From the NCBI RefSeq assembly GCF_900162685.1, contig NZ_LT727828.1, positions 1,049,678 to 1,113,677 of the forward strand: DNA of 64,000 nucleotides. The letters run 5' to 3'. The position numbers and the translations under genes were made by a program. Position 1 is the first letter of the stretch, and every line of letters starts with the position of its first letter. The stretch comes from Terribacillus halophilus (GTDB lineage Bacteria > Bacillota > Bacilli > Bacillales > Amphibacillaceae). The notes beneath the pieces are model-generated. The model made no database searches. It saw only the letters and a list, made by a program, of their open reading frames with translations, and was not told where the DNA came from. Positions 1 through 64,000 of this stretch are shown here, in pieces.

Positions 1-290
1 GATGGCTGTCCGTCAAGTGCTTCGTAATCCAATCCTTCTTTCGAACGGCCAAATGCGATAGCAGGAGTTGTAACTGCTGCTGATTTACCGTGCGGAATGG
101 CGATTCCTTCACCGATGCCAGTTGTCGATTGTGCTTCTCGAGCAAGGATAGCCTCTTTAAATCCTGTTTTATCGTTCAATTTGCCTGCTTCGTCAAGCTT
201 GGAAACAAGCTCTTCAATAACGTCTGCTTTCGTTTGTGACTGAAGCTGCAAGATAATTGTGTCTTTTGTTAATAGTTCAGTAATACGCAT
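1..290 (-). CDS. fruA: PTS fructose transporter FruA, N-terminal part (cut by window edge)
   Basis: Only the first 96 or so residues are present; the gene runs off the left edge. They form an EIIA domain of the fructose/mannitol type, which passes phosphate from HPr to the EIIB domain of a membrane fructose permease. The active-site histidine is H67 in GIGEGIAIPHGK. The ATG at 288-290 is preceded by AGAGGGGG. The gene starts 23 bases after fruK ends on the same strand, so it is the last visible gene of a fruR-fruK-fruA operon. The product would make fructose-1-phosphate during import. Family assignment is secure; the EIIB and EIIC domains are assumed. Confidence 0.93.
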   Translation of the reverse strand, partial: MRITELLTKDTIILQLQSQTKADVIEELVSKLDEAGKLNDKTGFKEAILAREAQSTTGIGEGIAIPHGKSAAVTTPAIAFGRSKEGLDYEALDGQP

Positions 291-313
291 GGTTGAAACC
301 CCCTCTTATCCTC

Positions 314-1225
314 TTAGATAGATGTAAGTCTGACTTGGCTGACTAGTTTCTCTATATCTTGCTGTTCGCCAAGGTCATCACTGAATGCTGTAGCACTTCC
401 TGCAGCAACTGCATACGTGAAGGCTTGCTCGTAATCATTTGTCTTTTCATAAGCAGCTAAGAATCCTGCCACCATACTATCACCGGCACCGACAGAGTTC
501 TTTACAGTGCCTTTTGGCGTCTCTGCTTTCCAAGCATGATACTTGTTCACAAAGATTGCACCTTCACCGCCCATCGAGACGATGACGTTTTCAATGCCTG
601 TTTCGTGAAGCTTTCTTGCATAGCTGACAATATCTTCAATAGAAGAAATGGTTGTATCGAACAGTTCACCTAACTCATGGTGATTCGGCTTAACTAGAAA
701 CATACGTTTACCAATCAAGTCTTGGAGTGCTGCACTTGAAGTATCGGCAATAAATCTTGTGCCGTTCTTTTCGCAAATGTCGGCCATTCGAGCATATATA
801 TCTGCTGGGACAGAACTTGGTGCATTTCCTGCGGCTACAAGCACATCATCTGTTCCGAGACTCCTGATCTGTTCAAGCAGCAAAGCAAGCTGTTCAGTCG
901 TAATTGAAGGGCCTGGTCCGTTTATTTCAGATTCTTCTCCTGATTTGAGTTTTACATTTACTCGTGTTGGTTCATTTATTTCAATAAACTGATGGTTGAT
1001 ACCGGCACTTTCCAGTGTTTCTCGAATAAAGGTACCGGTAAAGCCGCCAAGATATCCTAAAGCTGTCGTTTCTACATCCAATTGATTTAGCAAACGAGAG
1101 ACATTAATGCCTTTTCCGCCTGCGAAATAAGCTGTATTCGTGGCCCGGTTTAAATCTCCTGCCCGAAATGCATCGACATGCATAATGTAATCGATGGATG
1201 GATTCAGCGTACATGTGTAATTCAT
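314..1225 (-). CDS. fruK: 1-phosphofructokinase (PfkB family)
   Basis: This 303-residue PfkB-type sugar kinase phosphorylates fructose-1-phosphate to fructose-1,6-bisphosphate. The N-terminal substrate signature GGKGINVSR begins at residue 36. The C-terminal signature NSVGAGDS lies at 243-250, with catalytic base D249. Length is normal for FruK/LacC. The ATG at 1223-1225 overlaps the stop of fruR by four bases (ATGA), which implies translational coupling. Its place between a DeoR-type regulator and a fructose EIIA domain makes FruK more likely than tagatose-6-phosphate kinase. Confidence 0.95.
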   Translation of the reverse strand: MNYTCTLNPSIDYIMHVDAFRAGDLNRATNTAYFAGGKGINVSRLLNQLDVETTALGYLGGFTGTFIRETLESAGINHQFIEINEPTRVNVKLKSGEESEINGPGPSITTEQLALLLEQIRSLGTDDVLVAAGNAPSSVPADIYARMADICEKNGTRFIADTSSAALQDLIGKRMFLVKPNHHELGELFDTTISSIEDIVSYARKLHETGIENVIVSMGGEGAIFVNKYHAWKAETPKGTVKNSVGAGDSMVAGFLAAYEKTNDYEQAFTYAVAAGSATAFSDDLGEQQDIEKLVSQVRLTSI

Positions 1226-1980
1226 GAGTCCACAACCTTTAATGAAGTAAGTTTCTCGTATGCTGCCTGCAGCTTTGCGTTAATAGAGTCAACGATAAGC
1301 GTGGCTTCAGACAAATCTGCTATATGGGCAAAAGTTGTCTGACCAAGTTTGCTGCTGTCGGCCAATATAAATGTTTCATTTGAGCGGAGCATAGCTTGTC
1401 GCTTAATGGATGCTTCTTCTGGATCTGGTGTCGTGTACCCATTATGCATATGCACGCCATTTGTACCTAGAAAGCATTTATCGAACCGATATTGCGAAAG
1501 TGCTGCTAGAGCGCCTCTTCCGATCAGAGTTCTCGTCTTATCCTTTACTAAACCACCGGTTACATACACCGTGAGATCTTTTTCGTATAGTGCCTCTAAA
1601 TGCGTGAGGCCATTTGTGACGACGGTTACATTTTTGCCGGTTAAGTAAGGAATCATGGCATTTGCTGTCGTTCCAGCATCAAGAAAGATGCAATCGTTCT
1701 CGCCAACGAGGCTGGCAGCGAAGGCAGCAATTTCTTGTTTGCCTGTTTTGTTGTGCGTTTCTTTCTCTGTATAGCTCATTTCATAGCTTAGAGAGGAAGT
1801 AATTGTCGCGCCGCCGTGGACTCGAGTCAGGAGCTGTTTCTTTTCCAGCTCAATCAAGTCCCGGCGTATGGTTGAAACAGAGGCATTTGCTGCTTCTGAA
1901 AACTCCGGTATGGACACATTTCGCTGTTCTTGCAACATCTGCAGGATTAATTCCTGCCGCTCAGGTGTAAGCATTTTCAC
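1222..1980 (-). CDS. fruR: DeoR-family fructose operon repressor
   Basis: This 252-residue regulator has an N-terminal DeoR helix-turn-helix (about residues 1-60, including VSTIRRDLIELE) and a C-terminal effector domain of the DeoR sugar-phosphate type (DAGTTANAM, about 100-110). It is first in the operon, after AGGAGGTTGT and an ATG at 1978-1980. By analogy with other FruR proteins it should be released from DNA by fructose-1-phosphate (family knowledge, not visible here). The leader holds two GTTCAA repeats that could be its operator. Confidence 0.92.
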   Translation of the reverse strand: MKMLTPERQELILQMLQEQRNVSIPEFSEAANASVSTIRRDLIELEKKQLLTRVHGGATITSSLSYEMSYTEKETHNKTGKQEIAAFAASLVGENDCIFLDAGTTANAMIPYLTGKNVTVVTNGLTHLEALYEKDLTVYVTGGLVKDKTRTLIGRGALAALSQYRFDKCFLGTNGVHMHNGYTTPDPEEASIKRQAMLRSNETFILADSSKLGQTTFAHIADLSEATLIVDSINAKLQAAYEKLTSLKVVDS

Positions 1981-2003
1981 AACCTCCTCCTGAACTAATT
2001 TCT

Positions 2004-2032
2004 AATATAAAGGAAACGGTTTCAACTTGCAA
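2004..2032 (-). promoter_or_regulatory. Promoter of fruR-fruK-fruA
   Basis: Read on the minus strand, TTGCAA (2027-2032) and TATATT (2004-2009) are separated by exactly 17 bases, a good SigA promoter, 24 bases upstream of the fruR start codon. The spacer contains the cre site at 2011-2025. Two GTTCAA repeats (plus strand 2041-2046 and 2081-2086) just upstream are possible FruR half-sites. Confidence 0.75.
2011..2025 (-). promoter_or_regulatory. CcpA binding site (cre)
   Basis: TTGAAACCGTTTCCT fits every fixed position of the B. subtilis cre consensus WTGNAANCGNWNNCW. It lies between the -10 and -35 boxes of the fru promoter, a position that normally gives direct carbon catabolite repression by CcpA. 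Confidence 0.75.
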
Positions 2033-2186
2033 CCAGAAAAGTTCAAAAAACATCATAAAAATTCATATTTCGCAAAAATCGTTCAATATATTGTAAGAAC
2101 TTGTCGTATAAACAAGAACATCTTGCCAATTATCTGACGCATATGCTAAAGTTGACGTAGGTATTTGCCGTTTAGGAGGTGTTGGG

Positions 2187-2420
2187 ATGCAGACAGCTTT
2201 AGTAGTTCTATTAATAATCGATGCGATTGCGCTAGTCGCGCTAGTTCTTTTACAATCTGGTAAGAGTGCAGGCTTGTCCGGAGCGATTTCCGGCGGAGCT
2301 GAGCAATTGTTCGGAAAACAGAAAGCACGCGGCCTGGATTTATTCCTTCACCGTGCAACAATCATTACTGGAGTCATTCTATTTGTATTGACGTTCTTAT
2401 TGGCGTACGTCTTGCAATAA
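2187..2420 (+). CDS. secG: Preprotein translocase subunit SecG
   Basis: This 77-residue protein has two membrane segments (about 3-22 and 57-75) joined by a glycine-rich loop, [19 protein letters not shown], typical of Gram-positive SecG. It assists SecYE and SecA in protein export. TAGGAGGTGTTGGG precedes the ATG. It opens the conserved secG-est-rnr-smpB-ssrA block. Confidence 0.96.
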
Positions 2421-2436
2421 TCGAATAGCCAACTAC

Positions 2437-2476
2437 ATCCCTCGTCACAACTCCTGTGGTGAGGGATTATTTATTA
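2437..2476 (+). terminator. Hairpin terminator after secG
   Basis: ATCCCTCGTCACA pairs with TGTGGTGAGGGAT (two mismatches) around a short loop and is followed by a T-rich stretch (TATTTATTATT). It probably separates secG partly from the esterase gene. Confidence 0.6.
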
Positions 2477-2542
2477 TTGCAAAAGGGAAAACTAATGTAG
2501 GAATCTACTATAGAAAAAGCTTAAGAAACAGGGGAGATACAT

Positions 2543-3298
2543 ATGGTAACAATGAAACAGCCAGAACCGTTTACTTTTGAAGGAAAAGGAGATCGTGCCG
2601 TCTTATTGCTGCATGGCTTCACAGGCCATTCGGCAGACGTGCGAATGATGGGGCGTTTTCTTTCCAGCAAAGGCTATACAGCTCATGCGCCAATCTATCG
2701 CGGACACGGCAAGTCGCCTGATGACATAGTCGCTTCCAATTCAGATGAATGGTGGGAAGATGTACAGGCTGCTTTTCAATCTCTAAAAGATAAGGGATAT
2801 GAGAAGATAGCTGTTGCCGGGTTGTCACTCGGTGGTGTGCTCAGTTTGAAGCTTGCGTATTCTTACCCTGTAAGAGGTGTTGTCACGATGTGTTCGCCAA
2901 TGTTCTTCGATAATGAAACACAGCTTAACAAAGGCTTCAAGCTGTATGCGCGGCAATACAAACAATTCCAAGGAAAAGATAACCAAGCAATTGAACAAGA
3001 ATTAGCAGAATTAATGGAGGCGCCAGCCACTGCTGATATGTTCCAGCGCCTCGGAGCATTCATCACAGACGTGAGCAAGCATGTAGATGAAATTTATGCA
3101 CCGCTCTTCGTTGTCCAGGCAACCGAAGATGAGATGATTAATACAGACAGTGCGACTTATATTTATGACCAAGCTGAGTCCGATCAAAAAGAAATTAAAT
3201 GGTATGAGAACTCCGCTCACGTTATTACGATGGGGAAAGAAAAGGAACAGCTGCACGAAGATGTGTATCAGTTTCTCGAATCGCTTGACTGGGAATAG
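2543..3298 (+). CDS. est: Carboxylesterase (Est30/YvaK type)
   Basis: This 251-residue alpha/beta hydrolase is close in pattern and length to the small Bacillus/Geobacillus carboxylesterases. It contains LLLHGFTG (oxyanion region, from residue 21), nucleophile S95 in GLSLGG, acid D196 in QATEDEMIN and H226 in ENSAHVI. No signal peptide is present, so it is cytoplasmic. It hydrolyses short-chain acyl esters; the physiological substrate is unknown. GGGGAGA precedes the ATG. The position between secG and rnr matches B. subtilis yvaK. Confidence 0.93.
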   Translation: MVTMKQPEPFTFEGKGDRAVLLLHGFTGHSADVRMMGRFLSSKGYTAHAPIYRGHGKSPDDIVASNSDEWWEDVQAAFQSLKDKGYEKIAVAGLSLGGVLSLKLAYSYPVRGVVTMCSPMFFDNETQLNKGFKLYARQYKQFQGKDNQAIEQELAELMEAPATADMFQRLGAFITDVSKHVDEIYAPLFVVQATEDEMINTDSATYIYDQAESDQKEIKWYENSAHVITMGKEKEQLHEDVYQFLESLDWE

Positions 3299-3340
3299 TC
3301 CATACTAGATAGAAAAAGCCGAAAAGAAGGTGAAGCAGAA

Positions 3341-5629
3341 ATGGACGAACTAAAACAGAAGATATTAGCTTATTTGAAAGATAACGCAGAAAAACCAATG
3401 ACTGTAGAAGAAATCGAGCAGCAGTTGGCGCTTGATGAAGCAAGTGAATTCACTGTGCTTGTTAAAGGATTGAATGAATTGGAAGCAGAGGGACAGCTTG
3501 TCCGCACGAGAAGCAATCGCTTCGGTCTTCCGGAAAAGCTGAACTTAGTACGAGGTAAGATTCAGATGCATGCAAAAGGTTTTGCTTTCCTCATCCCAGA
3601 TGAAGAGGGAGTGGACGATGTTTATATCCACTATTCTGATTTACAATCTGCTATGAACAAAGATGTTGTACTTGTACGAGTAGAGAACCAAGCGGAAGGC
3701 GGACAGCGCCGTGAGGGTAAAGTCGTTCGTATTCTGGAGCGTGCAGTTGCGGAAGTTGTCGGTACATATGAAGATAATGGCCGATTTGGCTTTCTCATCG
3801 CGGATGACAAACGAATCCCAAATGATATCTTCATTCCGCGCGGTTCCTCAGGCGGTGCGACAGATGGCCACAAAGTTATTGTCCGTATCACGAAGTATCC
3901 AGAAGGCCGTATGAGTGCAGAAGGAGAAGTTATTCAAATACTTGGTCATAAAAATGATCCGGGTATTGATATTCTCTCTATCATTCATAAACATGGCATC
4001 ACAACTGAGTTTCCGCCAGAAGTTTTAGAACAAGCAGCAAATACACCAGAAACAATTGATCCTAGTGAAATAGAAAACCGTCGGGATTTGCGGGATATGA
4101 TGACCGTAACGATTGATGGTGCGGACGCGAAAGACTTGGATGATGCGGTTGCGGTTAGTAAGCTGGAGAACGGCAATTATCGTTTAGTCGTATCTATTGC
4201 TGATGTATCTTATTATGTAGAAGAAGGTTCGCCAATTGATGAGGAAGCATTGGAACGTGCGACGAGTGTTTATCTTGTTGACCGGGTAATTCCAATGATT
4301 CCGCATAGGCTCTCTAACGGCATTTGTTCCTTAAACCCACAAGTTGATCGTCTGACACTTACTTGTGATATGCAGATTACACCGCAAGGGGAAGTCGTGG
4401 AGCATGAGATTTACCAAAGTGTGATCAAAACAAATGAGCGAATGACATACGGTGATGTGAACAGAATCTTGCTTGAAGATGACCAGGAATTGAAATCCCG
4501 TTATGAAACACTCGTTCCAATGTTCCACCATATGGAAGATTTAGCTGCAATCCTTCGTAACAAACGAATGGACCGGGGCGCAATCGACTTTGATTTCCCA
4601 GAAGCGCGTGTAGCTGTAGATGAGGAAGGCAAAGCAATGGATGTTGTGCTTCGCGAGCGTTCTGTCGCTGAGAAGCTTATTGAAGAGTTCATGCTTGCTG
4701 CCAATGAAACGGTAGCAGAGCATTTCCATTGGCTGGACGTGCCGTTTATCCATCGGGTGCACCAAGATCCGGACCCGGATAAATTGCAGCATTTCTTCGA
4801 ATTCATTACAAGCCTTGGCTATACAGTGAGAGGATCTTCTGCAGATATTCATCCGCAAACATTACAGAAGATTGTGGAGCGTGTCAGAGGTACGCAAGAA
4901 GAAATGATTATCAATCGTCTGATGTTGCGCTCGATGCAGCAAGCGAAGTATGACCCGCAAGGCTTGGGGCATTTTGGGTTAGCAACAAAATTCTATACGC
5001 ACTTTACATCGCCAATCCGTCGTTATCCGGATTTGATTGTGCATCGTTTAATTCGCACATATGCTGTGAAGGAACAACTGGATAAAAAGACACAAGATCA
5101 TTGGAAAGACCGGATGCCGGAAATTGCTCGACAGTCTTCCGAACGAGAACGCGCGGCTGTAGATGCCGAGCGGGAAACAGATGATCTGAAGAAAGCAGAA
5201 TATATGCAAGACAAGATTGGGGAAGAGTTCGACGGTGTAATCAGCTCTGTAACAGGTTTCGGTCTATTCGTTGAGCTGCCAAACACAATTGAAGGCCTTG
5301 TACACGTTAGCTATCTGACGGATGACTTTTATCACTTCGATGACCGCCGTTATGCCATGGTCGGCGAGCGGACAGGCAACCAGTTCCGTATTGGGGATGA
5401 AATAACCGTACGAGTAGTGAAGGTCAACATCGAAGAGCGCGTAATTGATTTCGAAGTAGTTGGCATGAAACCTCGTAAGCCGCGAGAAAATCGAGATCGC
5501 CCTACCATTATTAAAGCTGAAAAGAAAAATAAACCAGGTGACCATCGTCCGCCGAAAAATAAAGGCAAACGGAAGCCGCCTGCAAAAGGTAAGAAAAGCA
5601 AGAAACGCAACACAAGAAAACGACCATAA
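3341..5629 (+). CDS. rnr: Ribonuclease R
   Basis: This 762-residue 3'-5' exoribonuclease belongs to the RNB family. Order of domains: N-terminal winged helix (about 1-70), cold-shock domains (about 70-220), RNB catalytic domain with the acidic cluster [12 protein letters not shown] (about 254-266), S1 domain (about 625-705), and a very basic Lys/Arg tail of about 50 residues. RNase R degrades structured RNA and, with SmpB-tmRNA, non-stop mRNAs, which fits smpB and ssrA downstream. AGAAGGTGAAGC precedes the ATG. Confidence 0.96.
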
Positions 5630-5633
5630 CAAG

Positions 5634-5665
5634 AACGCCCCGGCAAAGACTGCCGGGGCGTTTGT
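5634..5665 (+). terminator. Bidirectional terminator between rnr and the acetyltransferase
   Basis: AACGCCCCGGCA and TGCCGGGGCGTT form a perfect 12-bp stem with loop AAGAC, followed by T residues on the plus strand. It sits exactly between two convergent genes. Confidence 0.85.
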
Positions 5666-5667
5666 TA

Positions 5668-6525
5668 TCAAATGGATATGCCGTAAATCAGCCAAGGGTC
5701 ATCATTAGCGATAAAGCTAGATTTAAAAGCATCAGGCATGCTGGAAACCGTTTCAGGGGACACATCTACTTGAGGTGTGAATGGCTTGTCTGACATGTCT
5801 ATATAATCGAATACTGCAGCCCATAGGCCGTCCTGTTCAAATAAATCGGGCCAAAAATACTGAATTTGCGCAAGATCTCTGCCTTTATAATCTTCTTGTA
5901 ACGCCATCATTTTACTGGAATTTGGATCTTGGAATACAGCGAGCTGTTCCAGATAATCATCCTCTAAAACCGCAGAAGCGAATGGAATCGGAAAGTACGC
6001 TTCATATGGATAAAAAGAACGTTGTGTTTCCATAACAGCTTGTTCAATTGCATCACGTTTAGCGTCGTTCTCCATGATTTGCTGCCATGGCTGTGTTCCC
6101 GCTGCAAGCGTCATGTCAGGCGATTCCATTATTAAACTGATAAACTGATCAGCCAGCTGCAAACCGAGCTTATCCAGCACACGCTGTGCGGGCTTATTGG
6201 ATTTTTGGGTAATCGCGCCAACCCAATGCATGTTAGGATCTTGCTCACAATCAGCTATTATTCTCTGCAGTAGCGCAGTAGCGTTTCCTTTGGATTGGTA
6301 ACGTATATCACTGCGCAATCTGCCAAGAATACCATTGCCGTTTGGCATTCGAACGACGCCCGCTACAGCAGCCAGTTTTCCTTCTGTCTCCAAGCCGTAT
6401 AAAGTTTGCGCCGGATTCTCTAGCAGTTGCGGGAAGAGACGAATAACATAATCGTCATCGATACCGGTCTGCATATCGAGCACTTCCTGGTAGTCATTCA
6501 TTGTTAATTGTCTAATTGCAGTCAT
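5668..6525 (-). CDS. GNAT-family N-acetyltransferase
   Basis: This 285-residue protein has a GNAT fold in its N-terminal half (about 1-140); the acetyl-CoA loop is around RYQSKGNATALL (residues 75-86). The C-terminal 145 residues are of unclear relation and may be a degenerate second GNAT-like domain. The substrate cannot be read from sequence. It is transcribed towards rnr, with a shared terminator, and starts 118 bases from smpB in a divergent arrangement. Confidence 0.8.
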   Translation of the reverse strand: MTAIRQLTMNDYQEVLDMQTGIDDDYVIRLFPQLLENPAQTLYGLETEGKLAAVAGVVRMPNGNGILGRLRSDIRYQSKGNATALLQRIIADCEQDPNMHWVGAITQKSNKPAQRVLDKLGLQLADQFISLIMESPDMTLAAGTQPWQQIMENDAKRDAIEQAVMETQRSFYPYEAYFPIPFASAVLEDDYLEQLAVFQDPNSSKMMALQEDYKGRDLAQIQYFWPDLFEQDGLWAAVFDYIDMSDKPFTPQVDVSPETVSSMPDAFKSSFIANDDPWLIYGISI

Positions 6526-6643
6526 TTATGTACACTCCTATCAATCGAATCGCACTATATGTATACCCGTTTTAGTATAGGAATCGTTAGGATTATCATA
6601 CAGTTTCTGATAAAATAAAGCACGTAGTTAGGAGGAAGCGTCT

Positions 6644-7105
6644 ATGGCTAAAGGACATGGTAAAGTACTTGCACAGAATAAGAAAGCCAATTTCGATTAT
6701 GCTATTGAAGAAACACTCGAAGCAGGCATTGTCTTACAAGGAACTGAAATTAAATCAATCCGGGCTGGCCGGGTGAACCTAAAAGATAGCTTCGCGCGAA
6801 TTGACCGCGGTGAAGTGAAAATCATTAACATGCATATTTCGCCTTATGAACAAGGCAACCGTTTCAATCATGATCCGACTCGTACTCGGAAACTGCTGCT
6901 GCATCGTAAGCAGATTGATAAATTGATTGGACAAACACAGCAGCAAGGCTATTCGCTCGTACCAATAAAAATGTACATTAAAGATGGTTTTGCGAAGATT
7001 TTACTTGGTGTCGGAAAAGGGAAGAAGAAATACGATAAGCGGGAAGACTTGAAGAAGAAGCAGATGAAACGTGATGTTGACCGCGCAATGCGGGAACGCG
7101 ATTAA
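6644..7105 (+). CDS. smpB: SsrA-binding protein SmpB
   Basis: This 153-residue protein binds the tRNA-like domain of tmRNA and delivers it to stalled ribosomes. It has the conserved core [15 protein letters not shown] (from about residue 28), NMHISPY, and a basic C-terminal tail ([25 protein letters not shown]) that enters the mRNA channel. TAGGAGGAAGC precedes the ATG. Its RNA partner ssrA lies about 100 bases downstream. Confidence 0.97.
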
Positions 7106-7110
7106 TAAGC

Positions 7111-7138
7111 TTGCAATTTCCTGCAAAGATGCTATAAT
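7111..7138 (+). promoter_or_regulatory. Promoter of ssrA
   Basis: TTGCAA (7111-7116), a 16-base spacer and a perfect TATAAT (7133-7138). Transcription would start near 7145, leaving a 5' leader of about 60 nt to be removed by RNase P at 7205. Confidence 0.8.
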
Positions 7139-7204
7139 GGAAGTTGTCTGGGATTTGATTAAATCCTAAGTGAACGGGTTACTTCCTGTAGCCCCCATTA
7201 TCAT

Positions 7205-7567
7205 GGGGACGTTACGGATTCGACAGGGGTAGGTCGAGCTCAGGCTGCGTGTCGAGGTTACGGCTCGTAAAACGTTACGCCTAAATATAACTGGCAAAAC
7301 AAACAACAACTACTCTCTAGCAGCTGCGTAAGTAGTACTAGAGGATCCTTGCTGCTATCGCCCATGTGGCAGATTTGAGGGTCTCAACTTAAAGTGGGCT
7401 ACGCCATTATCCTCGGCTTGCGGGTAATCGGAAGAAGACAATCAAGCTAGCCTCGCTGAAAGCCTGTCGTTAGGCCGAAGCGTGCGCGAAATATAATATA
7501 TCGACTACACACGTAGATGCCTGAGTGCCGATATCTCTGGACGTGGGTTCGACTCCCACCGTCTCCA
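7205..7567 (+). ncRNA. ssrA: Transfer-messenger RNA (tmRNA)
   Basis: The 5' end GGGGACGTTACGGATTCGAC and 3' end with GTGGGTTCGACTCCCAC (T arm) are diagnostic. GGGGACG pairs with CGTCTCC as the acceptor stem, followed by discriminator A at 7567. The next bases are TCC, so the CCA end is not encoded and must be added by tRNA nucleotidyltransferase. The tag frame runs from GGC at 7293 to TAA at 7329-7331. With the tRNA-borne alanine it reads AGKTNNNYSLAAA, ending in a protease-degron type tail. It works with SmpB in trans-translation. Confidence 0.96.
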
Positions 7568-7591
7568 TCCTTACATATTGGATGGAAAACA

Positions 7592-7633
7592 AGGCTTTGA
7601 AATGCTGATTATAGTGTTTCAAAGCTTTTTTGT
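7592..7633 (+). terminator. Terminator of ssrA
   Basis: GCTTTGAAA pairs with TTTCAAAGC and is followed by TTTTTTGTTTCTTTT. It lies 25 bases after the mature tmRNA end. Confidence 0.85.
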
Positions 7634-7695
7634 TTCTTTTGAAGTCGATTTAAGTTCTGCTAATGCAGAAAGACTTTGATTAAGGTGTAATGTAA

Positions 7696-8466
<771 letters not shown>

Positions 8467-8467
8467 T

Positions 8468-8890
8468 AGAGATAAAAACAAAGAATCCAAACAATACTGC
8501 AATTAACAACAGCGTTGTTTGGATTTTTTTGCATCTGAAACGAAAGTGAGAGCATCGCTTCGGAAATACACTCCGCTTTCCTGCGGGCGGCTGGGGAGCC
8601 TCCTTGTGCAAAAAAACGCACTGCGGGGGTCTCCCCTAGCCTTCCTCCCGCGGGAGTCTCCGTGTATTTCCTACGCTGATTTGTGTGATAGGAAACCTTC
8701 ACTCGAATACGTAGACTCCTCGAAAAAGATAGCGATTTTCTTGTCGGTGTCTTACTTCAAGAGCTATTCTTGTCCAACGTTAACAGCAAGAGTTAGAGAG
8801 TCAGCAGCCGTCGGAGGACTGTATTAAAAAAGTAGGCATGTATGAATCGTTCGCTTTTAGGATGATTTAATCTTGTTTTATCCCAGGTTT
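8468..8890 (-). repeat. Dispersed intergenic repeat with terminal inverted repeats, copy 1
   Basis: Read on the minus strand, this stretch matches 28733-29173 over most of its length. Shared blocks include CCTGGGATAAAAC at one end, CTTGAAGTAAGACACCGACA, GCTATCTTTTTCGAGGAGTC, GGAAATACACGGAGACTCCC, GCCGCCCGCAGGAAAGCGGA and AATCCAAACAA. Within it GGAAATAC (8562) and GTATTTCC (8664) close a nested stem-loop containing GGGGAG/CTCCCC and GTGC/GCAC. It fills the gap between the stop of map (8466) and the stop of the convergent 53-aa gene (8895). The left terminus is degenerate. No coding role is seen. Confidence 0.85.
8484..8531 (+). terminator. Terminator-like hairpin after map
   Basis: AATCCAAACAA pairs with TTGTTTGGATT and is followed by TTTTTT. 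The same hairpin closes the second repeat copy at 29098-29142, so the repeat appears to carry its own terminator. Confidence 0.75.
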
Positions 8891-8894
8891 ATTT

Positions 8895-9056
8895 TTATGC
8901 TTCTTCCTGTTTCCACGTTGTCTCTTCGCCTTTTGTTGGGCAAACTGGGAATACTTCATTTGCTTTTATTTCAACTCTTTCGCCTGACTGGCAAGTATAA
9001 ACGCCTGTTTGCGGTACGCCTTGTCCGGTTCGGTATTCTCTTGTTTCATTACTCAC
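8895..9056 (-). CDS. Small conserved protein of 53 residues, YjzC-like pattern
   Basis: This short gene uses a GTG start at 9054-9056, six bases after GGGAGGTG, which is a strong start signal. The product has the pattern YRTGQGVPQTGVYTCQ (8-23) followed by VFPVCPTKG (36-44) and ends in Trp-Lys-rich residues. It resembles short Bacillaceae proteins of the YjzC/zinc-ribbon-like type with a TG..VP.TGVY.C start. Only two cysteines (C22 and C39) are present, so a full zinc-binding site is unlikely. It converges on map, separated by the repeat. Function is unknown. Confidence 0.7.
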   Translation of the reverse strand: MSNETREYRTGQGVPQTGVYTCQSGERVEIKANEVFPVCPTKGEETTWKQEEA

Positions 9057-9171
9057 CTTGTACACCTCCCGTGTTATAGCACTTATTCTAACCGTTCCCT
9101 TTGCTGCTTACTCTGAATCCTTGTGTAAGTAATAAAGAGCCTTGCATAGTGTAACAAGGCTTCCTCTTAAT

Positions 9172-10275
9172 TCATATTTTGTATCTCTTCAGCCACTTTA
9201 CAATGCGTTCACTAGTTCTGCCATCGCCATATGGATTTGCAGCCGCGGCCGTGCGTTGGTAGTAGGATTCATCCATTAGTAACGTATCTATCGCTTTCAT
9301 GATTGTTTGTTTTTCTGTACCTGCCAGGAGTAGTGTTCCGGCTTCTACACCTTCCGTTCTTTCCGTAGAAGAACGTATTACGATAACTGGCACATCGAAA
9401 GCGGGTGCTTCTTCCTGTATGCCGCCTGAGTCGGTAATGACCAAGTAGGCGTGTTTATACAGATGGATGAAGGAAGCGTAATCTACTGGGTCAATGATGT
9501 GTAAGCGGCTGTGAGCGTGTAAAAAGGAGTGCACTTGATTTCTTACATTTGGGTTAGGGTGTACGGGGAAAATCACTTCTACGTCTTCATAACGGTTGAT
9601 CATCTCATTTATTGCTTCGTAAATATACCGCATGCTTTTCATGTTCTCTCTTCGATGTGTAGTCAAAAGTATGAGCTTCCGCTCTGCGTTAATCACATGC
9701 TCCAGATCCTTTAAAGAGGAGGAGGTGTGCTTTTGTATGTAGAAAAGTGCATCAATAACTGGATTGCCGACTACGTGTATGTTGCTTGCTTCTATTCTTT
9801 CCTGAAGCAGGTTTTGTTTGTTTTGTTCGGTTGGAGCGAAATGGACTGCAGCAATTCGGGTTACAAGTTGCCGATACATCTCTTCGGGAAATGGTGTGTA
9901 CGGATTATACGTACGTAATCCAGCTTCTATATGCATGACAGGTATCTGAAGATGAAACGCAGCAAAGGCAGCGGCAAATGTAGTGGCTGTATCACCTACG
10001 ACAGCTATTAGATCTGGTTTTTCTGCTTTTAATGTGTCAGAGAGGACAGGGATTGCGGCAGCTATTACTTGTTCAGCTGATTGATTTGATTTCATGAGTG
10101 ACAGTTGATAATCTGGCTGGATGGAAAAGATTCTTAAAACGTCATCCAGCAGCTCGGTATGTTGTCCTGTGTGAATAACAAGTGAAGTGACATCTTGTTC
10201 TTCTTTAAGTTTGCTAATAATAGGGGCAAGCTTAATTCCTTCTGGACGAGTTCCTAATATAAATGCTACTTTCAT
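9172..10275 (-). CDS. UDP-N-acetylglucosamine 2-epimerase, non-hydrolysing
   Basis: This 367-residue GT-B fold enzyme interconverts UDP-GlcNAc and UDP-ManNAc for wall teichoic acid linkage units or other surface glycans. Family motifs: GTRPEGIKLAPII (8-20), GDTATT (94-99), HIEAGLRTYNPYTPFPEE (115-132), THRREN (206-211) and DSGGIQEEAPAF. It lies 14 bases downstream of a glycosyltransferase gene on the same strand, so the two are probably co-transcribed. It may be the housekeeping MnaA or a second copy dedicated to that glycosyltransferase; the window cannot decide. Confidence 0.9.
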   Translation of the reverse strand: MKVAFILGTRPEGIKLAPIISKLKEEQDVTSLVIHTGQHTELLDDVLRIFSIQPDYQLSLMKSNQSAEQVIAAAIPVLSDTLKAEKPDLIAVVGDTATTFAAAFAAFHLQIPVMHIEAGLRTYNPYTPFPEEMYRQLVTRIAAVHFAPTEQNKQNLLQERIEASNIHVVGNPVIDALFYIQKHTSSSLKDLEHVINAERKLILLTTHRRENMKSMRYIYEAINEMINRYEDVEVIFPVHPNPNVRNQVHSFLHAHSRLHIIDPVDYASFIHLYKHAYLVITDSGGIQEEAPAFDVPVIVIRSSTERTEGVEAGTLLLAGTEKQTIMKAIDTLLMDESYYQRTAAAANPYGDGRTSERIVKWLKRYKI

Positions 10276-10289
10276 ATGCTGCTCCTCAC

Positions 10290-11783
10290 TTAGCGAAGAT
10301 AGATTCTGGTAATAGTATCTCCTTCTGTTTTAAACTCCGGAATGCTTACATTGTCCCATGATTGAAGCATATACTGAACGACAGCTCGAATCTGACTACT
10401 GAGTAAGATCTTATCAGTATCATCATCGTATAATCTTTCATGATATAGTGTGGAATTGAGCCAATGGATTTTAAATGAATCGGCCATGCGGCAGAACATC
10501 ATATAATCTGCTGCCTTTAGTAAGTTTTCACCATTTATTTCTTCCTGCCATCCTCCTAGTTTATCTAGAGCAGACTTACGGTACATACGCGGACTAGGGC
10601 ATTGTACTTCGCTTAGCACGTGATACTTATCCGTATAATCTGGTCCGCTTAAAACCTCCCCTTCCTGTAACCCTGATGACGGATTATCGTACCAGGTTCT
10701 TCTGTTGGCATATAGTAAGCCATAGGATTTATCCAACTTTCCGAACGTGTCCAGCAGCATTTCAACTGCTTTTTCATCCAGCCAGTCATCTCCATCTAGT
10801 TCGAGTACATATTTTCCAAGCGCGTATCGTAAACCGACATTCAAAGCCTCTGCTTTCGTACCGTTTTTTATATGAAGCGGTATAATGCGCGGATCATTCA
10901 CACTTGTTATTTTCTGCAGCGTGTCATCTGTGGAACCAATATCAACGGCGACGATATGAAAATTGGAGTGGGTTTGTGCCAGTACACTGTTTAAGCATTT
11001 TTTAATATAAGCACCCTGATTTCGTGCTGTAATTAATATGGTAACATCAGGAATATCCTGTCTTTTTTTGCGGTGATCGAGGCTGGCGTTCATACTTTGC
11101 AAATATAACCCTTGCGGACCTGTAATGGTTGTGAGTGACAAAGCACCATTTACTCTGTATTCCATCAAAGGGTCGCGTATTAATTTAATTTCACCTAGTT
11201 CAAGCAGTCGAATCCAAAACTCGTAATCGGACACGACACCATAATCCAAATCATATCCGCCCGCTTTTTTATAAGCTGATTGCCGAAATAGAAAAGAAGC
11301 GCCTATAAAACAGATAGACATTATTTCTTCTTTATTGCGATTCATCAGCGTTTCCATGGTCCGTAACCATTGTTCTGCATCTGCAAAGCGCTGGCCTTCT
11401 TCGTTGATTAGCCAGTAGTAAGAATAAAGCAGGACAGTATCTTCAGGTGCGCGTTTCATATGATTATTGAGTGTGAGCAGAAATAGAGGGTTTTGCCGAT
11501 TATCGATTGAGATCCATGTAAGATATGGGCAATCTGTTAAATAAGAGAAACCTTCGTTTAAGGAATAAGAGATACCCAAATTTTTCTTTCGATGAATAAT
11601 CCGGTAAGGTATCGTTAAGCTACTGGAAGCTTTGTAAACAGCTTCAACAGTTTCTTGATTGGCCCCATCAATAACAATAATTAATTTAAAATCACGATAA
11701 ACCTGCTTTTCCACTGCTTCTATACATTCATAGACATACGCAGCTTGTTGATTGTATACGGGTAAGACAACTCCAATAGACAT
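10290..11783 (-). CDS. Tandem family 2 glycosyltransferase
   Basis: This 497-residue protein contains two GT-A domains. Domain 1 (about 1-235) starts GVVLPVYNQ, but its acceptor-metal motif is DNR at 94-96 rather than DxD. Domain 2 (about 245-497) has VTILITARNQG and a full DGDD at 330-333. No membrane segment is seen, so it is probably a cytosolic or peripheral enzyme building a surface polysaccharide with the downstream UDP-GlcNAc epimerase. Substrate is unknown. The ATG follows GTGAGGAGGCAGAAAG. Confidence 0.85.
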   Translation of the reverse strand: MSIGVVLPVYNQQAAYVYECIEAVEKQVYRDFKLIIVIDGANQETVEAVYKASSSLTIPYRIIHRKKNLGISYSLNEGFSYLTDCPYLTWISIDNRQNPLFLLTLNNHMKRAPEDTVLLYSYYWLINEEGQRFADAEQWLRTMETLMNRNKEEIMSICFIGASFLFRQSAYKKAGGYDLDYGVVSDYEFWIRLLELGEIKLIRDPLMEYRVNGALSLTTITGPQGLYLQSMNASLDHRKKRQDIPDVTILITARNQGAYIKKCLNSVLAQTHSNFHIVAVDIGSTDDTLQKITSVNDPRIIPLHIKNGTKAEALNVGLRYALGKYVLELDGDDWLDEKAVEMLLDTFGKLDKSYGLLYANRRTWYDNPSSGLQEGEVLSGPDYTDKYHVLSEVQCPSPRMYRKSALDKLGGWQEEINGENLLKAADYMMFCRMADSFKIHWLNSTLYHERLYDDDTDKILLSSQIRAVVQYMLQSWDNVSIPEFKTEGDTITRIYLR

Positions 11784-11897
11784 CTTTCTGCCTCCTCACA
11801 TATGAAAGTATGAAGAAAAACAGCAATTCATACTTTATCTGCTTATAAGTTTGTTTCGTTGTCTAAAATATTTTTGATGTGCTGTCACATATCTGCA

Positions 11898-11917
11898 AAA
11901 GCAAGCTGTCTTGCTTT
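11898..11917. other. Perfect 8-bp inverted repeat in a divergent promoter region
   Basis: AAAGCAAG CTGT CTTGCTTT lies in the 209-base divergent region between the glycosyltransferase and the DUF4440-like gene. No T-run follows on either strand, so an operator is more likely than a terminator. Binding protein unknown. Confidence 0.45.
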
Positions 11918-11992
11918 CTAAACAAGAGACATCAAGATACAATTAGATAATCGTTTAGTTTCAGTTTAGACCTCTATGTGAGGGAACGAAGA

Positions 11993-12628
11993 ATGGAGTG
12001 CAAAATAATGAGTCAAACAGTTATAACTTTAACAACAGGAGAAAAGATTTATACGGTTGCATCGGAAGAGCAGATTTTACAGCAAATCACCAACAACCAA
12101 GGGATGATGAACAAAGCTTTTGTTGTGATAGGGGATGTACATATTGCAACAGCACATATAGTAAAAATAGAAGGTCCTGAACAGAGACAGGAAGAACCGT
12201 TCCGTCTTCCGGAAAAGATAGAGCAAGCTGAAGAGATAAACGAGACAGTGCAAACAGAAGAAGAGAATAATCAAAACCAAATTGAATTGCTGGAGCAAGA
12301 GCTGCGAGAAGCGATGCAAACACGTGATATCTTTGCATTGGATACGCTTTTGCATGATGACCTTGTATTTGTTAATCATGAAGGAAGCTATATAACAAAA
12401 GAGATGGATTTAGAAGCACATCGGACACTTGCTGTACGTTTTACGAAAGTTTCTTGTTCAGATCTGCAAGTTAAACCAACGAAGGACGGGGCGGTAACCA
12501 TTTCTAAGATTCGTTTAGAGGGGCAAGAGAGGGAAGCGAAAATCGAAGGTGATTTCGTTTATACACGTGTGTGGCAGCTTATTGGTGAAGATTATCAAGT
12601 CATCACTGGTCATTGTACAAAGCTTTAA
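11993..12628 (+). CDS. Protein with small N-terminal domain and C-terminal DUF4440/NTF2-like domain
   Basis: The chosen ATG at 11993 follows GTGAGGG by eight bases and gives 211 residues. Residues 8-62 form a compact, mostly beta segment (ITLTTGEKIY ... FVVIGDVHIATAHIVKIE). A Glu/Gln-rich linker (about 62-98) leads to residues 98-211, which fit the DUF4440/SnoaL-like NTF2 fold (LEQELREAMQTRD, LLHDDLVFVNHEG, YTRVWQLIGEDYQVITGH). NTF2-like domains bind small molecules or act as enzymes; nothing identifies the ligand. No signal peptide. The N-terminal domain was not recognised. Confidence 0.75.
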   Translation: MECKIMSQTVITLTTGEKIYTVASEEQILQQITNNQGMMNKAFVVIGDVHIATAHIVKIEGPEQRQEEPFRLPEKIEQAEEINETVQTEEENNQNQIELLEQELREAMQTRDIFALDTLLHDDLVFVNHEGSYITKEMDLEAHRTLAVRFTKVSCSDLQVKPTKDGAVTISKIRLEGQEREAKIEGDFVYTRVWQLIGEDYQVITGHCTKL

Positions 12629-12694
12629 ATCATATCCATTGCTGCAAGCAGTGCATAAACTATAGGTGTCTGGCCTAACGGGTAAATAAGAGCA

Positions 12695-12722
12695 TTGTCA
12701 CGTATGTGAAATGTGGTATACA
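12695..12722 (+). promoter_or_regulatory. Promoter of murB
   Basis: TTGTCA (12695-12700), a 16-base spacer and TATACA (12717-12722), extended as TATACAAT. It lies 60 bases before the murB start. Confidence 0.6.
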
Positions 12723-12781
12723 ATAAAAGTTAGGGCACGCTCATATAGAAGCGGCTTAATACAGTTATGAGGGATTAAACG

Positions 12782-13705
12782 ATGAATGTAATGACATTGG
12801 AAAAAGACATAAAGCAACTTGTAGACGCGAAAGATGTTTTGATTGAAGCCCCGCTTGCTGATTACACGTACACCAAGGTGGGCGGTAAGGCAGATGTACT
12901 AGTATTTCCAAAAAGCTATACCGAAATAGAAAAAGTTGTTGCTTATACAAAAGAAAACAACATACCGTTAACGATTCTGGGAAACGCCTCAAATGTGATT
13001 ATTCAAGATGGCGGATTACGCGGAGTGGTCATGATTTTAACAGGACTAGATGAAGTGAAAGTGGAGGGGAACCGAATAATAGCCCAGTCTGGCGCAGCTA
13101 TTATTAACGTCAGCAGATTTGCTCATGATGCCAGTTTGACTGGTTTAGAATTTGCTTGTGGTATTCCAGGTTCCGTAGGCGGTGCATTGTACATGAATGC
13201 AGGTGCTTACGGCGGGGAAGTGAAAGATGTGCTGGAGCAAGTGGTGGTTATTACGGACGCAGGTGAACGAAAAGTGATGACGCGAGACGAATTGGAGCTC
13301 AGCTATCGCACAAGTATTTTGCAAAAAAATAACTTTATCGCTGTCGAAGCAACCTTCTTATTAACTGAAGGTGAGCAAACTGCAATTAAAGCTAAAATGG
13401 AGGAGCTTACGTATTTACGTGAATCCAAGCAGCCGCTCGAATATCCTTCCTGCGGCAGTGTCTTCCAGCGACCTCCTGGTCATTTTGCTGGAAAACTGAT
13501 CATGGATGCCGACCTGCAATTGACGCGTATTGGCGGAGTAGAAGTATCAGGTAAGCATGCTGGTTTTATGGTGAATGTGGATAATGGTACGGCGACAGAT
13601 TATATTAATTTGATTGGTCATGTACAAAAAACAGTAAAAGAAAAGTTTGGTGTTAGTTTACAGCGTGAAGTGCGGATTATTGGCGATACACCAGGACAAA
13701 AATAA
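12782..13705 (+). CDS. murB: UDP-N-acetylenolpyruvoylglucosamine reductase
   Basis: This 307-residue flavoenzyme reduces UDP-GlcNAc-enolpyruvate to UDP-MurNAc in peptidoglycan synthesis. The FAD domain has [10 protein letters not shown] and [19 protein letters not shown]; later motifs are [24 protein letters not shown] and [13 protein letters not shown], which supplies the catalytic serine. It is the short type IIa form usual in Firmicutes. It stands alone, with its own promoter and terminator. A second in-frame ATG occurs three codons later; the first is used because GAGGGA is eight bases upstream. Confidence 0.95.
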
Positions 13706-13708
13706 AAA

Positions 13709-13752
13709 AGAGAAGCTCATGGATTTCATTCCTTCTGTGAGCTTCTCTTTTT
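13709..13752 (+). terminator. Bidirectional terminator after murB
   Basis: AGAGAAGCTCA pairs with TGAGCTTCTCT, with A residues before and TTTTTA after the stem. It lies between convergent murB and the cation antiporter gene. Confidence 0.85.
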
Positions 13753-13753
13753 A

Positions 13754-14722
13754 TTAACCTGCAAAGATTAAATATCCCATTGTTCCAACGTAGCAGATAA
13801 CCACCAGCAAGCTGGGCAAGGAATAGGTAAGGGTTGAGCGAGATCGTTTACGCGTAAGAATTAACATGGCAATAACAGTCAGAACAAAGCCAATGATTGC
13901 GATAACCATGACATTGTTGCCCGTATCCTGCCAAATGCTTCCTTCTGTATATACGATATCGGCTATTGCGATAACCGCAATATTGAATAAGTTGCTTCCA
14001 AAGATTGTTCCCACGGCCAGATTGCTATTTCCCAGCTTCAGTGCAGTATAAACGCTTACTGCATCTGGCAGAGAAGTCGCAGCTGCAATTAAGATACTTC
14101 CGACAATAGTAGCGCTTATTCCAGTAGAAGCGGCTAGTGCATCACCAGAGATAGTTAAGACACTGCCGACAATGAGAATCATAACAGCGAATAAAAAGAA
14201 ACGGAACTTTGCTTGAGAAAGTGATTCTTTTTTTTCATGTGCTTCGTTTGGTTCCGTATCAATATTTTTCTTTGATGTAATATACATACCAACAACGTAA
14301 ATAATAACAATGATAAAGCTAGGTATACTGACATTAAATAAGGTATAGCTGTGGGTAACGGCTAATGCAGCAATGGCAGCGACACAAAGCGTTAAGGCAA
14401 TCGTACCTGTATAAAGATGCTGTTTGCTTACTTGCAAAAATAATCGTTTGCTGCGAAAATGCAGATCGAATAGAAACAAAACAAATAAGTTAAATAATAA
14501 ACTGCCAAGTCCGTTGCCGACAGCTATATCCGGATTATCAATAAGACCTGCGCTTAAAGTTGCAGTTAGTTCTGGTAAGGAAGTACCTACAGCGAGCAGA
14601 ACAGTACCAGTCAGAAAACCATTCATTTTGGATTTTCGGCTGATTGTATCGGCGTGGGTGGAAAGGTGGATTGCAGCATATACAGATAGCGCTGCAGTTA
14701 TAATGAATATGGCAGCTAGCAA
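13754..14722 (-). CDS. Sodium/calcium exchanger family (CaCA, YrbG-like) membrane protein
   Basis: The protein has about ten membrane segments and the two inverted alpha-repeats of the CaCA superfamily: AVGTSLPELTATLSAG with GNGLGSLLFNL in the first half, and AAATSLPDAVSVYTA with VGTIFGSNLFNI in the second. It should exchange Ca2+ or a related cation for Na+, K+ or H+ across the membrane. A TTG at 14720-14722 gives 322 residues, but no SD lies at a usable distance from it. AGGAAG is seven bases before an in-frame ATT at 14732-14734, which would add Met-Ser-Pro-Leu. No upstream ATG or GTG exists in frame. Confidence 0.88.
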   Translation of the reverse strand: MLAAIFIITAALSVYAAIHLSTHADTISRKSKMNGFLTGTVLLAVGTSLPELTATLSAGLIDNPDIAVGNGLGSLLFNLFVLFLFDLHFRSKRLFLQVSKQHLYTGTIALTLCVAAIAALAVTHSYTLFNVSIPSFIIVIIYVVGMYITSKKNIDTEPNEAHEKKESLSQAKFRFFLFAVMILIVGSVLTISGDALAASTGISATIVGSILIAAATSLPDAVSVYTALKLGNSNLAVGTIFGSNLFNIAVIAIADIVYTEGSIWQDTGNNVMVIAIIGFVLTVIAMLILTRKRSRSTLTYSLPSLLVVICYVGTMGYLIFAG

Positions 14723-14821
14723 TAGAGGTGAAATAGGTCATCTTCCTTTCTGCTAAAAAAGCATTCCACTTCTATTACCCTTTATAGGAGAACTATTAAC
14801 AAATCTTTTAGTTTCTTCATA

Positions 14822-14858
14822 AAAAGAAGGTCAGGACAATATGTCCTGACCTTCTTTC
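14822..14858 (-). terminator. Terminator of katA
   Basis: AAAGAAGGTCAGGACA pairs perfectly with TGTCCTGACCTTCTTT, with a T-run following on the minus strand. It begins only a few bases after the katA stop codon. Confidence 0.9.
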
Positions 14859-14860
14859 AA

Positions 14861-16315
14861 TTAGGCAGTTACAGTCGGAATGCTGATACCAAGTCCATCA
14901 GCAACGCGCTGTCCCCATTCTTTGTCCGCTTTGTAGATATGACCTACTTCGCGTTCAAGTATTTCTTTTCTTGTTACAGGTTTCATTGCATCAACGAAGT
15001 TTTGTACAAGACGTGTTTTTTCATCATCTGTCATAAGACGGTACAAATCTCCTGGCTGCGTGTAATGGTCGTTTTCATCATAACCAACGCTATCTGCTTC
15101 GCCGGAAACTTCAAATGGTGCAATTTTGCTTGCTGGATCTTCTTTCGGCCCGTTCAAGCTATTTGGCTCGTAATAAACGCCGCTGCCGCCATTGTTGTCA
15201 AAACGCATTTGGCCATCGCGCTGGTAGTTGTTTACTTCATTACGCGCACGGTTGATCGGAAGTGCTTGGTGGTTAGCACCTACACGATAACGATGAGCGT
15301 CATGGTAAGCGAACAAACGTCCTTGCAGCATTTTATCTGGTGATACATCAATACCAGGTACAAGTGTTCCCGGGGAGAATGTAGCTTGTTCTACTTCTGC
15401 AAAGTAGTTCTCTGGGTTGCGGTTCAATACCATACGGCCAACTTCAATTAGCGGGTAATCTTTTTGTGACCATACTTTTGTTACGTCGAATGGATCGAAG
15501 CGATATGTGTTCGCATCTTCCAACGGCATGATTTGCACGTATAGTTTCCACTCTGGGAAATCGCCATTCTCAATTGCGTTGAAAAGATCTTCTGTATGGT
15601 AGTCAGGATGCTCACCGGCAATCTTCGCCGCAACAGCAGGATCCATGTTTTTCACGCCTTGCTGTGTTTTGAAGTGATACTTCACCCAGTAACCTTCGCC
15701 TTTTTCGTTAACCCATTTGAATGTATGAGAGCCGAAACCATGCATATTACGCAATGTTGCCGGAATACCGCGGTCAGACATAAGAATTGATACTTGGTGC
15801 AAGCTCTCAGGAGAAAGAGACCAGAAATCCCATACTGCATCTGGATTTTTCAAATGTGTTTGCGGATGTCTTTTTTGTGTATGAATGAAATCAGGGAACT
15901 TGATTGCGTCGCGGATAAAGAATACAGGTGTATTGTTACCAACTAGATCATAGTTTCCTTCTTCTGTGTAGAATTTAACAGCGAAACCACGGGGGTCACG
16001 AACTGTATCAGCAGAACCTAGTTCACCAGCTACTGTAGAGAAGCGAATAAACATATCTGTTTTCTTCCCAACTTCAGAAAGAAAAGCTGCTTTTGTATAT
16101 TTAGAAACATCATTAGTGACTTCGAAGTAACCGTGTGCGCCAGCACCTTTCGCGTGTACAACACGTTCAGGAACACGTTCCCGGTTAAAGTGTGCTAGTT
16201 TTTCAAGTAGGTGTACGTCTTGAATCAGTGTCGGTCCACGAGATCCAGCGGTTAATGAATTCTGGTTATCTCCAACTGGAGCTCCCCAGCTAGTAGTTAA
16301 TCTTTTATCTGCCAA
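14861..16315 (-). CDS. katA: Vegetative haem catalase
   Basis: This 484-residue small-subunit (clade 3) catalase converts hydrogen peroxide to water and oxygen. Catalytic H54 lies in [12 protein letters not shown], the distal asparagine is N127 in LVGNNTP, and the proximal haem ligand is Y337 in [14 protein letters not shown]. The start is TTG at 16313-16315, preceded by GAGGTGA. It is a single-gene unit with a perfect PerR box upstream, so peroxide induction is strongly expected. Confidence 0.97.
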
Positions 16316-16357
16316 GAAAAATCACCTCAGAAATTAAGTAGTTTGTGAATCTATTTA

Positions 16358-16386
16358 TATAATAACATCTTTTTATTAGAAATCAA
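16358..16386 (-). promoter_or_regulatory. Promoter of katA
   Basis: On the minus strand TTGATT (16381-16386) and ATTATA (16358-16363) are 17 bases apart. The PerR box lies directly upstream of the -35 hexamer. Confidence 0.65.
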
Positions 16387-16393
16387 TACTTAA

Positions 16394-16408
16394 TTATAAT
16401 AATTATAA
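16394..16408. promoter_or_regulatory. PerR box upstream of katA
   Basis: TTATAATAATTATAA matches the Bacillus PerR consensus TTATAATNATTATAA at all 14 fixed positions. PerR is an Fe/Mn-dependent repressor inactivated by peroxide. Confidence 0.9.
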
Positions 16409-16429
16409 ACTCGGTAGAATCATAGATTG

Positions 16430-16462
16430 AAAAAAGGCAAGGCAGCTTTTCGCCACCTTGCC
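16430..16462 (-). terminator. Terminator after the 24-aa peptide gene
   Basis: GGCAAGG and CCTTGCC form a 7-bp stem, followed by a run of T on the minus strand (AAAAAA at 16430-16435 on the plus strand). It lies 33 bases downstream of the small ORF. Confidence 0.75.
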
Positions 16463-16495
16463 CGTATTTCTATATGATATCGTTTGCATATTAGT

Positions 16496-16570
16496 TTATA
16501 AAGAAGCTACCCAAGTAAGCAGAGCGCACCCTATTATGCTGCCGCTAATCATCAAGTTTGTTTTCCACAT
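16496..16570 (-). CDS. 24-residue hydrophobic peptide (putative membrane microprotein)
   Basis: This minus-strand ORF has every element of a real gene: a SigA-type promoter (16595-16623), AAAGGAGGGG before the ATG at 16568-16570, 24 codons, a TAA at 16496-16498 and a terminator. The peptide begins MWKTNLMISG, has a hydrophobic core from residue 6 to the end, one Cys and two Trp, and could span the membrane once. No homologue is recognised. It lies in the gap between katA and brxA. Function unknown; a toxin, a membrane-enzyme adaptor or a spore microprotein are possibilities only. Confidence 0.6.
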   Translation of the reverse strand: MWKTNLMISGSIIGCALLTWVASL

Positions 16571-16594
16571 TGGTACCCCTCCTTTGATATATTT

Positions 16595-16623
16595 ATTTTA
16601 ACAAAGGTTGAAAAGGCTTTCAA
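16595..16623 (-). promoter_or_regulatory. Promoter of the 24-aa peptide gene
   Basis: On the minus strand TTGAAA (16618-16623), 17 bases, TAAAAT (16595-16600). The SD follows within about 20 bases, so the predicted leader is very short. Confidence 0.6.
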
Positions 16624-16805
16624 TATTAAAATAACAAAATTAATTAAAAAAGGCAGGGGGAGGCTCGTTTTTAACAAATATATCTAATAAGATATTATGA
16701 TAAAACAGGAATGATTTAGTTTAAGAGGAAGATTATTTGTTCAGTAGAAGAGGCTCTGCCCGTATTTATGAAGCAGCAGACTAACGCACTTATTTTTTTA
16801 TATAA

Positions 16806-16856
16806 AAAAGGCCGAACATTTCTATGGATTAAAACACAGAATGGTTCGGCCTTTTC
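16806..16856 (-). terminator. Terminator after brxA
   Basis: AAAAAGGCCGAACATT pairs with AATGGTTCGGCCTTTT (one mismatch) around a loop of about 18 bases. A- and T-rich flanks let it act on either strand. It follows the minus-strand bacilliredoxin gene. Confidence 0.75.
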
Positions 16857-16887
16857 AATGGCTGCTATACTGTTGTAGCTGCTCTTT

Positions 16888-17316
16888 TTACAAATTTTTA
16901 TTATAGGCAGTTGTCAGATTCTCAACGATCTCTTCTACGTCATAGCCTTCAATTTGTTCACGCGGAACGAAATGAACTAATTTGCCGTCCTGCATCAAGG
17001 CAACAGATGGAGAAGAAGGGGGCTGATCAGTAAAGTATTCACGCATTTTCTCAGTTGCTTCTTTATCTTGTCCAGCAAAAACAGTGACCAAATGGTCTGG
17101 TCTTTTCTCATTTTGCAATGATTCACGAACAGCCGGGCGAGCAAGTCCTGCTGCACATCCGCAGACAGAGTTGATGACAACGAGCGTGCTGCCTTTCGCT
17201 TGAGCTGTGTATTCCTCGACTTGTCCCGCGGTAGTCAGTTCCTGAAAGCCTGCTTGGGTGAGTTCATCCCGCATTGGCTGGACAATTCCGCGCATGTATT
17301 CTTCGTATGCATTCAT
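16888..17316 (-). CDS. brxA: Bacilliredoxin BrxA (YphP family)
   Basis: This 142-residue thioredoxin-like protein removes bacillithiol from oxidised proteins. The CGC active site is at residues 52-54 in [30 protein letters not shown] and PPSSPS are also typical. Length and motifs match B. subtilis YphP. GAGGAATAAC precedes the ATG, and the gene starts three bases after the HEAT-repeat gene ends, so the two are one operon. Its presence implies a bacillithiol-producing host. Confidence 0.93.
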
Positions 17317-17319
17317 TCG

Positions 17320-18444
17320 TTATTCCTCCTTTAGTTTCGCGGCCTCTGTCATCTGTTTCCAGACAGAGCCTTTTGCTTCCTCGCCGCCGGCAATTCGTTC
17401 AATTGCCATGTTGAGCTGCAGTTTCACTTCGAATTCCGTTTCTTGTCGGGCTGCTTTTTCAAGCATCGGTAAACTGTCTGCATTGCCAAGTTCATAAAGG
17501 AACATGGCTCCGCGCCAACGAACAATTCGATTTGCATCAGCAAGTGTTGCTTCCATAGCTGGAATGGCTTCTTTAAAGCCCAAATCAGATAAACAATCAC
17601 CTGCTGTTCGTCTAACTGTGACAACTTTATCGCGGAGAGCGCGGTAAAGCAATGGAAGCACAGCTTTATCCTCGATCATGCCAAGATATGCGGTGGCAAG
17701 TCTGCGGATAGACGCTTTCGGATCTTGTAAGGCTCTATCCAAAAAAGCTAGGTGTTTCATATCTGGTACAAGAGCATCCAGTGCGCGGTATCGTACACGC
17801 CAATCATCCTCTTCCCAGATTGCCATTGTCGGCTGAGGCCGTGAGAGAGGCGGAGCTTGGGGGTTACGGGCACGTGTCACAAGCTCCTGCAGTCTTTCCG
17901 AGCTATAGCTTGCCTGCAATTCCTCATAGATATCCTGTCCAACTTGGTCAGGCTCGCCGTAACGTGGATATTGCTCTTCCCATTTACGGGCAAAAACAAT
18001 ATTGTCATCTCCAGCAGCTTTCATAGCAGCTTCGGTGAAATGTGCAGGAAGGCCGATTCGCTTTTCTTGCCCATCGAAAAGCAGCTTGATTTGCATTGGT
18101 ACACCGTAAATTGTCTGTATATGCACATCTACCTGACCATAATGCAAATCGGGCTCACTTGTTATTGATTCCAGCTCCTGACTTTCCTCTCCAAATACTT
18201 CCCTAACAGAAGGAAGTATCGTTTCCCAAGCTGTTTTTGGATTTCTCTCCAAAGCCAGAAAGTCTGCTACGCGATATATGCCTGTCACGCCATCAATTTG
18301 AAACAGCGCTTGTATATAGGCAGGATCATCAATTGAGACGGTATTATGTTTGTAATCCATACTTTTGCTCATTGGCAGCATCTCGTCTACGACAATCTTC
18401 ATCGAGTAAGGACTCGGGGTAGGCTCGATGGTCACGATTTTCAT
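17320..18444 (-). CDS. YpgR-like protein: Nfu N-domain plus HEAT repeats
   Basis: This 374-residue protein starts with an Nfu/NifU-N type domain (about 1-90, IEPTPSPYSMKIVVDE ... IDGVTGIYRVADFLAL). The C-terminal half (about 215-355) carries PBS-lyase/HEAT-like repeats such as DPKASIRRLATAYLG and DKVVTVRRTAGDCLSD. The family is annotated as conserved virulence factor C or YpgR. It has no known enzyme activity; a scaffolding or Fe-S-related role is inferred from the Nfu domain. Coupling to brxA points to thiol or Fe-S stress. Confidence 0.85.
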   Translation of the reverse strand: MKIVTIEPTPSPYSMKIVVDEMLPMSKSMDYKHNTVSIDDPAYIQALFQIDGVTGIYRVADFLALERNPKTAWETILPSVREVFGEESQELESITSEPDLHYGQVDVHIQTIYGVPMQIKLLFDGQEKRIGLPAHFTEAAMKAAGDDNIVFARKWEEQYPRYGEPDQVGQDIYEELQASYSSERLQELVTRARNPQAPPLSRPQPTMAIWEEDDWRVRYRALDALVPDMKHLAFLDRALQDPKASIRRLATAYLGMIEDKAVLPLLYRALRDKVVTVRRTAGDCLSDLGFKEAIPAMEATLADANRIVRWRGAMFLYELGNADSLPMLEKAARQETEFEVKLQLNMAIERIAGGEEAKGSVWKQMTEAAKLKEE

Positions 18445-18675
18445 TTTATTCCCCCTTATAAGTGATCATTTTCTTCTTATTGACTATATCACAGACACAG
18501 CAGAAGGTGCGACAATACAGCATTAGGACTAGAGGCGGATAGAAATTAAGTCTTTGTTTCTATTAAGCTGTGAACAACAGTCTGCTAGAATGTTAATAAT
18601 ACGTAAATAATTCCACTTCTTTGTGCATAGAATGCTATAATGATTTGGAAAATAATTTACGTTTGGAGTTGTGAA

Positions 18676-19296
18676 ATGGATAATTGGATAACGCAGTTTA
18701 TGGAGCAATTCGGTTACTTGGCAATCGTGTTGCTGATGGCAGGCGAAAACGTTTTTCCGCCGATTCCGTCTGAGATCATCCTGCTGTTCGGCGGCTTCCT
18801 GACAACCACTTCAACTAGTGCCACAGTAGTTGGTGTCATTATTGCAGCGACAATCGGTGCGGTAATTGGAGCTGTCATCCTGTACGGTATCGGGCTTCTC
18901 TTAGATGTGGAACGTCTGGAGAAAATCGTTGATCGCTGGGGACATATTTTGCGAATTAAGAAAGAAGACATACATAAAGCGGATGCTTGGTTCGATAAAT
19001 ATGGGGTATGGACAATTTTTCTTTGCCGTTTCGTTCCGGTAATTCGGAGTTTAATTTCCATTCCGGCCGGCATGTCCAACATGAATTTTGGACTGTTTTT
19101 AATATTCACGACATTAGGTACGCTCATTTGGAATACAGTATTAGTATTGCTCGGTATGTGGCTTGGAGAGTCTTGGTCAACAGTGGAAACCTATTTAGGC
19201 TACTACCAAGATGTAGTACTTGTTGTGCTGGCAATATTGTTCGTTCTATTTGTCATTTGGTTTATCAGACGTAATAAAAAGAAAAAAAGTAGCTAG
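18676..19296 (+). CDS. DedA-family membrane protein
   Basis: The ATG at 18676 (after GGAGTTGTGAA) gives 206 residues. The sequence has the DedA pattern: GENVFPPIPSEIILLFGGF near the N-terminus, a charged middle segment, then FDKYGVWTIFLCRFVPVIRSLISIPAGMSNM and two C-terminal membrane segments. DedA proteins are implicated in undecaprenyl-phosphate or phospholipid flipping. The next gene, 12 bases downstream, is uppP, which acts on the same lipid carrier, supporting a carrier-recycling role. Confidence 0.92.
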   Translation: MDNWITQFMEQFGYLAIVLLMAGENVFPPIPSEIILLFGGFLTTTSTSATVVGVIIAATIGAVIGAVILYGIGLLLDVERLEKIVDRWGHILRIKKEDIHKADAWFDKYGVWTIFLCRFVPVIRSLISIPAGMSNMNFGLFLIFTTLGTLIWNTVLVLLGMWLGESWSTVETYLGYYQDVVLVVLAILFVLFVIWFIRRNKKKKSS

Positions 19297-19308
19297 AGGA
19301 GAAGTAGC

Positions 19309-20166
19309 ATGAGTTTTATTGAGTTTATTTCAGCCCTTATCATGGGGCTGGTTGAAGGATTGACGGAATTTGCTCCAGTTTCATCCACAGGTCATTTAAT
19401 CATTGTTGATGATATGTGGCTGAAGATTCACGAATTGTTTAATGATGAGGTTGCCAATACCTTCATTATTGTCATTCAGCTTGGTTCTATATTGGCATCT
19501 GTTATCGTCTTTTGGGACAAGTTCATGCAGATTTTAGGAATCCGGAAGCTGCAAGGAAAAGAAGAAAAGCTGCCAGGTCAAAAGAATAAGTTCAATTTGG
19601 GCATGGTCATTGTAGGATTGCTGCCAGCTGGTGTTCTTGGTCTTTTGTTTGATGACTTAATTGACAAGTATTTGTTTTCTGTCTGGTATGTCATCATTGC
19701 ATTGGTTGTTGGTGCTTTCTTAATGATATATGCAGATCGTGTATCATCGAAGAAAACAGAAACAATTAATTCTCTGGATAACTTAACATACAAGAAAGCA
19801 TTCTTGATTGGGTTATTCCAATGTATCGCTTTGTGGCCTGGTTTCTCTCGTTCAGGTGCAACGATTTCAGGCGGTGTTATTCTTGGTTTGAACCATCGCG
19901 TGGCTTCAGACTTTACTTTCATTATGGCTGTACCGATTATGGCGGGCGCTAGTCTTGTGTCCTTACGTAACCACTTGCACGCTTTTACACCTGATGTAAT
20001 TCCGTTCTTTATTGTTGGATTCATCAGTGCATTTCTGTTCGCATGGATTGCCATCCGCACTTTCTTGAAAATTATCTCGAAATACAAACTTGTTCCGTTT
20101 GCTTTTTACCGTATCGGTTTAGCAATCGTGATCTTAATCTTTTTGATCGTTAAGGGATCCCTCTAA
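19309..20166 (+). CDS. uppP: Undecaprenyl-diphosphatase UppP (BacA)
   Basis: This 285-residue polytopic enzyme dephosphorylates undecaprenyl diphosphate so that the carrier can be re-used in wall synthesis. Signature regions are GLVEGLTEFAPVSSTGHLII (about 13-32) and ALWPGFSRSGATISGG (about 175-190), which carry the catalytic Glu and Arg/Ser residues. Length is typical (270-290). GAGGAGAAGTAGC precedes the ATG. Likely co-transcribed with the DedA gene. Overexpression of this family is classically linked to bacitracin tolerance. Confidence 0.95.
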   Translation: MSFIEFISALIMGLVEGLTEFAPVSSTGHLIIVDDMWLKIHELFNDEVANTFIIVIQLGSILASVIVFWDKFMQILGIRKLQGKEEKLPGQKNKFNLGMVIVGLLPAGVLGLLFDDLIDKYLFSVWYVIIALVVGAFLMIYADRVSSKKTETINSLDNLTYKKAFLIGLFQCIALWPGFSRSGATISGGVILGLNHRVASDFTFIMAVPIMAGASLVSLRNHLHAFTPDVIPFFIVGFISAFLFAWIAIRTFLKIISKYKLVPFAFYRIGLAIVILIFLIVKGSL

Positions 20167-20184
20167 TCAGGGGTCTTTTTTTTT
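20155..20184 (+). terminator. Terminator overlapping the uppP stop
   Basis: GGATCCCT and AGGGGTC pair (one G-T wobble) around CTAATC, followed by nine T residues. The hairpin begins inside the last codons of uppP. Confidence 0.75.
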
Positions 20185-20252
20185 GGCTAGAAGTGGCTTT
20201 CATATTATGAGACGTAAAGCGGAAACTAATGCAGAAAGGAGGAGGAGCAATC

Positions 20253-20426
20253 ATGAAAAAACAGAAGCATCGCGTAGATGGCGGTTTATGGATTGACGAT
20301 ACGTATCAGCCAGGCATGGAAGAAGGGCTTACAGCAAACCGTGACGAACAGAATCCAAAGAAGCATGTACAAGCTGATTATGAAGGCGATACTGGAGATA
20401 AAAATACGTTAGGCCATTATCGATGA
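20253..20426 (+). CDS. 57-residue hydrophilic protein of a small spore-gene operon
   Basis: The ATG at 20253 follows the very strong AAAGGAGGAGG. The product is charged and soluble (MKKQKHRVDGGLWIDD, then NPKKHVQADYEGDTGDKN) with no membrane segment. Its stop overlaps the start of the SASP-like gene by four bases (ATGA). Not recognised. Its context beside SASP, coat and tlp genes suggests expression during sporulation, which is inference. Confidence 0.65.
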   Translation: MKKQKHRVDGGLWIDDTYQPGMEEGLTANRDEQNPKKHVQADYEGDTGDKNTLGHYR

Positions 20427-20644
20427 CGAGGCGTAACCGAATACTCGTACCAGGAGCCCGCAAAGGATTGGATGAGTTAAAGCACAAAATCATTCGAGAG
20501 GCAAACATGCCATACCGAGCGGAACAGGCGGAGGATTTAGGCAATAAAACAAGCAGAGAAAATGGTAAAACAGGCGGAAGTATTGGCGGAAGCATGGTCC
20601 GTGAGATGGTTCGAATGGCGGAAGAGAATCTAAAGCACCGATAA
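20423..20644 (+). CDS. Divergent alpha/beta-type small acid-soluble spore protein
   Basis: This 73-residue protein keeps the two hallmark segments of DNA-binding alpha/beta SASPs: LVPGARKGLDELKHKI (8-23) and NKTSRENGKTGGSIGG (41-56), followed by an amphipathic MVREMVRMAEENL helix. It differs in two ways. About eight extra residues sit between the halves, and the usual germination-protease site (KLE-IA/VA type) is replaced by LKHKIIREA without the P1 glutamate. It should bind forespore DNA if expressed, but may not be degraded by GPR in the usual way. Confidence 0.75.
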   Translation: MTRRNRILVPGARKGLDELKHKIIREANMPYRAEQAEDLGNKTSRENGKTGGSIGGSMVREMVRMAEENLKHR

Positions 20645-20657
20645 GGAGGAAAAACGC

Positions 20658-20825
20658 ATGAACGAAAATGATAAATCATTGGAAAATTATTATATGCGGT
20701 ATACCGACTTAGATGGGGATGGGAAAGATATTTCCTTTTCACAGGAGGAAGCAGATATAGATGACTTGGAAGCGCAAGCGCGTTCAGATGCTGCCGATGC
20801 ACGTGTTGCAAAAAGGCATAAATAA
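20658..20825 (+). CDS. 55-residue acidic protein with Ca-loop-like motif
   Basis: The ATG at 20658-20660 is preceded by AAGGAGGAAAAACGC, 13 bases after the SASP-like stop, so it is the third gene of a three-gene unit. The protein is acidic and contains YTDLDGDGKDISFSQEE (15-31). The D-x-D-x-DG start resembles an EF-hand loop, but position 12 is not the expected acidic residue, so calcium binding is uncertain. Not recognised as a named family. Confidence 0.6.
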   Translation: MNENDKSLENYYMRYTDLDGDGKDISFSQEEADIDDLEAQARSDAADARVAKRHK

Positions 20826-20891
20826 CCGGTAATAACAGCTTGCATCTCAGCCATACTAACAGAGCACGACATTCTCAAGGGGGTATTTACT

Positions 20892-21506
20892 TTGGAAAAT
20901 AACATGCAGACAGCACAAACGAACCAGCCGACTACGTTGCATGGCAGACAGAATCATGGAGGTCATGAAGTTTATGATACACATGAAATCCTTACTGGGA
21001 TGATTGGCCTTATCGATCAATATACGATTTATGATCAATTTATACAGGATCCCGAGTTAAAAACCATTGCGACAAACCAGAGTAACTTCTTAAAACAAAC
21101 GTATAACACGATGGTTGAGTCCTTTAAAACAGGACAGGACCCGACCGTTCCGACTACTTCATATAAAATGCAGCAAAGCAATGATGTTGTATACGGATTG
21201 ACGCCTTCTCAGCCGAAAAAGCCGATCACATCCTCTAATGAAGTAACCGATCAGTGTGTTTCGACGTATTTGCTTTGTCAGGCAAAAAGTCTTGCAGCCA
21301 TGAGTGCGCAAAGTGCTTGTGAAATCACCAACCCTGTATTAAGAAGGGTCGTAGCGGATTCCGTACCAAACTTAATTGAGATGAGCTATGAGATATTCCT
21401 GTATCAAAATAAACATCATTATTACCAGGTAGCACAATTGCAGCCGAGTGATATGGCAGCCTTACTGCAAGGTTTTGATACAGTACCAATGAATCAAACG
21501 CATTAA
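20892..21506 (+). CDS. CotF-family spore coat protein
   Basis: This 204-residue protein has the CotF domain pattern in its first half (DTHEILTGMIGLIDQYTIYDQFIQDPELKTI, about 29-60, then TYNTMVE) and again, degenerate, in its second half (STYLLCQAKSLAAMSAQSACEITNPVLRR, about 124-152). CotF-like helical bundles are spore coat components. Start is TTG at 20892, eight bases after AAGGGGG. Convergent with tlp across a strong terminator. Confidence 0.8.
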   Translation: MENNMQTAQTNQPTTLHGRQNHGGHEVYDTHEILTGMIGLIDQYTIYDQFIQDPELKTIATNQSNFLKQTYNTMVESFKTGQDPTVPTTSYKMQQSNDVVYGLTPSQPKKPITSSNEVTDQCVSTYLLCQAKSLAAMSAQSACEITNPVLRRVVADSVPNLIEMSYEIFLYQNKHHYYQVAQLQPSDMAALLQGFDTVPMNQTH

Positions 21507-21513
21507 TAAGAAG

Positions 21514-21542
21514 AAAGGTCCGCCATTTGGCGGACCTTTTGC
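21514..21542 (+). terminator. Bidirectional terminator between coat gene and tlp
   Basis: AAAGGTCCGCC ATTT GGCGGACCTTT, a perfect 11-bp stem flanked by A and T tracts. Confidence 0.9.
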
Positions 21543-21776
21543 TTAATGTTCTCTTCGCTGCTGATAATTTGCTTCTTCTTTCAGTTCACTTCGCAAGCTA
21601 TCTACAGATGCAGCGCGGCGTTCATTTTTTTCCTTCAAGAAGGAAACTTCTTCATCTGTCAAATGCTCGCTATTTGCTTTGACAAAATCTTCCGTTTGAT
21701 GCACATTTTGCAGCGTATGCTGGATTGTATCTTCAATACGTTCTGCGTTGTCTGCACGGTTGTCTGGTTTTGGCAT
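21543..21776 (-). CDS. tlp: Small acid-soluble spore protein Tlp
   Basis: Starting at the ATG 21774-21776 (eight bases after AAGGAGGT) the product has 77 residues. It matches Tlp in length and layout: PKPDNRADNAERIEDTIQ, then NVHQTE, then LKEKNERRAASVDSLRSEL. Tlp is a thioredoxin-like-named small spore protein made in the forespore. An upstream in-frame start would add seven residues without a usable SD and is not preferred. Confidence 0.85.
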   Translation of the reverse strand: MPKPDNRADNAERIEDTIQHTLQNVHQTEDFVKANSEHLTDEEVSFLKEKNERRAASVDSLRSELKEEANYQQRREH

Positions 21777-21832
21777 AGAGATAAACCTCCTTTTCAAGCA
21801 GATACAAACTAGTATCCGCTATCTAAAAAAAG

Positions 21833-22567
21833 TTATGTATCTTTTAACTCCTTGTGATGAAATGGACATTTACCGAAATCTGGTTCAGCGTTGTCGCCAA
21901 TAAAATATTGCTTCCACTCCCGATGATCACGATCGCCGAAATGTCCGATATCAGGATGTTTTGGTAACTGGTCCCAATGTTCAACCCGCTCCCGAACCGA
22001 TCCTCTGGATTTTACGCCTGCTGGCTTATCACCTTCAAGACCATCGAAGATGCTGCGCGGCTGCAGACCAATGACAAGAGAGGGACCTAAGTCACGTGTA
22101 ATTCGCTGTTTATAAGCTGGGGTATTACCAAACAGAAAGTAAGCTTCTCCGCCAATGTGATAATCAAACAAAAAATGATCAGGGTCACGCGGGCGCTCAG
22201 CTGGCCAAGGAACATCATCGACCTCATGCAGCTGCTGAAGGAAACGCCAGAAATAATCTTGATAATAAGCTAGGTCTTGTTCTTGATTCTCAGGCTCAAA
22301 GAATAAAAACAATCCCCGCCGTACCTTCTTCTCCTGTGTGTGCATTAAATGAGTGAAATCATTGATAACGCCAAGTGCGCCTTCCCAATCATTATGAGGG
22401 ATGAATCCATAGCGCAGATCACCTTTTTTTTGAGCGGCAATACCAAAATAGCAAGGAAAGTCCTTTTTACTAACTGTTTCAGCAAAGGGCTGATAGGCGT
22501 CTAGTGCCCAGTCTGGAAGCTTTTTATTGTCAGCTTGAATATCATGTTTCTCAAACAGGGGTAACAT
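21833..22567 (-). CDS. YqcI/YcgG family protein
   Basis: This 244-residue soluble protein has the family features: FPCYFGIAAQKKGDLRYGF (about 38-56), the PxDPDHFLFDYHIGGEAYF-like centre, and a C-terminal CPFHH after DNAEPDFGK. The family is common in Bacillaceae and has no assigned activity; the Cys/His-rich end suggests metal or haem binding, which is inference. It is divergent from the Fur-controlled siderophore operon, so shared iron control is possible. Confidence 0.8.
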   Translation of the reverse strand: MLPLFEKHDIQADNKKLPDWALDAYQPFAETVSKKDFPCYFGIAAQKKGDLRYGFIPHNDWEGALGVINDFTHLMHTQEKKVRRGLFLFFEPENQEQDLAYYQDYFWRFLQQLHEVDDVPWPAERPRDPDHFLFDYHIGGEAYFLFGNTPAYKQRITRDLGPSLVIGLQPRSIFDGLEGDKPAGVKSRGSVRERVEHWDQLPKHPDIGHFGDRDHREWKQYFIGDNAEPDFGKCPFHHKELKDT

Positions 22568-22638
22568 ATGAACGCTCCTTTGTTTGTTAAAAAAATTGGC
22601 GGCGATATTGAAAAATTGAAACTATTCCCAATCACCTA

Positions 22639-22667
22639 TTGACGTGGATATTCTCATTCACTATACT
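22639..22667 (+). promoter_or_regulatory. Promoter of the siderophore ABC operon
   Basis: TTGACG (22639-22644), 17 bases, TATACT (22662-22667): a strong SigA promoter. An inverted repeat ATTCTCATT (22650-22658) / AATGAGAAT (22670-22678) overlaps it and could be a further Fur contact. Confidence 0.75.
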
Positions 22668-22683
22668 GTAATGAGAATCTAAT

Positions 22684-22698
22684 TGATAATGAATATCA
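22684..22698. promoter_or_regulatory. Fur box
   Basis: TGATAATGAATATCA differs from the 7-1-7 consensus TGATAATNATTATCA at one position. It lies just downstream of the predicted transcription start and 34 bases before the first permease gene, so bound Fur would block transcription. Confidence 0.8.
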
Positions 22699-22731
22699 GT
22701 ATCATCAATACTGCTGAAGAGGTTGTCGCGT

Positions 22732-23682
22732 ATGAAGTTAATATATTTAGTAATTGCTACCGTTCTATTAGCTGCTTGTTCCCTTTTTGTTGGTGTAGAA
22801 AACGTAACATTCACTGCACTTTGGAATATGGAAGCAGAAGCCTGGAATATCGTTATGATCAGCCGGCTGCCCCGAATGCTCAGTATTATAATGGCAGGGA
22901 TAAGTTTAGGGATTTGCGGTCTGATTATGCAGCAGCTAACTCAAAATAAATTTGTATCTCCCACAACAGCTGGAACGATGGACTGGGCAAGATTGGGTAT
23001 TCTCGTATCCTTGCTTTTCTTTACGGATGCAAGTCCAATTTTGAAGATGTGCATCGCTGCCGCTTTCGCACTGTTCGGCACGCTGCTGTTTATGGGGATT
23101 CTTCAAAGACTGAAGCAGAAGGATACCATTTTTATACCTTTGGTCGGTATTATGCTGGGGAATGTAGTCAGTTCCATCGCCACGTTCTTTGCACTTAAGT
23201 TCGACCTAGTACAGAACATGTCATCTTGGCTGCAAGGAGATTTCTCTTTGATTATGGAAGGGCGCTACGAACTATTATACATAAGTGTTCCGCTTCTCTT
23301 TCTTGCGTTCTTGTTCGCCAATATGTTCACTGTCGCTGGTATGGGAGAAGACTTTGCTACCAATTTAGGGCTGCCTTACAAGTATGTGGTGAATGTAGGA
23401 TTAATTATCGTGGCAATCATTACATCAGTAGTCATCCTGACTGTGGGCACGATTCCGTTTCTCGGATTGATTGTACCGAATATCGTCAGCATGTACCGCG
23501 GTGATCATTTGAAAAAGAGCATTTGGCATACCGGGGTTCTCGGGGCTTTATTCTTGCTCGTATGTGATATCGCAGGGCGCATCATTATCTATCCATACGA
23601 AATCTCTGTTGGGTTAATGGTAGGGGTTATCGGAACAGGTATCTTCCTTTATATGCTGCTGAGGAGGAACACCTATGCTTAA
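22732..23682 (+). CDS. Iron-siderophore ABC transporter permease (YclN/FatD type)
   Basis: The ATG at 22732 follows GAAGAGG and gives 316 residues with about nine membrane segments. The FecCD-family motif is seen in RLPRMLSIIMAGISLGICGLIMQ (about 45-67, shown in parts: RLPRMLSIIMAG), and the ATPase-contact region in GTIPFLGLIVPNIVSM. The product pairs with the next permease to form a heterodimeric channel. Operon order permease-permease-ATPase-binding protein equals B. subtilis yclNOPQ, which imports petrobactin-type catecholate siderophores; the substrate is inferred. Confidence 0.92.
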   Translation: MKLIYLVIATVLLAACSLFVGVENVTFTALWNMEAEAWNIVMISRLPRMLSIIMAGISLGICGLIMQQLTQNKFVSPTTAGTMDWARLGILVSLLFFTDASPILKMCIAAAFALFGTLLFMGILQRLKQKDTIFIPLVGIMLGNVVSSIATFFALKFDLVQNMSSWLQGDFSLIMEGRYELLYISVPLLFLAFLFANMFTVAGMGEDFATNLGLPYKYVVNVGLIIVAIITSVVILTVGTIPFLGLIVPNIVSMYRGDHLKKSIWHTGVLGALFLLVCDIAGRIIIYPYEISVGLMVGVIGTGIFLYMLLRRNTYA

Positions 23683-24625
23683 GCGTAAGATTATTATTCT
23701 AACCCTTGTCGCTTTGTTATTGGCCGGTCTGTACTTATTTATCCATATGAACTTCCAAGCAATGGAATATCTGCTGCGAACACGACTTGAGAAAATTTTG
23801 GCTATGGTTTTATGCGCAGTCTCTATCGGTCTTTCAACCGTTGTCTTCCAGACGTTAACGCATAATCGGATTTTAACACCTAGTATTATGGGACTTGATA
23901 GTGTTTATATGTTTATCCAGACAATCGTAGTGTTCCTATTTGGAACAGGAACATTTGTCATTATGCAGAGTGATGCGTATTTCTTCCTTACTATTCTGCT
24001 TATGGTCGGGTTTGCTTTTGGGCTTTATCAGCTGTTGTTCCGCAAAGGGCACAATAATTTATTCTTGCTCTTGCTCGTCGGTCTTGTGCTAGGTACATTT
24101 TTCGGCAGTTTATCCTCATTCATGCAGATGATTATCGACCCGAATGAATTTCTATTAATACAAGATAAGATGTTTGCCAGCTTTACGAACGTGAATACCG
24201 ATTTACTGCTTCTTTCAACCGTTATCATTGCAGTGTTATGTGTATACATATTCCGTTATCGTCACTATTTTGATGTCATGTCAATCGGCAGAGATCATGC
24301 AGTGAACTTAGGTGTACCGTATGAAAAGATTGTCAAACGAATGTTTCTTGTTATTGCTGTGCTGGTAGCTGTTTCGACAGCTTTAGTGGGGCCGATTACA
24401 TTCCTCGGTCTGCTGACGGCGAACTTAGCCCGTGAGTTTCTGCAGACATTCCGGCACACGTATCTGCTGGCAGCAGCAAGTTTACTCAGTATCATTGCTT
24501 TACTCGGCGGACAGCTGATTGTGGAAAGGGTGTTCTCCTTTTCAACACCGATTAGCGTCATTATCAATTTTGTCGGCGGAGTATACTTCATTTATCTACT
24601 AATAAAGGAGAGTAAAAAGATATGA
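23675..24625 (+). CDS. Iron-siderophore ABC transporter permease (YclO/FatC type)
   Basis: The second FecCD-family permease has 316 residues and overlaps the first by eight bases. Motifs include RLEKILAMVLCAVSIGLS, LTHNRILTPSIMGLDS and, near the C-terminus, GPITFLGLLTANLARE, the coupling-helix region. About nine membrane segments. It must work with the product of the preceding gene and the ATPase that follows. Confidence 0.92.
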   Translation: MLKRKIIILTLVALLLAGLYLFIHMNFQAMEYLLRTRLEKILAMVLCAVSIGLSTVVFQTLTHNRILTPSIMGLDSVYMFIQTIVVFLFGTGTFVIMQSDAYFFLTILLMVGFAFGLYQLLFRKGHNNLFLLLLVGLVLGTFFGSLSSFMQMIIDPNEFLLIQDKMFASFTNVNTDLLLLSTVIIAVLCVYIFRYRHYFDVMSIGRDHAVNLGVPYEKIVKRMFLVIAVLVAVSTALVGPITFLGLLTANLAREFLQTFRHTYLLAAASLLSIIALLGGQLIVERVFSFSTPISVIINFVGGVYFIYLLIKESKKI

Positions 24626-25377
24626 TCGTAGCAGAAAAGCTTTCCAAATATTTTGGTTCTAAAAAAGTAATACAAGATGTATCTGTAGAGGTGCAGCGTG
24701 GTGCAATCACTTCTTTTATTGGACCGAATGGAGCGGGGAAAAGTACGTTGCTTTCTATGGTCAGTCGTCTGTTGAAGCAAGATGATGGTATTGTCTACCT
24801 AGATGGTAAGAACGTACATAAACAAAAGAGCAAGGATTTAGCCAAGACGATTGCTATTCTCCGACAATCAAATGTAGTACAAATGAAACTGTCCGTCCGG
24901 GAGTTAGTCAGCTTCGGCCGATTTCCTTATTCAAGCGGAAAGTTGACAGAGGAAGATGAACAGAAGATTAGTGAAGCAATCGCTTATGTGAATCTTGAAG
25001 AATTGGAAGATAAGTATCTAAATGAGCTGAGTGGCGGTCAGAGGCAGCGCGCATTCATCGCGATGGTCCTGGCGCAGGATACAGATTATATTCTGCTGGA
25101 TGAACCACTTAATAATTTGGATATGAAGCATGCAGTCCAAATGATGAAACTGCTCCGGAAATTAGTCGAAGATTTCGGTAAGACAATCCTGCTTGTTATT
25201 CATGACATCAATTTTGCTTCTGTTTATTCAGATCGGATCGTGGCGATGAAAGATGGCAGTATTGTAGCGGAGGGTCCAACCGACGACATTATTCAGTCAG
25301 ATGTTTTGAAGTCTATCTATGATTTGGATATAGACGTGCACAATATAAGCTGTAATCGAATTTGTGTTTATTTCTAA
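24622..25377 (+). CDS. Iron-siderophore ABC transporter ATPase (YclP type)
   Basis: This 251-residue ABC ATPase has Walker A GPNGAGKST (about 34-42), signature LSGGQRQR and Walker B DYILLDEPLNNLD, in the FepC/FhuC subfamily. It overlaps the previous gene by four bases. It powers the two permeases. GGAGAG precedes the ATG inside the end of the permease gene. Confidence 0.94.
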   Translation: MIVAEKLSKYFGSKKVIQDVSVEVQRGAITSFIGPNGAGKSTLLSMVSRLLKQDDGIVYLDGKNVHKQKSKDLAKTIAILRQSNVVQMKLSVRELVSFGRFPYSSGKLTEEDEQKISEAIAYVNLEELEDKYLNELSGGQRQRAFIAMVLAQDTDYILLDEPLNNLDMKHAVQMMKLLRKLVEDFGKTILLVIHDINFASVYSDRIVAMKDGSIVAEGPTDDIIQSDVLKSIYDLDIDVHNISCNRICVYF

Positions 25378-25407
25378 TCAATTGATAGGTAAAGGGGTGA
25401 TGCCGTT

Positions 25408-25473
25408 ATGAAGCTAGCAGTCTTACTTAACCAGAAATGCATCCACTACATACAAAAAGGAGAAGATATATAA
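25408..25473 (+). CDS. Possible 21-codon leader peptide before the siderophore-binding protein
   Basis: An ATG at 25408-25410, seven bases after GGGGTGATG, opens 21 codons (MKLAVLLNQK ...). The stop TAA overlaps the ATG of the binding-protein gene (TAATG), and the last codons contain that gene's SD AAAGGAGAAG. This suits translational coupling. No homologue is known and the ORF could be chance; moderate to low confidence. Confidence 0.35.
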   Translation: MKLAVLLNQKCIHYIQKGEDI

Positions 25474-26414
25474 TGAAGAAACTAACATTGTTAATGACTG
25501 GTCTATTGTTTGTCTTGCTGCTTGCAGCATGCGGAAGTAACTCGGATACTGCAAGCGGTGCAGATAATAAAGAAGAAAAGCTGACAATCGAGCATGAACT
25601 CGGTACAACAGAAGTTGCGAAAAATCCAGAAAAGATTGTAACATTCGATATGGGAGCATTGGATACATTGGATCAGCTAGGTGTGGATGTAACGGGTGTT
25701 CCACAGCAAAATCTGCCGGATTATCTATCTAAATACAGCGGCAGTGACTATGAGAATGTTGGTGGCTTAAAAGAACCAGACTTAGAAAAAATAGCAGAAA
25801 TTAACCCAGATGTTATCTTCATCTCTGGTCGTCAAAGTGATTACTACGAGCAGCTTAGTGAGCTGGCTCCGACAATATTTATCGGAATTGATACAACAGA
25901 TTACATGAATTCATTTAAGAAGAATACAGAAACGATTGCACAAATTGTCGGGAAAGAAGAAGAAGCTGAAACTGCACTAACTGAAGTGGATGATGCGATT
26001 GCGGACCTAAAGGCGAAAGCGGAAAGCACAGATGGTAAAGCGTTAATTACGCTTGTTAATGACGGTAGTGTCAGTGCGTACGGCAAGGAATCTCGTTTCG
26101 GTGTGATTCACGATGTTTATGGTGTGCCGACAGTAGACGAAACAATTGAATCTTCTACGCATGGTCAGTCTGTAGGTTTTGAGTATATTTCTGAGAAGAA
26201 TCCAGATTACCTATTTGTTGTAGACCGCGGAGCAGTTGTAGGTAAAGGTGCATCATCTGCTGAAAAAGTATTGGATAATGAGTTGGTTAATGGTACAACA
26301 GCAGCGAAAGAAAACCAAATTACGTACTTAGATCCAGGATACTGGTATCTATCAGGCGGTGGTTTGGAATCTGAAATGGAAAAAGTAAAAGAAATCTCCG
26401 ATGCTTTGAAATAA
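25473..26414 (+). CDS. Siderophore-binding lipoprotein (YclQ type)
   Basis: Starting at ATG 25473 the product has 313 residues, a lipoprotein signal peptide with lipobox LAAC (C20), a polar Ser/Asp linker and a periplasmic-binding class III fold (KIVTFDMGALDTLDQLGV; PDLEKIAEINPDVIFISGRQ). It captures an iron-siderophore at the membrane surface for the upstream permeases. By similarity with YclQ the ligand may be a catecholate such as petrobactin; this is inference. No siderophore biosynthesis genes are in the window, so it may serve xenosiderophore uptake. Confidence 0.92.
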   Translation: MKKLTLLMTGLLFVLLLAACGSNSDTASGADNKEEKLTIEHELGTTEVAKNPEKIVTFDMGALDTLDQLGVDVTGVPQQNLPDYLSKYSGSDYENVGGLKEPDLEKIAEINPDVIFISGRQSDYYEQLSELAPTIFIGIDTTDYMNSFKKNTETIAQIVGKEEEAETALTEVDDAIADLKAKAESTDGKALITLVNDGSVSAYGKESRFGVIHDVYGVPTVDETIESSTHGQSVGFEYISEKNPDYLFVVDRGAVVGKGASSAEKVLDNELVNGTTAAKENQITYLDPGYWYLSGGGLESEMEKVKEISDALK

Positions 26415-26421
26415 GACAAGC

Positions 26422-26459
26422 AAAAGAGCGCAAATGCAATCGCATTTGCGCTCTTTTTT
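26422..26459 (+). terminator. Bidirectional terminator after the siderophore operon
   Basis: AAAAGAGCGCAAATGC AATC GCATTTGCGCTCTTTT: a perfect 16-bp stem followed by further T. It ends at the stop of the convergent nos gene. Confidence 0.92.
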
Positions 26460-27526
26460 CAATAAGCATCGTCTTGATAGAAATAATTTGGTTTAACAAT
26501 TTTATTTGAATAAGGTTTGTGGAAAATATGAGTCGCGGCTGGCGACATTGGCGGAATAAGCCAACTCCACATTCCTGTCACATCACGTCCGGCTTTTTGT
26601 TCTTGTTTCTCAAAGTGGGCAAATTGCTTTGCAGCTGTATGGTGATCAACAATCGTGACACCTGCATATTGAAAGGATTGCAGAACAGCAATATTCAATT
26701 CAACTAAAGCACGGTCTTTCCATAGCGAAGAAGCTCGTGCTTGATCAAGATGGAGAAGTTCCGCTACTTTTGGAAGCATATTATACCGGTCTTCATCTGC
26801 TAAATTTCGTGCCCCAATCTCTGTTCCCATATACCAGCCGTTGAAAGGTGCTGCGTTATAGGTGATGCCTCCAATTTCCAGTTTCATATCTGACACAATC
26901 GGAACTGCATACCAACGCATATCAAGCTCTTTAAAAGCTGGATAAGCTTCATGTTCGATTTTAACTTCTTTTACAATCGAAACTGGTATTTCCTTTAATA
27001 CAGGCTTTTGATCACCAACTTGTACAACGAGCGGGAGCATGTCAAAAGCCGTTCCTTTTCCTTCCCAGCCGAGATTTCTGCATATAGAGGTAAATCGTAT
27101 AGAAGCTGGATCTCCGACAATTCCATTTTCTGTTTCATATCCGGCATAGCGGAGTAATTGATGATTCCATATCCGAATGTTTGCATTTGGAGAGAATATG
27201 GTGATCATCGGCTGAACTTTTCCATTATTCGTTGCTTGTTCAATGTGCTGAAACAGCTGTTCTATGATTTGGTTTGTATCCGTTATATGACGAGCATCTT
27301 GAACATGAAGACCATTCCAGAACAACCGGCCGATACAACGATTTGAATTTCGCCAAGCCATTCTCGCTCCATGTTCCAGTTCTTCTATTGTATGGGAATA
27401 GGTAGAGGTTGCTTGTATCTCTTGTTTAATTTCTGACAAACGCATGTGTATTGCCTGACTTGATTTGCCGAGTTCTTCGTAGCTCTCTTGGATAAAAGCT
27501 GCTGCTTCTTCAAATAATGTCTGCAT
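26459..27526 (-). CDS. nos: Nitric oxide synthase, oxygenase only (bNOS)
   Basis: This 355-residue protein matches bacterial NOS oxygenase domains, which make NO and citrulline from arginine with electrons from host reductases. Haem-ligating C64 lies in [14 protein letters not shown]. The arginine-binding Glu is in [16 protein letters not shown], and the pterin region is at [17 protein letters not shown]. No reductase domain is attached, as usual in Bacillus. AGGAGG is eight bases before the ATG. Known roles in Bacillus are protection against oxidative stress and antibiotics. Confidence 0.95.
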
Positions 27527-27663
27527 AGGCTGCTGCCTCCTTATTCAGCAAGTAGTATAGCATGAGACTGGTAAATAGATGCTTTTTGGAGAAAATTGTA
27601 GAAAAAGGTTCATAGATTGATGTTTTCAGCCGATAGTATATAAGAGGGGAAAGGGGAGCGATT

Positions 27664-28728
27664 ATGAATAAACGACTTTTAGTAAGTATGTTAAGTGCAG
27701 GATATCTATATGCTGTTTTTTTGTTTTTACAAAATGAAAGGGTTTTCTTGTTGGGTTTGTGGGTGAATCTGATTATTGGTCTTCTCTTAGCAGGGGGAAG
27801 TGCTGCAATTTTACTTTTACATAGAAGGAACTCGCCAGAAGAACTACCAACAGTTATTGCTGATGAGCCAATACAGGATGAGATAGCATCGGCACTCGAA
27901 CCTGTTATCGAAACGGCAGACAATACGGAAGCTTCTCTATTAGAGAAAACGAAAGATTCATTGCATCAAATTGTAACTGCTTTAGAGGAGGTTACAATCG
28001 GATCAGAGAACCAGTCTCATTCCTCTGCTGAACTGGCAGCAGCGATGCAGAAGTTTGCTGAGAATATTATGATGGTAGCGTTAAAAGGGGAAGATGCAAA
28101 ACGAGTTGCTGCTGAAATGCATGTATTAACAAAAGAAGGAGCTTCCCATATGGAAGACTCTGTTCTTCATATGAATACGATAGCTGATAAGATTACCTTT
28201 TCTTTTGAAAGGGTGAGAGGATTGAATGGCAAAACAGATCAAATTAGCACGTTACTAAAATCAATTAAGGAAATTGCAGAACAGACGAATTTATTAGCTT
28301 TGAATGCCGCTATCGAAGCAGCGCGTGCAGGGGACCAAGGACGCGGATTCGCTGTAGTGGCGGATGAAGTGCGTAAGTTATCTGATCAAGTTCGGGTTGC
28401 TGTGGCTGATATTACTAGTGTGTTTCAAGCCATTCAGACAGAATCCAAAGCTGCAGTCGATGCGCTGGGGGAAGGTAATAACGCAGCAGCAGCTGGATCT
28501 GAAAAAATAGTAACAACACAACGAACATTTGCGGAGCTGCAAAAAGAGATTCTTATCACAAGTGAGCAGGTTGAGGAGATAGCTGCGGCAATGTACGACG
28601 TACTTGATAATACGCGTGGTATAACAGACAGCATTAACAGTATCGTATCTGTCGCTGAACAGAATGCTGCCAGTATGCAAGAAGTTACTGCAATAACTCA
28701 AGATATACAGCAGAAGTTTTATAAGTAA
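27664..28728 (+). CDS. Short methyl-accepting chemotaxis-like transducer
   Basis: This 354-residue protein has two membrane segments close together (about 5-23 and 28-53) with almost no extracellular loop, then a coiled-coil cytoplasmic region with the MCP hairpin tip [20 protein letters not shown] (204-223) and [13 protein letters not shown] (228-240). It lacks an extracellular ligand domain and a HAMP domain, so it may sense the membrane, redox state or an internal signal. It is divergent from nos, with 137 bases between them. GGGGAGCGATT precedes the ATG. Confidence 0.85.
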
Positions 28729-28732
28729 TATA

Positions 28733-29173
28733 AGAGACTGGGACAAAACGAGATTAATTTAGAATAAAAGCGAACGTTTAATACATCATACTTTTACTTA
28801 ATTTCTCTAACGGCTGCTGCCTCTCCAACATTAGCTGTTATAGTCGGACAAGAATGGCTTTTGAAGTAGACACCGACAAGAAAATCGCTATCTTTTTCGA
28901 GGAGTCTACGTATTCTGCCTACACGAGTGAAGGTTTCCCATCACACAAATCAGCGTAGGAAATACACGGAGACTCCCGCGGGAAAAAGACCTCGGTGAGA
29001 CCCCGAGTGCTACAGCATGAGAAGGCTCACCAGCCGCCCGCAGGAAAGCGGAGGGTATTTCCGAAGCGATGCTCTCATCTTCGTTTCCAATGCAAAAAAT
29101 CCAAACAATTCTGCAGTTAATTGCAGTATTGTTTGGATTTTTATATAGCTTAAACTGTTTTGTCCCGCTCTCT
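28733..29173 (+). repeat. Dispersed intergenic repeat with terminal inverted repeats, copy 2
   Basis: This 441-bp element starts AGAGACTGGGACAAAAC and ends GTTTTGTCCCGCTCTCT, so its ends are inverted repeats. The interior matches the minus strand of 8468-8890. A nested stem is formed by GGAAATAC (28958-28965)/GTATTTCC (29055-29062), GCGGG/CCCGC, GGTGAG (28994-28999)/CTCACC (29026-29031) and TGCT/AGCA at the tip. A terminator-like hairpin (AATCCAAACAA ... TTGTTTGGATT) is near the right end. It begins 5 bases after the chemoreceptor stop and ends 5 bases before the convergent symporter stop. Confidence 0.88.
29098..29145. terminator. Terminator-like hairpin inside repeat copy 2
   Basis: AATCCAAACAATTCTGCA pairs with TGCAGTATTGTTTGGATT (one bulge), followed by TTTTA on the plus strand and preceded by AAAAAA, which gives a T-run on the minus strand. 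It can end transcripts from both flanking convergent genes. Confidence 0.75.
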
Positions 29174-29177
29174 TTCT

Positions 29178-30773
29178 TTATGCTGCAATTCCCCATGGAG
29201 AGAAGAGAATATACAAGCCAATCATGCAAATGGTAATGAAAATGGCGAATGGTTTTGCGTATTTCCAAGGTGTCATATCAACAACTTCTGCATCTCCAAG
29301 TACATACGGCTCGTTCCGCGGTTTCCATTTTCCAAGTGCTATCATGAACAACAGACTGAACGGGAAGAGAACGGCTAGTACATAAAGGAAGTGTACCTCA
29401 CCGAAGAAGACCTTAGACAGCCCATAAAGAATCAAGTGTGTCACGATTGCTGTTTTCACTGCAAATGCAGGAACACGCTTTGTAAAGAATCCGATAAAAA
29501 TCGCTGCTACTATCGGAACGTTGATGAATCCGAACATTTCTTGCAGATAATTATACAGTCCGCTTGGGAACATGATGATGAACGGAGCAATGACGATAGA
29601 GATAACGCCAACTACAATTGCAAATGTTCGCCCTGCTTTTACAAGCTCAGAGTCGGTTGCATTTTTTCGGAAAATAGGTTTATACAAATCTAATGTAAAC
29701 AATGTCATCGTACTGCTTAATGCACCGTTGAACGAGCTGAGAATGGCTCCGAACAAGATGGCAGCAAATACACCAGTAATTGCCGTCGGAAGCAAATTAA
29801 CGATTAATGTCGGATAGGCGTCATCTGCTGTTTTTAAGCTGTCTCCGTATAAATGGAAAGCGATTGTTCCTGGTATTAATAGATACAATACCCCAAACAG
29901 CTTGAAGAATCCTGTCAGTAAGACACCTTTCTGACCCTCGGCCAAATTCTTTGCACCAAGTGATTTCTGAACAATGGCTTGGTTAGCAGCCCAATAGAAC
30001 AAGTTATTTACGAGCAAACCGGTAAAGATTGTCGGCCAAGGTACATTGGCATCATTGCTGCTGTCAATAGCATTTAATTTTTCTGGATGATTATTAATGA
30101 GTTTATCAACTCCGCCAGTGATACTGCTGTCTCCTAAAGTCCACAAACCAAGCAGCACAATACCGATACCACTAATAATTAGGGCGATACCATACAATGT
30201 ATCGGCTGCTGTAATGGCGCGCAGTCCGCCGAAAACAATATACCCCATACTAACTAATCCAATGATACCTGCAATAATTGCTACCGCCCAAAAAGTGCTT
30301 ATATTTAGTCCGCCAGTAATATTGAAAATGGAATCAAGCACAAGTGCCCCGGAGTAAAGAACCGTCGGCAAGAAGGAAGTCATATAACCGATAATGAATA
30401 AAATAGAAACGAATTGGCGCGTACGCATGTCGAAGCGCTGTTCGAGAAAATCAGGTATGGTGGTGATTCCTGCTCGTAAGTATCGAGGCAGGAACAGGAA
30501 TGCGAGGACGAACAAAGCGAGTGGTGACGTCACTTCCCAACCCATAGCTGTAAAGTTGCCGGCGAATGTCTGGCCATTCTGTCCGACAAGCTGTTCCGTA
30601 GATAAATTTGTCAGAAGCATAGAGCTCCCGATTGCGACGCCAGTAAGGCTGCGTCCTCCTAAGAAATAACCATCTGATGTAGCAAGGTCAATTCCTCGCG
30701 TCTTTCGCCAGGAATAATAGGCAATCCCGACTGTAACGAGTATAAATGAAATGACAATAAAAGTATAAAGCAT
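29178..30773 (-). CDS. Sodium:solute symporter (SSS family, YidK-like)
   Basis: This 531-residue membrane protein has about 14 segments and SSS-family motifs: DGYFLGGRSLTGVAIGSSMLL (about 34-54, shown in parts: YFLGGRSLTG), STEQLVGQNGQTFAG, and GAILSSFNGALSSTMTLFTLDLYKP near residue 350. It resembles SGLT-type carriers that import sugars or similar organic solutes with Na+. Substrate is not determinable; no sugar catabolic gene adjoins it. AAGGAGGAAAATTGT precedes the ATG. Confidence 0.88.
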   Translation of the reverse strand: MLYTFIVISFILVTVGIAYYSWRKTRGIDLATSDGYFLGGRSLTGVAIGSSMLLTNLSTEQLVGQNGQTFAGNFTAMGWEVTSPLALFVLAFLFLPRYLRAGITTIPDFLEQRFDMRTRQFVSILFIIGYMTSFLPTVLYSGALVLDSIFNITGGLNISTFWAVAIIAGIIGLVSMGYIVFGGLRAITAADTLYGIALIISGIGIVLLGLWTLGDSSITGGVDKLINNHPEKLNAIDSSNDANVPWPTIFTGLLVNNLFYWAANQAIVQKSLGAKNLAEGQKGVLLTGFFKLFGVLYLLIPGTIAFHLYGDSLKTADDAYPTLIVNLLPTAITGVFAAILFGAILSSFNGALSSTMTLFTLDLYKPIFRKNATDSELVKAGRTFAIVVGVISIVIAPFIIMFPSGLYNYLQEMFGFINVPIVAAIFIGFFTKRVPAFAVKTAIVTHLILYGLSKVFFGEVHFLYVLAVLFPFSLLFMIALGKWKPRNEPYVLGDAEVVDMTPWKYAKPFAIFITICMIGLYILFSPWGIAA

Positions 30774-30799
30774 ACAATTTTCCTCCTTAAGTACTCACA

Positions 30800-30815
30800 C
30801 AGCGACTAATCGCTG
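30800..30815. other. Perfect 6-bp inverted repeat in the symporter leader
   Basis: CAGCGACTAATCGCTG (stem CAGCGA/TCGCTG, loop CTAA) lies just upstream of the symporter SD on its mRNA. It could be an operator or a small leader hairpin; no T-run follows. Confidence 0.4.
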
Positions 30816-30915
30816 CCATATCTTCTAAGGAAATACCCCAGGCTATTAACCTCAAAACCTATTAATTTATTTAGTTACAATTCCTTTATTTTCTGTTAAT
30901 AATTCCAGATATGGT

Positions 30916-30944
30916 TTGAACCGTCTGTTTTTCTATTGTATTGT
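30916..30944 (+). promoter_or_regulatory. Likely promoter of the MFS gene
   Basis: TTGAAC (30916-30921), 17 bases, TATTGT (30939-30944), 39 bases before the ATG. The -10 is only fair. Confidence 0.45.
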
Positions 30945-30982
30945 TGCCAATGTTAAGTCAGAAAAAGAAGGAGGAAATCAAC

Positions 30983-32167
30983 ATGTCTTTGACAAGCAGG
31001 CAATTCTCATCGCGGACGGTCATTGCAGTCTTGATGATTTGTGCCTTTTCGATAGGAACGACAGAATATGTTGTAACTGGTGTGTTAACCCATATTGCCA
31101 ACGACTTAAATGTGACAATTGCATCAGCAGGTTTGGTTGTCAGCATGTATGCTCTTGGAGTAGCAGTTTTTGGGCCGCTTATGACGACCCTGTCTGTAAA
31201 ATTACCTCGTAAGCCGATGCTGCTGGTGTTTATGGTGCTGTTTATTGTTAGTAACATTATTAGTGCAACAGCCCCTAACTTTTCCGTGCTGCTCGTTTCA
31301 CGTGTTGCTTCTGCTTTTATGCATGGCCCATTTTTTGCGCTCGCTTTTGTTATGGCAAGTGAATTGGTGGAGCCGCGTAAGCGCGTCCAAGCAATTGCTG
31401 CTGTAAATGGCGGACTTACGATTGCTATCATGATCGGAGTGCCGTTTGGAGCTTACCTTGGATCCTTAATCGAATGGCGTCTCGTATTTTGGCTGATTGC
31501 ACTTCTAGGTCTGCTAGGGCTAATAGGACTGTTAATCTGTGCACCGAACACGAAACCAGCAGAAACACCTCGCATTAAGCAGGAACTCAGCGTCTTTAAG
31601 CATAAGCAGGTACTTTTAACGATCGCAATCATCATATTTGGTTATTCAGGTGTATTTACCGCTTATACATTCATTGAGCCATTGCTCCGATCTGTTACAG
31701 GATTTGGCGGTGTAGGTATCATGATCAGTCTTTTCTTCTTCGGAATGGGAAGTGTAATTGGTAATTTCTCTACACCACGTCTTGCTGGCGGCAATGTGAC
31801 ACGAACGCTCATCTATGTATTCTCCATATTGACAGTGATTTTATTACTGTTTCCGCTGGCTACACCTTATGCTGTTACAGCTGTGTTCATCATCGGTCTT
31901 TTTGGCGCTGGAGCGTTCGGTACAACGCCACTTTTACAGTCAAAGATTGTAATGGCTGCCAAGGAAGGGCCGACAATTGCAGCAGCAGCAAGTGTATCAG
32001 CATTTAATCTAGCGAATGCGGCTGGAGCCTATTTAGGCGGTATCATACTAGATGCAAATCTAGGATACTCGTGGCTGGCTATATGCGGTGCAGCCATCTC
32101 AGTCATTGGTATACTGCTATCTGCACTTTCTTACCGAGAAGAGAAAAAGGAACAGAAGTTGGCTTGA
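30983..32167 (+). CDS. Major facilitator superfamily efflux transporter (AraJ/YdhP type)
   Basis: The ATG at 30983 follows AAGGAGG and gives 394 residues with 12 membrane segments. FSIGTTEYVVTGVL in helix 1 and the helix 4 region SRVASAFMHGPFFALAF are typical of the DHA1-type sugar-efflux/drug-efflux group. The long upstream extension to 30941 lacks its own SD and is left out. Likely exports a drug or sugar by proton antiport; substrate unknown. Confidence 0.9.
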   Translation: MSLTSRQFSSRTVIAVLMICAFSIGTTEYVVTGVLTHIANDLNVTIASAGLVVSMYALGVAVFGPLMTTLSVKLPRKPMLLVFMVLFIVSNIISATAPNFSVLLVSRVASAFMHGPFFALAFVMASELVEPRKRVQAIAAVNGGLTIAIMIGVPFGAYLGSLIEWRLVFWLIALLGLLGLIGLLICAPNTKPAETPRIKQELSVFKHKQVLLTIAIIIFGYSGVFTAYTFIEPLLRSVTGFGGVGIMISLFFFGMGSVIGNFSTPRLAGGNVTRTLIYVFSILTVILLLFPLATPYAVTAVFIIGLFGAGAFGTTPLLQSKIVMAAKEGPTIAAAASVSAFNLANAAGAYLGGIILDANLGYSWLAICGAAISVIGILLSALSYREEKKEQKLA

Positions 32168-32233
32168 AGTGTATTGCGCACCCTAAATTCTTCCTTCATA
32201 CTAGTATAAATTACTAGAGGAGGTAAGAAGAGG

Positions 32234-32794
32234 TTGAATCCAATCTTACGAGATTTTAAACCAACTATTGAAACAGATCGGCTGCTTATTCGGAAGCCGG
32301 AAGTAGGCGACGGAAAAGCAGTCAACGATGCAATTAAAGCATCATTGCCAGAACTCAAAGCCTGGATGCCATGGGTGCAAGAGGTACCTACACCAGAGGA
32401 TACCGAAGAAAATATTCGGGAATCTGTTGCCAATTGGATCAACCGGACAAACCTGCGTATGCTTGTCTTTCACAAAGATACAGGGGAGTTTATTGCCTCC
32501 AGCGGCTTTCATGCAATCAACTGGGACATACCAAAAGTTGAGATTGGCTATTGGATGGACACTCGCTATACCGGTCAAGGCTATATGACAGAAGTTGTTG
32601 ATGCGCTCACGGCTTACGCTTTTAAGGAGCTTGGTGTGAAGCGTGTGCAAATACTTTGTGATGAAGATAATAAAGCAAGCAGGGCAGTGCCCGAACGTGT
32701 TGGTTATCAGTTGGAAGGAATCCATTACTGCGACAGTTTAAGTGCCGATCGTAAGATGGTACGTAATACGGTGTACTACAGCAAGACCAGATAG
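32234..32794 (+). CDS. GNAT acetyltransferase, RimJ/RimL type
   Basis: This 186-residue protein has the RimJ/RimL-type pattern: IETDRLLIRKPEVGDG (12-27), GYWMDTRYTGQGYMTE (about 106-121, acetyl-CoA loop) and NKASRAVPERVGYQLEG (about 146-162). It probably acetylates a protein N-terminus or small amine. Start is TTG at 32234 with AGGAGG about 11 bases upstream, slightly far. It follows the MFS gene by 66 bases on the same strand. Confidence 0.85.
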   Translation: MNPILRDFKPTIETDRLLIRKPEVGDGKAVNDAIKASLPELKAWMPWVQEVPTPEDTEENIRESVANWINRTNLRMLVFHKDTGEFIASSGFHAINWDIPKVEIGYWMDTRYTGQGYMTEVVDALTAYAFKELGVKRVQILCDEDNKASRAVPERVGYQLEGIHYCDSLSADRKMVRNTVYYSKTR

Positions 32795-33157
32795 CGGTTC
32801 GTTATCCAATAACTGGATGCATTTTTAATTTAAACGTTCAAATTTTGTTCACTACTTGTTCTTATTCTCTCATTTGACTGGTGTTAGAATGATAATTGAA
32901 CTGTTTACTTACTAGGCAAGTCTGGTGTTTTTTGCTGCTTTGTATTACACTAGTTTCTGGATTGTTGTCAGAGGCTGCCTAAATGGCAGTATGCTTGTAT
33001 GTTTCAGGTTGAATTTCTGTTACTCCTGCCGGACGCAGAAGTTCTAATGTGAAATACTTATCAAAACCCTATTACAGCGAACGGGTTGTTTTCTTATGCA
33101 GAGAGGAAGCAGCGTGTTTTCGCAGATTCAGGTAAAGAAAGGAAGGGAAGCAGGCGC
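32795..33157. other. 363-base region without a recognised gene, upstream of qoxA
   Basis: The region holds a weak hairpin ATCCA/TGGAT followed by GCATTTTT, a possible terminator for the acetyltransferase gene. A small stem GGCTGCC/GGCAGT lies near 32970-32990. TTGACT and GATAAT boxes occur near 32876-32896, but with wrong spacing. It must contain the qox promoter, which could not be placed with confidence. No RNA gene or riboswitch was recognised. Confidence 0.5.
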
Positions 33158-34192
33158 ATGCTTAAAAAATTGAAACCCTTAAGTCTTCTACTGTTCCTTG
33201 CCCTGCCGCTAATGCTAGCCGGTTGTTCTACACCGGAAGTACTCGATCCGAAAGGACCAGTGGCAAGTCAGCAGAGTGACCTTATTATTCTATCAATCAT
33301 TTTCATGCTTACAATCGTAGCGGTTGTATTCGTACTTTTGACGATTATCCTTGTCAAGTACAGAGAAAGAAAGGATCATGACAAGTACAGCCCAGAACTT
33401 CATGGCAGCATGCTGCTGGAAACGATTTGGACGATCATCCCGATCATCATCGTTGTTATCTTGGCTATTCCTACTGTCAGAACGATCTATAACCTGGAGG
33501 AAGCGCCTGAAGCTAAAACAGCTGAAGCGGCAAATGAAGATCCATTGGTTATTGAAGCAACATCCATCAACTGGAAATGGGTATTCACTTATCCTGAAGA
33601 GGATATTGAAACAGTGAATTATCTGCACATCCCGATTCATCGTCCAGTGGAATTCAAACTAACATCTGCCGATAATATGGCTGCTTTGTGGATTCCAAGC
33701 CTTGGCGGACAGAAATATGCAATGTCCGGCATGCAGACAACACTTTTCCTTCAAGCAGATGAAGCTGGTGAGTATAACGGCCGGAACGCAAACTTCACTG
33801 GTGAAGGCTTTAATGAACAGCGCTTTGTCGTTTATGCAGAAGAAGAAGAAGACTACGGCCAGTGGGTAGAGGAAGTTCAAGATTCTGCTCCAGAACTGAC
33901 ACAATATGAGTATGACGAACTTCTGATTCCTGGAGTTTATGAAGAAGGAACAGCTGAATTCAATGGTACGCATTTACAATGGATTGACCATTCTAAAGAT
34001 GCTGAATACACATTGGAAGCATGGGAGCGTCTAGGCTATGAGCCGAAGAACCCGCATGCGAAAGACAAATCTCAAAACATCTTGCCAGAAGATGAGATTC
34101 CATATTATCAGCAAGACAATACTGTAGATTACTCGGATGAAAACATGGACCATGAAAACATGGGAAATGAAGAACATGCGAGTCACGAGTAA
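33158..34192 (+). CDS. qoxA: Cytochrome aa3 quinol oxidase subunit II
   Basis: Starting at ATG 33158 (after GGAAGGGAAGCAGG) the product has 344 residues. It has a lipoprotein signal peptide (LMLAGC, C23), two membrane helices (about 45-70 and 88-108) and a cupredoxin-like outer domain. It lacks the CuA cysteines of cytochrome c oxidases, as expected for a quinol oxidase. The His/Glu/Asn-rich C-terminus ([16 protein letters not shown]) is unusual but outside the fold. First gene of qoxABCD, a proton-pumping terminal oxidase using menaquinol. Confidence 0.94.
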
Positions 34193-34212
34193 CAGAGAGA
34201 GGGGGAAATGTT

Positions 34213-36162
34213 TTGGACTTAAAATGGAATGAGTTTATCATTACCGGCGACCCGTTGATCCTTGGCGCACAGATTAGTATCTTGCTCGGATCAATCGCCG
34301 TTGTAGCTGCCCTTACTTATTTTAAGAAATGGACATGGCTATGGAAAGAATGGCTGACTTCTGTTGACCATAAGAAATTGGGTATCATGTATATCCTTAG
34401 TGCCCTTTTAATGCTTTTCCGCGGTGGAATCGATGGTTTAATGATCCGTACTCAGTTAGCAAAACCAGGTATGGAATTCCTAGATCCACAGCACTATAAC
34501 GAGGTATTCTCAACACATGGTGTAATCATGATTCTATTCATGGCGATGCCATTCTTGATTGGTTTAATTAACTATATTGTACCGCTTCAAATTGGTGCAC
34601 GTGACGTAGCGTTTCCTTATTTGAATAACTTGAGCTTCTGGACATTCTTTGTCGGTATGGCTCTATTTAACATTTCTTTCATCATCGGTGGTTCACCGGA
34701 TGCAGGCTGGACAGCATACACGCCGCTTGCGACGAATGAATTCAGTCCTGGCCCAGGTCAGAACTACTACCTGCTAGCTATCCAGATTGCTGGTATCGGT
34801 ACATTGATGACAGGTATCAACTTCTTCGTAACCATCCTTAAGATGCGTACGAAAGGTATGACATTGATGAAAATGTCCATGTTCACTTGGACAACATTGA
34901 TCACAATGCTTATCATTATCTTTGCTTTCCCAGTGCTTACAGTAGCACTTGCATTGCAAACATTTGACCGACTATTCGGTTCTGTAATCTTTACCTTGCA
35001 AGGTGATGGTAACCCGATGCTTTGGGTTAACTTGTTCTGGGTATGGGGTCACCCTGAGGTATATATCGTTATTCTTCCTGCGTTCGGGATCTTCTCTGAA
35101 ATTATCTCGACATTCGCAAGAAAACAGCTTTTCGCTTACAAAGCGATGGTTGTGTCCATTGTGACAATTTCTGTATTGAGCTTCCTTGTATGGGTTCACC
35201 ACTTCTTCACAATGGGTAACAGTGCAGAAGCAAATAGTTTCTTCTCTATTACAACGATGGCTATCTCAATCCCGACCGGGGTTAAGATCTTTAACTGGCT
35301 ATTTACGATGTATCGAGGGCGTATAAGCTTTACGACACCGATGCTTTGGGCACTTGCATTTATCCCGAACTTCGTTATCGGTGGGGTAACAGGGGTTATG
35401 CTTGCGATGGCAGCAGCCGATTATCAATATCATAATACGTACTTCTTGGTATCTCACTTCCACTATGTGTTGATCTCAGGTACTGTATTTGCTTGCTTCG
35501 CAGGTTTGATTTACTGGTATCCGAAAATGTTTGGCCATAAACTGAACGAAAAAATTGGTAAATGGGCATTCTGGATCTTCATTATCGGCTTTAACGTATG
35601 TTTCTTCCCGCAGTACTTCTTAGGGTTGGACGGTATGCCAAGACGTATTTCTACGTATACGGAGGCAGATGGCTGGACAGGTTTGAACTTTATCTCAACT
35701 ATTGGTGCTTTCATGATGGGTCTTGCATTCCTAATCTTCGTTGTAAACATCGTATACAGCTGGAGATTTTCTCCAAGAGAGAAAACAGGCGATGCTTGGG
35801 GTCTTGGACGTAACCTGGAATGGGCAACAAGCTCTTCTATCCCGCCGCACTACAACTTTGCTGTACTTCCAGAAGTAACAGGACTTGATCCTTACTGGGA
35901 TATGAAAGAAAAAGGCCTTGATCAGCAGAAGAATGTGGATTACAAACCTATTCATATGCCGAACAACGCAGCTACACCAATTATTATGTCCGTCATCATG
36001 GGAGCTGCAGCCTTTGGCCTTGTATTCCACTGGTACTGGATCGGTATTGTAGGCGGAATCGGTATCTTCATCACGATGATTGCTCGTTCATTTGATTACA
36101 ATGACGGTTACTATGTTAGTGTTGAAGAAATAAAAGAAACAGAAGCGAAAGCGAATAAATAA
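34213..36162 (+). CDS. qoxB: Cytochrome aa3 quinol oxidase subunit I
   Basis: This 649-residue haem-copper oxidase subunit contains the haem a and haem a3-CuB sites. Seen: [15 protein letters not shown] (haem a His), [14 protein letters not shown] (CuB His and crosslinked Tyr), [10 protein letters not shown] (two CuB His) and [14 protein letters not shown] (haem ligands). About 14 membrane helices. Start is TTG at 34213, eight bases after GAGAGGGGG. It receives electrons from quinol and reduces oxygen to water while pumping protons. Confidence 0.96.
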
Positions 36163-36177
36163 GGAGGTTGTGAAGAA

Positions 36178-36789
36178 ATGGCACATGATCACAATGTGAA
36201 CCCCAACGCTCCATTGGAATATCAGTCAGAAACCGGCCGGTTGAACATTACCGGTTTCTGGACTTTCCTTGGTGCAGAGATCGCCTTGTTCTCGACATTA
36301 TTCGCATCCTATTTCGCGTTGCAAGCACGTGTAGGTGACGGACCAACCTCAAACGAGATGTTCGAAGCAGGACTTGTTATGATTATGACAATGCTGCTGC
36401 TCACAAGTAGTTTCACGTGCGGTATTGCCATCCACGAAATGCGTGCGAACAACAAAAAAGGCGTCATAATCTGGATGATTATTACACTCATCCTAGGTGC
36501 AGGCTTCATAGGCTATGAGCTTTATGAGTTTGTACATTATGTACACGAAGGTGTTACACTTAGCACTAGTGCACATTGGTCTATGTTCTTTATTTTGCTC
36601 GGAACACATGGACTGCACGTTTCAATCGGTATTGGCTGGATCATCTTGCTGTTGATCCAACTTGCAAGAAGAGGACTTACGCCAAAGACAGCTTCAAAAG
36701 TCTTCATTTCTAGTCTCTATTGGCACTTCTTAGATGTTGTGTGGATCTTTATCTTCACATGCGTTTACTTGATGGGGATGGTGAATTAA
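36178..36789 (+). CDS. qoxC: Cytochrome aa3 quinol oxidase subunit III
   Basis: This 203-residue five-helix membrane protein of the CoxC family has GFWTFLGAEIALFSTLFASYF (about 23-43, shown in part: FWTFLGAEIALF) and SLYWHFLDVVWIFIF near the C-terminus. It stabilises subunit I. AAGGAGGTTGTGAAG precedes the ATG, and the next gene follows after one base. Confidence 0.95.
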   Translation: MAHDHNVNPNAPLEYQSETGRLNITGFWTFLGAEIALFSTLFASYFALQARVGDGPTSNEMFEAGLVMIMTMLLLTSSFTCGIAIHEMRANNKKGVIIWMIITLILGAGFIGYELYEFVHYVHEGVTLSTSAHWSMFFILLGTHGLHVSIGIGWIILLLIQLARRGLTPKTASKVFISSLYWHFLDVVWIFIFTCVYLMGMVN

Positions 36790-36790
36790 T

Positions 36791-37105
36791 ATGAGTCAAC
36801 AAACGAAAAAGGGACATTTCCCTTGGAAGCATATCATCGGCTTTTTGATCTCAATCGCGTTGACACTCGTCGCCTTCGCAACAGCGCTATGGACTGACTG
36901 GTCATCATCAACGATTTTCATCATCATCTTGATTTTCGCTGTGATCCAGGCTGCTTTGCAGTTAGTTATGTTCATGCACATGACAGAAGGAGAAGACGGT
37001 GGACTGATTTCCGGTAACACCCTATTCGGATTCTTTATTGCAGTAGTTATCATTGTTGGTACTTACTGGCTGATGACTTCTGGCCACATGCATATGAGCA
37101 TGTGA
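36791..37105 (+). CDS. qoxD: Cytochrome aa3 quinol oxidase subunit IV
   Basis: This 104-residue three-helix membrane protein of the CyoD/CoxD family has HIIGFLISIALTLVAFATAL (part: FLISIALTLVAF), IQAALQLVMFMHMTEGE and a short His/Met-rich tail (HMHMSM). It helps assembly of the oxidase. Last gene of the operon, followed by a strong terminator. Confidence 0.94.
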   Translation: MSQQTKKGHFPWKHIIGFLISIALTLVAFATALWTDWSSSTIFIIILIFAVIQAALQLVMFMHMTEGEDGGLISGNTLFGFFIAVVIIVGTYWLMTSGHMHMSM

Positions 37106-37109
37106 ATCA

Positions 37110-37136
37110 AACCCGCTCTTTGAGCGGGTTTTTTTG
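37110..37136 (+). terminator. Terminator of qoxABCD
   Basis: AACCCGCTC TTT GAGCGGGTT followed by TTTTT: a perfect 9-bp stem. Confidence 0.92.
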
Positions 37137-37190
37137 TGTTTTCTCGCGTCTTTATCTAAAATAGAAACAGATAGAAGAGGAGGTTGCGGT

Positions 37191-38351
37191 ATGATTTTTC
37201 CAAGTGATGTACATATTATAGAAAAAGCGAGCAAAGTAGCTGACGTAGCTAAGACGTATAAAAGTATTGGTGATGAACAAGCGAGATTAGCAGAAAAAGT
37301 GATTGATACTTTCCGTTCTACAGCGTATACATTGCTGACAGTTCCTAGAGAACAAGGAGGGGACGGTGCGAATCTCCACGATTTTCTGCTGGCTCAGGAA
37401 ACGCTAGCAGCTGGTGATGGCGCTGCTGCTCTGTCTATCGGCTGGCATCTAAGTACAATGCAGGACTTATGCGAAAAAGCAAACTGGCCTGCAGATATGT
37501 TTGCGCAATTTCTACAAGAAGTAGTGCAGGAGAGGAAAATTGTTAACCGAGCAGCATCCGAACCAGCAACAGGAAGTCCTACTCGTGGAGGCATTCCGGA
37601 GACGCGAGCGAAAAGAGTCGGAGATGAATATGTCTTGAATGGACGTAAAACATTTACATCGATGGCAGCAGATTTAGATTATTACCTTGTGACTGCTTAT
37701 GCAGAAGAAGAGGATGTTGTTGGAAGCTTTTTAATTGCCAGGGAAATAAATGGCCTTTCTGTCGAAAAAACATGGAATCCATTGGGAATGCGGGCAACAG
37801 GCAGTGATGATCTAATCTTGGAAAACGTGCATGTTCCAGCAGAATATTTTGTGGAAAAAACAAAGACAAAATCTGGTCCAAAAGGGTCACTTTTGCACAT
37901 TCCTGCTTGTTATCTTGGCATCGCAAAAAGTGCTCGTGACGAAGCGCTTCAGTTTGCTAGGGAATTTCAGCCAAACACACTGGATAAGCCGATAATTCAT
38001 GTGCCGCATATTAGAGAAAAAATCGGAGAAATGGATTTAGAATTAATGCAGGCAAGACATTTTATGTATCATGTTGCAAGCTTGTGGGATAGCTATCCTG
38101 AAAAACGGCATCTAATGGCAGGAGAACTAGCTGCGGTAAAAGTAAATGCAACAAAGGCAGCTGTTAAAGTGGTCGATCTGGCGATGCGGGTTGCCGGCGG
38201 AAGAGGTTTGGCGAAGAACCAGCCATTTGAGCAGCATTATCGTGATGTTCGGGCAGGTTTGCATAACCCGCCCATGGATGATGCGGTAATAGAACTGCTC
38301 GCTTCGCAAGCTGCAGATTTCGAAAAAAGTAAAGAAAATACATCATTTTAG
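37191..38351 (+). CDS. Acyl-CoA dehydrogenase family flavoprotein (YdbM-like)
   Basis: Starting at ATG 37191 (after AGAGGAGGTTGCGGT) the product has 386 residues in the three-domain acyl-CoA dehydrogenase fold. FAD and substrate regions are visible in NRAASEPATGSPTRGG, GRKTFTSMAADLDYYLV and the helical end RVAGGRGLAKNQPFEQHYRDVRAG. The usual catalytic Glu cannot be placed with certainty, so it could be a flavin-dependent monooxygenase of the same fold. It precedes fabH by 57 bases on the same strand. Resembles B. subtilis YdbM. Confidence 0.85.
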   Translation: MIFPSDVHIIEKASKVADVAKTYKSIGDEQARLAEKVIDTFRSTAYTLLTVPREQGGDGANLHDFLLAQETLAAGDGAAALSIGWHLSTMQDLCEKANWPADMFAQFLQEVVQERKIVNRAASEPATGSPTRGGIPETRAKRVGDEYVLNGRKTFTSMAADLDYYLVTAYAEEEDVVGSFLIAREINGLSVEKTWNPLGMRATGSDDLILENVHVPAEYFVEKTKTKSGPKGSLLHIPACYLGIAKSARDEALQFAREFQPNTLDKPIIHVPHIREKIGEMDLELMQARHFMYHVASLWDSYPEKRHLMAGELAAVKVNATKAAVKVVDLAMRVAGGRGLAKNQPFEQHYRDVRAGLHNPPMDDAVIELLASQAADFEKSKENTSF

Positions 38352-38408
38352 TACCAGGTATTAAAACTAGATGGTATAATGTAGGCAGATGTGAAGGAGG
38401 CAGATATA

Positions 38409-39395
38409 ATGGAATCTAAAGCTCGCGTAACTGCGATTGGAACATATATCCCAGAAAAGGTTTTGACAAATGCTGATTTCGAAAGAATGGTTGAAACTTC
38501 CGATGAATGGATTGTTCAGCGTACAGGTATTAAAGAAAGAAGAATCGCAAGAGAAGATGAATTCGTTACTGATCTATGTGAACAGGCTGCGCTTAACTTA
38601 GCAAAGAACTTCAACAAATCTTTAGAAGATGTTGATTTGATTCTCGTAGCAACAGTAACAGGTGAATATAAATTTCCGAGTGTATCCAGTCAGCTGCAAG
38701 CTAGACTTGGTCTTAAGAATACTGGAGCTCTCGACTTAGGTGGAGCGTGTGCTGGATTTGTTTACGGACTGCACATGGCTAACGGCTTGATAACAGCTGG
38801 ATTGCATAAGAAGATTCTTGTCTTAGGTGCTGAAACGCTTTCTAAGATTACTGATTATACGGATCGCACAAGCTGCATTCTATTTGGTGATGGCGCTGGT
38901 GCGGCATTAGTGGAATACGATGCTGAAAACCCTGGATTCTTCTCTTACCATATGGGAACAAAAGGAAAAGGCGGCCGCCATCTTTATCAAAGCGGTATCT
39001 CAACGACAATGAATGGCGAAGAGCTCGCTAATCCTGGTAAGTTGGTTCAAAATGGACGCGAAGTTTACAAGTGGGCCGTTTCCGGAGTGCCAAAAGGTGT
39101 TAAAAAGTTGGTTGAATCAGCAAACATGACAATGGATGATATCGATTGGTTTATTCCGCATAGTGCGAATATGCGGATGGTGGAATCCATATGTGATCGT
39201 TTGGATTACCCAATTGAAAAAACGTTAACAAGTATGGCATATGCAGGTAACACCTCATCTGCGACGATTCCGCTGGCATTTGATTTTGCTTTGCAGGAAA
39301 ACAAGGTGAAAAATGGTGACACCATCTTATTATATGGATTCGGCGGCGGACTTACAGAGTGCGGCATTATCATTAAATGGGATCCAGAAGCATAA
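38409..39395 (+). CDS. 3-oxoacyl-ACP synthase III, FabHB type
   Basis: Starting at ATG 38409 (after AAGGAGG) the product has 328 residues. It condenses an acyl-CoA primer with malonyl-ACP to start fatty acid synthesis; in Bacillus the primers are branched. Catalytic triad: C114 in GGACAGF, H251 in IPHSANMRM and N281 in AGNTSSA. The final GFGGGLTECGIIIKW is typical. The sequence follows B. subtilis FabHB (YhfB) rather than FabHA, so a second fabH next to fabF is expected elsewhere. Confidence 0.9.
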   Translation: MESKARVTAIGTYIPEKVLTNADFERMVETSDEWIVQRTGIKERRIAREDEFVTDLCEQAALNLAKNFNKSLEDVDLILVATVTGEYKFPSVSSQLQARLGLKNTGALDLGGACAGFVYGLHMANGLITAGLHKKILVLGAETLSKITDYTDRTSCILFGDGAGAALVEYDAENPGFFSYHMGTKGKGGRHLYQSGISTTMNGEELANPGKLVQNGREVYKWAVSGVPKGVKKLVESANMTMDDIDWFIPHSANMRMVESICDRLDYPIEKTLTSMAYAGNTSSATIPLAFDFALQENKVKNGDTILLYGFGGGLTECGIIIKWDPEA

Positions 39396-39431
39396 AAGAG
39401 AGCCCGTGGAATTTCTTCCACGGGCTTTCTT
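39396..39431 (+). terminator. Terminator of the fabH gene
   Basis: AGAGAGCCCGTGGAA and TTCCACGGGCTTTCT form a long stem, followed by TTTATG. Located between convergent genes. Confidence 0.85.
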
Positions 39432-39452
39432 TATGACCAGTACTTCTTATTT

Positions 39453-39893
39453 TTAGTCCTTTTGCGGCCCTCTTATGGGCAGATCGCCAGCGATTCCTGT
39501 CCGGAACTGATCTAGAAAAACAACATTATAGTACTGATCACGGCCATTTCTAATCACATATTTCCGCACGTAGGCATGCAGAAACATCCCATCCATGCAG
39601 GCTAATGACAAGCCTGCCGGAATGGCACCGACCAAAGGATGCACAGTGCTGTCAGCTGCGAGAAAAATCAGCATCCAGCAGACAAAGCTGTAAAAAATGC
39701 TGTCCAGCCATCCGGTCACTTTATTTGTCTTGCCTGGCAGCAATGCCATGTCAATCAAGTAGCCAATCACTGTTAAAATAGCTGTGAGCTGTGCTACTTT
39801 TGAGAGCGGTAATTGATAGAATAAACCTGCGAAAAGGTAAAGAACCGCGCACGCAAATATCCCTTTAAGAAGTATGGCTTTGACATGTTTCAT
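39453..39893 (-). CDS. YndM-like membrane protein (DUF2512)
   Basis: Starting at ATG 39891-39893 (after AGGTGAATTTGGG) the product has 146 residues with four membrane segments (about 5-25, 32-52, 60-80, 87-107) and a soluble C-terminal tail. The spacing and LSKVAQLTAILTVIGYLIDMAL region fit the DUF2512/YndM family of Bacillaceae, of unknown function. A longer start (39953) lacks an SD. Confidence 0.75.
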   Translation of the reverse strand: MKHVKAILLKGIFACAVLYLFAGLFYQLPLSKVAQLTAILTVIGYLIDMALLPGKTNKVTGWLDSIFYSFVCWMLIFLAADSTVHPLVGAIPAGLSLACMDGMFLHAYVRKYVIRNGRDQYYNVVFLDQFRTGIAGDLPIRGPQKD

Positions 39894-40006
39894 CCCAAAT
39901 TCACCTGCTGCTTTTTTTATACAATATGTCCACTTTCCAGAAGTGGTATACACAAGTGCATCAAATATATGAAATATGGTATAACATCCTGCTTATAATA
40001 GGAGAT

Positions 40007-40156
40007 ATGAATGATTGTGGGATGATACGGCTGTCGGGGCATTGGGATAAGGTAGTTCTCAAGTACCGGGAATACGGTATCCAAGTTGAAATTCAACATC
40101 TGGACCATGCCAGTCAGATATTGGTTGATCGTCGTGCAGCTTATATAAACACATAA
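40007..40156 (+). CDS. Possible 49-residue protein
   Basis: An ORF beginning MNDCGMIRLSGHW has an ATG at 40007 only two bases after GGAG, too close for a standard SD. Using the internal ATG at 40022 gives 44 residues, but the SD is then far. The product is soluble (KVVLKYREYGIQVEIQHLD) with plausible amphipathic strands. A terminator follows directly. Not recognised; could be a real small gene or chance. Confidence 0.4.
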   Translation: MNDCGMIRLSGHWDKVVLKYREYGIQVEIQHLDHASQILVDRRAAYINT

Positions 40157-40157
40157 T

Positions 40158-40200
40158 AAGAAGGCCCATACCAAAAATGGTGTGCGCCTTCTTATTTTTT
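40158..40200. terminator. Bidirectional terminator at 40.2 kb
   Basis: AAGAAGGCCCATACCA pairs with TGGTGTGCGCCTTCTT (two mismatches) around AAAA, followed by ATTTTTT on the plus strand. It overlaps the end of the minus-strand GtrA gene. Confidence 0.75.
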
Positions 40201-40626
40201 ACGCTTGAAAACGATATATTTCATAAACAAAAAGCTGCTTGCGGAAGAGAGAAACATTGCCAAGACTTTTGCTATATTATTATCCACGTAAGCGGGAAGC
40301 GTTACAAAAGTCAGACTGCGCAGGATAGAGAGAGCAGCTAGGAAGACAAGATTGCTAATAACCAACGCTACCAGACCTTGAGCGAGGAACATCCCTTTCT
40401 CCATGGTACTGGATTGTTTTTGATGTCGGAAAGTAAATCTTGAATTCCAGTAATAACTATTCCAGATACAAGCCAGGTAGCTAATCGTATTAAAAAGTAA
40501 AAGAAGTAAATTATTTTTGGTAGGCCAGATAAGTAGCAGAATATTGAGTACAACTAAATCAACTGCCGCATTCAGCACGCCAATTGACGTAAACTGCAGA
40601 ATCTGTGTCCGGGTACGCTTTAACAT
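40192..40626 (-). CDS. GtrA-family membrane protein
   Basis: This 144-residue protein has four membrane segments and the GtrA/DPMS layout: FTSIGVLNAAVDLVVLNILL at the start (part: GVLNAAVDLVVL), NSYYWNSRFTFRH in the loop after helix 2 and FMKYIVFKRKK at the end. GtrA proteins help flip or transfer bactoprenol-linked sugars for surface glycan decoration. No glycosyltransferase adjoins it. Confidence 0.85.
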   Translation of the reverse strand: MLKRTRTQILQFTSIGVLNAAVDLVVLNILLLIWPTKNNLLLLLFNTISYLACIWNSYYWNSRFTFRHQKQSSTMEKGMFLAQGLVALVISNLVFLAALSILRSLTFVTLPAYVDNNIAKVLAMFLSSASSFLFMKYIVFKRKK

Positions 40627-40771
40627 ATTTTTTCACAGCCTTATTGTAACGTGATTGTATTTTATCATTCTTCCCTCATCTGCTTCTTTTTTAACGTTTT
40701 AACTTATTTGCAGGTGGTAAGTAGAGCTATAAGCTTTGCATAAGCAAATTTGGAAGAGGAGTGATTGCAGT

Positions 40772-41566
40772 TTGTGTTACGCAATGGAAATGGAGCAACT
40801 CGCACAAAAAGCCAGCCGCCACCCTCAGAAAGTTCTAAGTATGTACATCAATACAGATCCAGCCAATCGTGATCAGACGGGAGGCGAGTGGAAGATACAC
40901 GTGAAAAACGGCTTAAAAAACTTCGAAGCCTATCTAGAAAATGATGAAGATGAACGGAAGCAGTTTCTGGAAGTAAAAGATAAAGTGAAGACCTTCTTGG
41001 AGGATAATAGTCAAAATATGAAAAAGAGTTGTGTTGTTTTTGCATCATCAGATGATATTTGGTTTGCTGAATGCTTGCAAATGCCAGTGACAACCGAATT
41101 CTTCTGGGAAGCAGAGCCCAAGCTAGATCAGTTCCGCCAACTGTACAACAAATTCCCGGAATCCGGCGTTATTCTCGTGCAGAAGAATCAAGTGAAAGTC
41201 ATAGATGCTGTGCTTGGAAAGGTGAAGGAAACAAAGCTGTATGAAATCGATCTCGACACAGAGCAATGGAAGGTGCAAGCAAGCCCGCAGCGGGCCTTGT
41301 CGGTTAAAGGAAAGGGCGGTAAAGGATCAAAGAAGGATACAATCGAGAACCGCATCGAAGCAAATCAAAAGCGCTGGTACAAATCCTTGGCACCAAGTCT
41401 GGATAAATTAGCGAAAGAAAAAGAATGGAAGAGTATTCACCTTGTTGGGAATAAAGAAGAAGCGAGAATGATAGAAAGCTACATGCAGAAGCAAGTCCAG
41501 CATAAGGAAGGAAAAAATCTATTTGAACAGGAAGAACGAAAAGTACTCGAGGAGGTTGTTTTGTAA
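40772..41566 (+). CDS. aeRF1/VLRF1-type release-factor-like protein
   Basis: A TTG at 40772, eight bases after GAGGAGTG, gives 264 residues. The N-terminal half has YINTDPANRDQTGGEWKIHV-like features (part: VLSMYINTDPANRDQ), the C-terminal half a helical Lys-rich segment GKGGKGSKKDTIENRIEANQ and DKLAKEKEWKSIHLVGNKEEA. This resembles bacterial members of the eRF1-like VLRF1 group that act on stalled ribosomes; a GGQ tripeptide is absent but a glycine-rich loop (KGKGGKGSKKD) is at the matching place. The assignment is moderate. Confidence 0.6.
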   Translation: MCYAMEMEQLAQKASRHPQKVLSMYINTDPANRDQTGGEWKIHVKNGLKNFEAYLENDEDERKQFLEVKDKVKTFLEDNSQNMKKSCVVFASSDDIWFAECLQMPVTTEFFWEAEPKLDQFRQLYNKFPESGVILVQKNQVKVIDAVLGKVKETKLYEIDLDTEQWKVQASPQRALSVKGKGGKGSKKDTIENRIEANQKRWYKSLAPSLDKLAKEKEWKSIHLVGNKEEARMIESYMQKQVQHKEGKNLFEQEERKVLEEVVL

Positions 41567-41570
41567 TAAA

Positions 41571-41735
41571 AGAGGTGGGTCATAACTAGCTAATTTATGA
41601 ACAAAAGATCCTCGGCGCCGTTCTTAGCTTTTAATACGAAAAACTAGCTGTGAGAAATCGAAGACCTTCTTCCATGCCTCGGAAAAGGTCTTCGATTTCA
41701 TTTCTTTCGTTAACTAGGTTCTGTCCCAGTCTCAT
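41571..41735. repeat. Short element with the same terminal inverted repeats, copy 3
   Basis: The left end AGAGGTGGGTCATAACTAG and the reverse complement of the right end (TGAGACTGGGACAGAACCTAG, part: GAGACTGGGACAGAAC) are similar to each other and to the ends of copies 1 and 2. The 165-bp interior is unrelated to those copies and carries a strong hairpin. It begins 5 bases after the aeRF1-like stop and ends 7 bases before the convergent pectate lyase stop. Confidence 0.65.
41654..41699. terminator. Bidirectional hairpin between aeRF1-like and pectate lyase genes
   Basis: GAAATCGAAGACCTT (41654-41668) and AAGGTCTTCGATTTC (41685-41699) form a perfect 15-bp stem with a 16-base loop. A loose T-rich stretch (ATTTCTTTCGTT) follows on the plus strand. 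Confidence 0.7.
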
Positions 41736-41741
41736 TTCATG

Positions 41742-42791
41742 TTAATGACCAAATACTAATCTTTGGTTTGATGATCCGGCATACTTTTGGACGAATTCTT
41801 TCGTATAAATAGGGCTATCTACTTGGTAATTATAGTACTTAGATGGTTTCCAATTCGTAGACGGTGATATTTGTCTATAGTATTTTGAACTATAGGAAGG
41901 ATAACTGCCTACGTCTATGAAATATCCGTTTCCTTTGTCATCAAGAATACCGCCACCTTGATAACCGGCACCAAAGTAGTTATTTTCAGAATAGATTGTA
42001 GCTTGGTTTGCAATCGTAAATGCTAGGTGGAAGTTATTCGCATAATTATTTTTAACATGGAAATAACCATACCGCATCAATCCGGGTCCTCGTACATATA
42101 AGTTTTCAAAGTAGTTATTTGCTATGGTCATATGAGGATAGCCTTTGTAAGAATTTGAATGGTCGTCAGGATGACCTAAGATGAGTCCATATCGATGATT
42201 TTGAAATTTGGAGTTACTTACTGTTATATAATCTGCTTTCGCGCCAACGTATAGCAATTTATCTAAATCATGTCCGTTCGGATCGTAGTCATGACCGTCG
42301 AATGAAACATGATCTATCCAATAATTATAGCCGTGTGTTATATATAGCTGAATATCATTATTGCCATTAATTGACTTACTATGACGAAAGTTTATATTTT
42401 GAAAAATGATGTTCTTTGATTCTGGTGTTGTCTCTAAATAGATATTCTTTAAAACTCGATTTTTGTACGAACCGACAATTGTTTTATTGGCTCCTAATTG
42501 TACTTTTTGTTTCCCATCTCCTTTAATGTTATCCTCGATCACTAAAATTTTTGGGGTCAAACCTTTTACTTCAGATCTCAATTCTTGTAAGTCGTTAATA
42601 TAGACAATTCTTCCACCTTTACCCCCAGTCGTACTTTCTTTCCATTGACCATTATCATATTTGGCATTCCCTGCAAAACCCATTATTCCATTTGTAGAAG
42701 TGTTAGGAAATAATACTGCAGCAGAAGTTGATACTGGCAAAGCGAAGATAGTCAAAAACATTGCTAGTAATAAAGTTGTAAGACGCTTCAT
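41742..42791 (-). CDS. Secreted pectate lyase, polysaccharide lyase family 1
   Basis: This 349-residue protein has a Sec signal peptide ([12 protein letters not shown] ... cleavage near STSA-A, residue 25) and a right-handed parallel beta-helix. The PL1 hallmark [10 protein letters not shown] is near residue 157, and the Arg-rich catalytic strand appears as [15 protein letters not shown], close to the usual RxPxxR but with one extra residue. It should cleave polygalacturonate by beta-elimination outside the cell. Its Asn/Tyr/Ser-rich composition and AT-richer codons differ from neighbours, suggesting horizontal acquisition. AAGGAGGTCATT precedes the ATG. Confidence 0.9.
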
Positions 42792-42886
42792 AATGACCTC
42801 CTTTTAGTTGATGAATCGATTATAATCTTAAAATTACCAAATAACTACCAACTTTTGGATTATTTCATGAACATAATAGGGAGTAA

Positions 42887-43030
42887 TTAAGGAAGCATAA
42901 AAGGGAAAAGGTTAATCGAACCATTCAAGCTATACATTATGTAGAGGAAATTAGAGATACTGGATTCAAAAACTATAGGAAATCAGCAAGATGGAGAGAG
43001 GCGAAGTGTATTATAGATGCTTATAGCTAA
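42887..43030 (+). pseudogene. Possible 3' remnant of a gene (47 codons, no start)
   Basis: Between stop codons at 42884 and 43028 lies an open frame without ATG, GTG or a TTG start that reads like real protein: KREKVNRTIQAIHYVEEI and RDTGFKNYRKSARWREA, ending in CIIDAYS. The charged helical pattern recalls C-termini of phage or plasmid replication/antirepressor proteins, but no family is claimed. It is next to the pectate lyase gene and may be a scar of the event that brought it in. Confidence 0.35.
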
Positions 43031-43063
43031 AAAAAGCAGTATGCCCGGGCATACTGCTTTTTA
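43029..43063. terminator. Terminator of the zinc operon
   Basis: AAAAAGCAGTATGCCC GGGCATACTGCTTTTT: a perfect 16-bp palindrome with A and T flanks, directly after the minus-strand tautomerase gene. Confidence 0.92.
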
Positions 43064-43240
43064 AGTTAACCGTTTCCCGGCATGACCATAATTCGCTTTA
43101 TTCATTTCTTCGATTACAACGGTTACTGCTTCTGTGCGAGCACCAGTTGTTTCAACCATAACCTCTGTCATTTTCTTAATCATTTGTTCCTTTTGTTCAT
43201 CTGTACGGCCTTCCAGCATTTTTACTGTAATAATTGGCAT
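43061..43240 (-). CDS. 4-oxalocrotonate tautomerase family protein
   Basis: The ATG at 43238-43240 (after AAGGAG) gives 59 residues. The catalytic Pro follows the initiator Met (MPIITVKMLEGR), and EQKEQMIKKMTEVM and AVTVVIEEMNKANYGHAGK match B. subtilis YwhB. The small homohexamer tautomerises 2-hydroxymuconate-like substrates; the true substrate here is unknown. It starts 13 bases after zur ends, so it is probably the last gene of the znuC-znuB-zur operon. Confidence 0.9.
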   Translation of the reverse strand: MPIITVKMLEGRTDEQKEQMIKKMTEVMVETTGARTEAVTVVIEEMNKANYGHAGKRLT

Positions 43241-43253
43241 TTTGATCGGCTCC

Positions 43254-43670
43254 TTACGAGTGGTGACACGTCGGGCATAGTCCATATAGCTCGAAAGCGT
43301 GTGTATGAATATGATAATCTGCGAGTTCTTCTGTGTAAACTGGCAGCGGGCATTTTTCGAGCGGTTTCGTCAGCCCGCAGCTTTCACACACAAAATGATG
43401 ATGATGGGTGCCGCTTTTACATGCAATTTTAAACAGTTTTTCGCCGTTCTTCTCACGTGACTCCAGTAATTCCAGCTGCTCAAACAACCGGAGGTTTCGG
43501 TAGATTGTATCCAGGCTGATGCCTTGATAGCTTGTCTCCATAAATGCAAGCAGCGCTTTTGCACTTCGATATCCTTTAGCATGGACAAAGTAAGAAAGGA
43601 TATCTGCACGTTTGTCTGTGTACTTATGACCGTTTTCCTTTAGAATAGCAATGCCTTCATCCAGTAGCAT
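43254..43670 (-). CDS. zur: Zinc uptake regulator Zur (Fur family)
   Basis: The ATG at 43668-43670, seven bases after AAAGGGG, gives 138 residues; it overlaps the znuB stop (TGATG). The N-terminal winged helix (about 10-80, GISLDTIYRNLRLFEQL) precedes a metal domain with HHHHFVCESCG and the C-terminal CPTCHH, giving the structural Cys4 zinc site. It represses zinc uptake genes when zinc is sufficient. PerR or Fur identity is unlikely given operon context and the Zur boxes upstream. Confidence 0.9.
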   Translation of the reverse strand: MLLDEGIAILKENGHKYTDKRADILSYFVHAKGYRSAKALLAFMETSYQGISLDTIYRNLRLFEQLELLESREKNGEKLFKIACKSGTHHHHFVCESCGLTKPLEKCPLPVYTEELADYHIHTHAFELYGLCPTCHHS

Positions 43671-44536
43671 CAAGATACCCCTTTCTCAAATGCACGATTC
43701 CGTTTAGTGGCTAACATTATCTTTTGTGCAAGAAAACTAAACAGAAGAATTAAGATGGACACAACAACAATCGTTCCTCCAGGCGGGATTTCAAAATAAT
43801 AACCAGAAAACAAACCGGCAATGACCGACGTTTCACCGAAAAGAATAGATAAGACAATCGTCTGTTTGAATCCTCTTGCCAATCGAATGGCTGCGGCCAC
43901 AGGAATAGTCATCATCGCTGAAACAAGTAATACGCCGACGATACGAATGCTGGCAGCAATTACTAAGGCTGTCAGCAGCATGAAGATAAAGTGAATCACG
44001 CGCGCATGTAAGCCGCTCACACGAGCATGCTCTTCGTCAAAGGAGAGGACAAGCAGCTGTTTGTACAAGATGCCGATGACAAGCAGTACAATCACGCTGA
44101 TGACTAAGATGACACGCAAATCTTCACTGCTCACGGCAGAGACAGAGCCAAACAAGTAAGAGAATAAATCAGTCGTGAAGCCATTTGCCAAAGAAATAAA
44201 TATGACACTCAGTCCGACGCCGCCAGATAGAATAATCGGAATGGCAATTTCCTCGAAGTTACGAAACATATTCCGCAGTTTCTCAATAAGTAAAGAAGCA
44301 AGAACAGAGAAACCGAGCCCTGCATAAAACGGTGACAGCAGGGGTGTTGCCATTTTCTTTTCGAGCAGCAAACCAAATGCAATACCAGCCAACGTGACAT
44401 GTGATAAAGCATCGGCAATAAGTGAAAGCCTGCGGACGACGACAAAACATCCTAGCAGCGGAGCAATTAAGCCGATTAACAAGCCTGTGTATAACGTATT
44501 GCGAAGAAACTCAAATTGGAGAAAATCAGCAATCAT
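43670..44536 (-). CDS. znuB: Zinc ABC transporter permease (ZnuB/AdcB)
   Basis: This 288-residue polytopic permease of the ABC-3 family has GCFVVVRRLSLIADALSHVTLAG (about 29-51, part: RRLSLIADALSHVTLAG), and VVGVLLVSAMMTIPVAAA near residue 200. It overlaps znuC by four bases. Together with ZnuC it imports Zn2+ delivered by a surface lipoprotein that is not encoded here. Confidence 0.93.
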   Translation of the reverse strand: MIADFLQFEFLRNTLYTGLLIGLIAPLLGCFVVVRRLSLIADALSHVTLAGIAFGLLLEKKMATPLLSPFYAGLGFSVLASLLIEKLRNMFRNFEEIAIPIILSGGVGLSVIFISLANGFTTDLFSYLFGSVSAVSSEDLRVILVISVIVLLVIGILYKQLLVLSFDEEHARVSGLHARVIHFIFMLLTALVIAASIRIVGVLLVSAMMTIPVAAAIRLARGFKQTIVLSILFGETSVIAGLFSGYYFEIPPGGTIVVVSILILLFSFLAQKIMLATKRNRAFEKGVS

Positions 44537-45261
44537 GCTCGAATACCCCGCAATACTTGGAATTCCGTTTCAGGAAGGGTGAAATGCTCAGGACTGCCCT
44601 CGTATTGCACTTGCTGATCCAAATAAACAAGCTTGGAAGCATGCTGCGCAATGCCTGCAAGATCATGTGTGATCATGACTAATGTAAGCCCAGTCTCTTT
44701 ATTCAAGCGGTGCAGCAATTCGTAAAAACCTTTAACATTGGCATGGTCGATCCCGACCGTTGGCTCATCCAGAATGATTAATTCCGGCTGGCTCACAAGT
44801 GCTCGTGCGATAAATACACGCTGCTGCTGTCCGCCAGATAAGCTGCTAATGTTTTGGTGCAAGTAATCTGACATGTCTACTTGCGCAACTGCTTGTTTTA
44901 CAGCAGTCCGATGTTTCGTAGTAAATCTTTTAAAATAACCGATTTTTGGCGTGAGGCCCATTGCGACAACTTCAAATACTGTCGCAGGGAAGGCTTTATT
45001 AAAGGAGTTCGCCTTTTGGGAAACAAAACTTACTTTATTCCAATCTTTAAAGGAAGATACAGACTCGCCGAAAAGCTCGATGGAGCCTTTGTTTGGCTGC
45101 AAAAGTCCAAGTGCCAATTTAATCAATGTTGTTTTCCCGCCGCCGTTTGGTCCAATTAATCCAAGGAAGTCTCCGCTTTTTACATCAAGCGAAACATCAC
45201 GCAGAGCAGCTTTATTTTCATAAGAGAAATGAATATTGTTTATATGAAGGATAGATTCCAT
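44533..45261 (-). CDS. znuC: Zinc ABC transporter ATPase (ZnuC/AdcC)
   Basis: This 242-residue ABC ATPase has Walker A GPNGGGKTT (about 37-45), signature SLSGGQQQR and Walker B PELIILDEPTVGID. It is of the metal-uptake (ABC-3) subfamily. First gene of the operon, downstream of two Zur boxes. The ATG follows AGAAAGGTGATAGAAG. Confidence 0.93.
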   Translation of the reverse strand: MESILHINNIHFSYENKAALRDVSLDVKSGDFLGLIGPNGGGKTTLIKLALGLLQPNKGSIELFGESVSSFKDWNKVSFVSQKANSFNKAFPATVFEVVAMGLTPKIGYFKRFTTKHRTAVKQAVAQVDMSDYLHQNISSLSGGQQQRVFIARALVSQPELIILDEPTVGIDHANVKGFYELLHRLNKETGLTLVMITHDLAGIAQHASKLVYLDQQVQYEGSPEHFTLPETEFQVLRGIRA

Positions 45262-45303
45262 CTTCTATCACCTTTCTAATTCCGTACTCGTTCACAAGAG
45301 ACT

Positions 45304-45332
45304 ATTCTATCGTAATCATTTCGATTTGTAAA
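45304..45332 (-). promoter_or_regulatory. Promoter of the zinc operon
   Basis: On the minus strand TTTACA (45327-45332), 17 bases, TAGAAT (45304-45309). The first Zur box fills most of the spacer and adjoins the -10. Confidence 0.7.
45310..45324. promoter_or_regulatory. Zur box 1
   Basis: TCGTAATCATTTCGA differs from the B. subtilis 7-1-7 Zur consensus TCGTAATNATTACGA at one position. It is inside the promoter spacer. Confidence 0.82.
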
Positions 45333-45347
45333 TCATAATCGTTTCGA
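45333..45347. promoter_or_regulatory. Zur box 2 (weaker)
   Basis: TCATAATCGTTTCGA has three differences from the consensus. It lies 23 bases from box 1, upstream of the -35, so the two sites may be bound cooperatively. Confidence 0.6.
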
Positions 45348-45427
45348 TTTATGTGAATTTGAAGTTATGTATAGCTATCAATTGGTGTTGTGGTAATGTG
45401 TGAAGGATTTTTAGCTAAATAAAAAGA

Positions 45428-45460
45428 AAAATCCAATCGAATAAAGATCGGATTTTTCCA
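45428..45460 (-). terminator. Terminator after the ABC-2 permease gene
   Basis: AAAAATCCAATCGAATA pairs with GATCGGATTTTT with small mismatches; T residues follow on the minus strand (TTTTTCTTTTTATTT). It begins a few bases after the permease stop. Confidence 0.7.
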
Positions 45461-45466
45461 TGACGC

Positions 45467-46534
45467 TTACACTGTTGCAGTTTTTTTATCTTTTGCCACA
45501 TATTGTATTTGCTGCTTCTTCAGCATGACTGCTGCACAACTCAATGCAAATGTAATAACTAAGATTAATACAAGGTGAAGAACATTCGCAGAGGCACCTT
45601 CTCCATTATAGATAAGCTGTGCGAATCCTTGTACACCATTTGATGCAGGAAGAATATTACCAATAACACGGAACACAGGAGAAAGCATGTCTACAGGAAT
45701 AATATTTCCAGCAGTCATTAGCATAAACGGAATCATTGCAACGTTGAACAACGCACCAGCATTGCCAAAGATAGCAAAGCTCATTTGTGTGAAGCTGATG
45801 CAAGCAAACGCTACAAGCAGCTCAAATTCCCATAGCTGCATGTAAGAAGCTGCAACATCATTCATCACAGCGTGAATGGTAACAATAATGGTTGGTACAA
45901 TAATACCGATAATAGCCAGAAGCAGCTGTTTATTCCAGAAGACTTGCCACTTTCCGAATTTGCGGTTCAAGATTTGTGTGACAATATTAAATTGGATGTT
46001 CATTGTCATGAATGCGATGAATACGATGAAACCTAGCATCATTGGTACCATGGAAGTAGCAAAGTTACTAATGGAATTTTCTTTCATAATATCTGCTTGT
46101 ACATGGGAACCGCCGATAGAGGCAGTCATCTGTCGAGCTGCACTTTCAGCTGCAGATAAAGCAACCTGTGAATTGGCACTGTTCATATGGAATTCCAGAG
46201 AAGTATCCTCTTGTGCAGCTAAATGCTTCGTGAAAGCTTCTGGAATAACAATCATCATTGTGATGTCATTCGCATCCAACTGCTCTCTTGCATCTTTATA
46301 GGATGTAACTTCCGTATCAAACGGCAAATTCGCCATCATTTGTTCTGCAACTGAATCAGCCTGACTGCCGTCCTCGTTGACCACAGCGACTTCCAAGCGG
46401 TCGAAGTGACTAGTAGCATCGTGATAGCCAGTCAGCCAAATAATAGCAAATAATAACGGAACGATAATAGCAAAAGCTATACCTACTTTTGTATTAGGGA
46501 TTTTCATCATTTCCCGTAAAGGTTGTAAACGCAA
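45467..46534 (-). CDS. ABC-2 type permease, YhgE/Pip-like
   Basis: This 355-residue protein has one N-terminal membrane segment, a long extracellular domain (about 45-160: VAVVNEDGSQADSVAEQMM, MMIVIPEAFTKHLAAQ) and five or six C-terminal segments, the layout of YhgE/Pip-type ABC-2 exporters. Start is TTG at 46534, eight bases after AGGAG. No ATPase adjoins it, so it may act alone or with an unlinked ATPase. It follows a MarR gene by 54 bases, suggesting inducible export of a toxic compound. Confidence 0.82.
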   Translation of the reverse strand: MRLQPLREMMKIPNTKVGIAFAIIVPLLFAIIWLTGYHDATSHFDRLEVAVVNEDGSQADSVAEQMMANLPFDTEVTSYKDAREQLDANDITMMIVIPEAFTKHLAAQEDTSLEFHMNSANSQVALSAAESAARQMTASIGGSHVQADIMKENSISNFATSMVPMMLGFIVFIAFMTMNIQFNIVTQILNRKFGKWQVFWNKQLLLAIIGIIVPTIIVTIHAVMNDVAASYMQLWEFELLVAFACISFTQMSFAIFGNAGALFNVAMIPFMLMTAGNIIPVDMLSPVFRVIGNILPASNGVQGFAQLIYNGEGASANVLHLVLILVITFALSCAAVMLKKQQIQYVAKDKKTATV

Positions 46535-46560
46535 AAATAAAACTCCTATCTATAATTTAA

Positions 46561-46572
46561 TTGCATGTGCAT
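46561..46572. promoter_or_regulatory. Second MarR-type operator candidate
   Basis: TTGCATGTGCAT shares TTGCATGTGCA with the operator at 47042-47053 (opposite strand). It lies between marR and the permease gene, where it could allow separate control of the permease. Confidence 0.5.
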
Positions 46573-46588
46573 GTATTTAATGAAAAAA

Positions 46589-47011
46589 TCACTGCAAATT
46601 CTGATGCAGTTTTCGAATCAGAGTATGCAGTGTTTTTATATCTTCTTGTTGGAAACCTTGATACGCGTTTGTTTCAATTTCGTCTACCTTTGGTATGATC
46701 TCGGAAACTAATTGCCGTCCTGCGTCTGTAATCTGCAAGCGGATAGCTCTCCGGTCGTGAGGATCATGTCTTCGGTTGACGAGGCCTTTCTTGACTAATT
46801 TATCAACTATCTTGGTAACAGTCGTTTGCTCTCTCTCGGTGACATCAGCAAGTTCTTTCTGCGTGACATCATCTTGCTTGTCCAATTCAGCAACAAGAGA
46901 GAATTGTTCGGGCGTCAGTTCGAATTGCTGAAGCATACGTGATGTTTCCCGCTTTAAAGACAGATAAGTTCGTGATAAAAGAAGACCCAACTCGTCATTT
47001 CTCGTGTCCAT
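46589..47011 (-). CDS. MarR-family transcriptional regulator
   Basis: This 140-residue winged-helix protein has LTPEQFSLVAELDKQD, VTQKELADVTEREQTTVTKIVDKLVKKGLVNR (parts: TQKELADVTEREQTTV) and the wing DPHDRRAIRLQITDAGR, the classical MarR layout. It probably represses itself and the downstream ABC-2 permease. AAAGGAGCGGACC precedes the ATG. Confidence 0.92.
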   Translation of the reverse strand: MDTRNDELGLLLSRTYLSLKRETSRMLQQFELTPEQFSLVAELDKQDDVTQKELADVTEREQTTVTKIVDKLVKKGLVNRRHDPHDRRAIRLQITDAGRQLVSEIIPKVDEIETNAYQGFQQEDIKTLHTLIRKLHQNLQ

Positions 47012-47041
47012 GGTCCGCTCCTTTCAGATAGTTCCATAAAG

Positions 47042-47053
47042 TTGCACATGCAA
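47042..47053. promoter_or_regulatory. MarR operator candidate over the transcription start
   Basis: TTGCACATGCAA is a perfect palindrome (TTGCA-NN-TGCAA) directly downstream of the marR -10 box, where a bound dimer would block initiation. Confidence 0.65.
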
Positions 47054-47055
47054 GT

Positions 47056-47084
47056 ATATTACTAGGTGGAAGTTATTCCGTCAA
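47056..47084 (-). promoter_or_regulatory. Promoter of the marR operon
   Basis: On the minus strand TTGACG (47079-47084), 17 bases, TAATAT (47056-47061). Confidence 0.75.
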
Positions 47085-47109
47085 CAAAAAACTTTTGATG
47101 TATAAGCAG

Positions 47110-47140
47110 AAAAACGGACAACCATGACAGATTGTCCGTT
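47110..47140 (-). terminator. Terminator after the CotF-like pair
   Basis: AACGGACAA and TTGTCCGTT form a 9-bp stem around CCATGACAGA; on the minus strand TTTTTCTG follows. Confidence 0.8.
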
Positions 47141-47146
47141 CGCTTT

Positions 47147-47470
47147 TCATGTATATGGAAGTTCTTGACGCGTTTGGCTAAACTGCTGGTAAGCTTGCTC
47201 TACTTTTTGCTGAGGTGCTTCTTCTAAACTGTACCAGCCATGCTGAAACATCAAATTATACAAGTTGCGCTGCGCATCTTGGGTTTCCTTAAATATGCGG
47301 GCAACTGTTTCATATAGTGACTGATTGCTCATTTCGTTTAAGGCGGTACTATAAGATGCTGTCATATATTTTTCTGTGGCAAGCAAATCGGTAATATGAT
47401 CACGGTCGTTCATGTCTTGTGTTGTTGGTACTGGTGTTTGGCTGTTTTGAATCTTTTGGCTCTCTGGCAT
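47147..47470 (-). CDS. CotF-like spore coat protein
   Basis: This 107-residue protein has the CotF core: DRDHITDLLATEKYMTASYS (about 22-41), ETVARIFKETQDAQRNLYNL and the aromatic end GWYSLEEAPQQKVEQAYQQF. The N-terminal 20 residues are Gln/Pro/Thr-rich. It is 12 bases downstream of a related small gene and shares its terminator. Expected in the spore coat, expressed from a mother-cell sigma factor; no sporulation promoter was identified. Confidence 0.8.
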   Translation of the reverse strand: MPESQKIQNSQTPVPTTQDMNDRDHITDLLATEKYMTASYSTALNEMSNQSLYETVARIFKETQDAQRNLYNLMFQHGWYSLEEAPQQKVEQAYQQFSQTRQELPYT

Positions 47471-47482
47471 CGTGTTACCTCC

Positions 47483-47722
47483 TTAATTGAGCGGTTTGGT
47501 TTTTAAATGTTCAAGCAGCATATCGTAATGACGCTGATGCATTTGTCCAACTGTGTGCAATGCTTCCTGCGCATCTGTCAGCTGCAATTCACCTGCAGCG
47601 TGCTGGGCTTTCTTGGCTGCATTCAAGTTCCAGTTGAGCATATCACTTAAATAAAGCAAATCTTTTCCTGAAATCATTTCCGGCGGTTGGAGCATCACAT
47701 CTTGCGAATTGTCTAATGGCAC
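47483..47722 (-). CDS. Small CotF-related helical protein
   Basis: This 79-residue protein has two predicted helices (GKDLLYLSDMLNWNLNAAKKAQ and LTDAQEALHTVGQMHQRHYDMLLEHL; parts: GKDLLYLSDMLNWNL, QMHQRHYDMLLEHL), a pattern found in small partners of CotF-like proteins (YraF/YhcQ-type neighbours). AAGGAGGG precedes the ATG. With the following gene it forms a two-gene spore-coat unit. Confidence 0.75.
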   Translation of the reverse strand: MPLDNSQDVMLQPPEMISGKDLLYLSDMLNWNLNAAKKAQHAAGELQLTDAQEALHTVGQMHQRHYDMLLEHLKTKPLN

Positions 47723-47833
47723 GAGAATCCCTCCTTTTTCCTATTTATCGTGCCCGATTTTCTGCTGGTTATTCTGCACCCATGTTGCAGAGGACTATGC
47801 TAAAATAGCAGTATTAAAAGGAAGGAGATCTGT

Positions 47834-48193
47834 ATGTTCCGATTTTATTGGTACCCAAATTGCAATACATGCAAAAACGCGAAAAAGTGGCTTGAGGAGC
47901 ACCAAGTTCCGTATGAGGCAATACATATTGTAGAAACACCGCCAAGCCCGGAAGTGCTGCAGGAAGCAGCGGACAAAAGCGGCCTGCCATTGACGAAATT
48001 ATTTAATACGAGTGGCAAAGTGTACCGCGAAGGCGGCTACAAAGACAAAATCAAAGAAGCGGATGATGCACAGTTAAAAGCTTGGCTCTCTGAAAACGGC
48101 ATGCTAATCAAACGCCCGCTTCTTATCGGGAAAAATCAAGCAGCTGTTGGCTTTAAGCCAGAGGTATATACGTCTGTGACAGCAGCAAATTAA
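47834..48193 (+). CDS. ArsC/Spx-like protein (YusI)
   Basis: This 119-residue thioredoxin-fold protein of the ArsC family has the CxxC pair at C10 and C13 (YPNCNTCKNAKKWL), LTKLFNTSGKVYRE and KRPLLIGKNQAAVGF. It is of the YusI/YffB type, probably a glutathione- or bacillithiol-linked reductase rather than an arsenate reductase. Its position before gcvH equals B. subtilis yusI-gcvH. AAGGAGATCTGT precedes the ATG. Confidence 0.88.
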   Translation: MFRFYWYPNCNTCKNAKKWLEEHQVPYEAIHIVETPPSPEVLQEAADKSGLPLTKLFNTSGKVYREGGYKDKIKEADDAQLKAWLSENGMLIKRPLLIGKNQAAVGFKPEVYTSVTAAN

Positions 48194-48276
48194 GCTGAAA
48201 CGGTGGTAATTTTAGCTATTAGCTTTTATAGTAAATATGTTAGCTATTCTTGTAGAAAATAGGTGGAGGAATTAAT

Positions 48277-48666
48277 ATGAGCAACTTACCGAAAGATCTT
48301 CGTTATACAGATGAACATGAATGGATCAAAAAAGAAGAAGGCAGCCAGTACCGCATTGGTATTACTGACTTCGCTCAAGATGAACTAGGCGACATCGTAT
48401 TCGTCGAGCTTCCATCGGTTGGTGACGAGTTAAAAGCGGACGAGCCATTTGGCAGCGTGGAATCTGTCAAAACAGTTTCTGAACTGTATGCTCCGCTCAG
48501 TGGTAAAGTCGTATCTGTCAATGAGGACTTGGACGACAGCCCAGAATTCGTAAATGAATCCCCATATGAGAAAGCATGGATGATTGTAATAGAAACAGAC
48601 GATGAAGCAGCCTTTGAGCGCCTTCTTTCCACTGAAGAATATGAGGCAAAAATCAAAGAAGATTAA
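48277..48666 (+). CDS. gcvH: Glycine cleavage system H protein
   Basis: This 129-residue lipoyl-domain protein carries the lipoylation lysine K65 in [13 protein letters not shown]. It shuttles the aminomethyl group of glycine between P and T proteins; in Bacillus it is also the octanoyl/lipoyl donor for other lipoylated enzymes. GGTGGAGGAATTAAT precedes the ATG. The P and T genes are elsewhere, as in B. subtilis. Confidence 0.96.
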
Positions 48667-48809
48667 TTTTTTGGAGCCCTTGTTGATATCTGTTGGCAAG
48701 GGCGGCGGTTTCTGTTCATATAATATGGCAAGCGTCATTGCTAAGCTGCCTTTATTCGGAGCACGGGCAAAGAAGCAATCAAATATCGATCAGAATAGGT
48801 GATGCCAAA

Positions 48810-49160
48810 ATGGGTGATGAGGGAAAAGTCATTATCGTAGAAGGACGTTCGGATAAAGAGCAGATAAGAAAGATCATCGATGAGGAAGTGACGATCATCT
48901 GTACCAATGGCACGTTGGGAATCGAGCGGCTGGAGCAGCTGTTGTATGACTATGACTTGGATCACAAAGAAGTATATATTATGGTGGATGAGGACAGTGC
49001 CGGTCATAAGCTGCGAAAACAGTTAGCCCGAGAGCTGCCGCATGCCCAGCATATTTACGTAGACAGAACCTATCGAGAGGTAGCGGCTACCCCGGCCCCT
49101 GAATTGGCCACAGCCCTGCTTAGCAGAAGCATCATGGTGCATCCATTCTTCCTCGTCTGA
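48810..49160 (+). CDS. Toprim-domain protein (YusF)
   Basis: Starting at ATG 48810 (after AGGTGATGCC) the product has 116 residues containing one Toprim domain: VIIVEGRSDKEQIRKII (about 7-23, catalytic Glu), then TLGIERLEQLL and YIMVDEDSAGHKLR (DxD). Stand-alone Toprim proteins of this type act on nucleic acids, related to RNase M5 and DnaG. The exact reaction of YusF is unknown. The order gcvH-yusF-yusE equals B. subtilis except that a yusG gene is missing. Confidence 0.85.
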   Translation: MGDEGKVIIVEGRSDKEQIRKIIDEEVTIICTNGTLGIERLEQLLYDYDLDHKEVYIMVDEDSAGHKLRKQLARELPHAQHIYVDRTYREVAATPAPELATALLSRSIMVHPFFLV

Positions 49161-49178
49161 AGAAAGAAGGGATGAATT

Positions 49179-49478
49179 ATTAATATTATCGAAACAGATG
49201 TCCAGTCCATAATCCAAGAAGGACAGGCAAGGATTTTTGTGCATACGCCGTTTTGCGGCACTTGTCAGCTGGCTGAAAGAATGCTGCAGGCAGTAGAGGC
49301 GGTCATGAAAAAGGAATATTATTATAAACTGAACGCTTCTCTGTTCCCAGACTTTATGCAGAAGCATCAAATTGAGAGTGTACCTTGTCTCATTACTTTC
49401 CAAGATGGTCAAGTAAAAGATAAGACATATGCCTTTCAGTCTGTTCAGCATATGCTGGCAAAAACGATCAGCGAATAA
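49179..49478 (+). CDS. Thioredoxin-like protein (YusE), apparent ATT start
   Basis: The product has a thioredoxin fold with CGTC in VHTPFCGTCQLAER and ESVPCLITFQDGQV, matching B. subtilis YusE. Alignment by pattern needs about 20 residues before the first canonical start (GTG 49239), namely INIIETDVQSIIQEGQARIF. The frame is open back to a TGA at 49173, with no ATG, GTG or TTG. AGAAGG is eight bases before an ATT at 49179-49181, which is the best initiation site and gives 99 residues. If GTG is used instead, the first strand and helix are lost. Confidence 0.75.
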   Translation: MNIIETDVQSIIQEGQARIFVHTPFCGTCQLAERMLQAVEAVMKKEYYYKLNASLFPDFMQKHQIESVPCLITFQDGQVKDKTYAFQSVQHMLAKTISE

Positions 49479-49510
49479 AACAGCTTTCTATTGCGGAAAG
49501 CTGTTTTTTC
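49479..49510 (+). terminator. Terminator after yusE
   Basis: AACAGCTTTC and GAAAGCTGTT pair around TATTGCG, followed by TTTTC. It separates yusE from yusD. Confidence 0.85.
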
Positions 49511-49563
49511 TTGCAGGAAAATGGGTCGTAAAGAGCCAAATACAGGTGGAGGAGGGATGCTGG

Positions 49564-49893
49564 ATGATCATCGAAAATTTGACGAAGCTAAAACGACAAA
49601 TTGAGGAGAGGGAAGATTTGCTGCCGTTATGCAATGATAAACGGCTGAAGGTCTTCATTGACTGGGGTCATGACCATTACGATTTGTATATTGATCGAAG
49701 CAGCCTCACAACACCTGCACCAAAGCCTTATGGGTTTCTGCATATCCGAACGGATGAACAGACGGTACAGCAACTGCTTACAGGTGCAGTAAAACTGCGC
49801 AGCCTCCGGGCTGAGCAGGCAGTCGATGGTGATTATCAGCATATTCTGCTAATGGAGGCGCTGCTGCTTCTTGGAGCGGAGAAAAGTCTGTAA
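49564..49893 (+). CDS. YusD-like small protein
   Basis: Starting at ATG 49564 (after GGTGGAGGAGGG) the product has 109 residues. It is soluble, with VFIDWGHDHYDLYIDRSS, PYGFLHIRTDEQTVQQLLTG and a helical end HILLMEALLLLGA, a layout recalling SCP2-like lipid-binding folds as proposed for YusD. Position just before the S-box met operon is as in B. subtilis. Function unknown. Confidence 0.72.
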   Translation: MIIENLTKLKRQIEEREDLLPLCNDKRLKVFIDWGHDHYDLYIDRSSLTTPAPKPYGFLHIRTDEQTVQQLLTGAVKLRSLRAEQAVDGDYQHILLMEALLLLGAEKSL

Positions 49894-49899
49894 AATATG

Positions 49900-49928
49900 T
49901 TGACAGAATTATTGACTAATGCTAGAAT
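49900..49928 (+). promoter_or_regulatory. Promoter of the met operon
   Basis: TTGACA (49900-49905), 17 bases, TAGAAT (49923-49928): near-consensus SigA promoter, so control is mainly by the downstream riboswitch. Confidence 0.85.
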
Positions 49929-49952
49929 CCAATTTAGCAATCATATACGAAA

Positions 49953-50054
49953 CTCTTATCCAGAGTGGCGGAGGGACTGGCCCGATGAAGCCCGGCAACC
50001 ACAGGTAATCCTGTATGGTGCCAATTCCTGCAGGGAAACCTGTACAGATGAGAG
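49953..50054 (+). promoter_or_regulatory. SAM riboswitch (S-box) aptamer
   Basis: CTCTTATC at the 5' end pairs with GATGAGAG at the 3' end (P1). Between them are the hallmark S-box blocks CCAGAGTGGCGGAGGGACTG, GGCCCGATGAAGCCCGGCAA and CCACAGGTA. When S-adenosylmethionine is plentiful the P1 helix is held and the downstream terminator forms, switching off metNPQ. Confidence 0.96.
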
Positions 50055-50074
50055 AACAATTATTGACACTTAGG

Positions 50075-50114
50075 AAGCGTCTTTTTGTTCTCAAACAAAA
50101 AGACGCTTTTTTTA
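50075..50114 (+). terminator. Terminator of the SAM riboswitch
   Basis: AAGCGTCTTTTTGTT pairs with AACAAAAAGACGCTT and is followed by TTTTT. It is the expression platform of the S-box. Confidence 0.93.
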
Positions 50115-50148
50115 TGCTTAAAAAGCACCATAGAAAGGAGGAGCGGAA

Positions 50149-51171
50149 TTGATCACAATCAAAAACCTCTCCAAGACATATCGTACGAAAAAACAGAATA
50201 TTACAGCAGTCGATCAACTGAATATGACGATTGAATCAGGTGAGATCTTCGGTGTTATTGGCTACAGCGGTGCTGGGAAAAGTACATTCGTACGCCTGCT
50301 GAATCGTCTCGAAGAACCGACTGCTGGTGAAATAATTATTGATGGTAAGGACATTGTTAAACAGCGTAAAAATGAACTCCGTCTTGCCAGACAAGAAATC
50401 GGAATGGTTTTCCAGCATTTTAACTTGCTTTGGTCCCGAACCGTGCACCAGAACATTGCCTTTCCATTGGAAATCGCTGGTGTACCGAAGAAGGAACGTA
50501 AAGCAAAAGTAGACCATTTAATCGAGTTAGTAGGATTGAAAGGTCGGGAAAGTGCTTATCCATCGCAACTGAGCGGCGGTCAAAAGCAGCGTGTTGGTAT
50601 TGCCCGAGCGCTTGCAAACGATCCGAAAGTATTGCTTTGTGACGAAGCAACATCTGCATTGGATCCAGAAACAACAGATTCCATCTTAGACCTGTTAGTA
50701 GACATCAACAAACGTCTAGGATTGACGATTATCCTTATTACACATGAAATGAACGTAATTAGTAAGATCTGTCACCGTGTAGCTGTTATGGATACAGGTA
50801 AAGTTGTAGAAGAAGGGGACGCCGTACATGTATTCCAAAATCCGCAGCAGGCAGTCACGAAGCGTTTTGTGCAGCAGCTGGACGGAAGTGAAAAATACGA
50901 GTCCTTGTCCTCAGCAGTATTGAATGAGGGAACAGGAACAATCATTAAACTTTCCTTCTCTGGCGAAAATGTCAATCAGACAATTGTCAGCCAAACTGCG
51001 AAACAATGTGACGTAGACATCAACATTATGCAAGGAAATGTGCTTCAGACACATAGCGGAGCAGTTGGAAGTTTATTCTTGCAGCTGGTAGGCAGTGAAA
51101 CAGAAGTAGAGAAGGCGCTGAACTTCATCCGCAGTGCAAATGTAAAAGCGGAGGTGCAGGAGCTTGTTTGA
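50149..51171 (+). CDS. metN: Methionine ABC transporter ATPase
   Basis: This 340-residue ATPase has Walker A GYSGAGKST (about 38-46), signature QLSGGQKQR, Walker B LLCDEATSALD and a C-terminal ACT-like NIL domain (about 265-340) that binds methionine and inhibits transport. Start is TTG at 50149 after AAAGGAGGAGCGGAA. First gene of metNPQ under S-box control. Confidence 0.96.
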   Translation: MITIKNLSKTYRTKKQNITAVDQLNMTIESGEIFGVIGYSGAGKSTFVRLLNRLEEPTAGEIIIDGKDIVKQRKNELRLARQEIGMVFQHFNLLWSRTVHQNIAFPLEIAGVPKKERKAKVDHLIELVGLKGRESAYPSQLSGGQKQRVGIARALANDPKVLLCDEATSALDPETTDSILDLLVDINKRLGLTIILITHEMNVISKICHRVAVMDTGKVVEEGDAVHVFQNPQQAVTKRFVQQLDGSEKYESLSSAVLNEGTGTIIKLSFSGENVNQTIVSQTAKQCDVDINIMQGNVLQTHSGAVGSLFLQLVGSETEVEKALNFIRSANVKAEVQELV

Positions 51172-51832
51172 GAAATGGTTTCCTAATGTAGATATTGCAG
51201 ACTTGAATACAGCCATCTATGAGACATTCTATATGACCATTCTTTCTTTGATTGGTACGTTTATTATTGGTATTATCCTTGGATTATTGCTTTACCTGAC
51301 TAGTAAAGGAAAGCTTTGGGAGAATAAAGTTGTTTATGGGATTGTAGCAGCGGTCGTTAACGTTTTCCGAGCGATTCCGTTTATTATTTTAATTGTGCTG
51401 CTGCTGCCTTTTACCGATTTCCTAATGGGAACGATTCGCGGTCCCTCGGCAGCACTGCCAGCTTTAATCATTGGTTCAGCACCATTTTATGCAAGACTAG
51501 TAGAAATTGCACTCAAAGAAGTTGATCATGGTGTAGTAGAAGCTGCGAAAGCAATGGGTGCTAAGAACTCAACAATTATGGTCAAAGTATTGTTGAGAGA
51601 GTCGACTCCGGCTTTGGTTTCCGGTCTCACAGTTACAGCAATTGCACTTATTGGTTCTACGGCAGTAGCAGGCGTGATTGGAGCAGGCGGATTAGGTGAC
51701 TTTGCCTACTTCTATGGATTCCAGCGACGTCAGACAGATGTTGTTATTCTGTGTACTGTCTTAATTATTATATTGGTATTTGTCATCCAGTTTATAGGTG
51801 ACTTTATTTCCAACAAACTAGATAAACGTTAA
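51164..51832 (+). CDS. metP: Methionine ABC transporter permease
   Basis: This 222-residue permease (MetI/MetP family) has five membrane segments and the coupling motif KEVDHGVVEAAKAMGAKNST (about 119-138). It overlaps metN by eight bases, with a TTG start at 51164 and GGAGGTGCAGGAG upstream inside metN. It forms the methionine/D-methionine channel. Confidence 0.96.
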   Translation: MFEKWFPNVDIADLNTAIYETFYMTILSLIGTFIIGIILGLLLYLTSKGKLWENKVVYGIVAAVVNVFRAIPFIILIVLLLPFTDFLMGTIRGPSAALPALIIGSAPFYARLVEIALKEVDHGVVEAAKAMGAKNSTIMVKVLLRESTPALVSGLTVTAIALIGSTAVAGVIGAGGLGDFAYFYGFQRRQTDVVILCTVLIIILVFVIQFIGDFISNKLDKR

Positions 51833-51845
51833 AGGAGAGATTTAC

Positions 51846-52688
51846 TTGAAAAAGTCATTATTAGTTATTCTATCCGCTGTATTTATGATTTTCCTGGCAG
51901 CCTGCGGTTCTTCTGATTCTTCAGACAGCAGCTCAGACGAAAAAACAATCAAAGTCGGTGCCTCTAGTACACCGCACGCAGAAATTCTTGAAGAAGCAAA
52001 ACCGCTGTTGGAAGATGAAGGTATTGATCTTCAAATTGAAGAATACCAGGATTATATTTTCCCGAACCAAGACTTGGCAAATGGTGATCTTGATGCGAAC
52101 TACTACCAGCACATTCCATATCTAGATAACTATAATAAAGAGACAGAAGGCGAAGACAAAGATCTAATCAGTCTTGGTGCTGTACATCTGGAGCCAATGG
52201 GTGTTTATTCTAAAAACATTAAAAGTGTTGATGATATTAAAGATGGAACAGAAGTACTAATGGGACGTAACCCAGCGGAGCAAGGCCGCGTATTATCCAT
52301 TTTCGCAGAAGAAGGACTCATCACAATTAAAGATGGCGTCGAACCTGTTCAGGCTACTTTTGAAGATATTGATGAGAACCCTAAAAACTTGAAATTCAGC
52401 ATGGAGGTAGATCCTGCAATTCTTCCTGAAACATATGAAAGAGAAGAAGACCAGCTTGTTGTTATCAACACAAACTATGCTTTAGAAGCTGATTTGACAC
52501 CGTCTGAGGATGCGCTGATTCTTGAAGGTACAGATTCTGTTTACGGCAACATTGTTGCGGCGCGCCCGGAAGACAAAGATAATGAAGCATTGCAAAAATT
52601 GATGGACGTGCTTCATTCTGATGAAATCAAGCAATTCATTGAAGAAAAGTATAAAGGGGCTATCCTGCCTGTAGATACAGAAGAATAA
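51846..52688 (+). CDS. metQ: Methionine-binding lipoprotein
   Basis: This 280-residue NlpA-family lipoprotein has a signal peptide with lipobox LAAC (C20), a Ser/Asp linker and the binding fold KVGASSTPHAEILEEAKPLL (parts: VGASSTPHAEIL) with NGDLDANYYQHIPYL. Start is TTG at 51846, after AGGAGAGA. It captures methionine for MetNP. Confidence 0.95.
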   Translation: MKKSLLVILSAVFMIFLAACGSSDSSDSSSDEKTIKVGASSTPHAEILEEAKPLLEDEGIDLQIEEYQDYIFPNQDLANGDLDANYYQHIPYLDNYNKETEGEDKDLISLGAVHLEPMGVYSKNIKSVDDIKDGTEVLMGRNPAEQGRVLSIFAEEGLITIKDGVEPVQATFEDIDENPKNLKFSMEVDPAILPETYEREEDQLVVINTNYALEADLTPSEDALILEGTDSVYGNIVAARPEDKDNEALQKLMDVLHSDEIKQFIEEKYKGAILPVDTEE

Positions 52689-52694
52689 CATTCT

Positions 52695-52734
52695 CATGCC
52701 CTTGCTGGTATTCTCAGCGAGGGCATTATTTTTT
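52695..52734 (+). terminator. Terminator of metNPQ
   Basis: ATGCCCTTGCTG pairs with CAGCGAGGGCAT (one mismatch), followed by TATTTTTTG. Confidence 0.85.
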
Positions 52735-52911
52735 GTCGAAATTAGAAATGTGTTACAATAGAAGAGGAACATGTTAAAAGCGTGTTTTTATCTAGTAAAA
52801 AAGTTGATAAAGGTTGTACAATGCTTTAAGATTATAATGAGAATAAATTAATAATGTCTTTAAATAAACATTATTAAAATCTATAAAATAGCAGCTATCG
52901 GAGGGTTAATA

Positions 52912-53691
52912 ATGGCAGGTTCAGTTTTAGAGATTAAAGACCTACATGTTTCGATTGAAGATAAGGAAATACTTAAAGGTGTAAACCTTACGATAAAAAG
53001 CGGGGAATTCCATGCGGTAATGGGACCAAACGGTACTGGTAAATCCACATTGGCATCCGCAATCATGGGCCATCCAAAATATGAAGTAACAAGCGGAAGC
53101 ATCACGCTTGATGGCGAAGATGTATTGGAAATGGAAGTGGACGAGCGTGCTCGTGCCGGTCTATTCCTTGCTATGCAGTACCCAAGTGAAATCAGCGGTG
53201 TAACAAACTCTGACTTCTTGCGTTCTTCTATTAATGCACGCCGCGCGGAAGGCGACGAGATCCCATTGATGAAGTTTATCAAAGAAATGGACGAAGCAAT
53301 GGATTTCCTTGAAATGGATAAAAATATGGCGCAGCGTTACTTGAACGAAGGTTTCTCCGGCGGTGAGAAAAAGCGTAATGAAATTCTTCAGCTTCTTATG
53401 ATGAAAGCAGAAATCGGTATTCTAGATGAAATCGATTCCGGTCTTGATATCGATGCACTGAAAGTTGTTGCAAAAGGTATTAACAGATTGCGCGACGAAA
53501 ACTTCGGCTGCCTAATTATTACCCATTATCAGCGTTTGCTAAACTACATCGAGCCTGACTTCGTACACGTTATGATGCAAGGCCGTGTCGTTAAATCCGG
53601 CGGTTCTGAGCTTTCTAAACGTTTGGAAGCAGAAGGATATGACTGGATTAAACAAGAGCTTAACATCGAAGACGAAACAATTAACGCGTAA
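52912..53691 (+). CDS. sufC: Fe-S cluster assembly ATPase SufC
   Basis: This 259-residue ABC-type ATPase has Walker A GPNGTGKST (about 38-46), a modified signature FSGGEKKR and Walker B IGILDEIDSGLD, all typical of SufC. It is the soluble motor of the SufBCD scaffold. GGAGGGTTAATA precedes the ATG. It begins sufCDSUB. A fair promoter (TTGATA, 17 bases, TAAGAT, about 52804-52832) lies in the 220-base upstream gap. Confidence 0.96.
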   Translation: MAGSVLEIKDLHVSIEDKEILKGVNLTIKSGEFHAVMGPNGTGKSTLASAIMGHPKYEVTSGSITLDGEDVLEMEVDERARAGLFLAMQYPSEISGVTNSDFLRSSINARRAEGDEIPLMKFIKEMDEAMDFLEMDKNMAQRYLNEGFSGGEKKRNEILQLLMMKAEIGILDEIDSGLDIDALKVVAKGINRLRDENFGCLIITHYQRLLNYIEPDFVHVMMQGRVVKSGGSELSKRLEAEGYDWIKQELNIEDETINA

Positions 53692-53708
53692 ACTGGAGGA
53701 GGGATCTT

Positions 53709-56663
<2,955 letters not shown>

Positions 56664-56714
56664 ATGTGAACACTGTCGTGTGTAGAATAGATAAATCTTG
56701 AAGGAGGCTTTACC

Positions 56715-58112
56715 ATGGCTAAAAAAGCGCCTGAAATTGGAGATTACCAATATGGCTTCAGCGACCGTGATGTGTCCATATTCCGTACGGAAAAAGGCCT
56801 TACACCTAAGATTGTTGAAGAAATCTCTAAGTTAAAAGAAGAACCACAATGGATGCTGGACTTCCGTCTTAAATCCTTGGAGCAGTTCTACAAAAAGCCA
56901 ATGCCGCAGTGGGGTGGAGACCTTGCTGAGCTTGACTTTGATGAAATCACTTATTATGTAAAACCTTCTGAGCGTTCTGAACGTTCTTGGGATGAAGTAC
57001 CAGAAGAAATCAAAAACACATTTGATAAACTTGGTATTCCAGAAGCAGAACAAAAATACCTTGCAGGTGTATCTGCACAATATGAATCAGAGGTTGTTTA
57101 TCATAACTTGAAAGAAGACCTAGAAGAAATGGGAATCGTCTTCAAGGATACAGATACAGCGCTTAAAGAAAATGAAGATCTTTTCCGTGAGCATTTCGGT
57201 AAATTGATTCCGCCATCTGATAACAAGTTTTCTGCGTTGAACTCTGCTGTATGGTCCGGCGGTTCCTTCATTTATGTACCGAAGGGCGTTAAAACGGATA
57301 CACCATTGCAAGCCTACTTCCGGATCAACTCCGAGAACATGGGTCAGTTCGAACGTACACTTATCATTGTAGATGAAGGTGCTTCTGTGCATTATGTAGA
57401 AGGTTGTACAGCTCCTGTTTATACAACGAATTCCTTGCATAGTGCGGTTGTAGAAATCTTCGTTAAAAAAGATGCTTACTGCCGTTATACAACGATTCAA
57501 AACTGGGCAAACAACGTCTACAACTTGGTTACAAAACGTGCGACAGTTGATGCCAATGGTACGATGGAATGGATTGATGGTAACATCGGTTCTAAACTTA
57601 CAATGAAATATCCTGCGGTTATTCTTAAAGGAGAAGGCGCACGCGGTATGACATTGTCCATCGCCCTAGCTGGTAAAGGCCAGCACCAGGATGCCGGCGC
57701 GAAAATGATGCACTTGGCACCAAATACTTCTTCGACGATCGTTTCTAAATCCATCTCCAAACAAGGTGGTAAAGTTACGTATCGCGGAATCGTTCACTTC
57801 GGTAAGAAAGCAGACGGTGCACGCTCCAACATCGAGTGTGACACACTGATTATGGATAACAAATCCACTTCCGATACGATTCCATACAACGAGATCTTCA
57901 ATGAGAACATCTCCTTGGAACACGAAGCGAAAGTTTCCAAAGTTTCCGAAGAGCAATTGTTCTACTTGATGAGCCGTGGTATCTCTGAAGAAGAAGCAAC
58001 TGAAATGATCGTAATGGGCTTCATCGAGCCATTCACGAAAGAATTGCCAATGGAATATGCCGTAGAAATGAACCGTTTGATTAAATTCGAAATGGAAGGT
58101 TCTATCGGTTAA
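56715..58112 (+). CDS. sufB: Fe-S cluster assembly protein SufB
   Basis: This 465-residue scaffold subunit shows [23 protein letters not shown] (about 192-214, part: [15 protein letters not shown]), [12 protein letters not shown], and the C-terminal [20 protein letters not shown]. The Cys in VEGCTAP and the Glu/His-rich strands form the cluster site. AAGGAGGCTTTACC precedes the ATG. Last gene of sufCDSUB, followed by a strong terminator. Confidence 0.97.
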
Positions 58113-58119
58113 TAAAATG

Positions 58120-58158
58120 AACGGAGTCACGTCTGAGAAGACGGACTCCGTTTTTTTT
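58120..58158 (+). terminator. Terminator of sufCDSUB
   Basis: AACGGAGTC and GACTCCGTT plus inner CGTCT/AGACG pairing, followed by TTTTTTT. Confidence 0.92.
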
Positions 58159-58343
58159 GTTCATATATCGATGACTATTTTTAGATAATGTAAGTATAGA
58201 CCTCATCTGTAGGTGATCTAATCGTTTATAGCAAACTGCTAACATCCTATTGGTTTACAAAATAATTCAATTTTCTTTGCATCTCCATTGGGATGTTTTT
58301 TTATTTAAACAATAAAAATATTTTATTTATCATTAATTATTTA

Positions 58344-58372
58344 TTGTAAAACGATAAATAATACATTAAAAT
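58344..58372 (+). promoter_or_regulatory. Promoter of the yoaS/yozG-like unit with flanking repeats
   Basis: TTGTAA (58344-58349), 17 bases, TAAAAT (58367-58372). TTTATC upstream and GATAAA inside the spacer are inverted, and may be the operator of the HTH protein encoded downstream. The whole 290-base gap (58113-58402) is AT-rich and has no other recognised feature besides the suf terminator. Confidence 0.6.
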
Positions 58373-58402
58373 CATTTATAGAAACGAAATGAGGTGCTTA
58401 TT

Positions 58403-58882
58403 ATGAAACGAGAAACACTCTTTTTAAAGGCTGCTTTATTATTCATGGCTTTACCGGTTCTTGCATTATGTATCTTTGCAATTCCGAATATAGCTTTTGG
58501 TTCAGCAGATTATTATCCAGAAGTTGAATTCTTAAAATATCCTGCTTTGGTTGGATTGTATCTAACAGCATTGGCATATTTTCTAGCTCTTTACCAATCT
58601 TTCCGCTTGCTTGGGTATATTGATAAAAATGTAGCTTTCTCCGATTTGTCAGTGAAGGCATTAAAAAATATCAAACTCTGCGCGATAACGATAAGTGTTG
58701 TTTATGTCATCCTCCTGCCGTTAGTTTATGTTGTGGCCGAGAGAGATGATGCTCCAGGTCTTATTTTAGTAGGGATGGCGCTTATATTCGGACCGTTAGT
58801 AGTAGCAATCTTTGCTGCTGTTCTGCAAAAAATGCTGAAAAGTGCCATTGATATAAAATCAGAAAATGACTTGACGGTCTGA
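58403..58882 (+). CDS. DUF2975-type membrane protein (YoaS-like)
   Basis: Starting at ATG 58403 (after GAGGTGCTTATT) the product has 159 residues with four membrane segments (about 8-30, 45-68, 90-112, 118-142). The layout and the linker YIDKNVAFSDLSVKALKNIK are typical of DUF2975, a family nearly always next to a small Cro/CI-type HTH protein, as here. B. subtilis yoaS-yozG is the matching pair. Function unknown; possibly membrane-linked control of the HTH partner. Confidence 0.82.
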   Translation: MKRETLFLKAALLFMALPVLALCIFAIPNIAFGSADYYPEVEFLKYPALVGLYLTALAYFLALYQSFRLLGYIDKNVAFSDLSVKALKNIKLCAITISVVYVILLPLVYVVAERDDAPGLILVGMALIFGPLVVAIFAAVLQKMLKSAIDIKSENDLTV

Positions 58883-58892
58883 GGTGAACCAT

Positions 58893-59111
58893 ATGGCGAT
58901 TATTATAAATATTGATGTAATGCTGGCGAAAAGAAAAATGAGTGTAACTGAACTATCAGAACGGGTTGGGATTACGATGGCCAATCTCTCCATCTTAAAA
59001 AACGCAAAGGCAAAGGCGATTCGCATTTCGACATTAGACGCAATTTGCAAAGCATTAGACTGTCAGCCAGGCGATATATTGGAATATCAAGCTGACGAAG
59101 GAAAATCATAG
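58893..59111 (+). CDS. Small Cro/CI-type HTH regulator (YozG-like)
   Basis: Starting at ATG 58893 (after GAGGTGAACC) the product has 72 residues and is almost only a helix-turn-helix domain: VMLAKRKMSVTELSERVG, ITMANLSILKNAKAKAIR and STLDAICKALDCQPGDILEY. It is 10 bases after the DUF2975 gene and is likely to regulate this unit. Confidence 0.9.
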   Translation: MAIIINIDVMLAKRKMSVTELSERVGITMANLSILKNAKAKAIRISTLDAICKALDCQPGDILEYQADEGKS

Positions 59112-59170
59112 CAAGTAATTCTACTAGTTATGTGTGACAGAAATATATGATAAAGAGAGGTTGGGAAGTG

Positions 59171-60034
59171 ATGGAGAAGAACAGCATGTATGCAAATCAG
59201 GGCACAATGTCACCTGAAAGAAGCACAAGGGAATCTAAGGGACTTCGAGCTGTAAAGCAGCTGATTCATTTTGGCTGGGGTCAGGCACTATCTTGTTTAT
59301 TTCCAGTTGTTATTTTTGCATCTCTTGCGCTGACACAAATCTTTCCGCTTCCCTTCTTTCCACGCTATGATTGGCTGCTGATTATTTGCGTCCTGATGCA
59401 AATAGTGATGTTACGTGCAAGACTTGAAACAAAAGATGAATTGAAAGTCATTACGTTGTTTCATATAATCGGACTTGCTTTGGAACTCTTTAAAGTACAT
59501 ATGGGCTCCTGGTCTTATCCCGACGAAGGATACTCGAAAATATTTGGAGTACCGCTATACAGCGGGTTCATGTATGCAAGTGTCGCAAGCTATCTTTGCC
59601 AGGCTTGGAGAAGACTGAAGGTAAACTTGATAAATTGGCCGCCTTTTCTAGCTGTTGTTCCCCTTGCAGCTGCGATCTATTTGAACTTCTTTACGCATCA
59701 TTATTGGATTGATGTAAGGTGGATTTTATCAGGACTCGTTATTATTGTATTCAGGAGAGCTTGGGTCACATACGAGGTGAATCAAGTTCGTTACCGAATG
59801 CCGCTTGCACTGTCTTTTGTTCTTATCGGCTTTTTTATCTGGGTTGCCGAAAATATTGCCACGTTCTTCGGCGCTTGGGAATATCCCAATCAAACGGACA
59901 CTTGGAGTCTCGTGCATCTCGGCAAAGTAAGTTCATGGCTTTTATTAGTCATTGTCAGCTTCCTCATTGTAGCGACGCTAAAATTGTATAAAGAGAAGTT
60001 ACCGCACAAAAGTATTGGCGATCATAAGCAGTAG
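59171..60034 (+). CDS. DUF817 family membrane protein (YoaT-like)
   Basis: The ATG at 59171 gives 287 residues with about eight membrane segments. Conserved family features are MGSWSYPDEGYSKIFGVPLYSGFMYASVASY (parts: GSWSYPDEGYSKIFGVPL) and, repeated in the second half, ENIATFFGAWEYPNQTD. Function unknown. Its neighbours yoaS- and yozG-like genes are also next to yoaT in B. subtilis, so the group travels together. GAGAGGTTGGGAAGTG precedes the start. Confidence 0.85.
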   Translation: MEKNSMYANQGTMSPERSTRESKGLRAVKQLIHFGWGQALSCLFPVVIFASLALTQIFPLPFFPRYDWLLIICVLMQIVMLRARLETKDELKVITLFHIIGLALELFKVHMGSWSYPDEGYSKIFGVPLYSGFMYASVASYLCQAWRRLKVNLINWPPFLAVVPLAAAIYLNFFTHHYWIDVRWILSGLVIIVFRRAWVTYEVNQVRYRMPLALSFVLIGFFIWVAENIATFFGAWEYPNQTDTWSLVHLGKVSSWLLLVIVSFLIVATLKLYKEKLPHKSIGDHKQ

Positions 60035-60113
60035 ATTGAAATCATACGGATGTTTGGCTTTTTCTCACATTGGGAACATCTCTTTTATGTGAAAGATAAA
60101 GGAGATGAATTCG

Positions 60114-60905
60114 ATGAGCTATAATTTGGAAGATAAAGTAGCCATTGTAACTGGGGCCAACGACGGAATTGGGCTGGCAACGGTTCGAGCTTTTCTTGAT
60201 GAGGGTGTAAAAGTTGTCGGTGTGAGTTTGACGACCGATTATGTGGATGAAGATGCTTCGAATAGTTCTTCCTTCTTACCGATAGAGATGGATTTGACGG
60301 ATGAGGGTGCTGCGGAGAAAGTAGTCGAGGCGGCTGTCTCTCACTTCGGGAAGCTTGATATTTTGGCCAATGTAGCTGGAATTGCCACTTATAAAGACAG
60401 CTTTATGGATGTGACGATGGATATTTGGAAAGAAACTTTTGAAACCAATTTGTTCTCGGTGGTGGCATTGACGAAAGCCGCTATACCGGAGCTGAAAAAG
60501 CAGGCGGGAGCAAGTATTGTAAATATTGCTTCCGAAAGCGGTCACGTACCAGATTCATTCGCGATTGATTATAGCGGCAGTAAAGCAGCAGTGCTGAATT
60601 TGACGCAAGCATTGGCTGATGAATTTGGCGGAGTTATCCGCGTAAATGTAGTTTCTCCTGGTCCAACTCGTACAACGCTATGGAATAAGCCGGGCGGCAT
60701 GGTTGATATGCTGTCTAACAAGTTTGACAGAGAAGGTGAAGAGGCTGTCAGCTATTTTGCGAAAGAAGTCCGGCAGATACCGCGCGGGGAGATTGGACAG
60801 CCGGAAGAGATTGCCAATGTTATTGCTTTTCTCGCTTCAGACAAAGCATCATACGTCAATGGAGCTGAATTCCCAGTGAACGGCGGATCAGTCAAATATA
60901 AATAA
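60114..60905 (+). CDS. Short-chain dehydrogenase/reductase
   Basis: Starting at ATG 60114 (nine bases after AAAGGAG) the product has 263 residues of the classical SDR type: cofactor motif TGANDGIGLA (about 14-23), NVAG (about 86-89), catalytic Ser in NIASESGH and YSGSK (about 153-157), and a final NGAEFPVNGG. The acidic end of strand 2 is not obvious, so NADP is possible. Substrate unknown. Confidence 0.88.
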   Translation: MSYNLEDKVAIVTGANDGIGLATVRAFLDEGVKVVGVSLTTDYVDEDASNSSSFLPIEMDLTDEGAAEKVVEAAVSHFGKLDILANVAGIATYKDSFMDVTMDIWKETFETNLFSVVALTKAAIPELKKQAGASIVNIASESGHVPDSFAIDYSGSKAAVLNLTQALADEFGGVIRVNVVSPGPTRTTLWNKPGGMVDMLSNKFDREGEEAVSYFAKEVRQIPRGEIGQPEEIANVIAFLASDKASYVNGAEFPVNGGSVKYK

Positions 60906-60918
60906 TTTCTGTTATAAT

Positions 60919-60951
60919 GGTGTGACTGTGCTATACAGTCGCACCTTTTTA
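60919..60951 (+). terminator. Terminator after the SDR gene
   Basis: GGTGTGACTGT pairs with ACAGTCGCACC (one bulge) around GCTAT, followed by TTTTT. Confidence 0.8.
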
Positions 60952-60976
60952 AATTACATAGAAGATGGAAGGGATA

Positions 60977-61795
60977 ATGATGGTCTTTGCCGTAAGTTTA
61001 CTAATAGGGCTTCTCGCTGCCGCGCTGGGCAGTTTGGTAGGTTTAGGAGGGGGCATTATCCTCGTTCCGCTGCTGTTGATTTTAAGCAGTTTTTGGGATA
61101 AATTCAGCTGGGCGACACCGCAAACAATCGTTGGTGTTTCTGTTATTGTCATGATATTTACTGCTTTATCATCCACACTAACATATATGAAAAGCGGAAG
61201 AGTCGATTATAAGAGCGGCTTCATTTTCTTGGCAGGCGGAGTACCGGGAGCGATCCTTGGCTCATTCCTAAACCGGTTCGTCTCGGGGGATGGTTTCTCC
61301 CTTTATTTTGGAATACTCGTCTTAATTGTCTTTTTTATGTTTTTCGTAAAGCGCAAAGAGCAGGAGAAAACGAATCTAAAAGGAATCGTTGTCACAAAAG
61401 AACTGGATGGAAGCACCTATACGTATAGCTTTCGGTTTTTCGCAGCATTTTTATTATCATTATTCGTTGGACTGCTTTCGGGTATGTTTGGAATTGGCGG
61501 CGGCAGCTTTATGGTGCCGGCGATGATTCTGATTTTTGGGTTCCCGGCTCATGTTGCTGTAGCGACAAGTATGTTTATGGTGTTTTTCCTCAGTATTGTC
61601 AGTACAATTACGCATATTTCGCTCGGCCATGTGGAATGGGTTTATGTGTTTGCCTTTATTCCAGGAGCAATTCTGGGCGGAATTCTTGGAGCGAAGATTA
61701 ACCAGTTACTAAAAGGCAATACAGTCGTCTGGATATTACGTATTATGCTCATATTAGTTGCCATCCGTTTAATCTGGGATGGCTTGTTGTCATAA
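60977..61795 (+). CDS. TauE/SafE-family sulfite/anion exporter (YunE)
   Basis: Starting at ATG 60977 (SD GGAAGGGAT) the product has 272 residues and about eight membrane segments with the two TSUP repeats: SLVGLGGGIILVPLLL and SGMFGIGGGSFMVPAMIL. The family exports sulfite, sulfoacetate or related anions. It is the first gene of a yunE-yunD-yunC order known from B. subtilis. Confidence 0.88.
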   Translation: MMVFAVSLLIGLLAAALGSLVGLGGGIILVPLLLILSSFWDKFSWATPQTIVGVSVIVMIFTALSSTLTYMKSGRVDYKSGFIFLAGGVPGAILGSFLNRFVSGDGFSLYFGILVLIVFFMFFVKRKEQEKTNLKGIVVTKELDGSTYTYSFRFFAAFLLSLFVGLLSGMFGIGGGSFMVPAMILIFGFPAHVAVATSMFMVFFLSIVSTITHISLGHVEWVYVFAFIPGAILGGILGAKINQLLKGNTVVWILRIMLILVAIRLIWDGLLS

Positions 61796-61809
61796 AGGAG
61801 TAGAGAAGG

Positions 61810-63201
61810 ATGCAGAAAAAGCTGACTATCAACTACACAAATGATTTGCATAGCTATTTCGAAAATTGGCCGAAGATTGTCGGCTATCTAAAAGAGAATA
61901 AGCAGAAGCTAAGCGATGCCGGAGAGACGTGCTGGCTGATTGATATTGGCGATCATGTGGATCGTTCCCGACCGATCGCAGAAGCCTTTCGCGGGAAAGC
62001 AAATATAAGCTTGATGAACGAAGCAGGCTATGATTTTGCTACAATTGGAAACAACGAAGGCATTACGCTTGATTACCAGGATTTGTATCATCTGTATGAT
62101 GAGGCAGAATTCCGCGTAGCGGTTGCGAATCTTCATTCAAAGAAAGAAGAAGATCCGGGCTGGATGGAACCTTCTTGGGTCGTTGAAACGGCAAGCGGTG
62201 TAAAGGTAGGAATGATTGGGCTTACTGCACCATTCCCGGATTTCTATAATTTAATCGGTTGGGATATCCAAGATCCGATGGAAATTCTTAAGCAAAGCAT
62301 TCATTCCCTTCGCGCTTCTTGTGATGTACTCATTCTTCTTTCTCATCTCGGATTATATGCAGATAGAGATATTGCTGCTGCTTTTGATGAAATTGACGTC
62401 ATAATTGGCGGCCATACCCATCATTTGCTGCAGGAGAGCGAGTACGTGAATCAGTGCTTAATCACAACTGCGGGCAAGCAAGGTTTTTATTTTGGCGAAG
62501 TAGAAATGACATGGGATACAGAACTTGGCTGTTTGACAGATAAGCGGGCGCGAGTTATTCCGGTTGCCGATTTGAAGGAAGATGAAGCTGCAAGAGAGCA
62601 TGTCACGGCTTACGAAGATAATGCGGCAAAAGCGATGCACCAGGCAGCTGCAGTATTATCATCACCGCTGCCAGTTTCCCCGTATGAAGATTCACGTGCA
62701 ATGGACCTTTTAACAGACTATATGCGACGCTGGACAAAGGCAGATTTTGCTTTTCTCAATGCAGGTGTACTGCTGGAGAGTTTCCCGGCAGGCAGTGTTT
62801 CCTATATGGATATCCACCGAATTTGCCCACATCCAATTAATCCGGCGACAGTCCCGTTAACAGGAAGTGTTTTAGAGCAAATTGTCACCGCTGCCCTGCA
62901 GCCTGACTTTATAACTTTTCCGCTAAAAGGTTTTGGCTTCCGCGGTGAAGTGATTGGAAAAATGGTTTATAGTGGATTGACATTCGACATTACAGGAACA
63001 GCCGAGAAGCCACAAGCAGTTAATTTAAAAATAGCAGGAGAACCGCTAGACCGGAAAAAGATTTATTCGGCAGCGATGGCAGACACCTTCACATTCGGCA
63101 GCCTGCTTCCTGGCATTAAGCAAGCTGAAGACAAAAAATACTTTATGCCGGAAATGCTTCGTGATCTGCTTCTAGGTGCTTTACAAGAAATTGAAAAATG
63201 A
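61810..63201 (+). CDS. Metallophosphatase/5'-nucleotidase-like protein (YunD)
   Basis: This 463-residue protein has a calcineurin-like domain with the five metal motifs: TNDLHSYF (NDxHxx type), DIGDHVDRS, TIGNNEG, LSHLGLYAD and IGGHTHHLL, then a 5'-nucleotidase C-terminal domain (about 270-460). No signal peptide is seen, so unlike typical UshA enzymes it is cytoplasmic, as is B. subtilis YunD. AAGGAGTAGAGAAGG precedes the ATG. Substrate unknown; a nucleotide or related phosphoester is likely. Confidence 0.9.
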   Translation: MQKKLTINYTNDLHSYFENWPKIVGYLKENKQKLSDAGETCWLIDIGDHVDRSRPIAEAFRGKANISLMNEAGYDFATIGNNEGITLDYQDLYHLYDEAEFRVAVANLHSKKEEDPGWMEPSWVVETASGVKVGMIGLTAPFPDFYNLIGWDIQDPMEILKQSIHSLRASCDVLILLSHLGLYADRDIAAAFDEIDVIIGGHTHHLLQESEYVNQCLITTAGKQGFYFGEVEMTWDTELGCLTDKRARVIPVADLKEDEAAREHVTAYEDNAAKAMHQAAAVLSSPLPVSPYEDSRAMDLLTDYMRRWTKADFAFLNAGVLLESFPAGSVSYMDIHRICPHPINPATVPLTGSVLEQIVTAALQPDFITFPLKGFGFRGEVIGKMVYSGLTFDITGTAEKPQAVNLKIAGEPLDRKKIYSAAMADTFTFGSLLPGIKQAEDKKYFMPEMLRDLLLGALQEIEK

Positions 63202-63204
63202 GCT

Positions 63205-63247
63205 AACACCTCCGCTCCTCCAACATAGGATATAGCGGAGGTGTTTT
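63205..63247 (+). promoter_or_regulatory. Hairpin that contains the yunC ribosome binding site
   Basis: AACACCTCCGCT and AGCGGAGGTGTT form a perfect 12-bp stem with a 17-base loop, followed by TTC. It looks like a terminator for yunD, but its right arm is the SD (GGAGGTG) of yunC, so folding would also hide that SD. Confidence 0.75.
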
Positions 63248-63253
63248 CAATTG

Positions 63254-63553
63254 ATGACTGTTGAACCGATATTTTTAGAGGGAAAGCCTTTTACCGCTGT
63301 AACAGTGAAATTACCTAAAACAACATTACTTGTTGTATCAAATGACGTTGGCTATATTATGTGCGGAGCACTGGATGTGGATTTACTTAATGAAAAACTA
63401 GCTGATCGCAACATTATTTCCGGCAGAGCAGTTGGCGTTAAAACAATCCAGCAGCTGCTGGATGCACCACTGGAGAAAGTAACAGACGCTTCAGCTGTGT
63501 ATGGATGGAAGACAGGAATGATTGGGAAGGATGCTTTACTGTTGATTGCGTAA
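63254..63553 (+). CDS. YunC-like protein (DUF1805)
   Basis: An ATG at 63254 gives 99 residues; a TTG three bases earlier is equally possible, being seven bases after GGAGGTG. Pattern: PIFLEGKPFTAVTVKLPKT, VVSNDVGYIMCGALDVDLLN, and GRAVGVKTIQQLLDAPLEKV. DUF1805 proteins are small and of unknown role. Order after yunD matches B. subtilis. Confidence 0.85.
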   Translation: MTVEPIFLEGKPFTAVTVKLPKTTLLVVSNDVGYIMCGALDVDLLNEKLADRNIISGRAVGVKTIQQLLDAPLEKVTDASAVYGWKTGMIGKDALLLIA

Positions 63554-63652
63554 AAAAATTGTCGAACCTTGCCTTCTTCAATCTAGATTGTTTTCCGATT
63601 TTCTGGTACTATTTTATCAGAATGGAATGTTGGAGAAGTTAGGAGCACAACA

Positions 63653-64000
63653 ATGAGACTAGTTGCGACAAAATCAGTAAAACCCGGCAGTAAACTTGCG
63701 CAGCCTGTATACAACGACAAAGGCAGCATTCTGGTCCAAAGAGACGTTGAACTGACAAAAAAGATTATCAATCGTTTGAAGGCACTGCGATATACCTATG
63801 TTTATATACGGGATGACCGGCTTCAGGACGTTGAGCTTGAATTCTCCACTTCCAGCGAAGAACGGCTTAAAGCGATGCAGGTTATTCATAAATCCTTCCA
63901 GGAAATCAAACAGAGTGACAATGGGAAATATTTGACGGAAAAGATGACAGATAAGATTACAACATCGATTCAAGAGATGGTGAGTAATCTGCGGCCGAAA
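63653..64000 (+). CDS. Possible HD-GYP-type protein, N-terminal part (cut by window edge)
   Basis: The ATG at 63653 follows TTAGGAG; the frame is open to the window end (116 residues). The visible part, KSVKPGSKLAQPVYNDKGSI and DVELTKKIINRLKALRYTYVYI, is the segment commonly found before HD-GYP c-di-GMP phosphodiesterase domains. The catalytic domain itself is outside the window, so the assignment rests on the N-terminus only. Confidence 0.65.
   Translation, partial: MRLVATKSVKPGSKLAQPVYNDKGSILVQRDVELTKKIINRLKALRYTYVYIRDDRLQDVELEFSTSSEERLKAMQVIHKSFQEIKQSDNGKYLTEKMTDKITTSIQEMVSNLRPK

Follow-up and report, generated by a model that had tools for sequence, protein, structure and literature searches.

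Two intergenic stretches of related sequence lie in opposite orientation within the window, the 64,000-nt stretch of the Terribacillus halophilus genome that was analyzed. Both contain a nested stem-loop with paired changes between the copies, which raises the question of whether this structure is an RNA under selection in the host or a part of something that moves. The first-pass annotation had taken the paired changes as a sign of selection on RNA (or cruciform DNA) structure. The evidence presented here indicates that the repeated unit of approximately 441 bp is very probably a miniature inverted-repeat transposable element (MITE) of the IS1182/IS1272 type that replaces terminator hairpins, and that the nested hairpin travels in it as a passenger.

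Both copies were found at the annotated positions and orientations, and a BLAST comparison gave 83% identity across positions 6-410 of copy 2. The anatomy of the two copies, their flanks and a further element in the window are as follows.

28733..29173, plus strand: copy 2, a complete non-autonomous element of ~441 bp; relatives have a short hairpin at this site
27664-28728 (plus) and 29178-30773 (minus): convergent reading frames flanking copy 2, which lies between their stop codons
28734..28749, plus strand: left terminal inverted repeat of copy 2, GAGACTGGGACAAAAC, of the type found at the ends of IS1182-family elements
28901..28922, minus strand: remnant of copy 2's second hairpin module, which is inverted (start of the GGCAGAATAC subtype)
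28952..29069, plus strand: core hairpin module of copy 2, the nested stem-loop annotated earlier (covariance model R1, 114.4 bits)
29094..29142, no strand assigned: internal terminator-like hairpin of copy 2, with A-run, long stem and T-run, readable both ways
29157..29172, plus strand: right terminal inverted repeat of copy 2, GTTTTGTCCCGCTCTC
8468..8890, minus strand: copy 1, between the plus-strand frame 7726-8466, which by eye we take to be methionine aminopeptidase-like, and a short minus-strand frame ending at 8895 (by eye)
8875..8890, minus strand: left terminal inverted repeat of copy 1, AAACCTGGGATAAAAC; its right counterpart has been lost
8705..8719, minus strand: the inverted hairpin module of copy 1, reduced to a shortened remnant
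8555..8677, minus strand: core hairpin module of copy 1 (covariance model R1, 116.2 bits)
8482..8530, no strand assigned: internal terminator-like hairpin of copy 1
41565..41738, minus strand: a different element of ~175 bp, whose terminal repeats are of the same kind and which has an internal hairpin of its own; the related genome G002 has a longer version at this site

The inverted remnant of copy 2 is the reverse complement of the modules at two further loci, L194 and L195, in 22 of 22 bases. Open reading frames of at least 60 codons overlapping the two copies encode 67-122 amino acids, and a transposase would need about 570, for which an element of ~441 bp is too short; it therefore contains no transposase gene.

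A search of the same genome with copy 2 as query yielded 86 alignments, which were merged by eye into 40 places, fragments counted; as 40 of 75 candidates were scored, the family occupies at least 40 places. The internal terminator-like hairpin is kept in 35 of these 40 copies. The core hairpin module is whole in 19, nearly all of which have GTAG at the hairpin foot, and shortened or missing in the remaining 21, with deletion ends that vary and, judged by eye, resemble slippage between short direct repeats. Regarding their placement, 21 copies lie between convergent genes, 18 between tandem genes and one between divergent genes. The corresponding baseline, taken from stretches of G002 alone with reading frames from a crude caller, comprises 78 convergent, 247 tandem and 98 divergent gaps among 423 intergenic regions, so that copies are over-represented between convergent genes (p = 5e-6) and under-represented between divergent ones (p = 9e-4).

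Mobility was assessed by looking for empty sites in related strains, as had been proposed at annotation. For 20 of the 40 copies both flanks could be placed in two 400-kb stretches of G002, the other 20 not being placeable there. At 14 of these 20 sites G002 has a short hairpin of unrelated sequence in place of the element, three sites carry an element and three are complex. All 14 hairpins reach -12 kcal/mol, compared with 145 of 1000 length-matched segments drawn at random from all positions and hence mostly coding; one of the hairpins (at L018) is imperfect, and at L016 and L022 the flanks lie further apart in G002 (86 and 128 bp). Among the genus genomes compared, copy 2 is specific to its own, and a hairpin follows the same gene in all nine others, four of them anchored by both flanks and five by the left flank only. 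At the site of copy 1 a hairpin is found in G002 and G007 and an element in a third relative, G003, for which reason the history of this copy may be shared or repeated. The empty sites of relatives show that the element stands in place of hairpins, and the state in the relatives together with the unrelated sequences of the replaced hairpins suggests that the change ran from hairpin to element. Members of a second hairpin subtype (L193-L195) have G002 counterparts occupied by other elements or remnants.

The terminal repeats point to the enzyme that may have been responsible. The left end GAGAGCGGGACAAAAC, present in several copies, agrees in 16 of 16 positions with the left end of an intact insertion sequence (IS) in G003, the product of which is an IS1182-family transposase (NF033551, 420.8 bits at a cut-off of 270) with 15 matches in G003 when used as protein query. 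Read inwards, the right end is GAGGCTGGGACATAAC, a sequence that is matched exactly at 11 places in the own genome and that equals, again in 16 of 16 positions, the left end of a G005 IS. The autonomous G003 IS has seven distinct copies, one of which had a placeable site in G002; there G002 has a terminator-like hairpin. Neither the PF13751 profile nor the G003 protein query detected an IS1182 transposase in the own genome (G000), and inspection by eye revealed no direct repeats flanking the element that would indicate target duplication. With a matching transposase present in G003 and none found in G000, the copies would have moved in trans in the past, and they are probably immobile now.

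Taken together, we propose that an IS1182-family (IS1272-like) DDE transposase moves the ~441-bp MITE in trans to terminator-like hairpins of no fixed sequence, and that the target hairpin would be lost as the element takes over the site, without target duplication. Stem-loop-replacing transposition has published precedent in PMC5678879 and PMC4923244, and the chemistry suggested here follows the IS1272 model by analogy. The element's own two-way terminator-like hairpin near the right end would give the genes on either side a terminator again and so make the swap tolerable, as its anatomy, retention and placement suggest. The nested hairpin of ~118 nt would be a passenger module with its own, Bacilli-wide history, presumably maintained because selection within the mobile lineage acts on a foldable form of the DNA (or RNA) and not because the host needs it, and now being lost in the own genome.

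What the nested hairpin itself is demands a closer look at its pairing. The annotated outer stem GGAAATAC/GTATTTCC is present in both copies, with an A/G mismatch in the lower part in copy 2, and so are both versions of the middle stem, GGTGAG/CTCACC in copy 2 and GGGGAG/CTCCCC in copy 1. The tip reads GTGC/GCAC in copy 1, as annotated, and GTGC/GCAT in copy 2, where TGCT/AGCA had been given; as the 5' side is GTGC in both copies, the proposed change is partly a register shift. The middle stem is fully paired in five of the 19 full-length hairpins (L001, L002, L010, L017, L036) and has an unpaired position in the other 14, e.g. GGTTAG or GGGGAG against CTCACC, so the contrast between copies 1 and 2 is weak evidence when taken alone. 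At the level of the family covariation is well supported: across 99 sequences, two-sided changes occur in 24 of the 31 pairs, and the 191 cells with such changes compare with a mean of 28.5 in shuffles, none of 500 of which reached the observed value. An alternative helix (columns 26-31 with 55-60) performed no better than shuffles. When genera are compared, some of the best-conserved columns lie in unpaired segments, GGAAAGC being one of these.

The hairpin is a module separate from the ~441-bp element. Of 299 Bacilli genomes sampled, 76 contain it, and several genomes have tens of similar copies each; this spread agrees with the first-pass annotation, which describes repeats of this type as common in Bacillaceae. 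Inside IS1182-type ends it occurs in the own genus as well as in G014, G030, G035 and G635. Inverted module pairs were observed at 29 of 122 loci, with uniform orientation in 30 of 30 neighbouring pairs; one of 76 classified loci lies between divergent genes, and at tandem genes the module is on the strand of the gene in 32 of 55 cases, i.e. without clear strand preference. The foot of the hairpin varies between GTAG, GGAG, GAAG and GCAG, the last three outside the own genome. Neither copy matched an Rfam family at gathering score when the whole window was searched, and at E-values up to 1 loci L001-L003 gave three matches far below gathering scores, none of them relevant. Plasmid sequences contained no match to the full element; a core from G007 as query matched three Priestia megaterium plasmid records. 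Phage sequences gave no match. The open-licence literature, searched for the motif and for such Bacilli repeats, yielded no description among the papers listed.

Strong covariation, invariant unpaired segments and a wide distribution in Bacilli would all suit a functional host RNA, acting as a 3' UTR or small-RNA element with its structure under host selection. Wobble pairs also outnumber A-C cells by 44:18 in an alignment of more distant sequences that had been fitted to the model, and by 80:11 on alignment A2 with the RNAalifold structure, mostly owing to one column pair; with the structure used here, however, the ratio on A2 is 29:26, no clear wobble excess, compared with 27:10 for a SAM riboswitch control, a difference that is not significant (p = 0.08). 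The selection proposed at annotation is not supported as selection for a host RNA, since the structure sits in a mobile unit, more than half of the copies in the own genome have shortened or lost it with varied deletion ends, and 14 of 19 full hairpins have an unpaired position in the middle stem. The tens of alike copies per genome in several genomes and the lack of a clear strand preference at tandem genes also speak against it, and what most copies keep is the separate terminator-like hairpin and not the core. We consider a host RNA very unlikely. Template switching within the palindrome at replication could instead create compensatory changes without selection, and the few wobble cells (29 of 3022) beside the 191 two-sided changes fit this, as do the slippage-like deletions in that hairpin. 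The conservation of unpaired segments across genera, though, is not something that mutation by itself would produce, and the unrepaired middle-stem mismatches in most full copies also count against template switching, which we regard as unlikely.

A classical REP/REPIN moved by a RAYT of the Y1 family would account for many intergenic copies, for their near-absence between divergent genes, for inverted doublets of a single orientation and for the GTAG foot of nearly all full copies in the own genome. Against this stand a module of ~118 nt instead of 20-40, the variable foot elsewhere, where REPs have a conserved GTAG or GTGG, the lack of a Y1 match (PF01797) in the module-bearing genomes G000, G002, G003, G023 and G034, and the finding that none of 30 Y1 loci has the module within its flanks (up to ~1.5 kb). 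PF01797 covers RAYTs only partly, according to PMC6006769, so a divergent RAYT could have been missed; even so, we regard a classical REPIN as unlikely. A more speculative reading, to which we give somewhat less than even odds, would place the ~118-nt hairpin in a REPIN-like family, widespread in Bacilli, that travels in inverted doublets with the help of enzymes other than Y1/RAYT and was repeatedly captured by terminator-replacing IS1182-type ends, which brought it to gene ends.

EFAR is a small, folded, intergenic element with terminal repeats. The ~441-bp element resembles MITEs of the EFAR/Bcr1 type in these respects, a likeness by description with no claim of family identity; EFAR, Bcr1 and other Gram-positive MITEs are named in PMC3733652. 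The closest parallels are IS1272 and TnSha1 of the IS1182 family, as described in PMC5678879 and PMC4923244: these share terminal repeats of ~16 bp, an IS1182-family transposase (here in relatives), targets that are hairpins or terminators without common sequence, loss of the target hairpin and lack of target duplication. In contrast, the unit described here is gene-less, 441 bp long and present in many copies in another Bacilli family, carries an internal terminator-like hairpin together with a second hairpin module as passenger, and has no transposase detected in its host genome. With REPINs and BIMEs, as outlined in PMC3116915 and PMC6006769, the module shares numerous intergenic hairpins and inverted doublets of fixed orientation, but its nested hairpin is unbranched and ~118 nt long, against 20-40 in those elements; with PF01797 no linked RAYT was detected, and several genomes that carry the module gave no match at all. 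Bhal-1 of Bacillus halodurans, a stem-loop family of 74 bp with 36 copies in the table of PMC2267715, is likewise intergenic, structured and from a related host; judged by description, it could be a fragment of the ~118-nt module.

These results explain a repeat that is met in Bacilli genomes and named by none of the libraries searched, and they carry stem-loop-replacing transposition beyond staphylococcal elements to one that has no genes. The module with its strong covariation poses a testable question, namely which enzyme handles it. Furthermore, an element that itself bears a terminator-like hairpin has displaced 14 or more such hairpins in one genome, which amounts to a natural experiment in terminator exchange.

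The positions given in the first-pass annotation for two inverted copies of an approximately 441-bp gene-less element proved correct, as did their mutual orientation. Searching the own genome (G000) with copy 2 gave 86 alignments, collapsed by eye to 40 places with fragments counted in, a minimum, as scoring covered 40 of the 75 candidates. Among the aligned copies listed, the terminal inverted repeats read GAGnCyGGGACAAAAC (left) and GTTATGTCCCAGCCTC (right), the flanks are A-rich on the left and T-rich on the right, no target duplication was detected by eye, and a conserved left half is followed by the nested hairpin (the module, about 118 nt) and a second hairpin, AAAAAATCCAAACAAT...ATTGTTTGGATTTTT. 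The unit is a miniature inverted-repeat element (MITE) of a known kind, the IS1182/IS1272 type, with its own terminator-like hairpin and a passenger hairpin.

Features of the window and of related loci
8468-8890 (-): copy 1 of the 441-bp unit
28733-29173 (+): copy 2 of the 441-bp unit
41565-41738 (-): different element of ~175 bp whose ends read GAGACTGGGACAGAAC and which contains a strong hairpin; the corresponding G002 site has a longer version
7205-7570: tmRNA, ordinary Rfam match
49953-50054: SAM riboswitch, ordinary Rfam match
L292:155-2003: autonomous IS of G003; A-stem-T hairpins (A- and T-runs) adjoin both ends
L289:1379-3346: one IS1182-type element of G018, module between transposase gene and right end
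L193, L194, L195 (own genome, C13:567904, 855865, 889143): second module subtype, not part of the 441-bp element; its outer stem is GGCAGAATAC

A comparison with related strains, as suggested in the first-pass annotation, revealed what relatives have at the sites of the element. For each of the 40 copies the flanks were mapped onto two 400-kb stretches of G002, one of nine other genomes of the genus (G001-G009), and both were placed for 20. At 14 of these (L001, L003, L012, L013, L014, L016, L017, L018, L019, L021, L022, L027, L029, L035) G002 carries a short hairpin at the position of the element; three others hold an element in G002 (L030, L034, L038) and three are complex (L002, L006, L025). 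At 12 of the 14 hairpin sites the aligned flanks lie 22-59 bp apart, at L016 86 bp and at L022 128 bp, and the hairpin sequence varies between sites, that of L018 being imperfect. A best 42-nt window of -12 kcal/mol or lower was found in all 14, compared with 145 of 1000 matched-length segments from random positions, coding included. At the site of copy 2, all nine other genomes, searched together with the own one, have a hairpin: GCGACC/GGTCGC where both flanks were anchored (G002, G003, G006, G008) and GCGGCC-type where the left flank alone was (G001, G004, G005, G007, G009). At the site of copy 1, the hairpin GGTGCAGAG/CTCTGCACC stands in G002 and a weaker hairpin in G007, and G003 carries an element of this kind there; in G005 the upstream sequence of copy 1 is followed by a hairpin, but at a different place, and the site was unreadable in G001, G004, G006, G008 and G009. 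Stem-loop-replacing transposition is reported for IS1272 and TnSha1 (PMC5678879, PMC4923244), and the exchange of hairpin for element seen here is of the type described there.

Following the terminal repeats of the unit led to transposases of the IS1182 family in relatives. Of 41 genomes, 21 contain PF13751 matches; G003 accounts for 16 of these matches, and both the own genome and G002 have none. The autonomous IS of G003 (1849 bp, start GAGAGCGGGACAAAAC, end GTTATGTCCCGCTCTC) encodes a protein matching NF033551 (IS1182 family; 420.8 bits, cut-off 270) as well as PF13751, PF01609 and PF05598. Of six genomes searched with this protein, G000, G007 and G023 gave no match, G002 a fragment of 45 residues, G034 a single match and G003 15. 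Both IS ends occur in eight rows representing seven distinct copies, all from G003, among 14 loci examined; one of the seven could be placed in G002, which has a terminator-like hairpin at that position. Because A-stem-T hairpins lie by the ends of the G003 element, terminator carriage may be a general trait of IS1182-type elements.

By flanking frames (simple ORF caller, at least 120 aa), 21 of the 40 copies are convergent, 18 tandem and one divergent, against a baseline of 78, 247 and 98 among 423 intergenic gaps in the G002 stretches. The internal terminator-like hairpin near the right end is retained in 35 of 40 copies by a pattern test and shows paired changes, e.g. ATCCAAAC/GTTTGGAT versus ATCAAAAC/GTTTTGAT. 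Judged from sequence, placement and retention fit a unit that would remove one putative terminator and supply another. In L011 and L033 the same foreign sequence (GGGGACTGACCCCATAC...) interrupts this hairpin, as if another element likewise prefers hairpins.

The module also occurs outside the unit. Copy 2 matched in 38 of 61 genomes and, outside G000, G002 and G003, the matches listed mostly cover query positions ~217-338, the hairpin. With a covariance model the own genome yields 37 matches, one being the antisense of another; under stricter filters the model matches 3 of 299 genomes sampled across the phylum and 76 of 299 sampled across the class, each sample including the own genome. Within the unit, the hairpin is retained at 90 bits or more in 19 of 40 copies, with the middle stem fully paired in five and not in 14; by eye, deletion ends vary among copies, some sharing short direct repeats. 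The G002 counterparts of the sites of the second subtype hold other elements or remnants. On the Priestia megaterium plasmids NZ_CP069400.1 and NZ_CP069405.1, genes annotated as 'hypothetical protein' overlap the module, perhaps a spurious annotation.

From 118 gathered hairpins, 114 were aligned (duplicates L010, L134, L172 and truncated L143 left out) and 99 chosen for alignment A2, with truncated or shuffled L016, L025, L032 and L111 excluded by name and copies thinned to nine for G000 and to five plus L041 for G003. The covariation claimed from the two copies was borne out at family level, with two-sided changes in 24 of 31 pairs of a five-helix structure. This structure, set from the same consensus on which it was then tested, is paired in 97.5% of 3022 cells, falling to 36-49% when partners are slid by 1-3 columns; two-sided changes number 191 cells versus 28.5 in shuffles, counts inflated by sequence kinship. 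Distant matches covary too, in an alignment fitted to the model. Regarding an RNA or DNA form, A2 contains 29 wobble versus 26 A-C pairs among the 3022 cells, whereas the RNAalifold structure gives 80 versus 11, largely owing to a single column pair left unpaired in the five-helix structure, and the model-fitted distant alignment 44 versus 18. A SAM riboswitch control, built from 28 distinct rows at 29 of 30 retrieved loci after omission of one at a contig edge, shows 27 versus 10, which compared with 29 versus 26 gives p = 0.08, short of significance.

In a survey of 44 + 78 loci, with antisense matches on the same hairpin omitted, 30 neighbouring module pairs within 600 bp were found in 29 of 122 loci. 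All 30 share one divergent arrangement, with a spacing of 22-295 bp, and in 23 both modules reach at least 45 bits; the doublets are not independent, since several loci come from one genome. A 22-bp remnant of such an inverted partner module survives in the 441-bp element itself, in its left half. Inverted doublets of this layout are those of REPINs (PMC3116915). The REP-associated tyrosine transposase Y1 (PF01797) was not found in several module-bearing genomes; the module occurs at none of 30 fetched Y1 loci and at three of 30 fetched PF13751 loci (L279, L281, L289).

Units of ~250 bp in G014, G030 and G035, and one copy read in G635, enclose the module between terminal repeats of the same kind as those of the 441-bp unit. 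In G018, another module lies ~100 bp beyond the left end of the IS1182-type element of L289. No IS1182-type ends were seen within ~110 columns on each side of the module in G010, G022, G023, G031 and G032, and in G019 the module-bearing units (L056, L166-L168) carry other ends, GGTCATGTCCGAATAATTGTG / CACAATTCCGGACATAACC. Module and IS1182-type ends thus seem to have had histories of their own, with frequent encounters. The passenger hairpin is a REPIN-like family widespread in Bacilli; of the two, MITE and passenger, the passenger is the more interesting.
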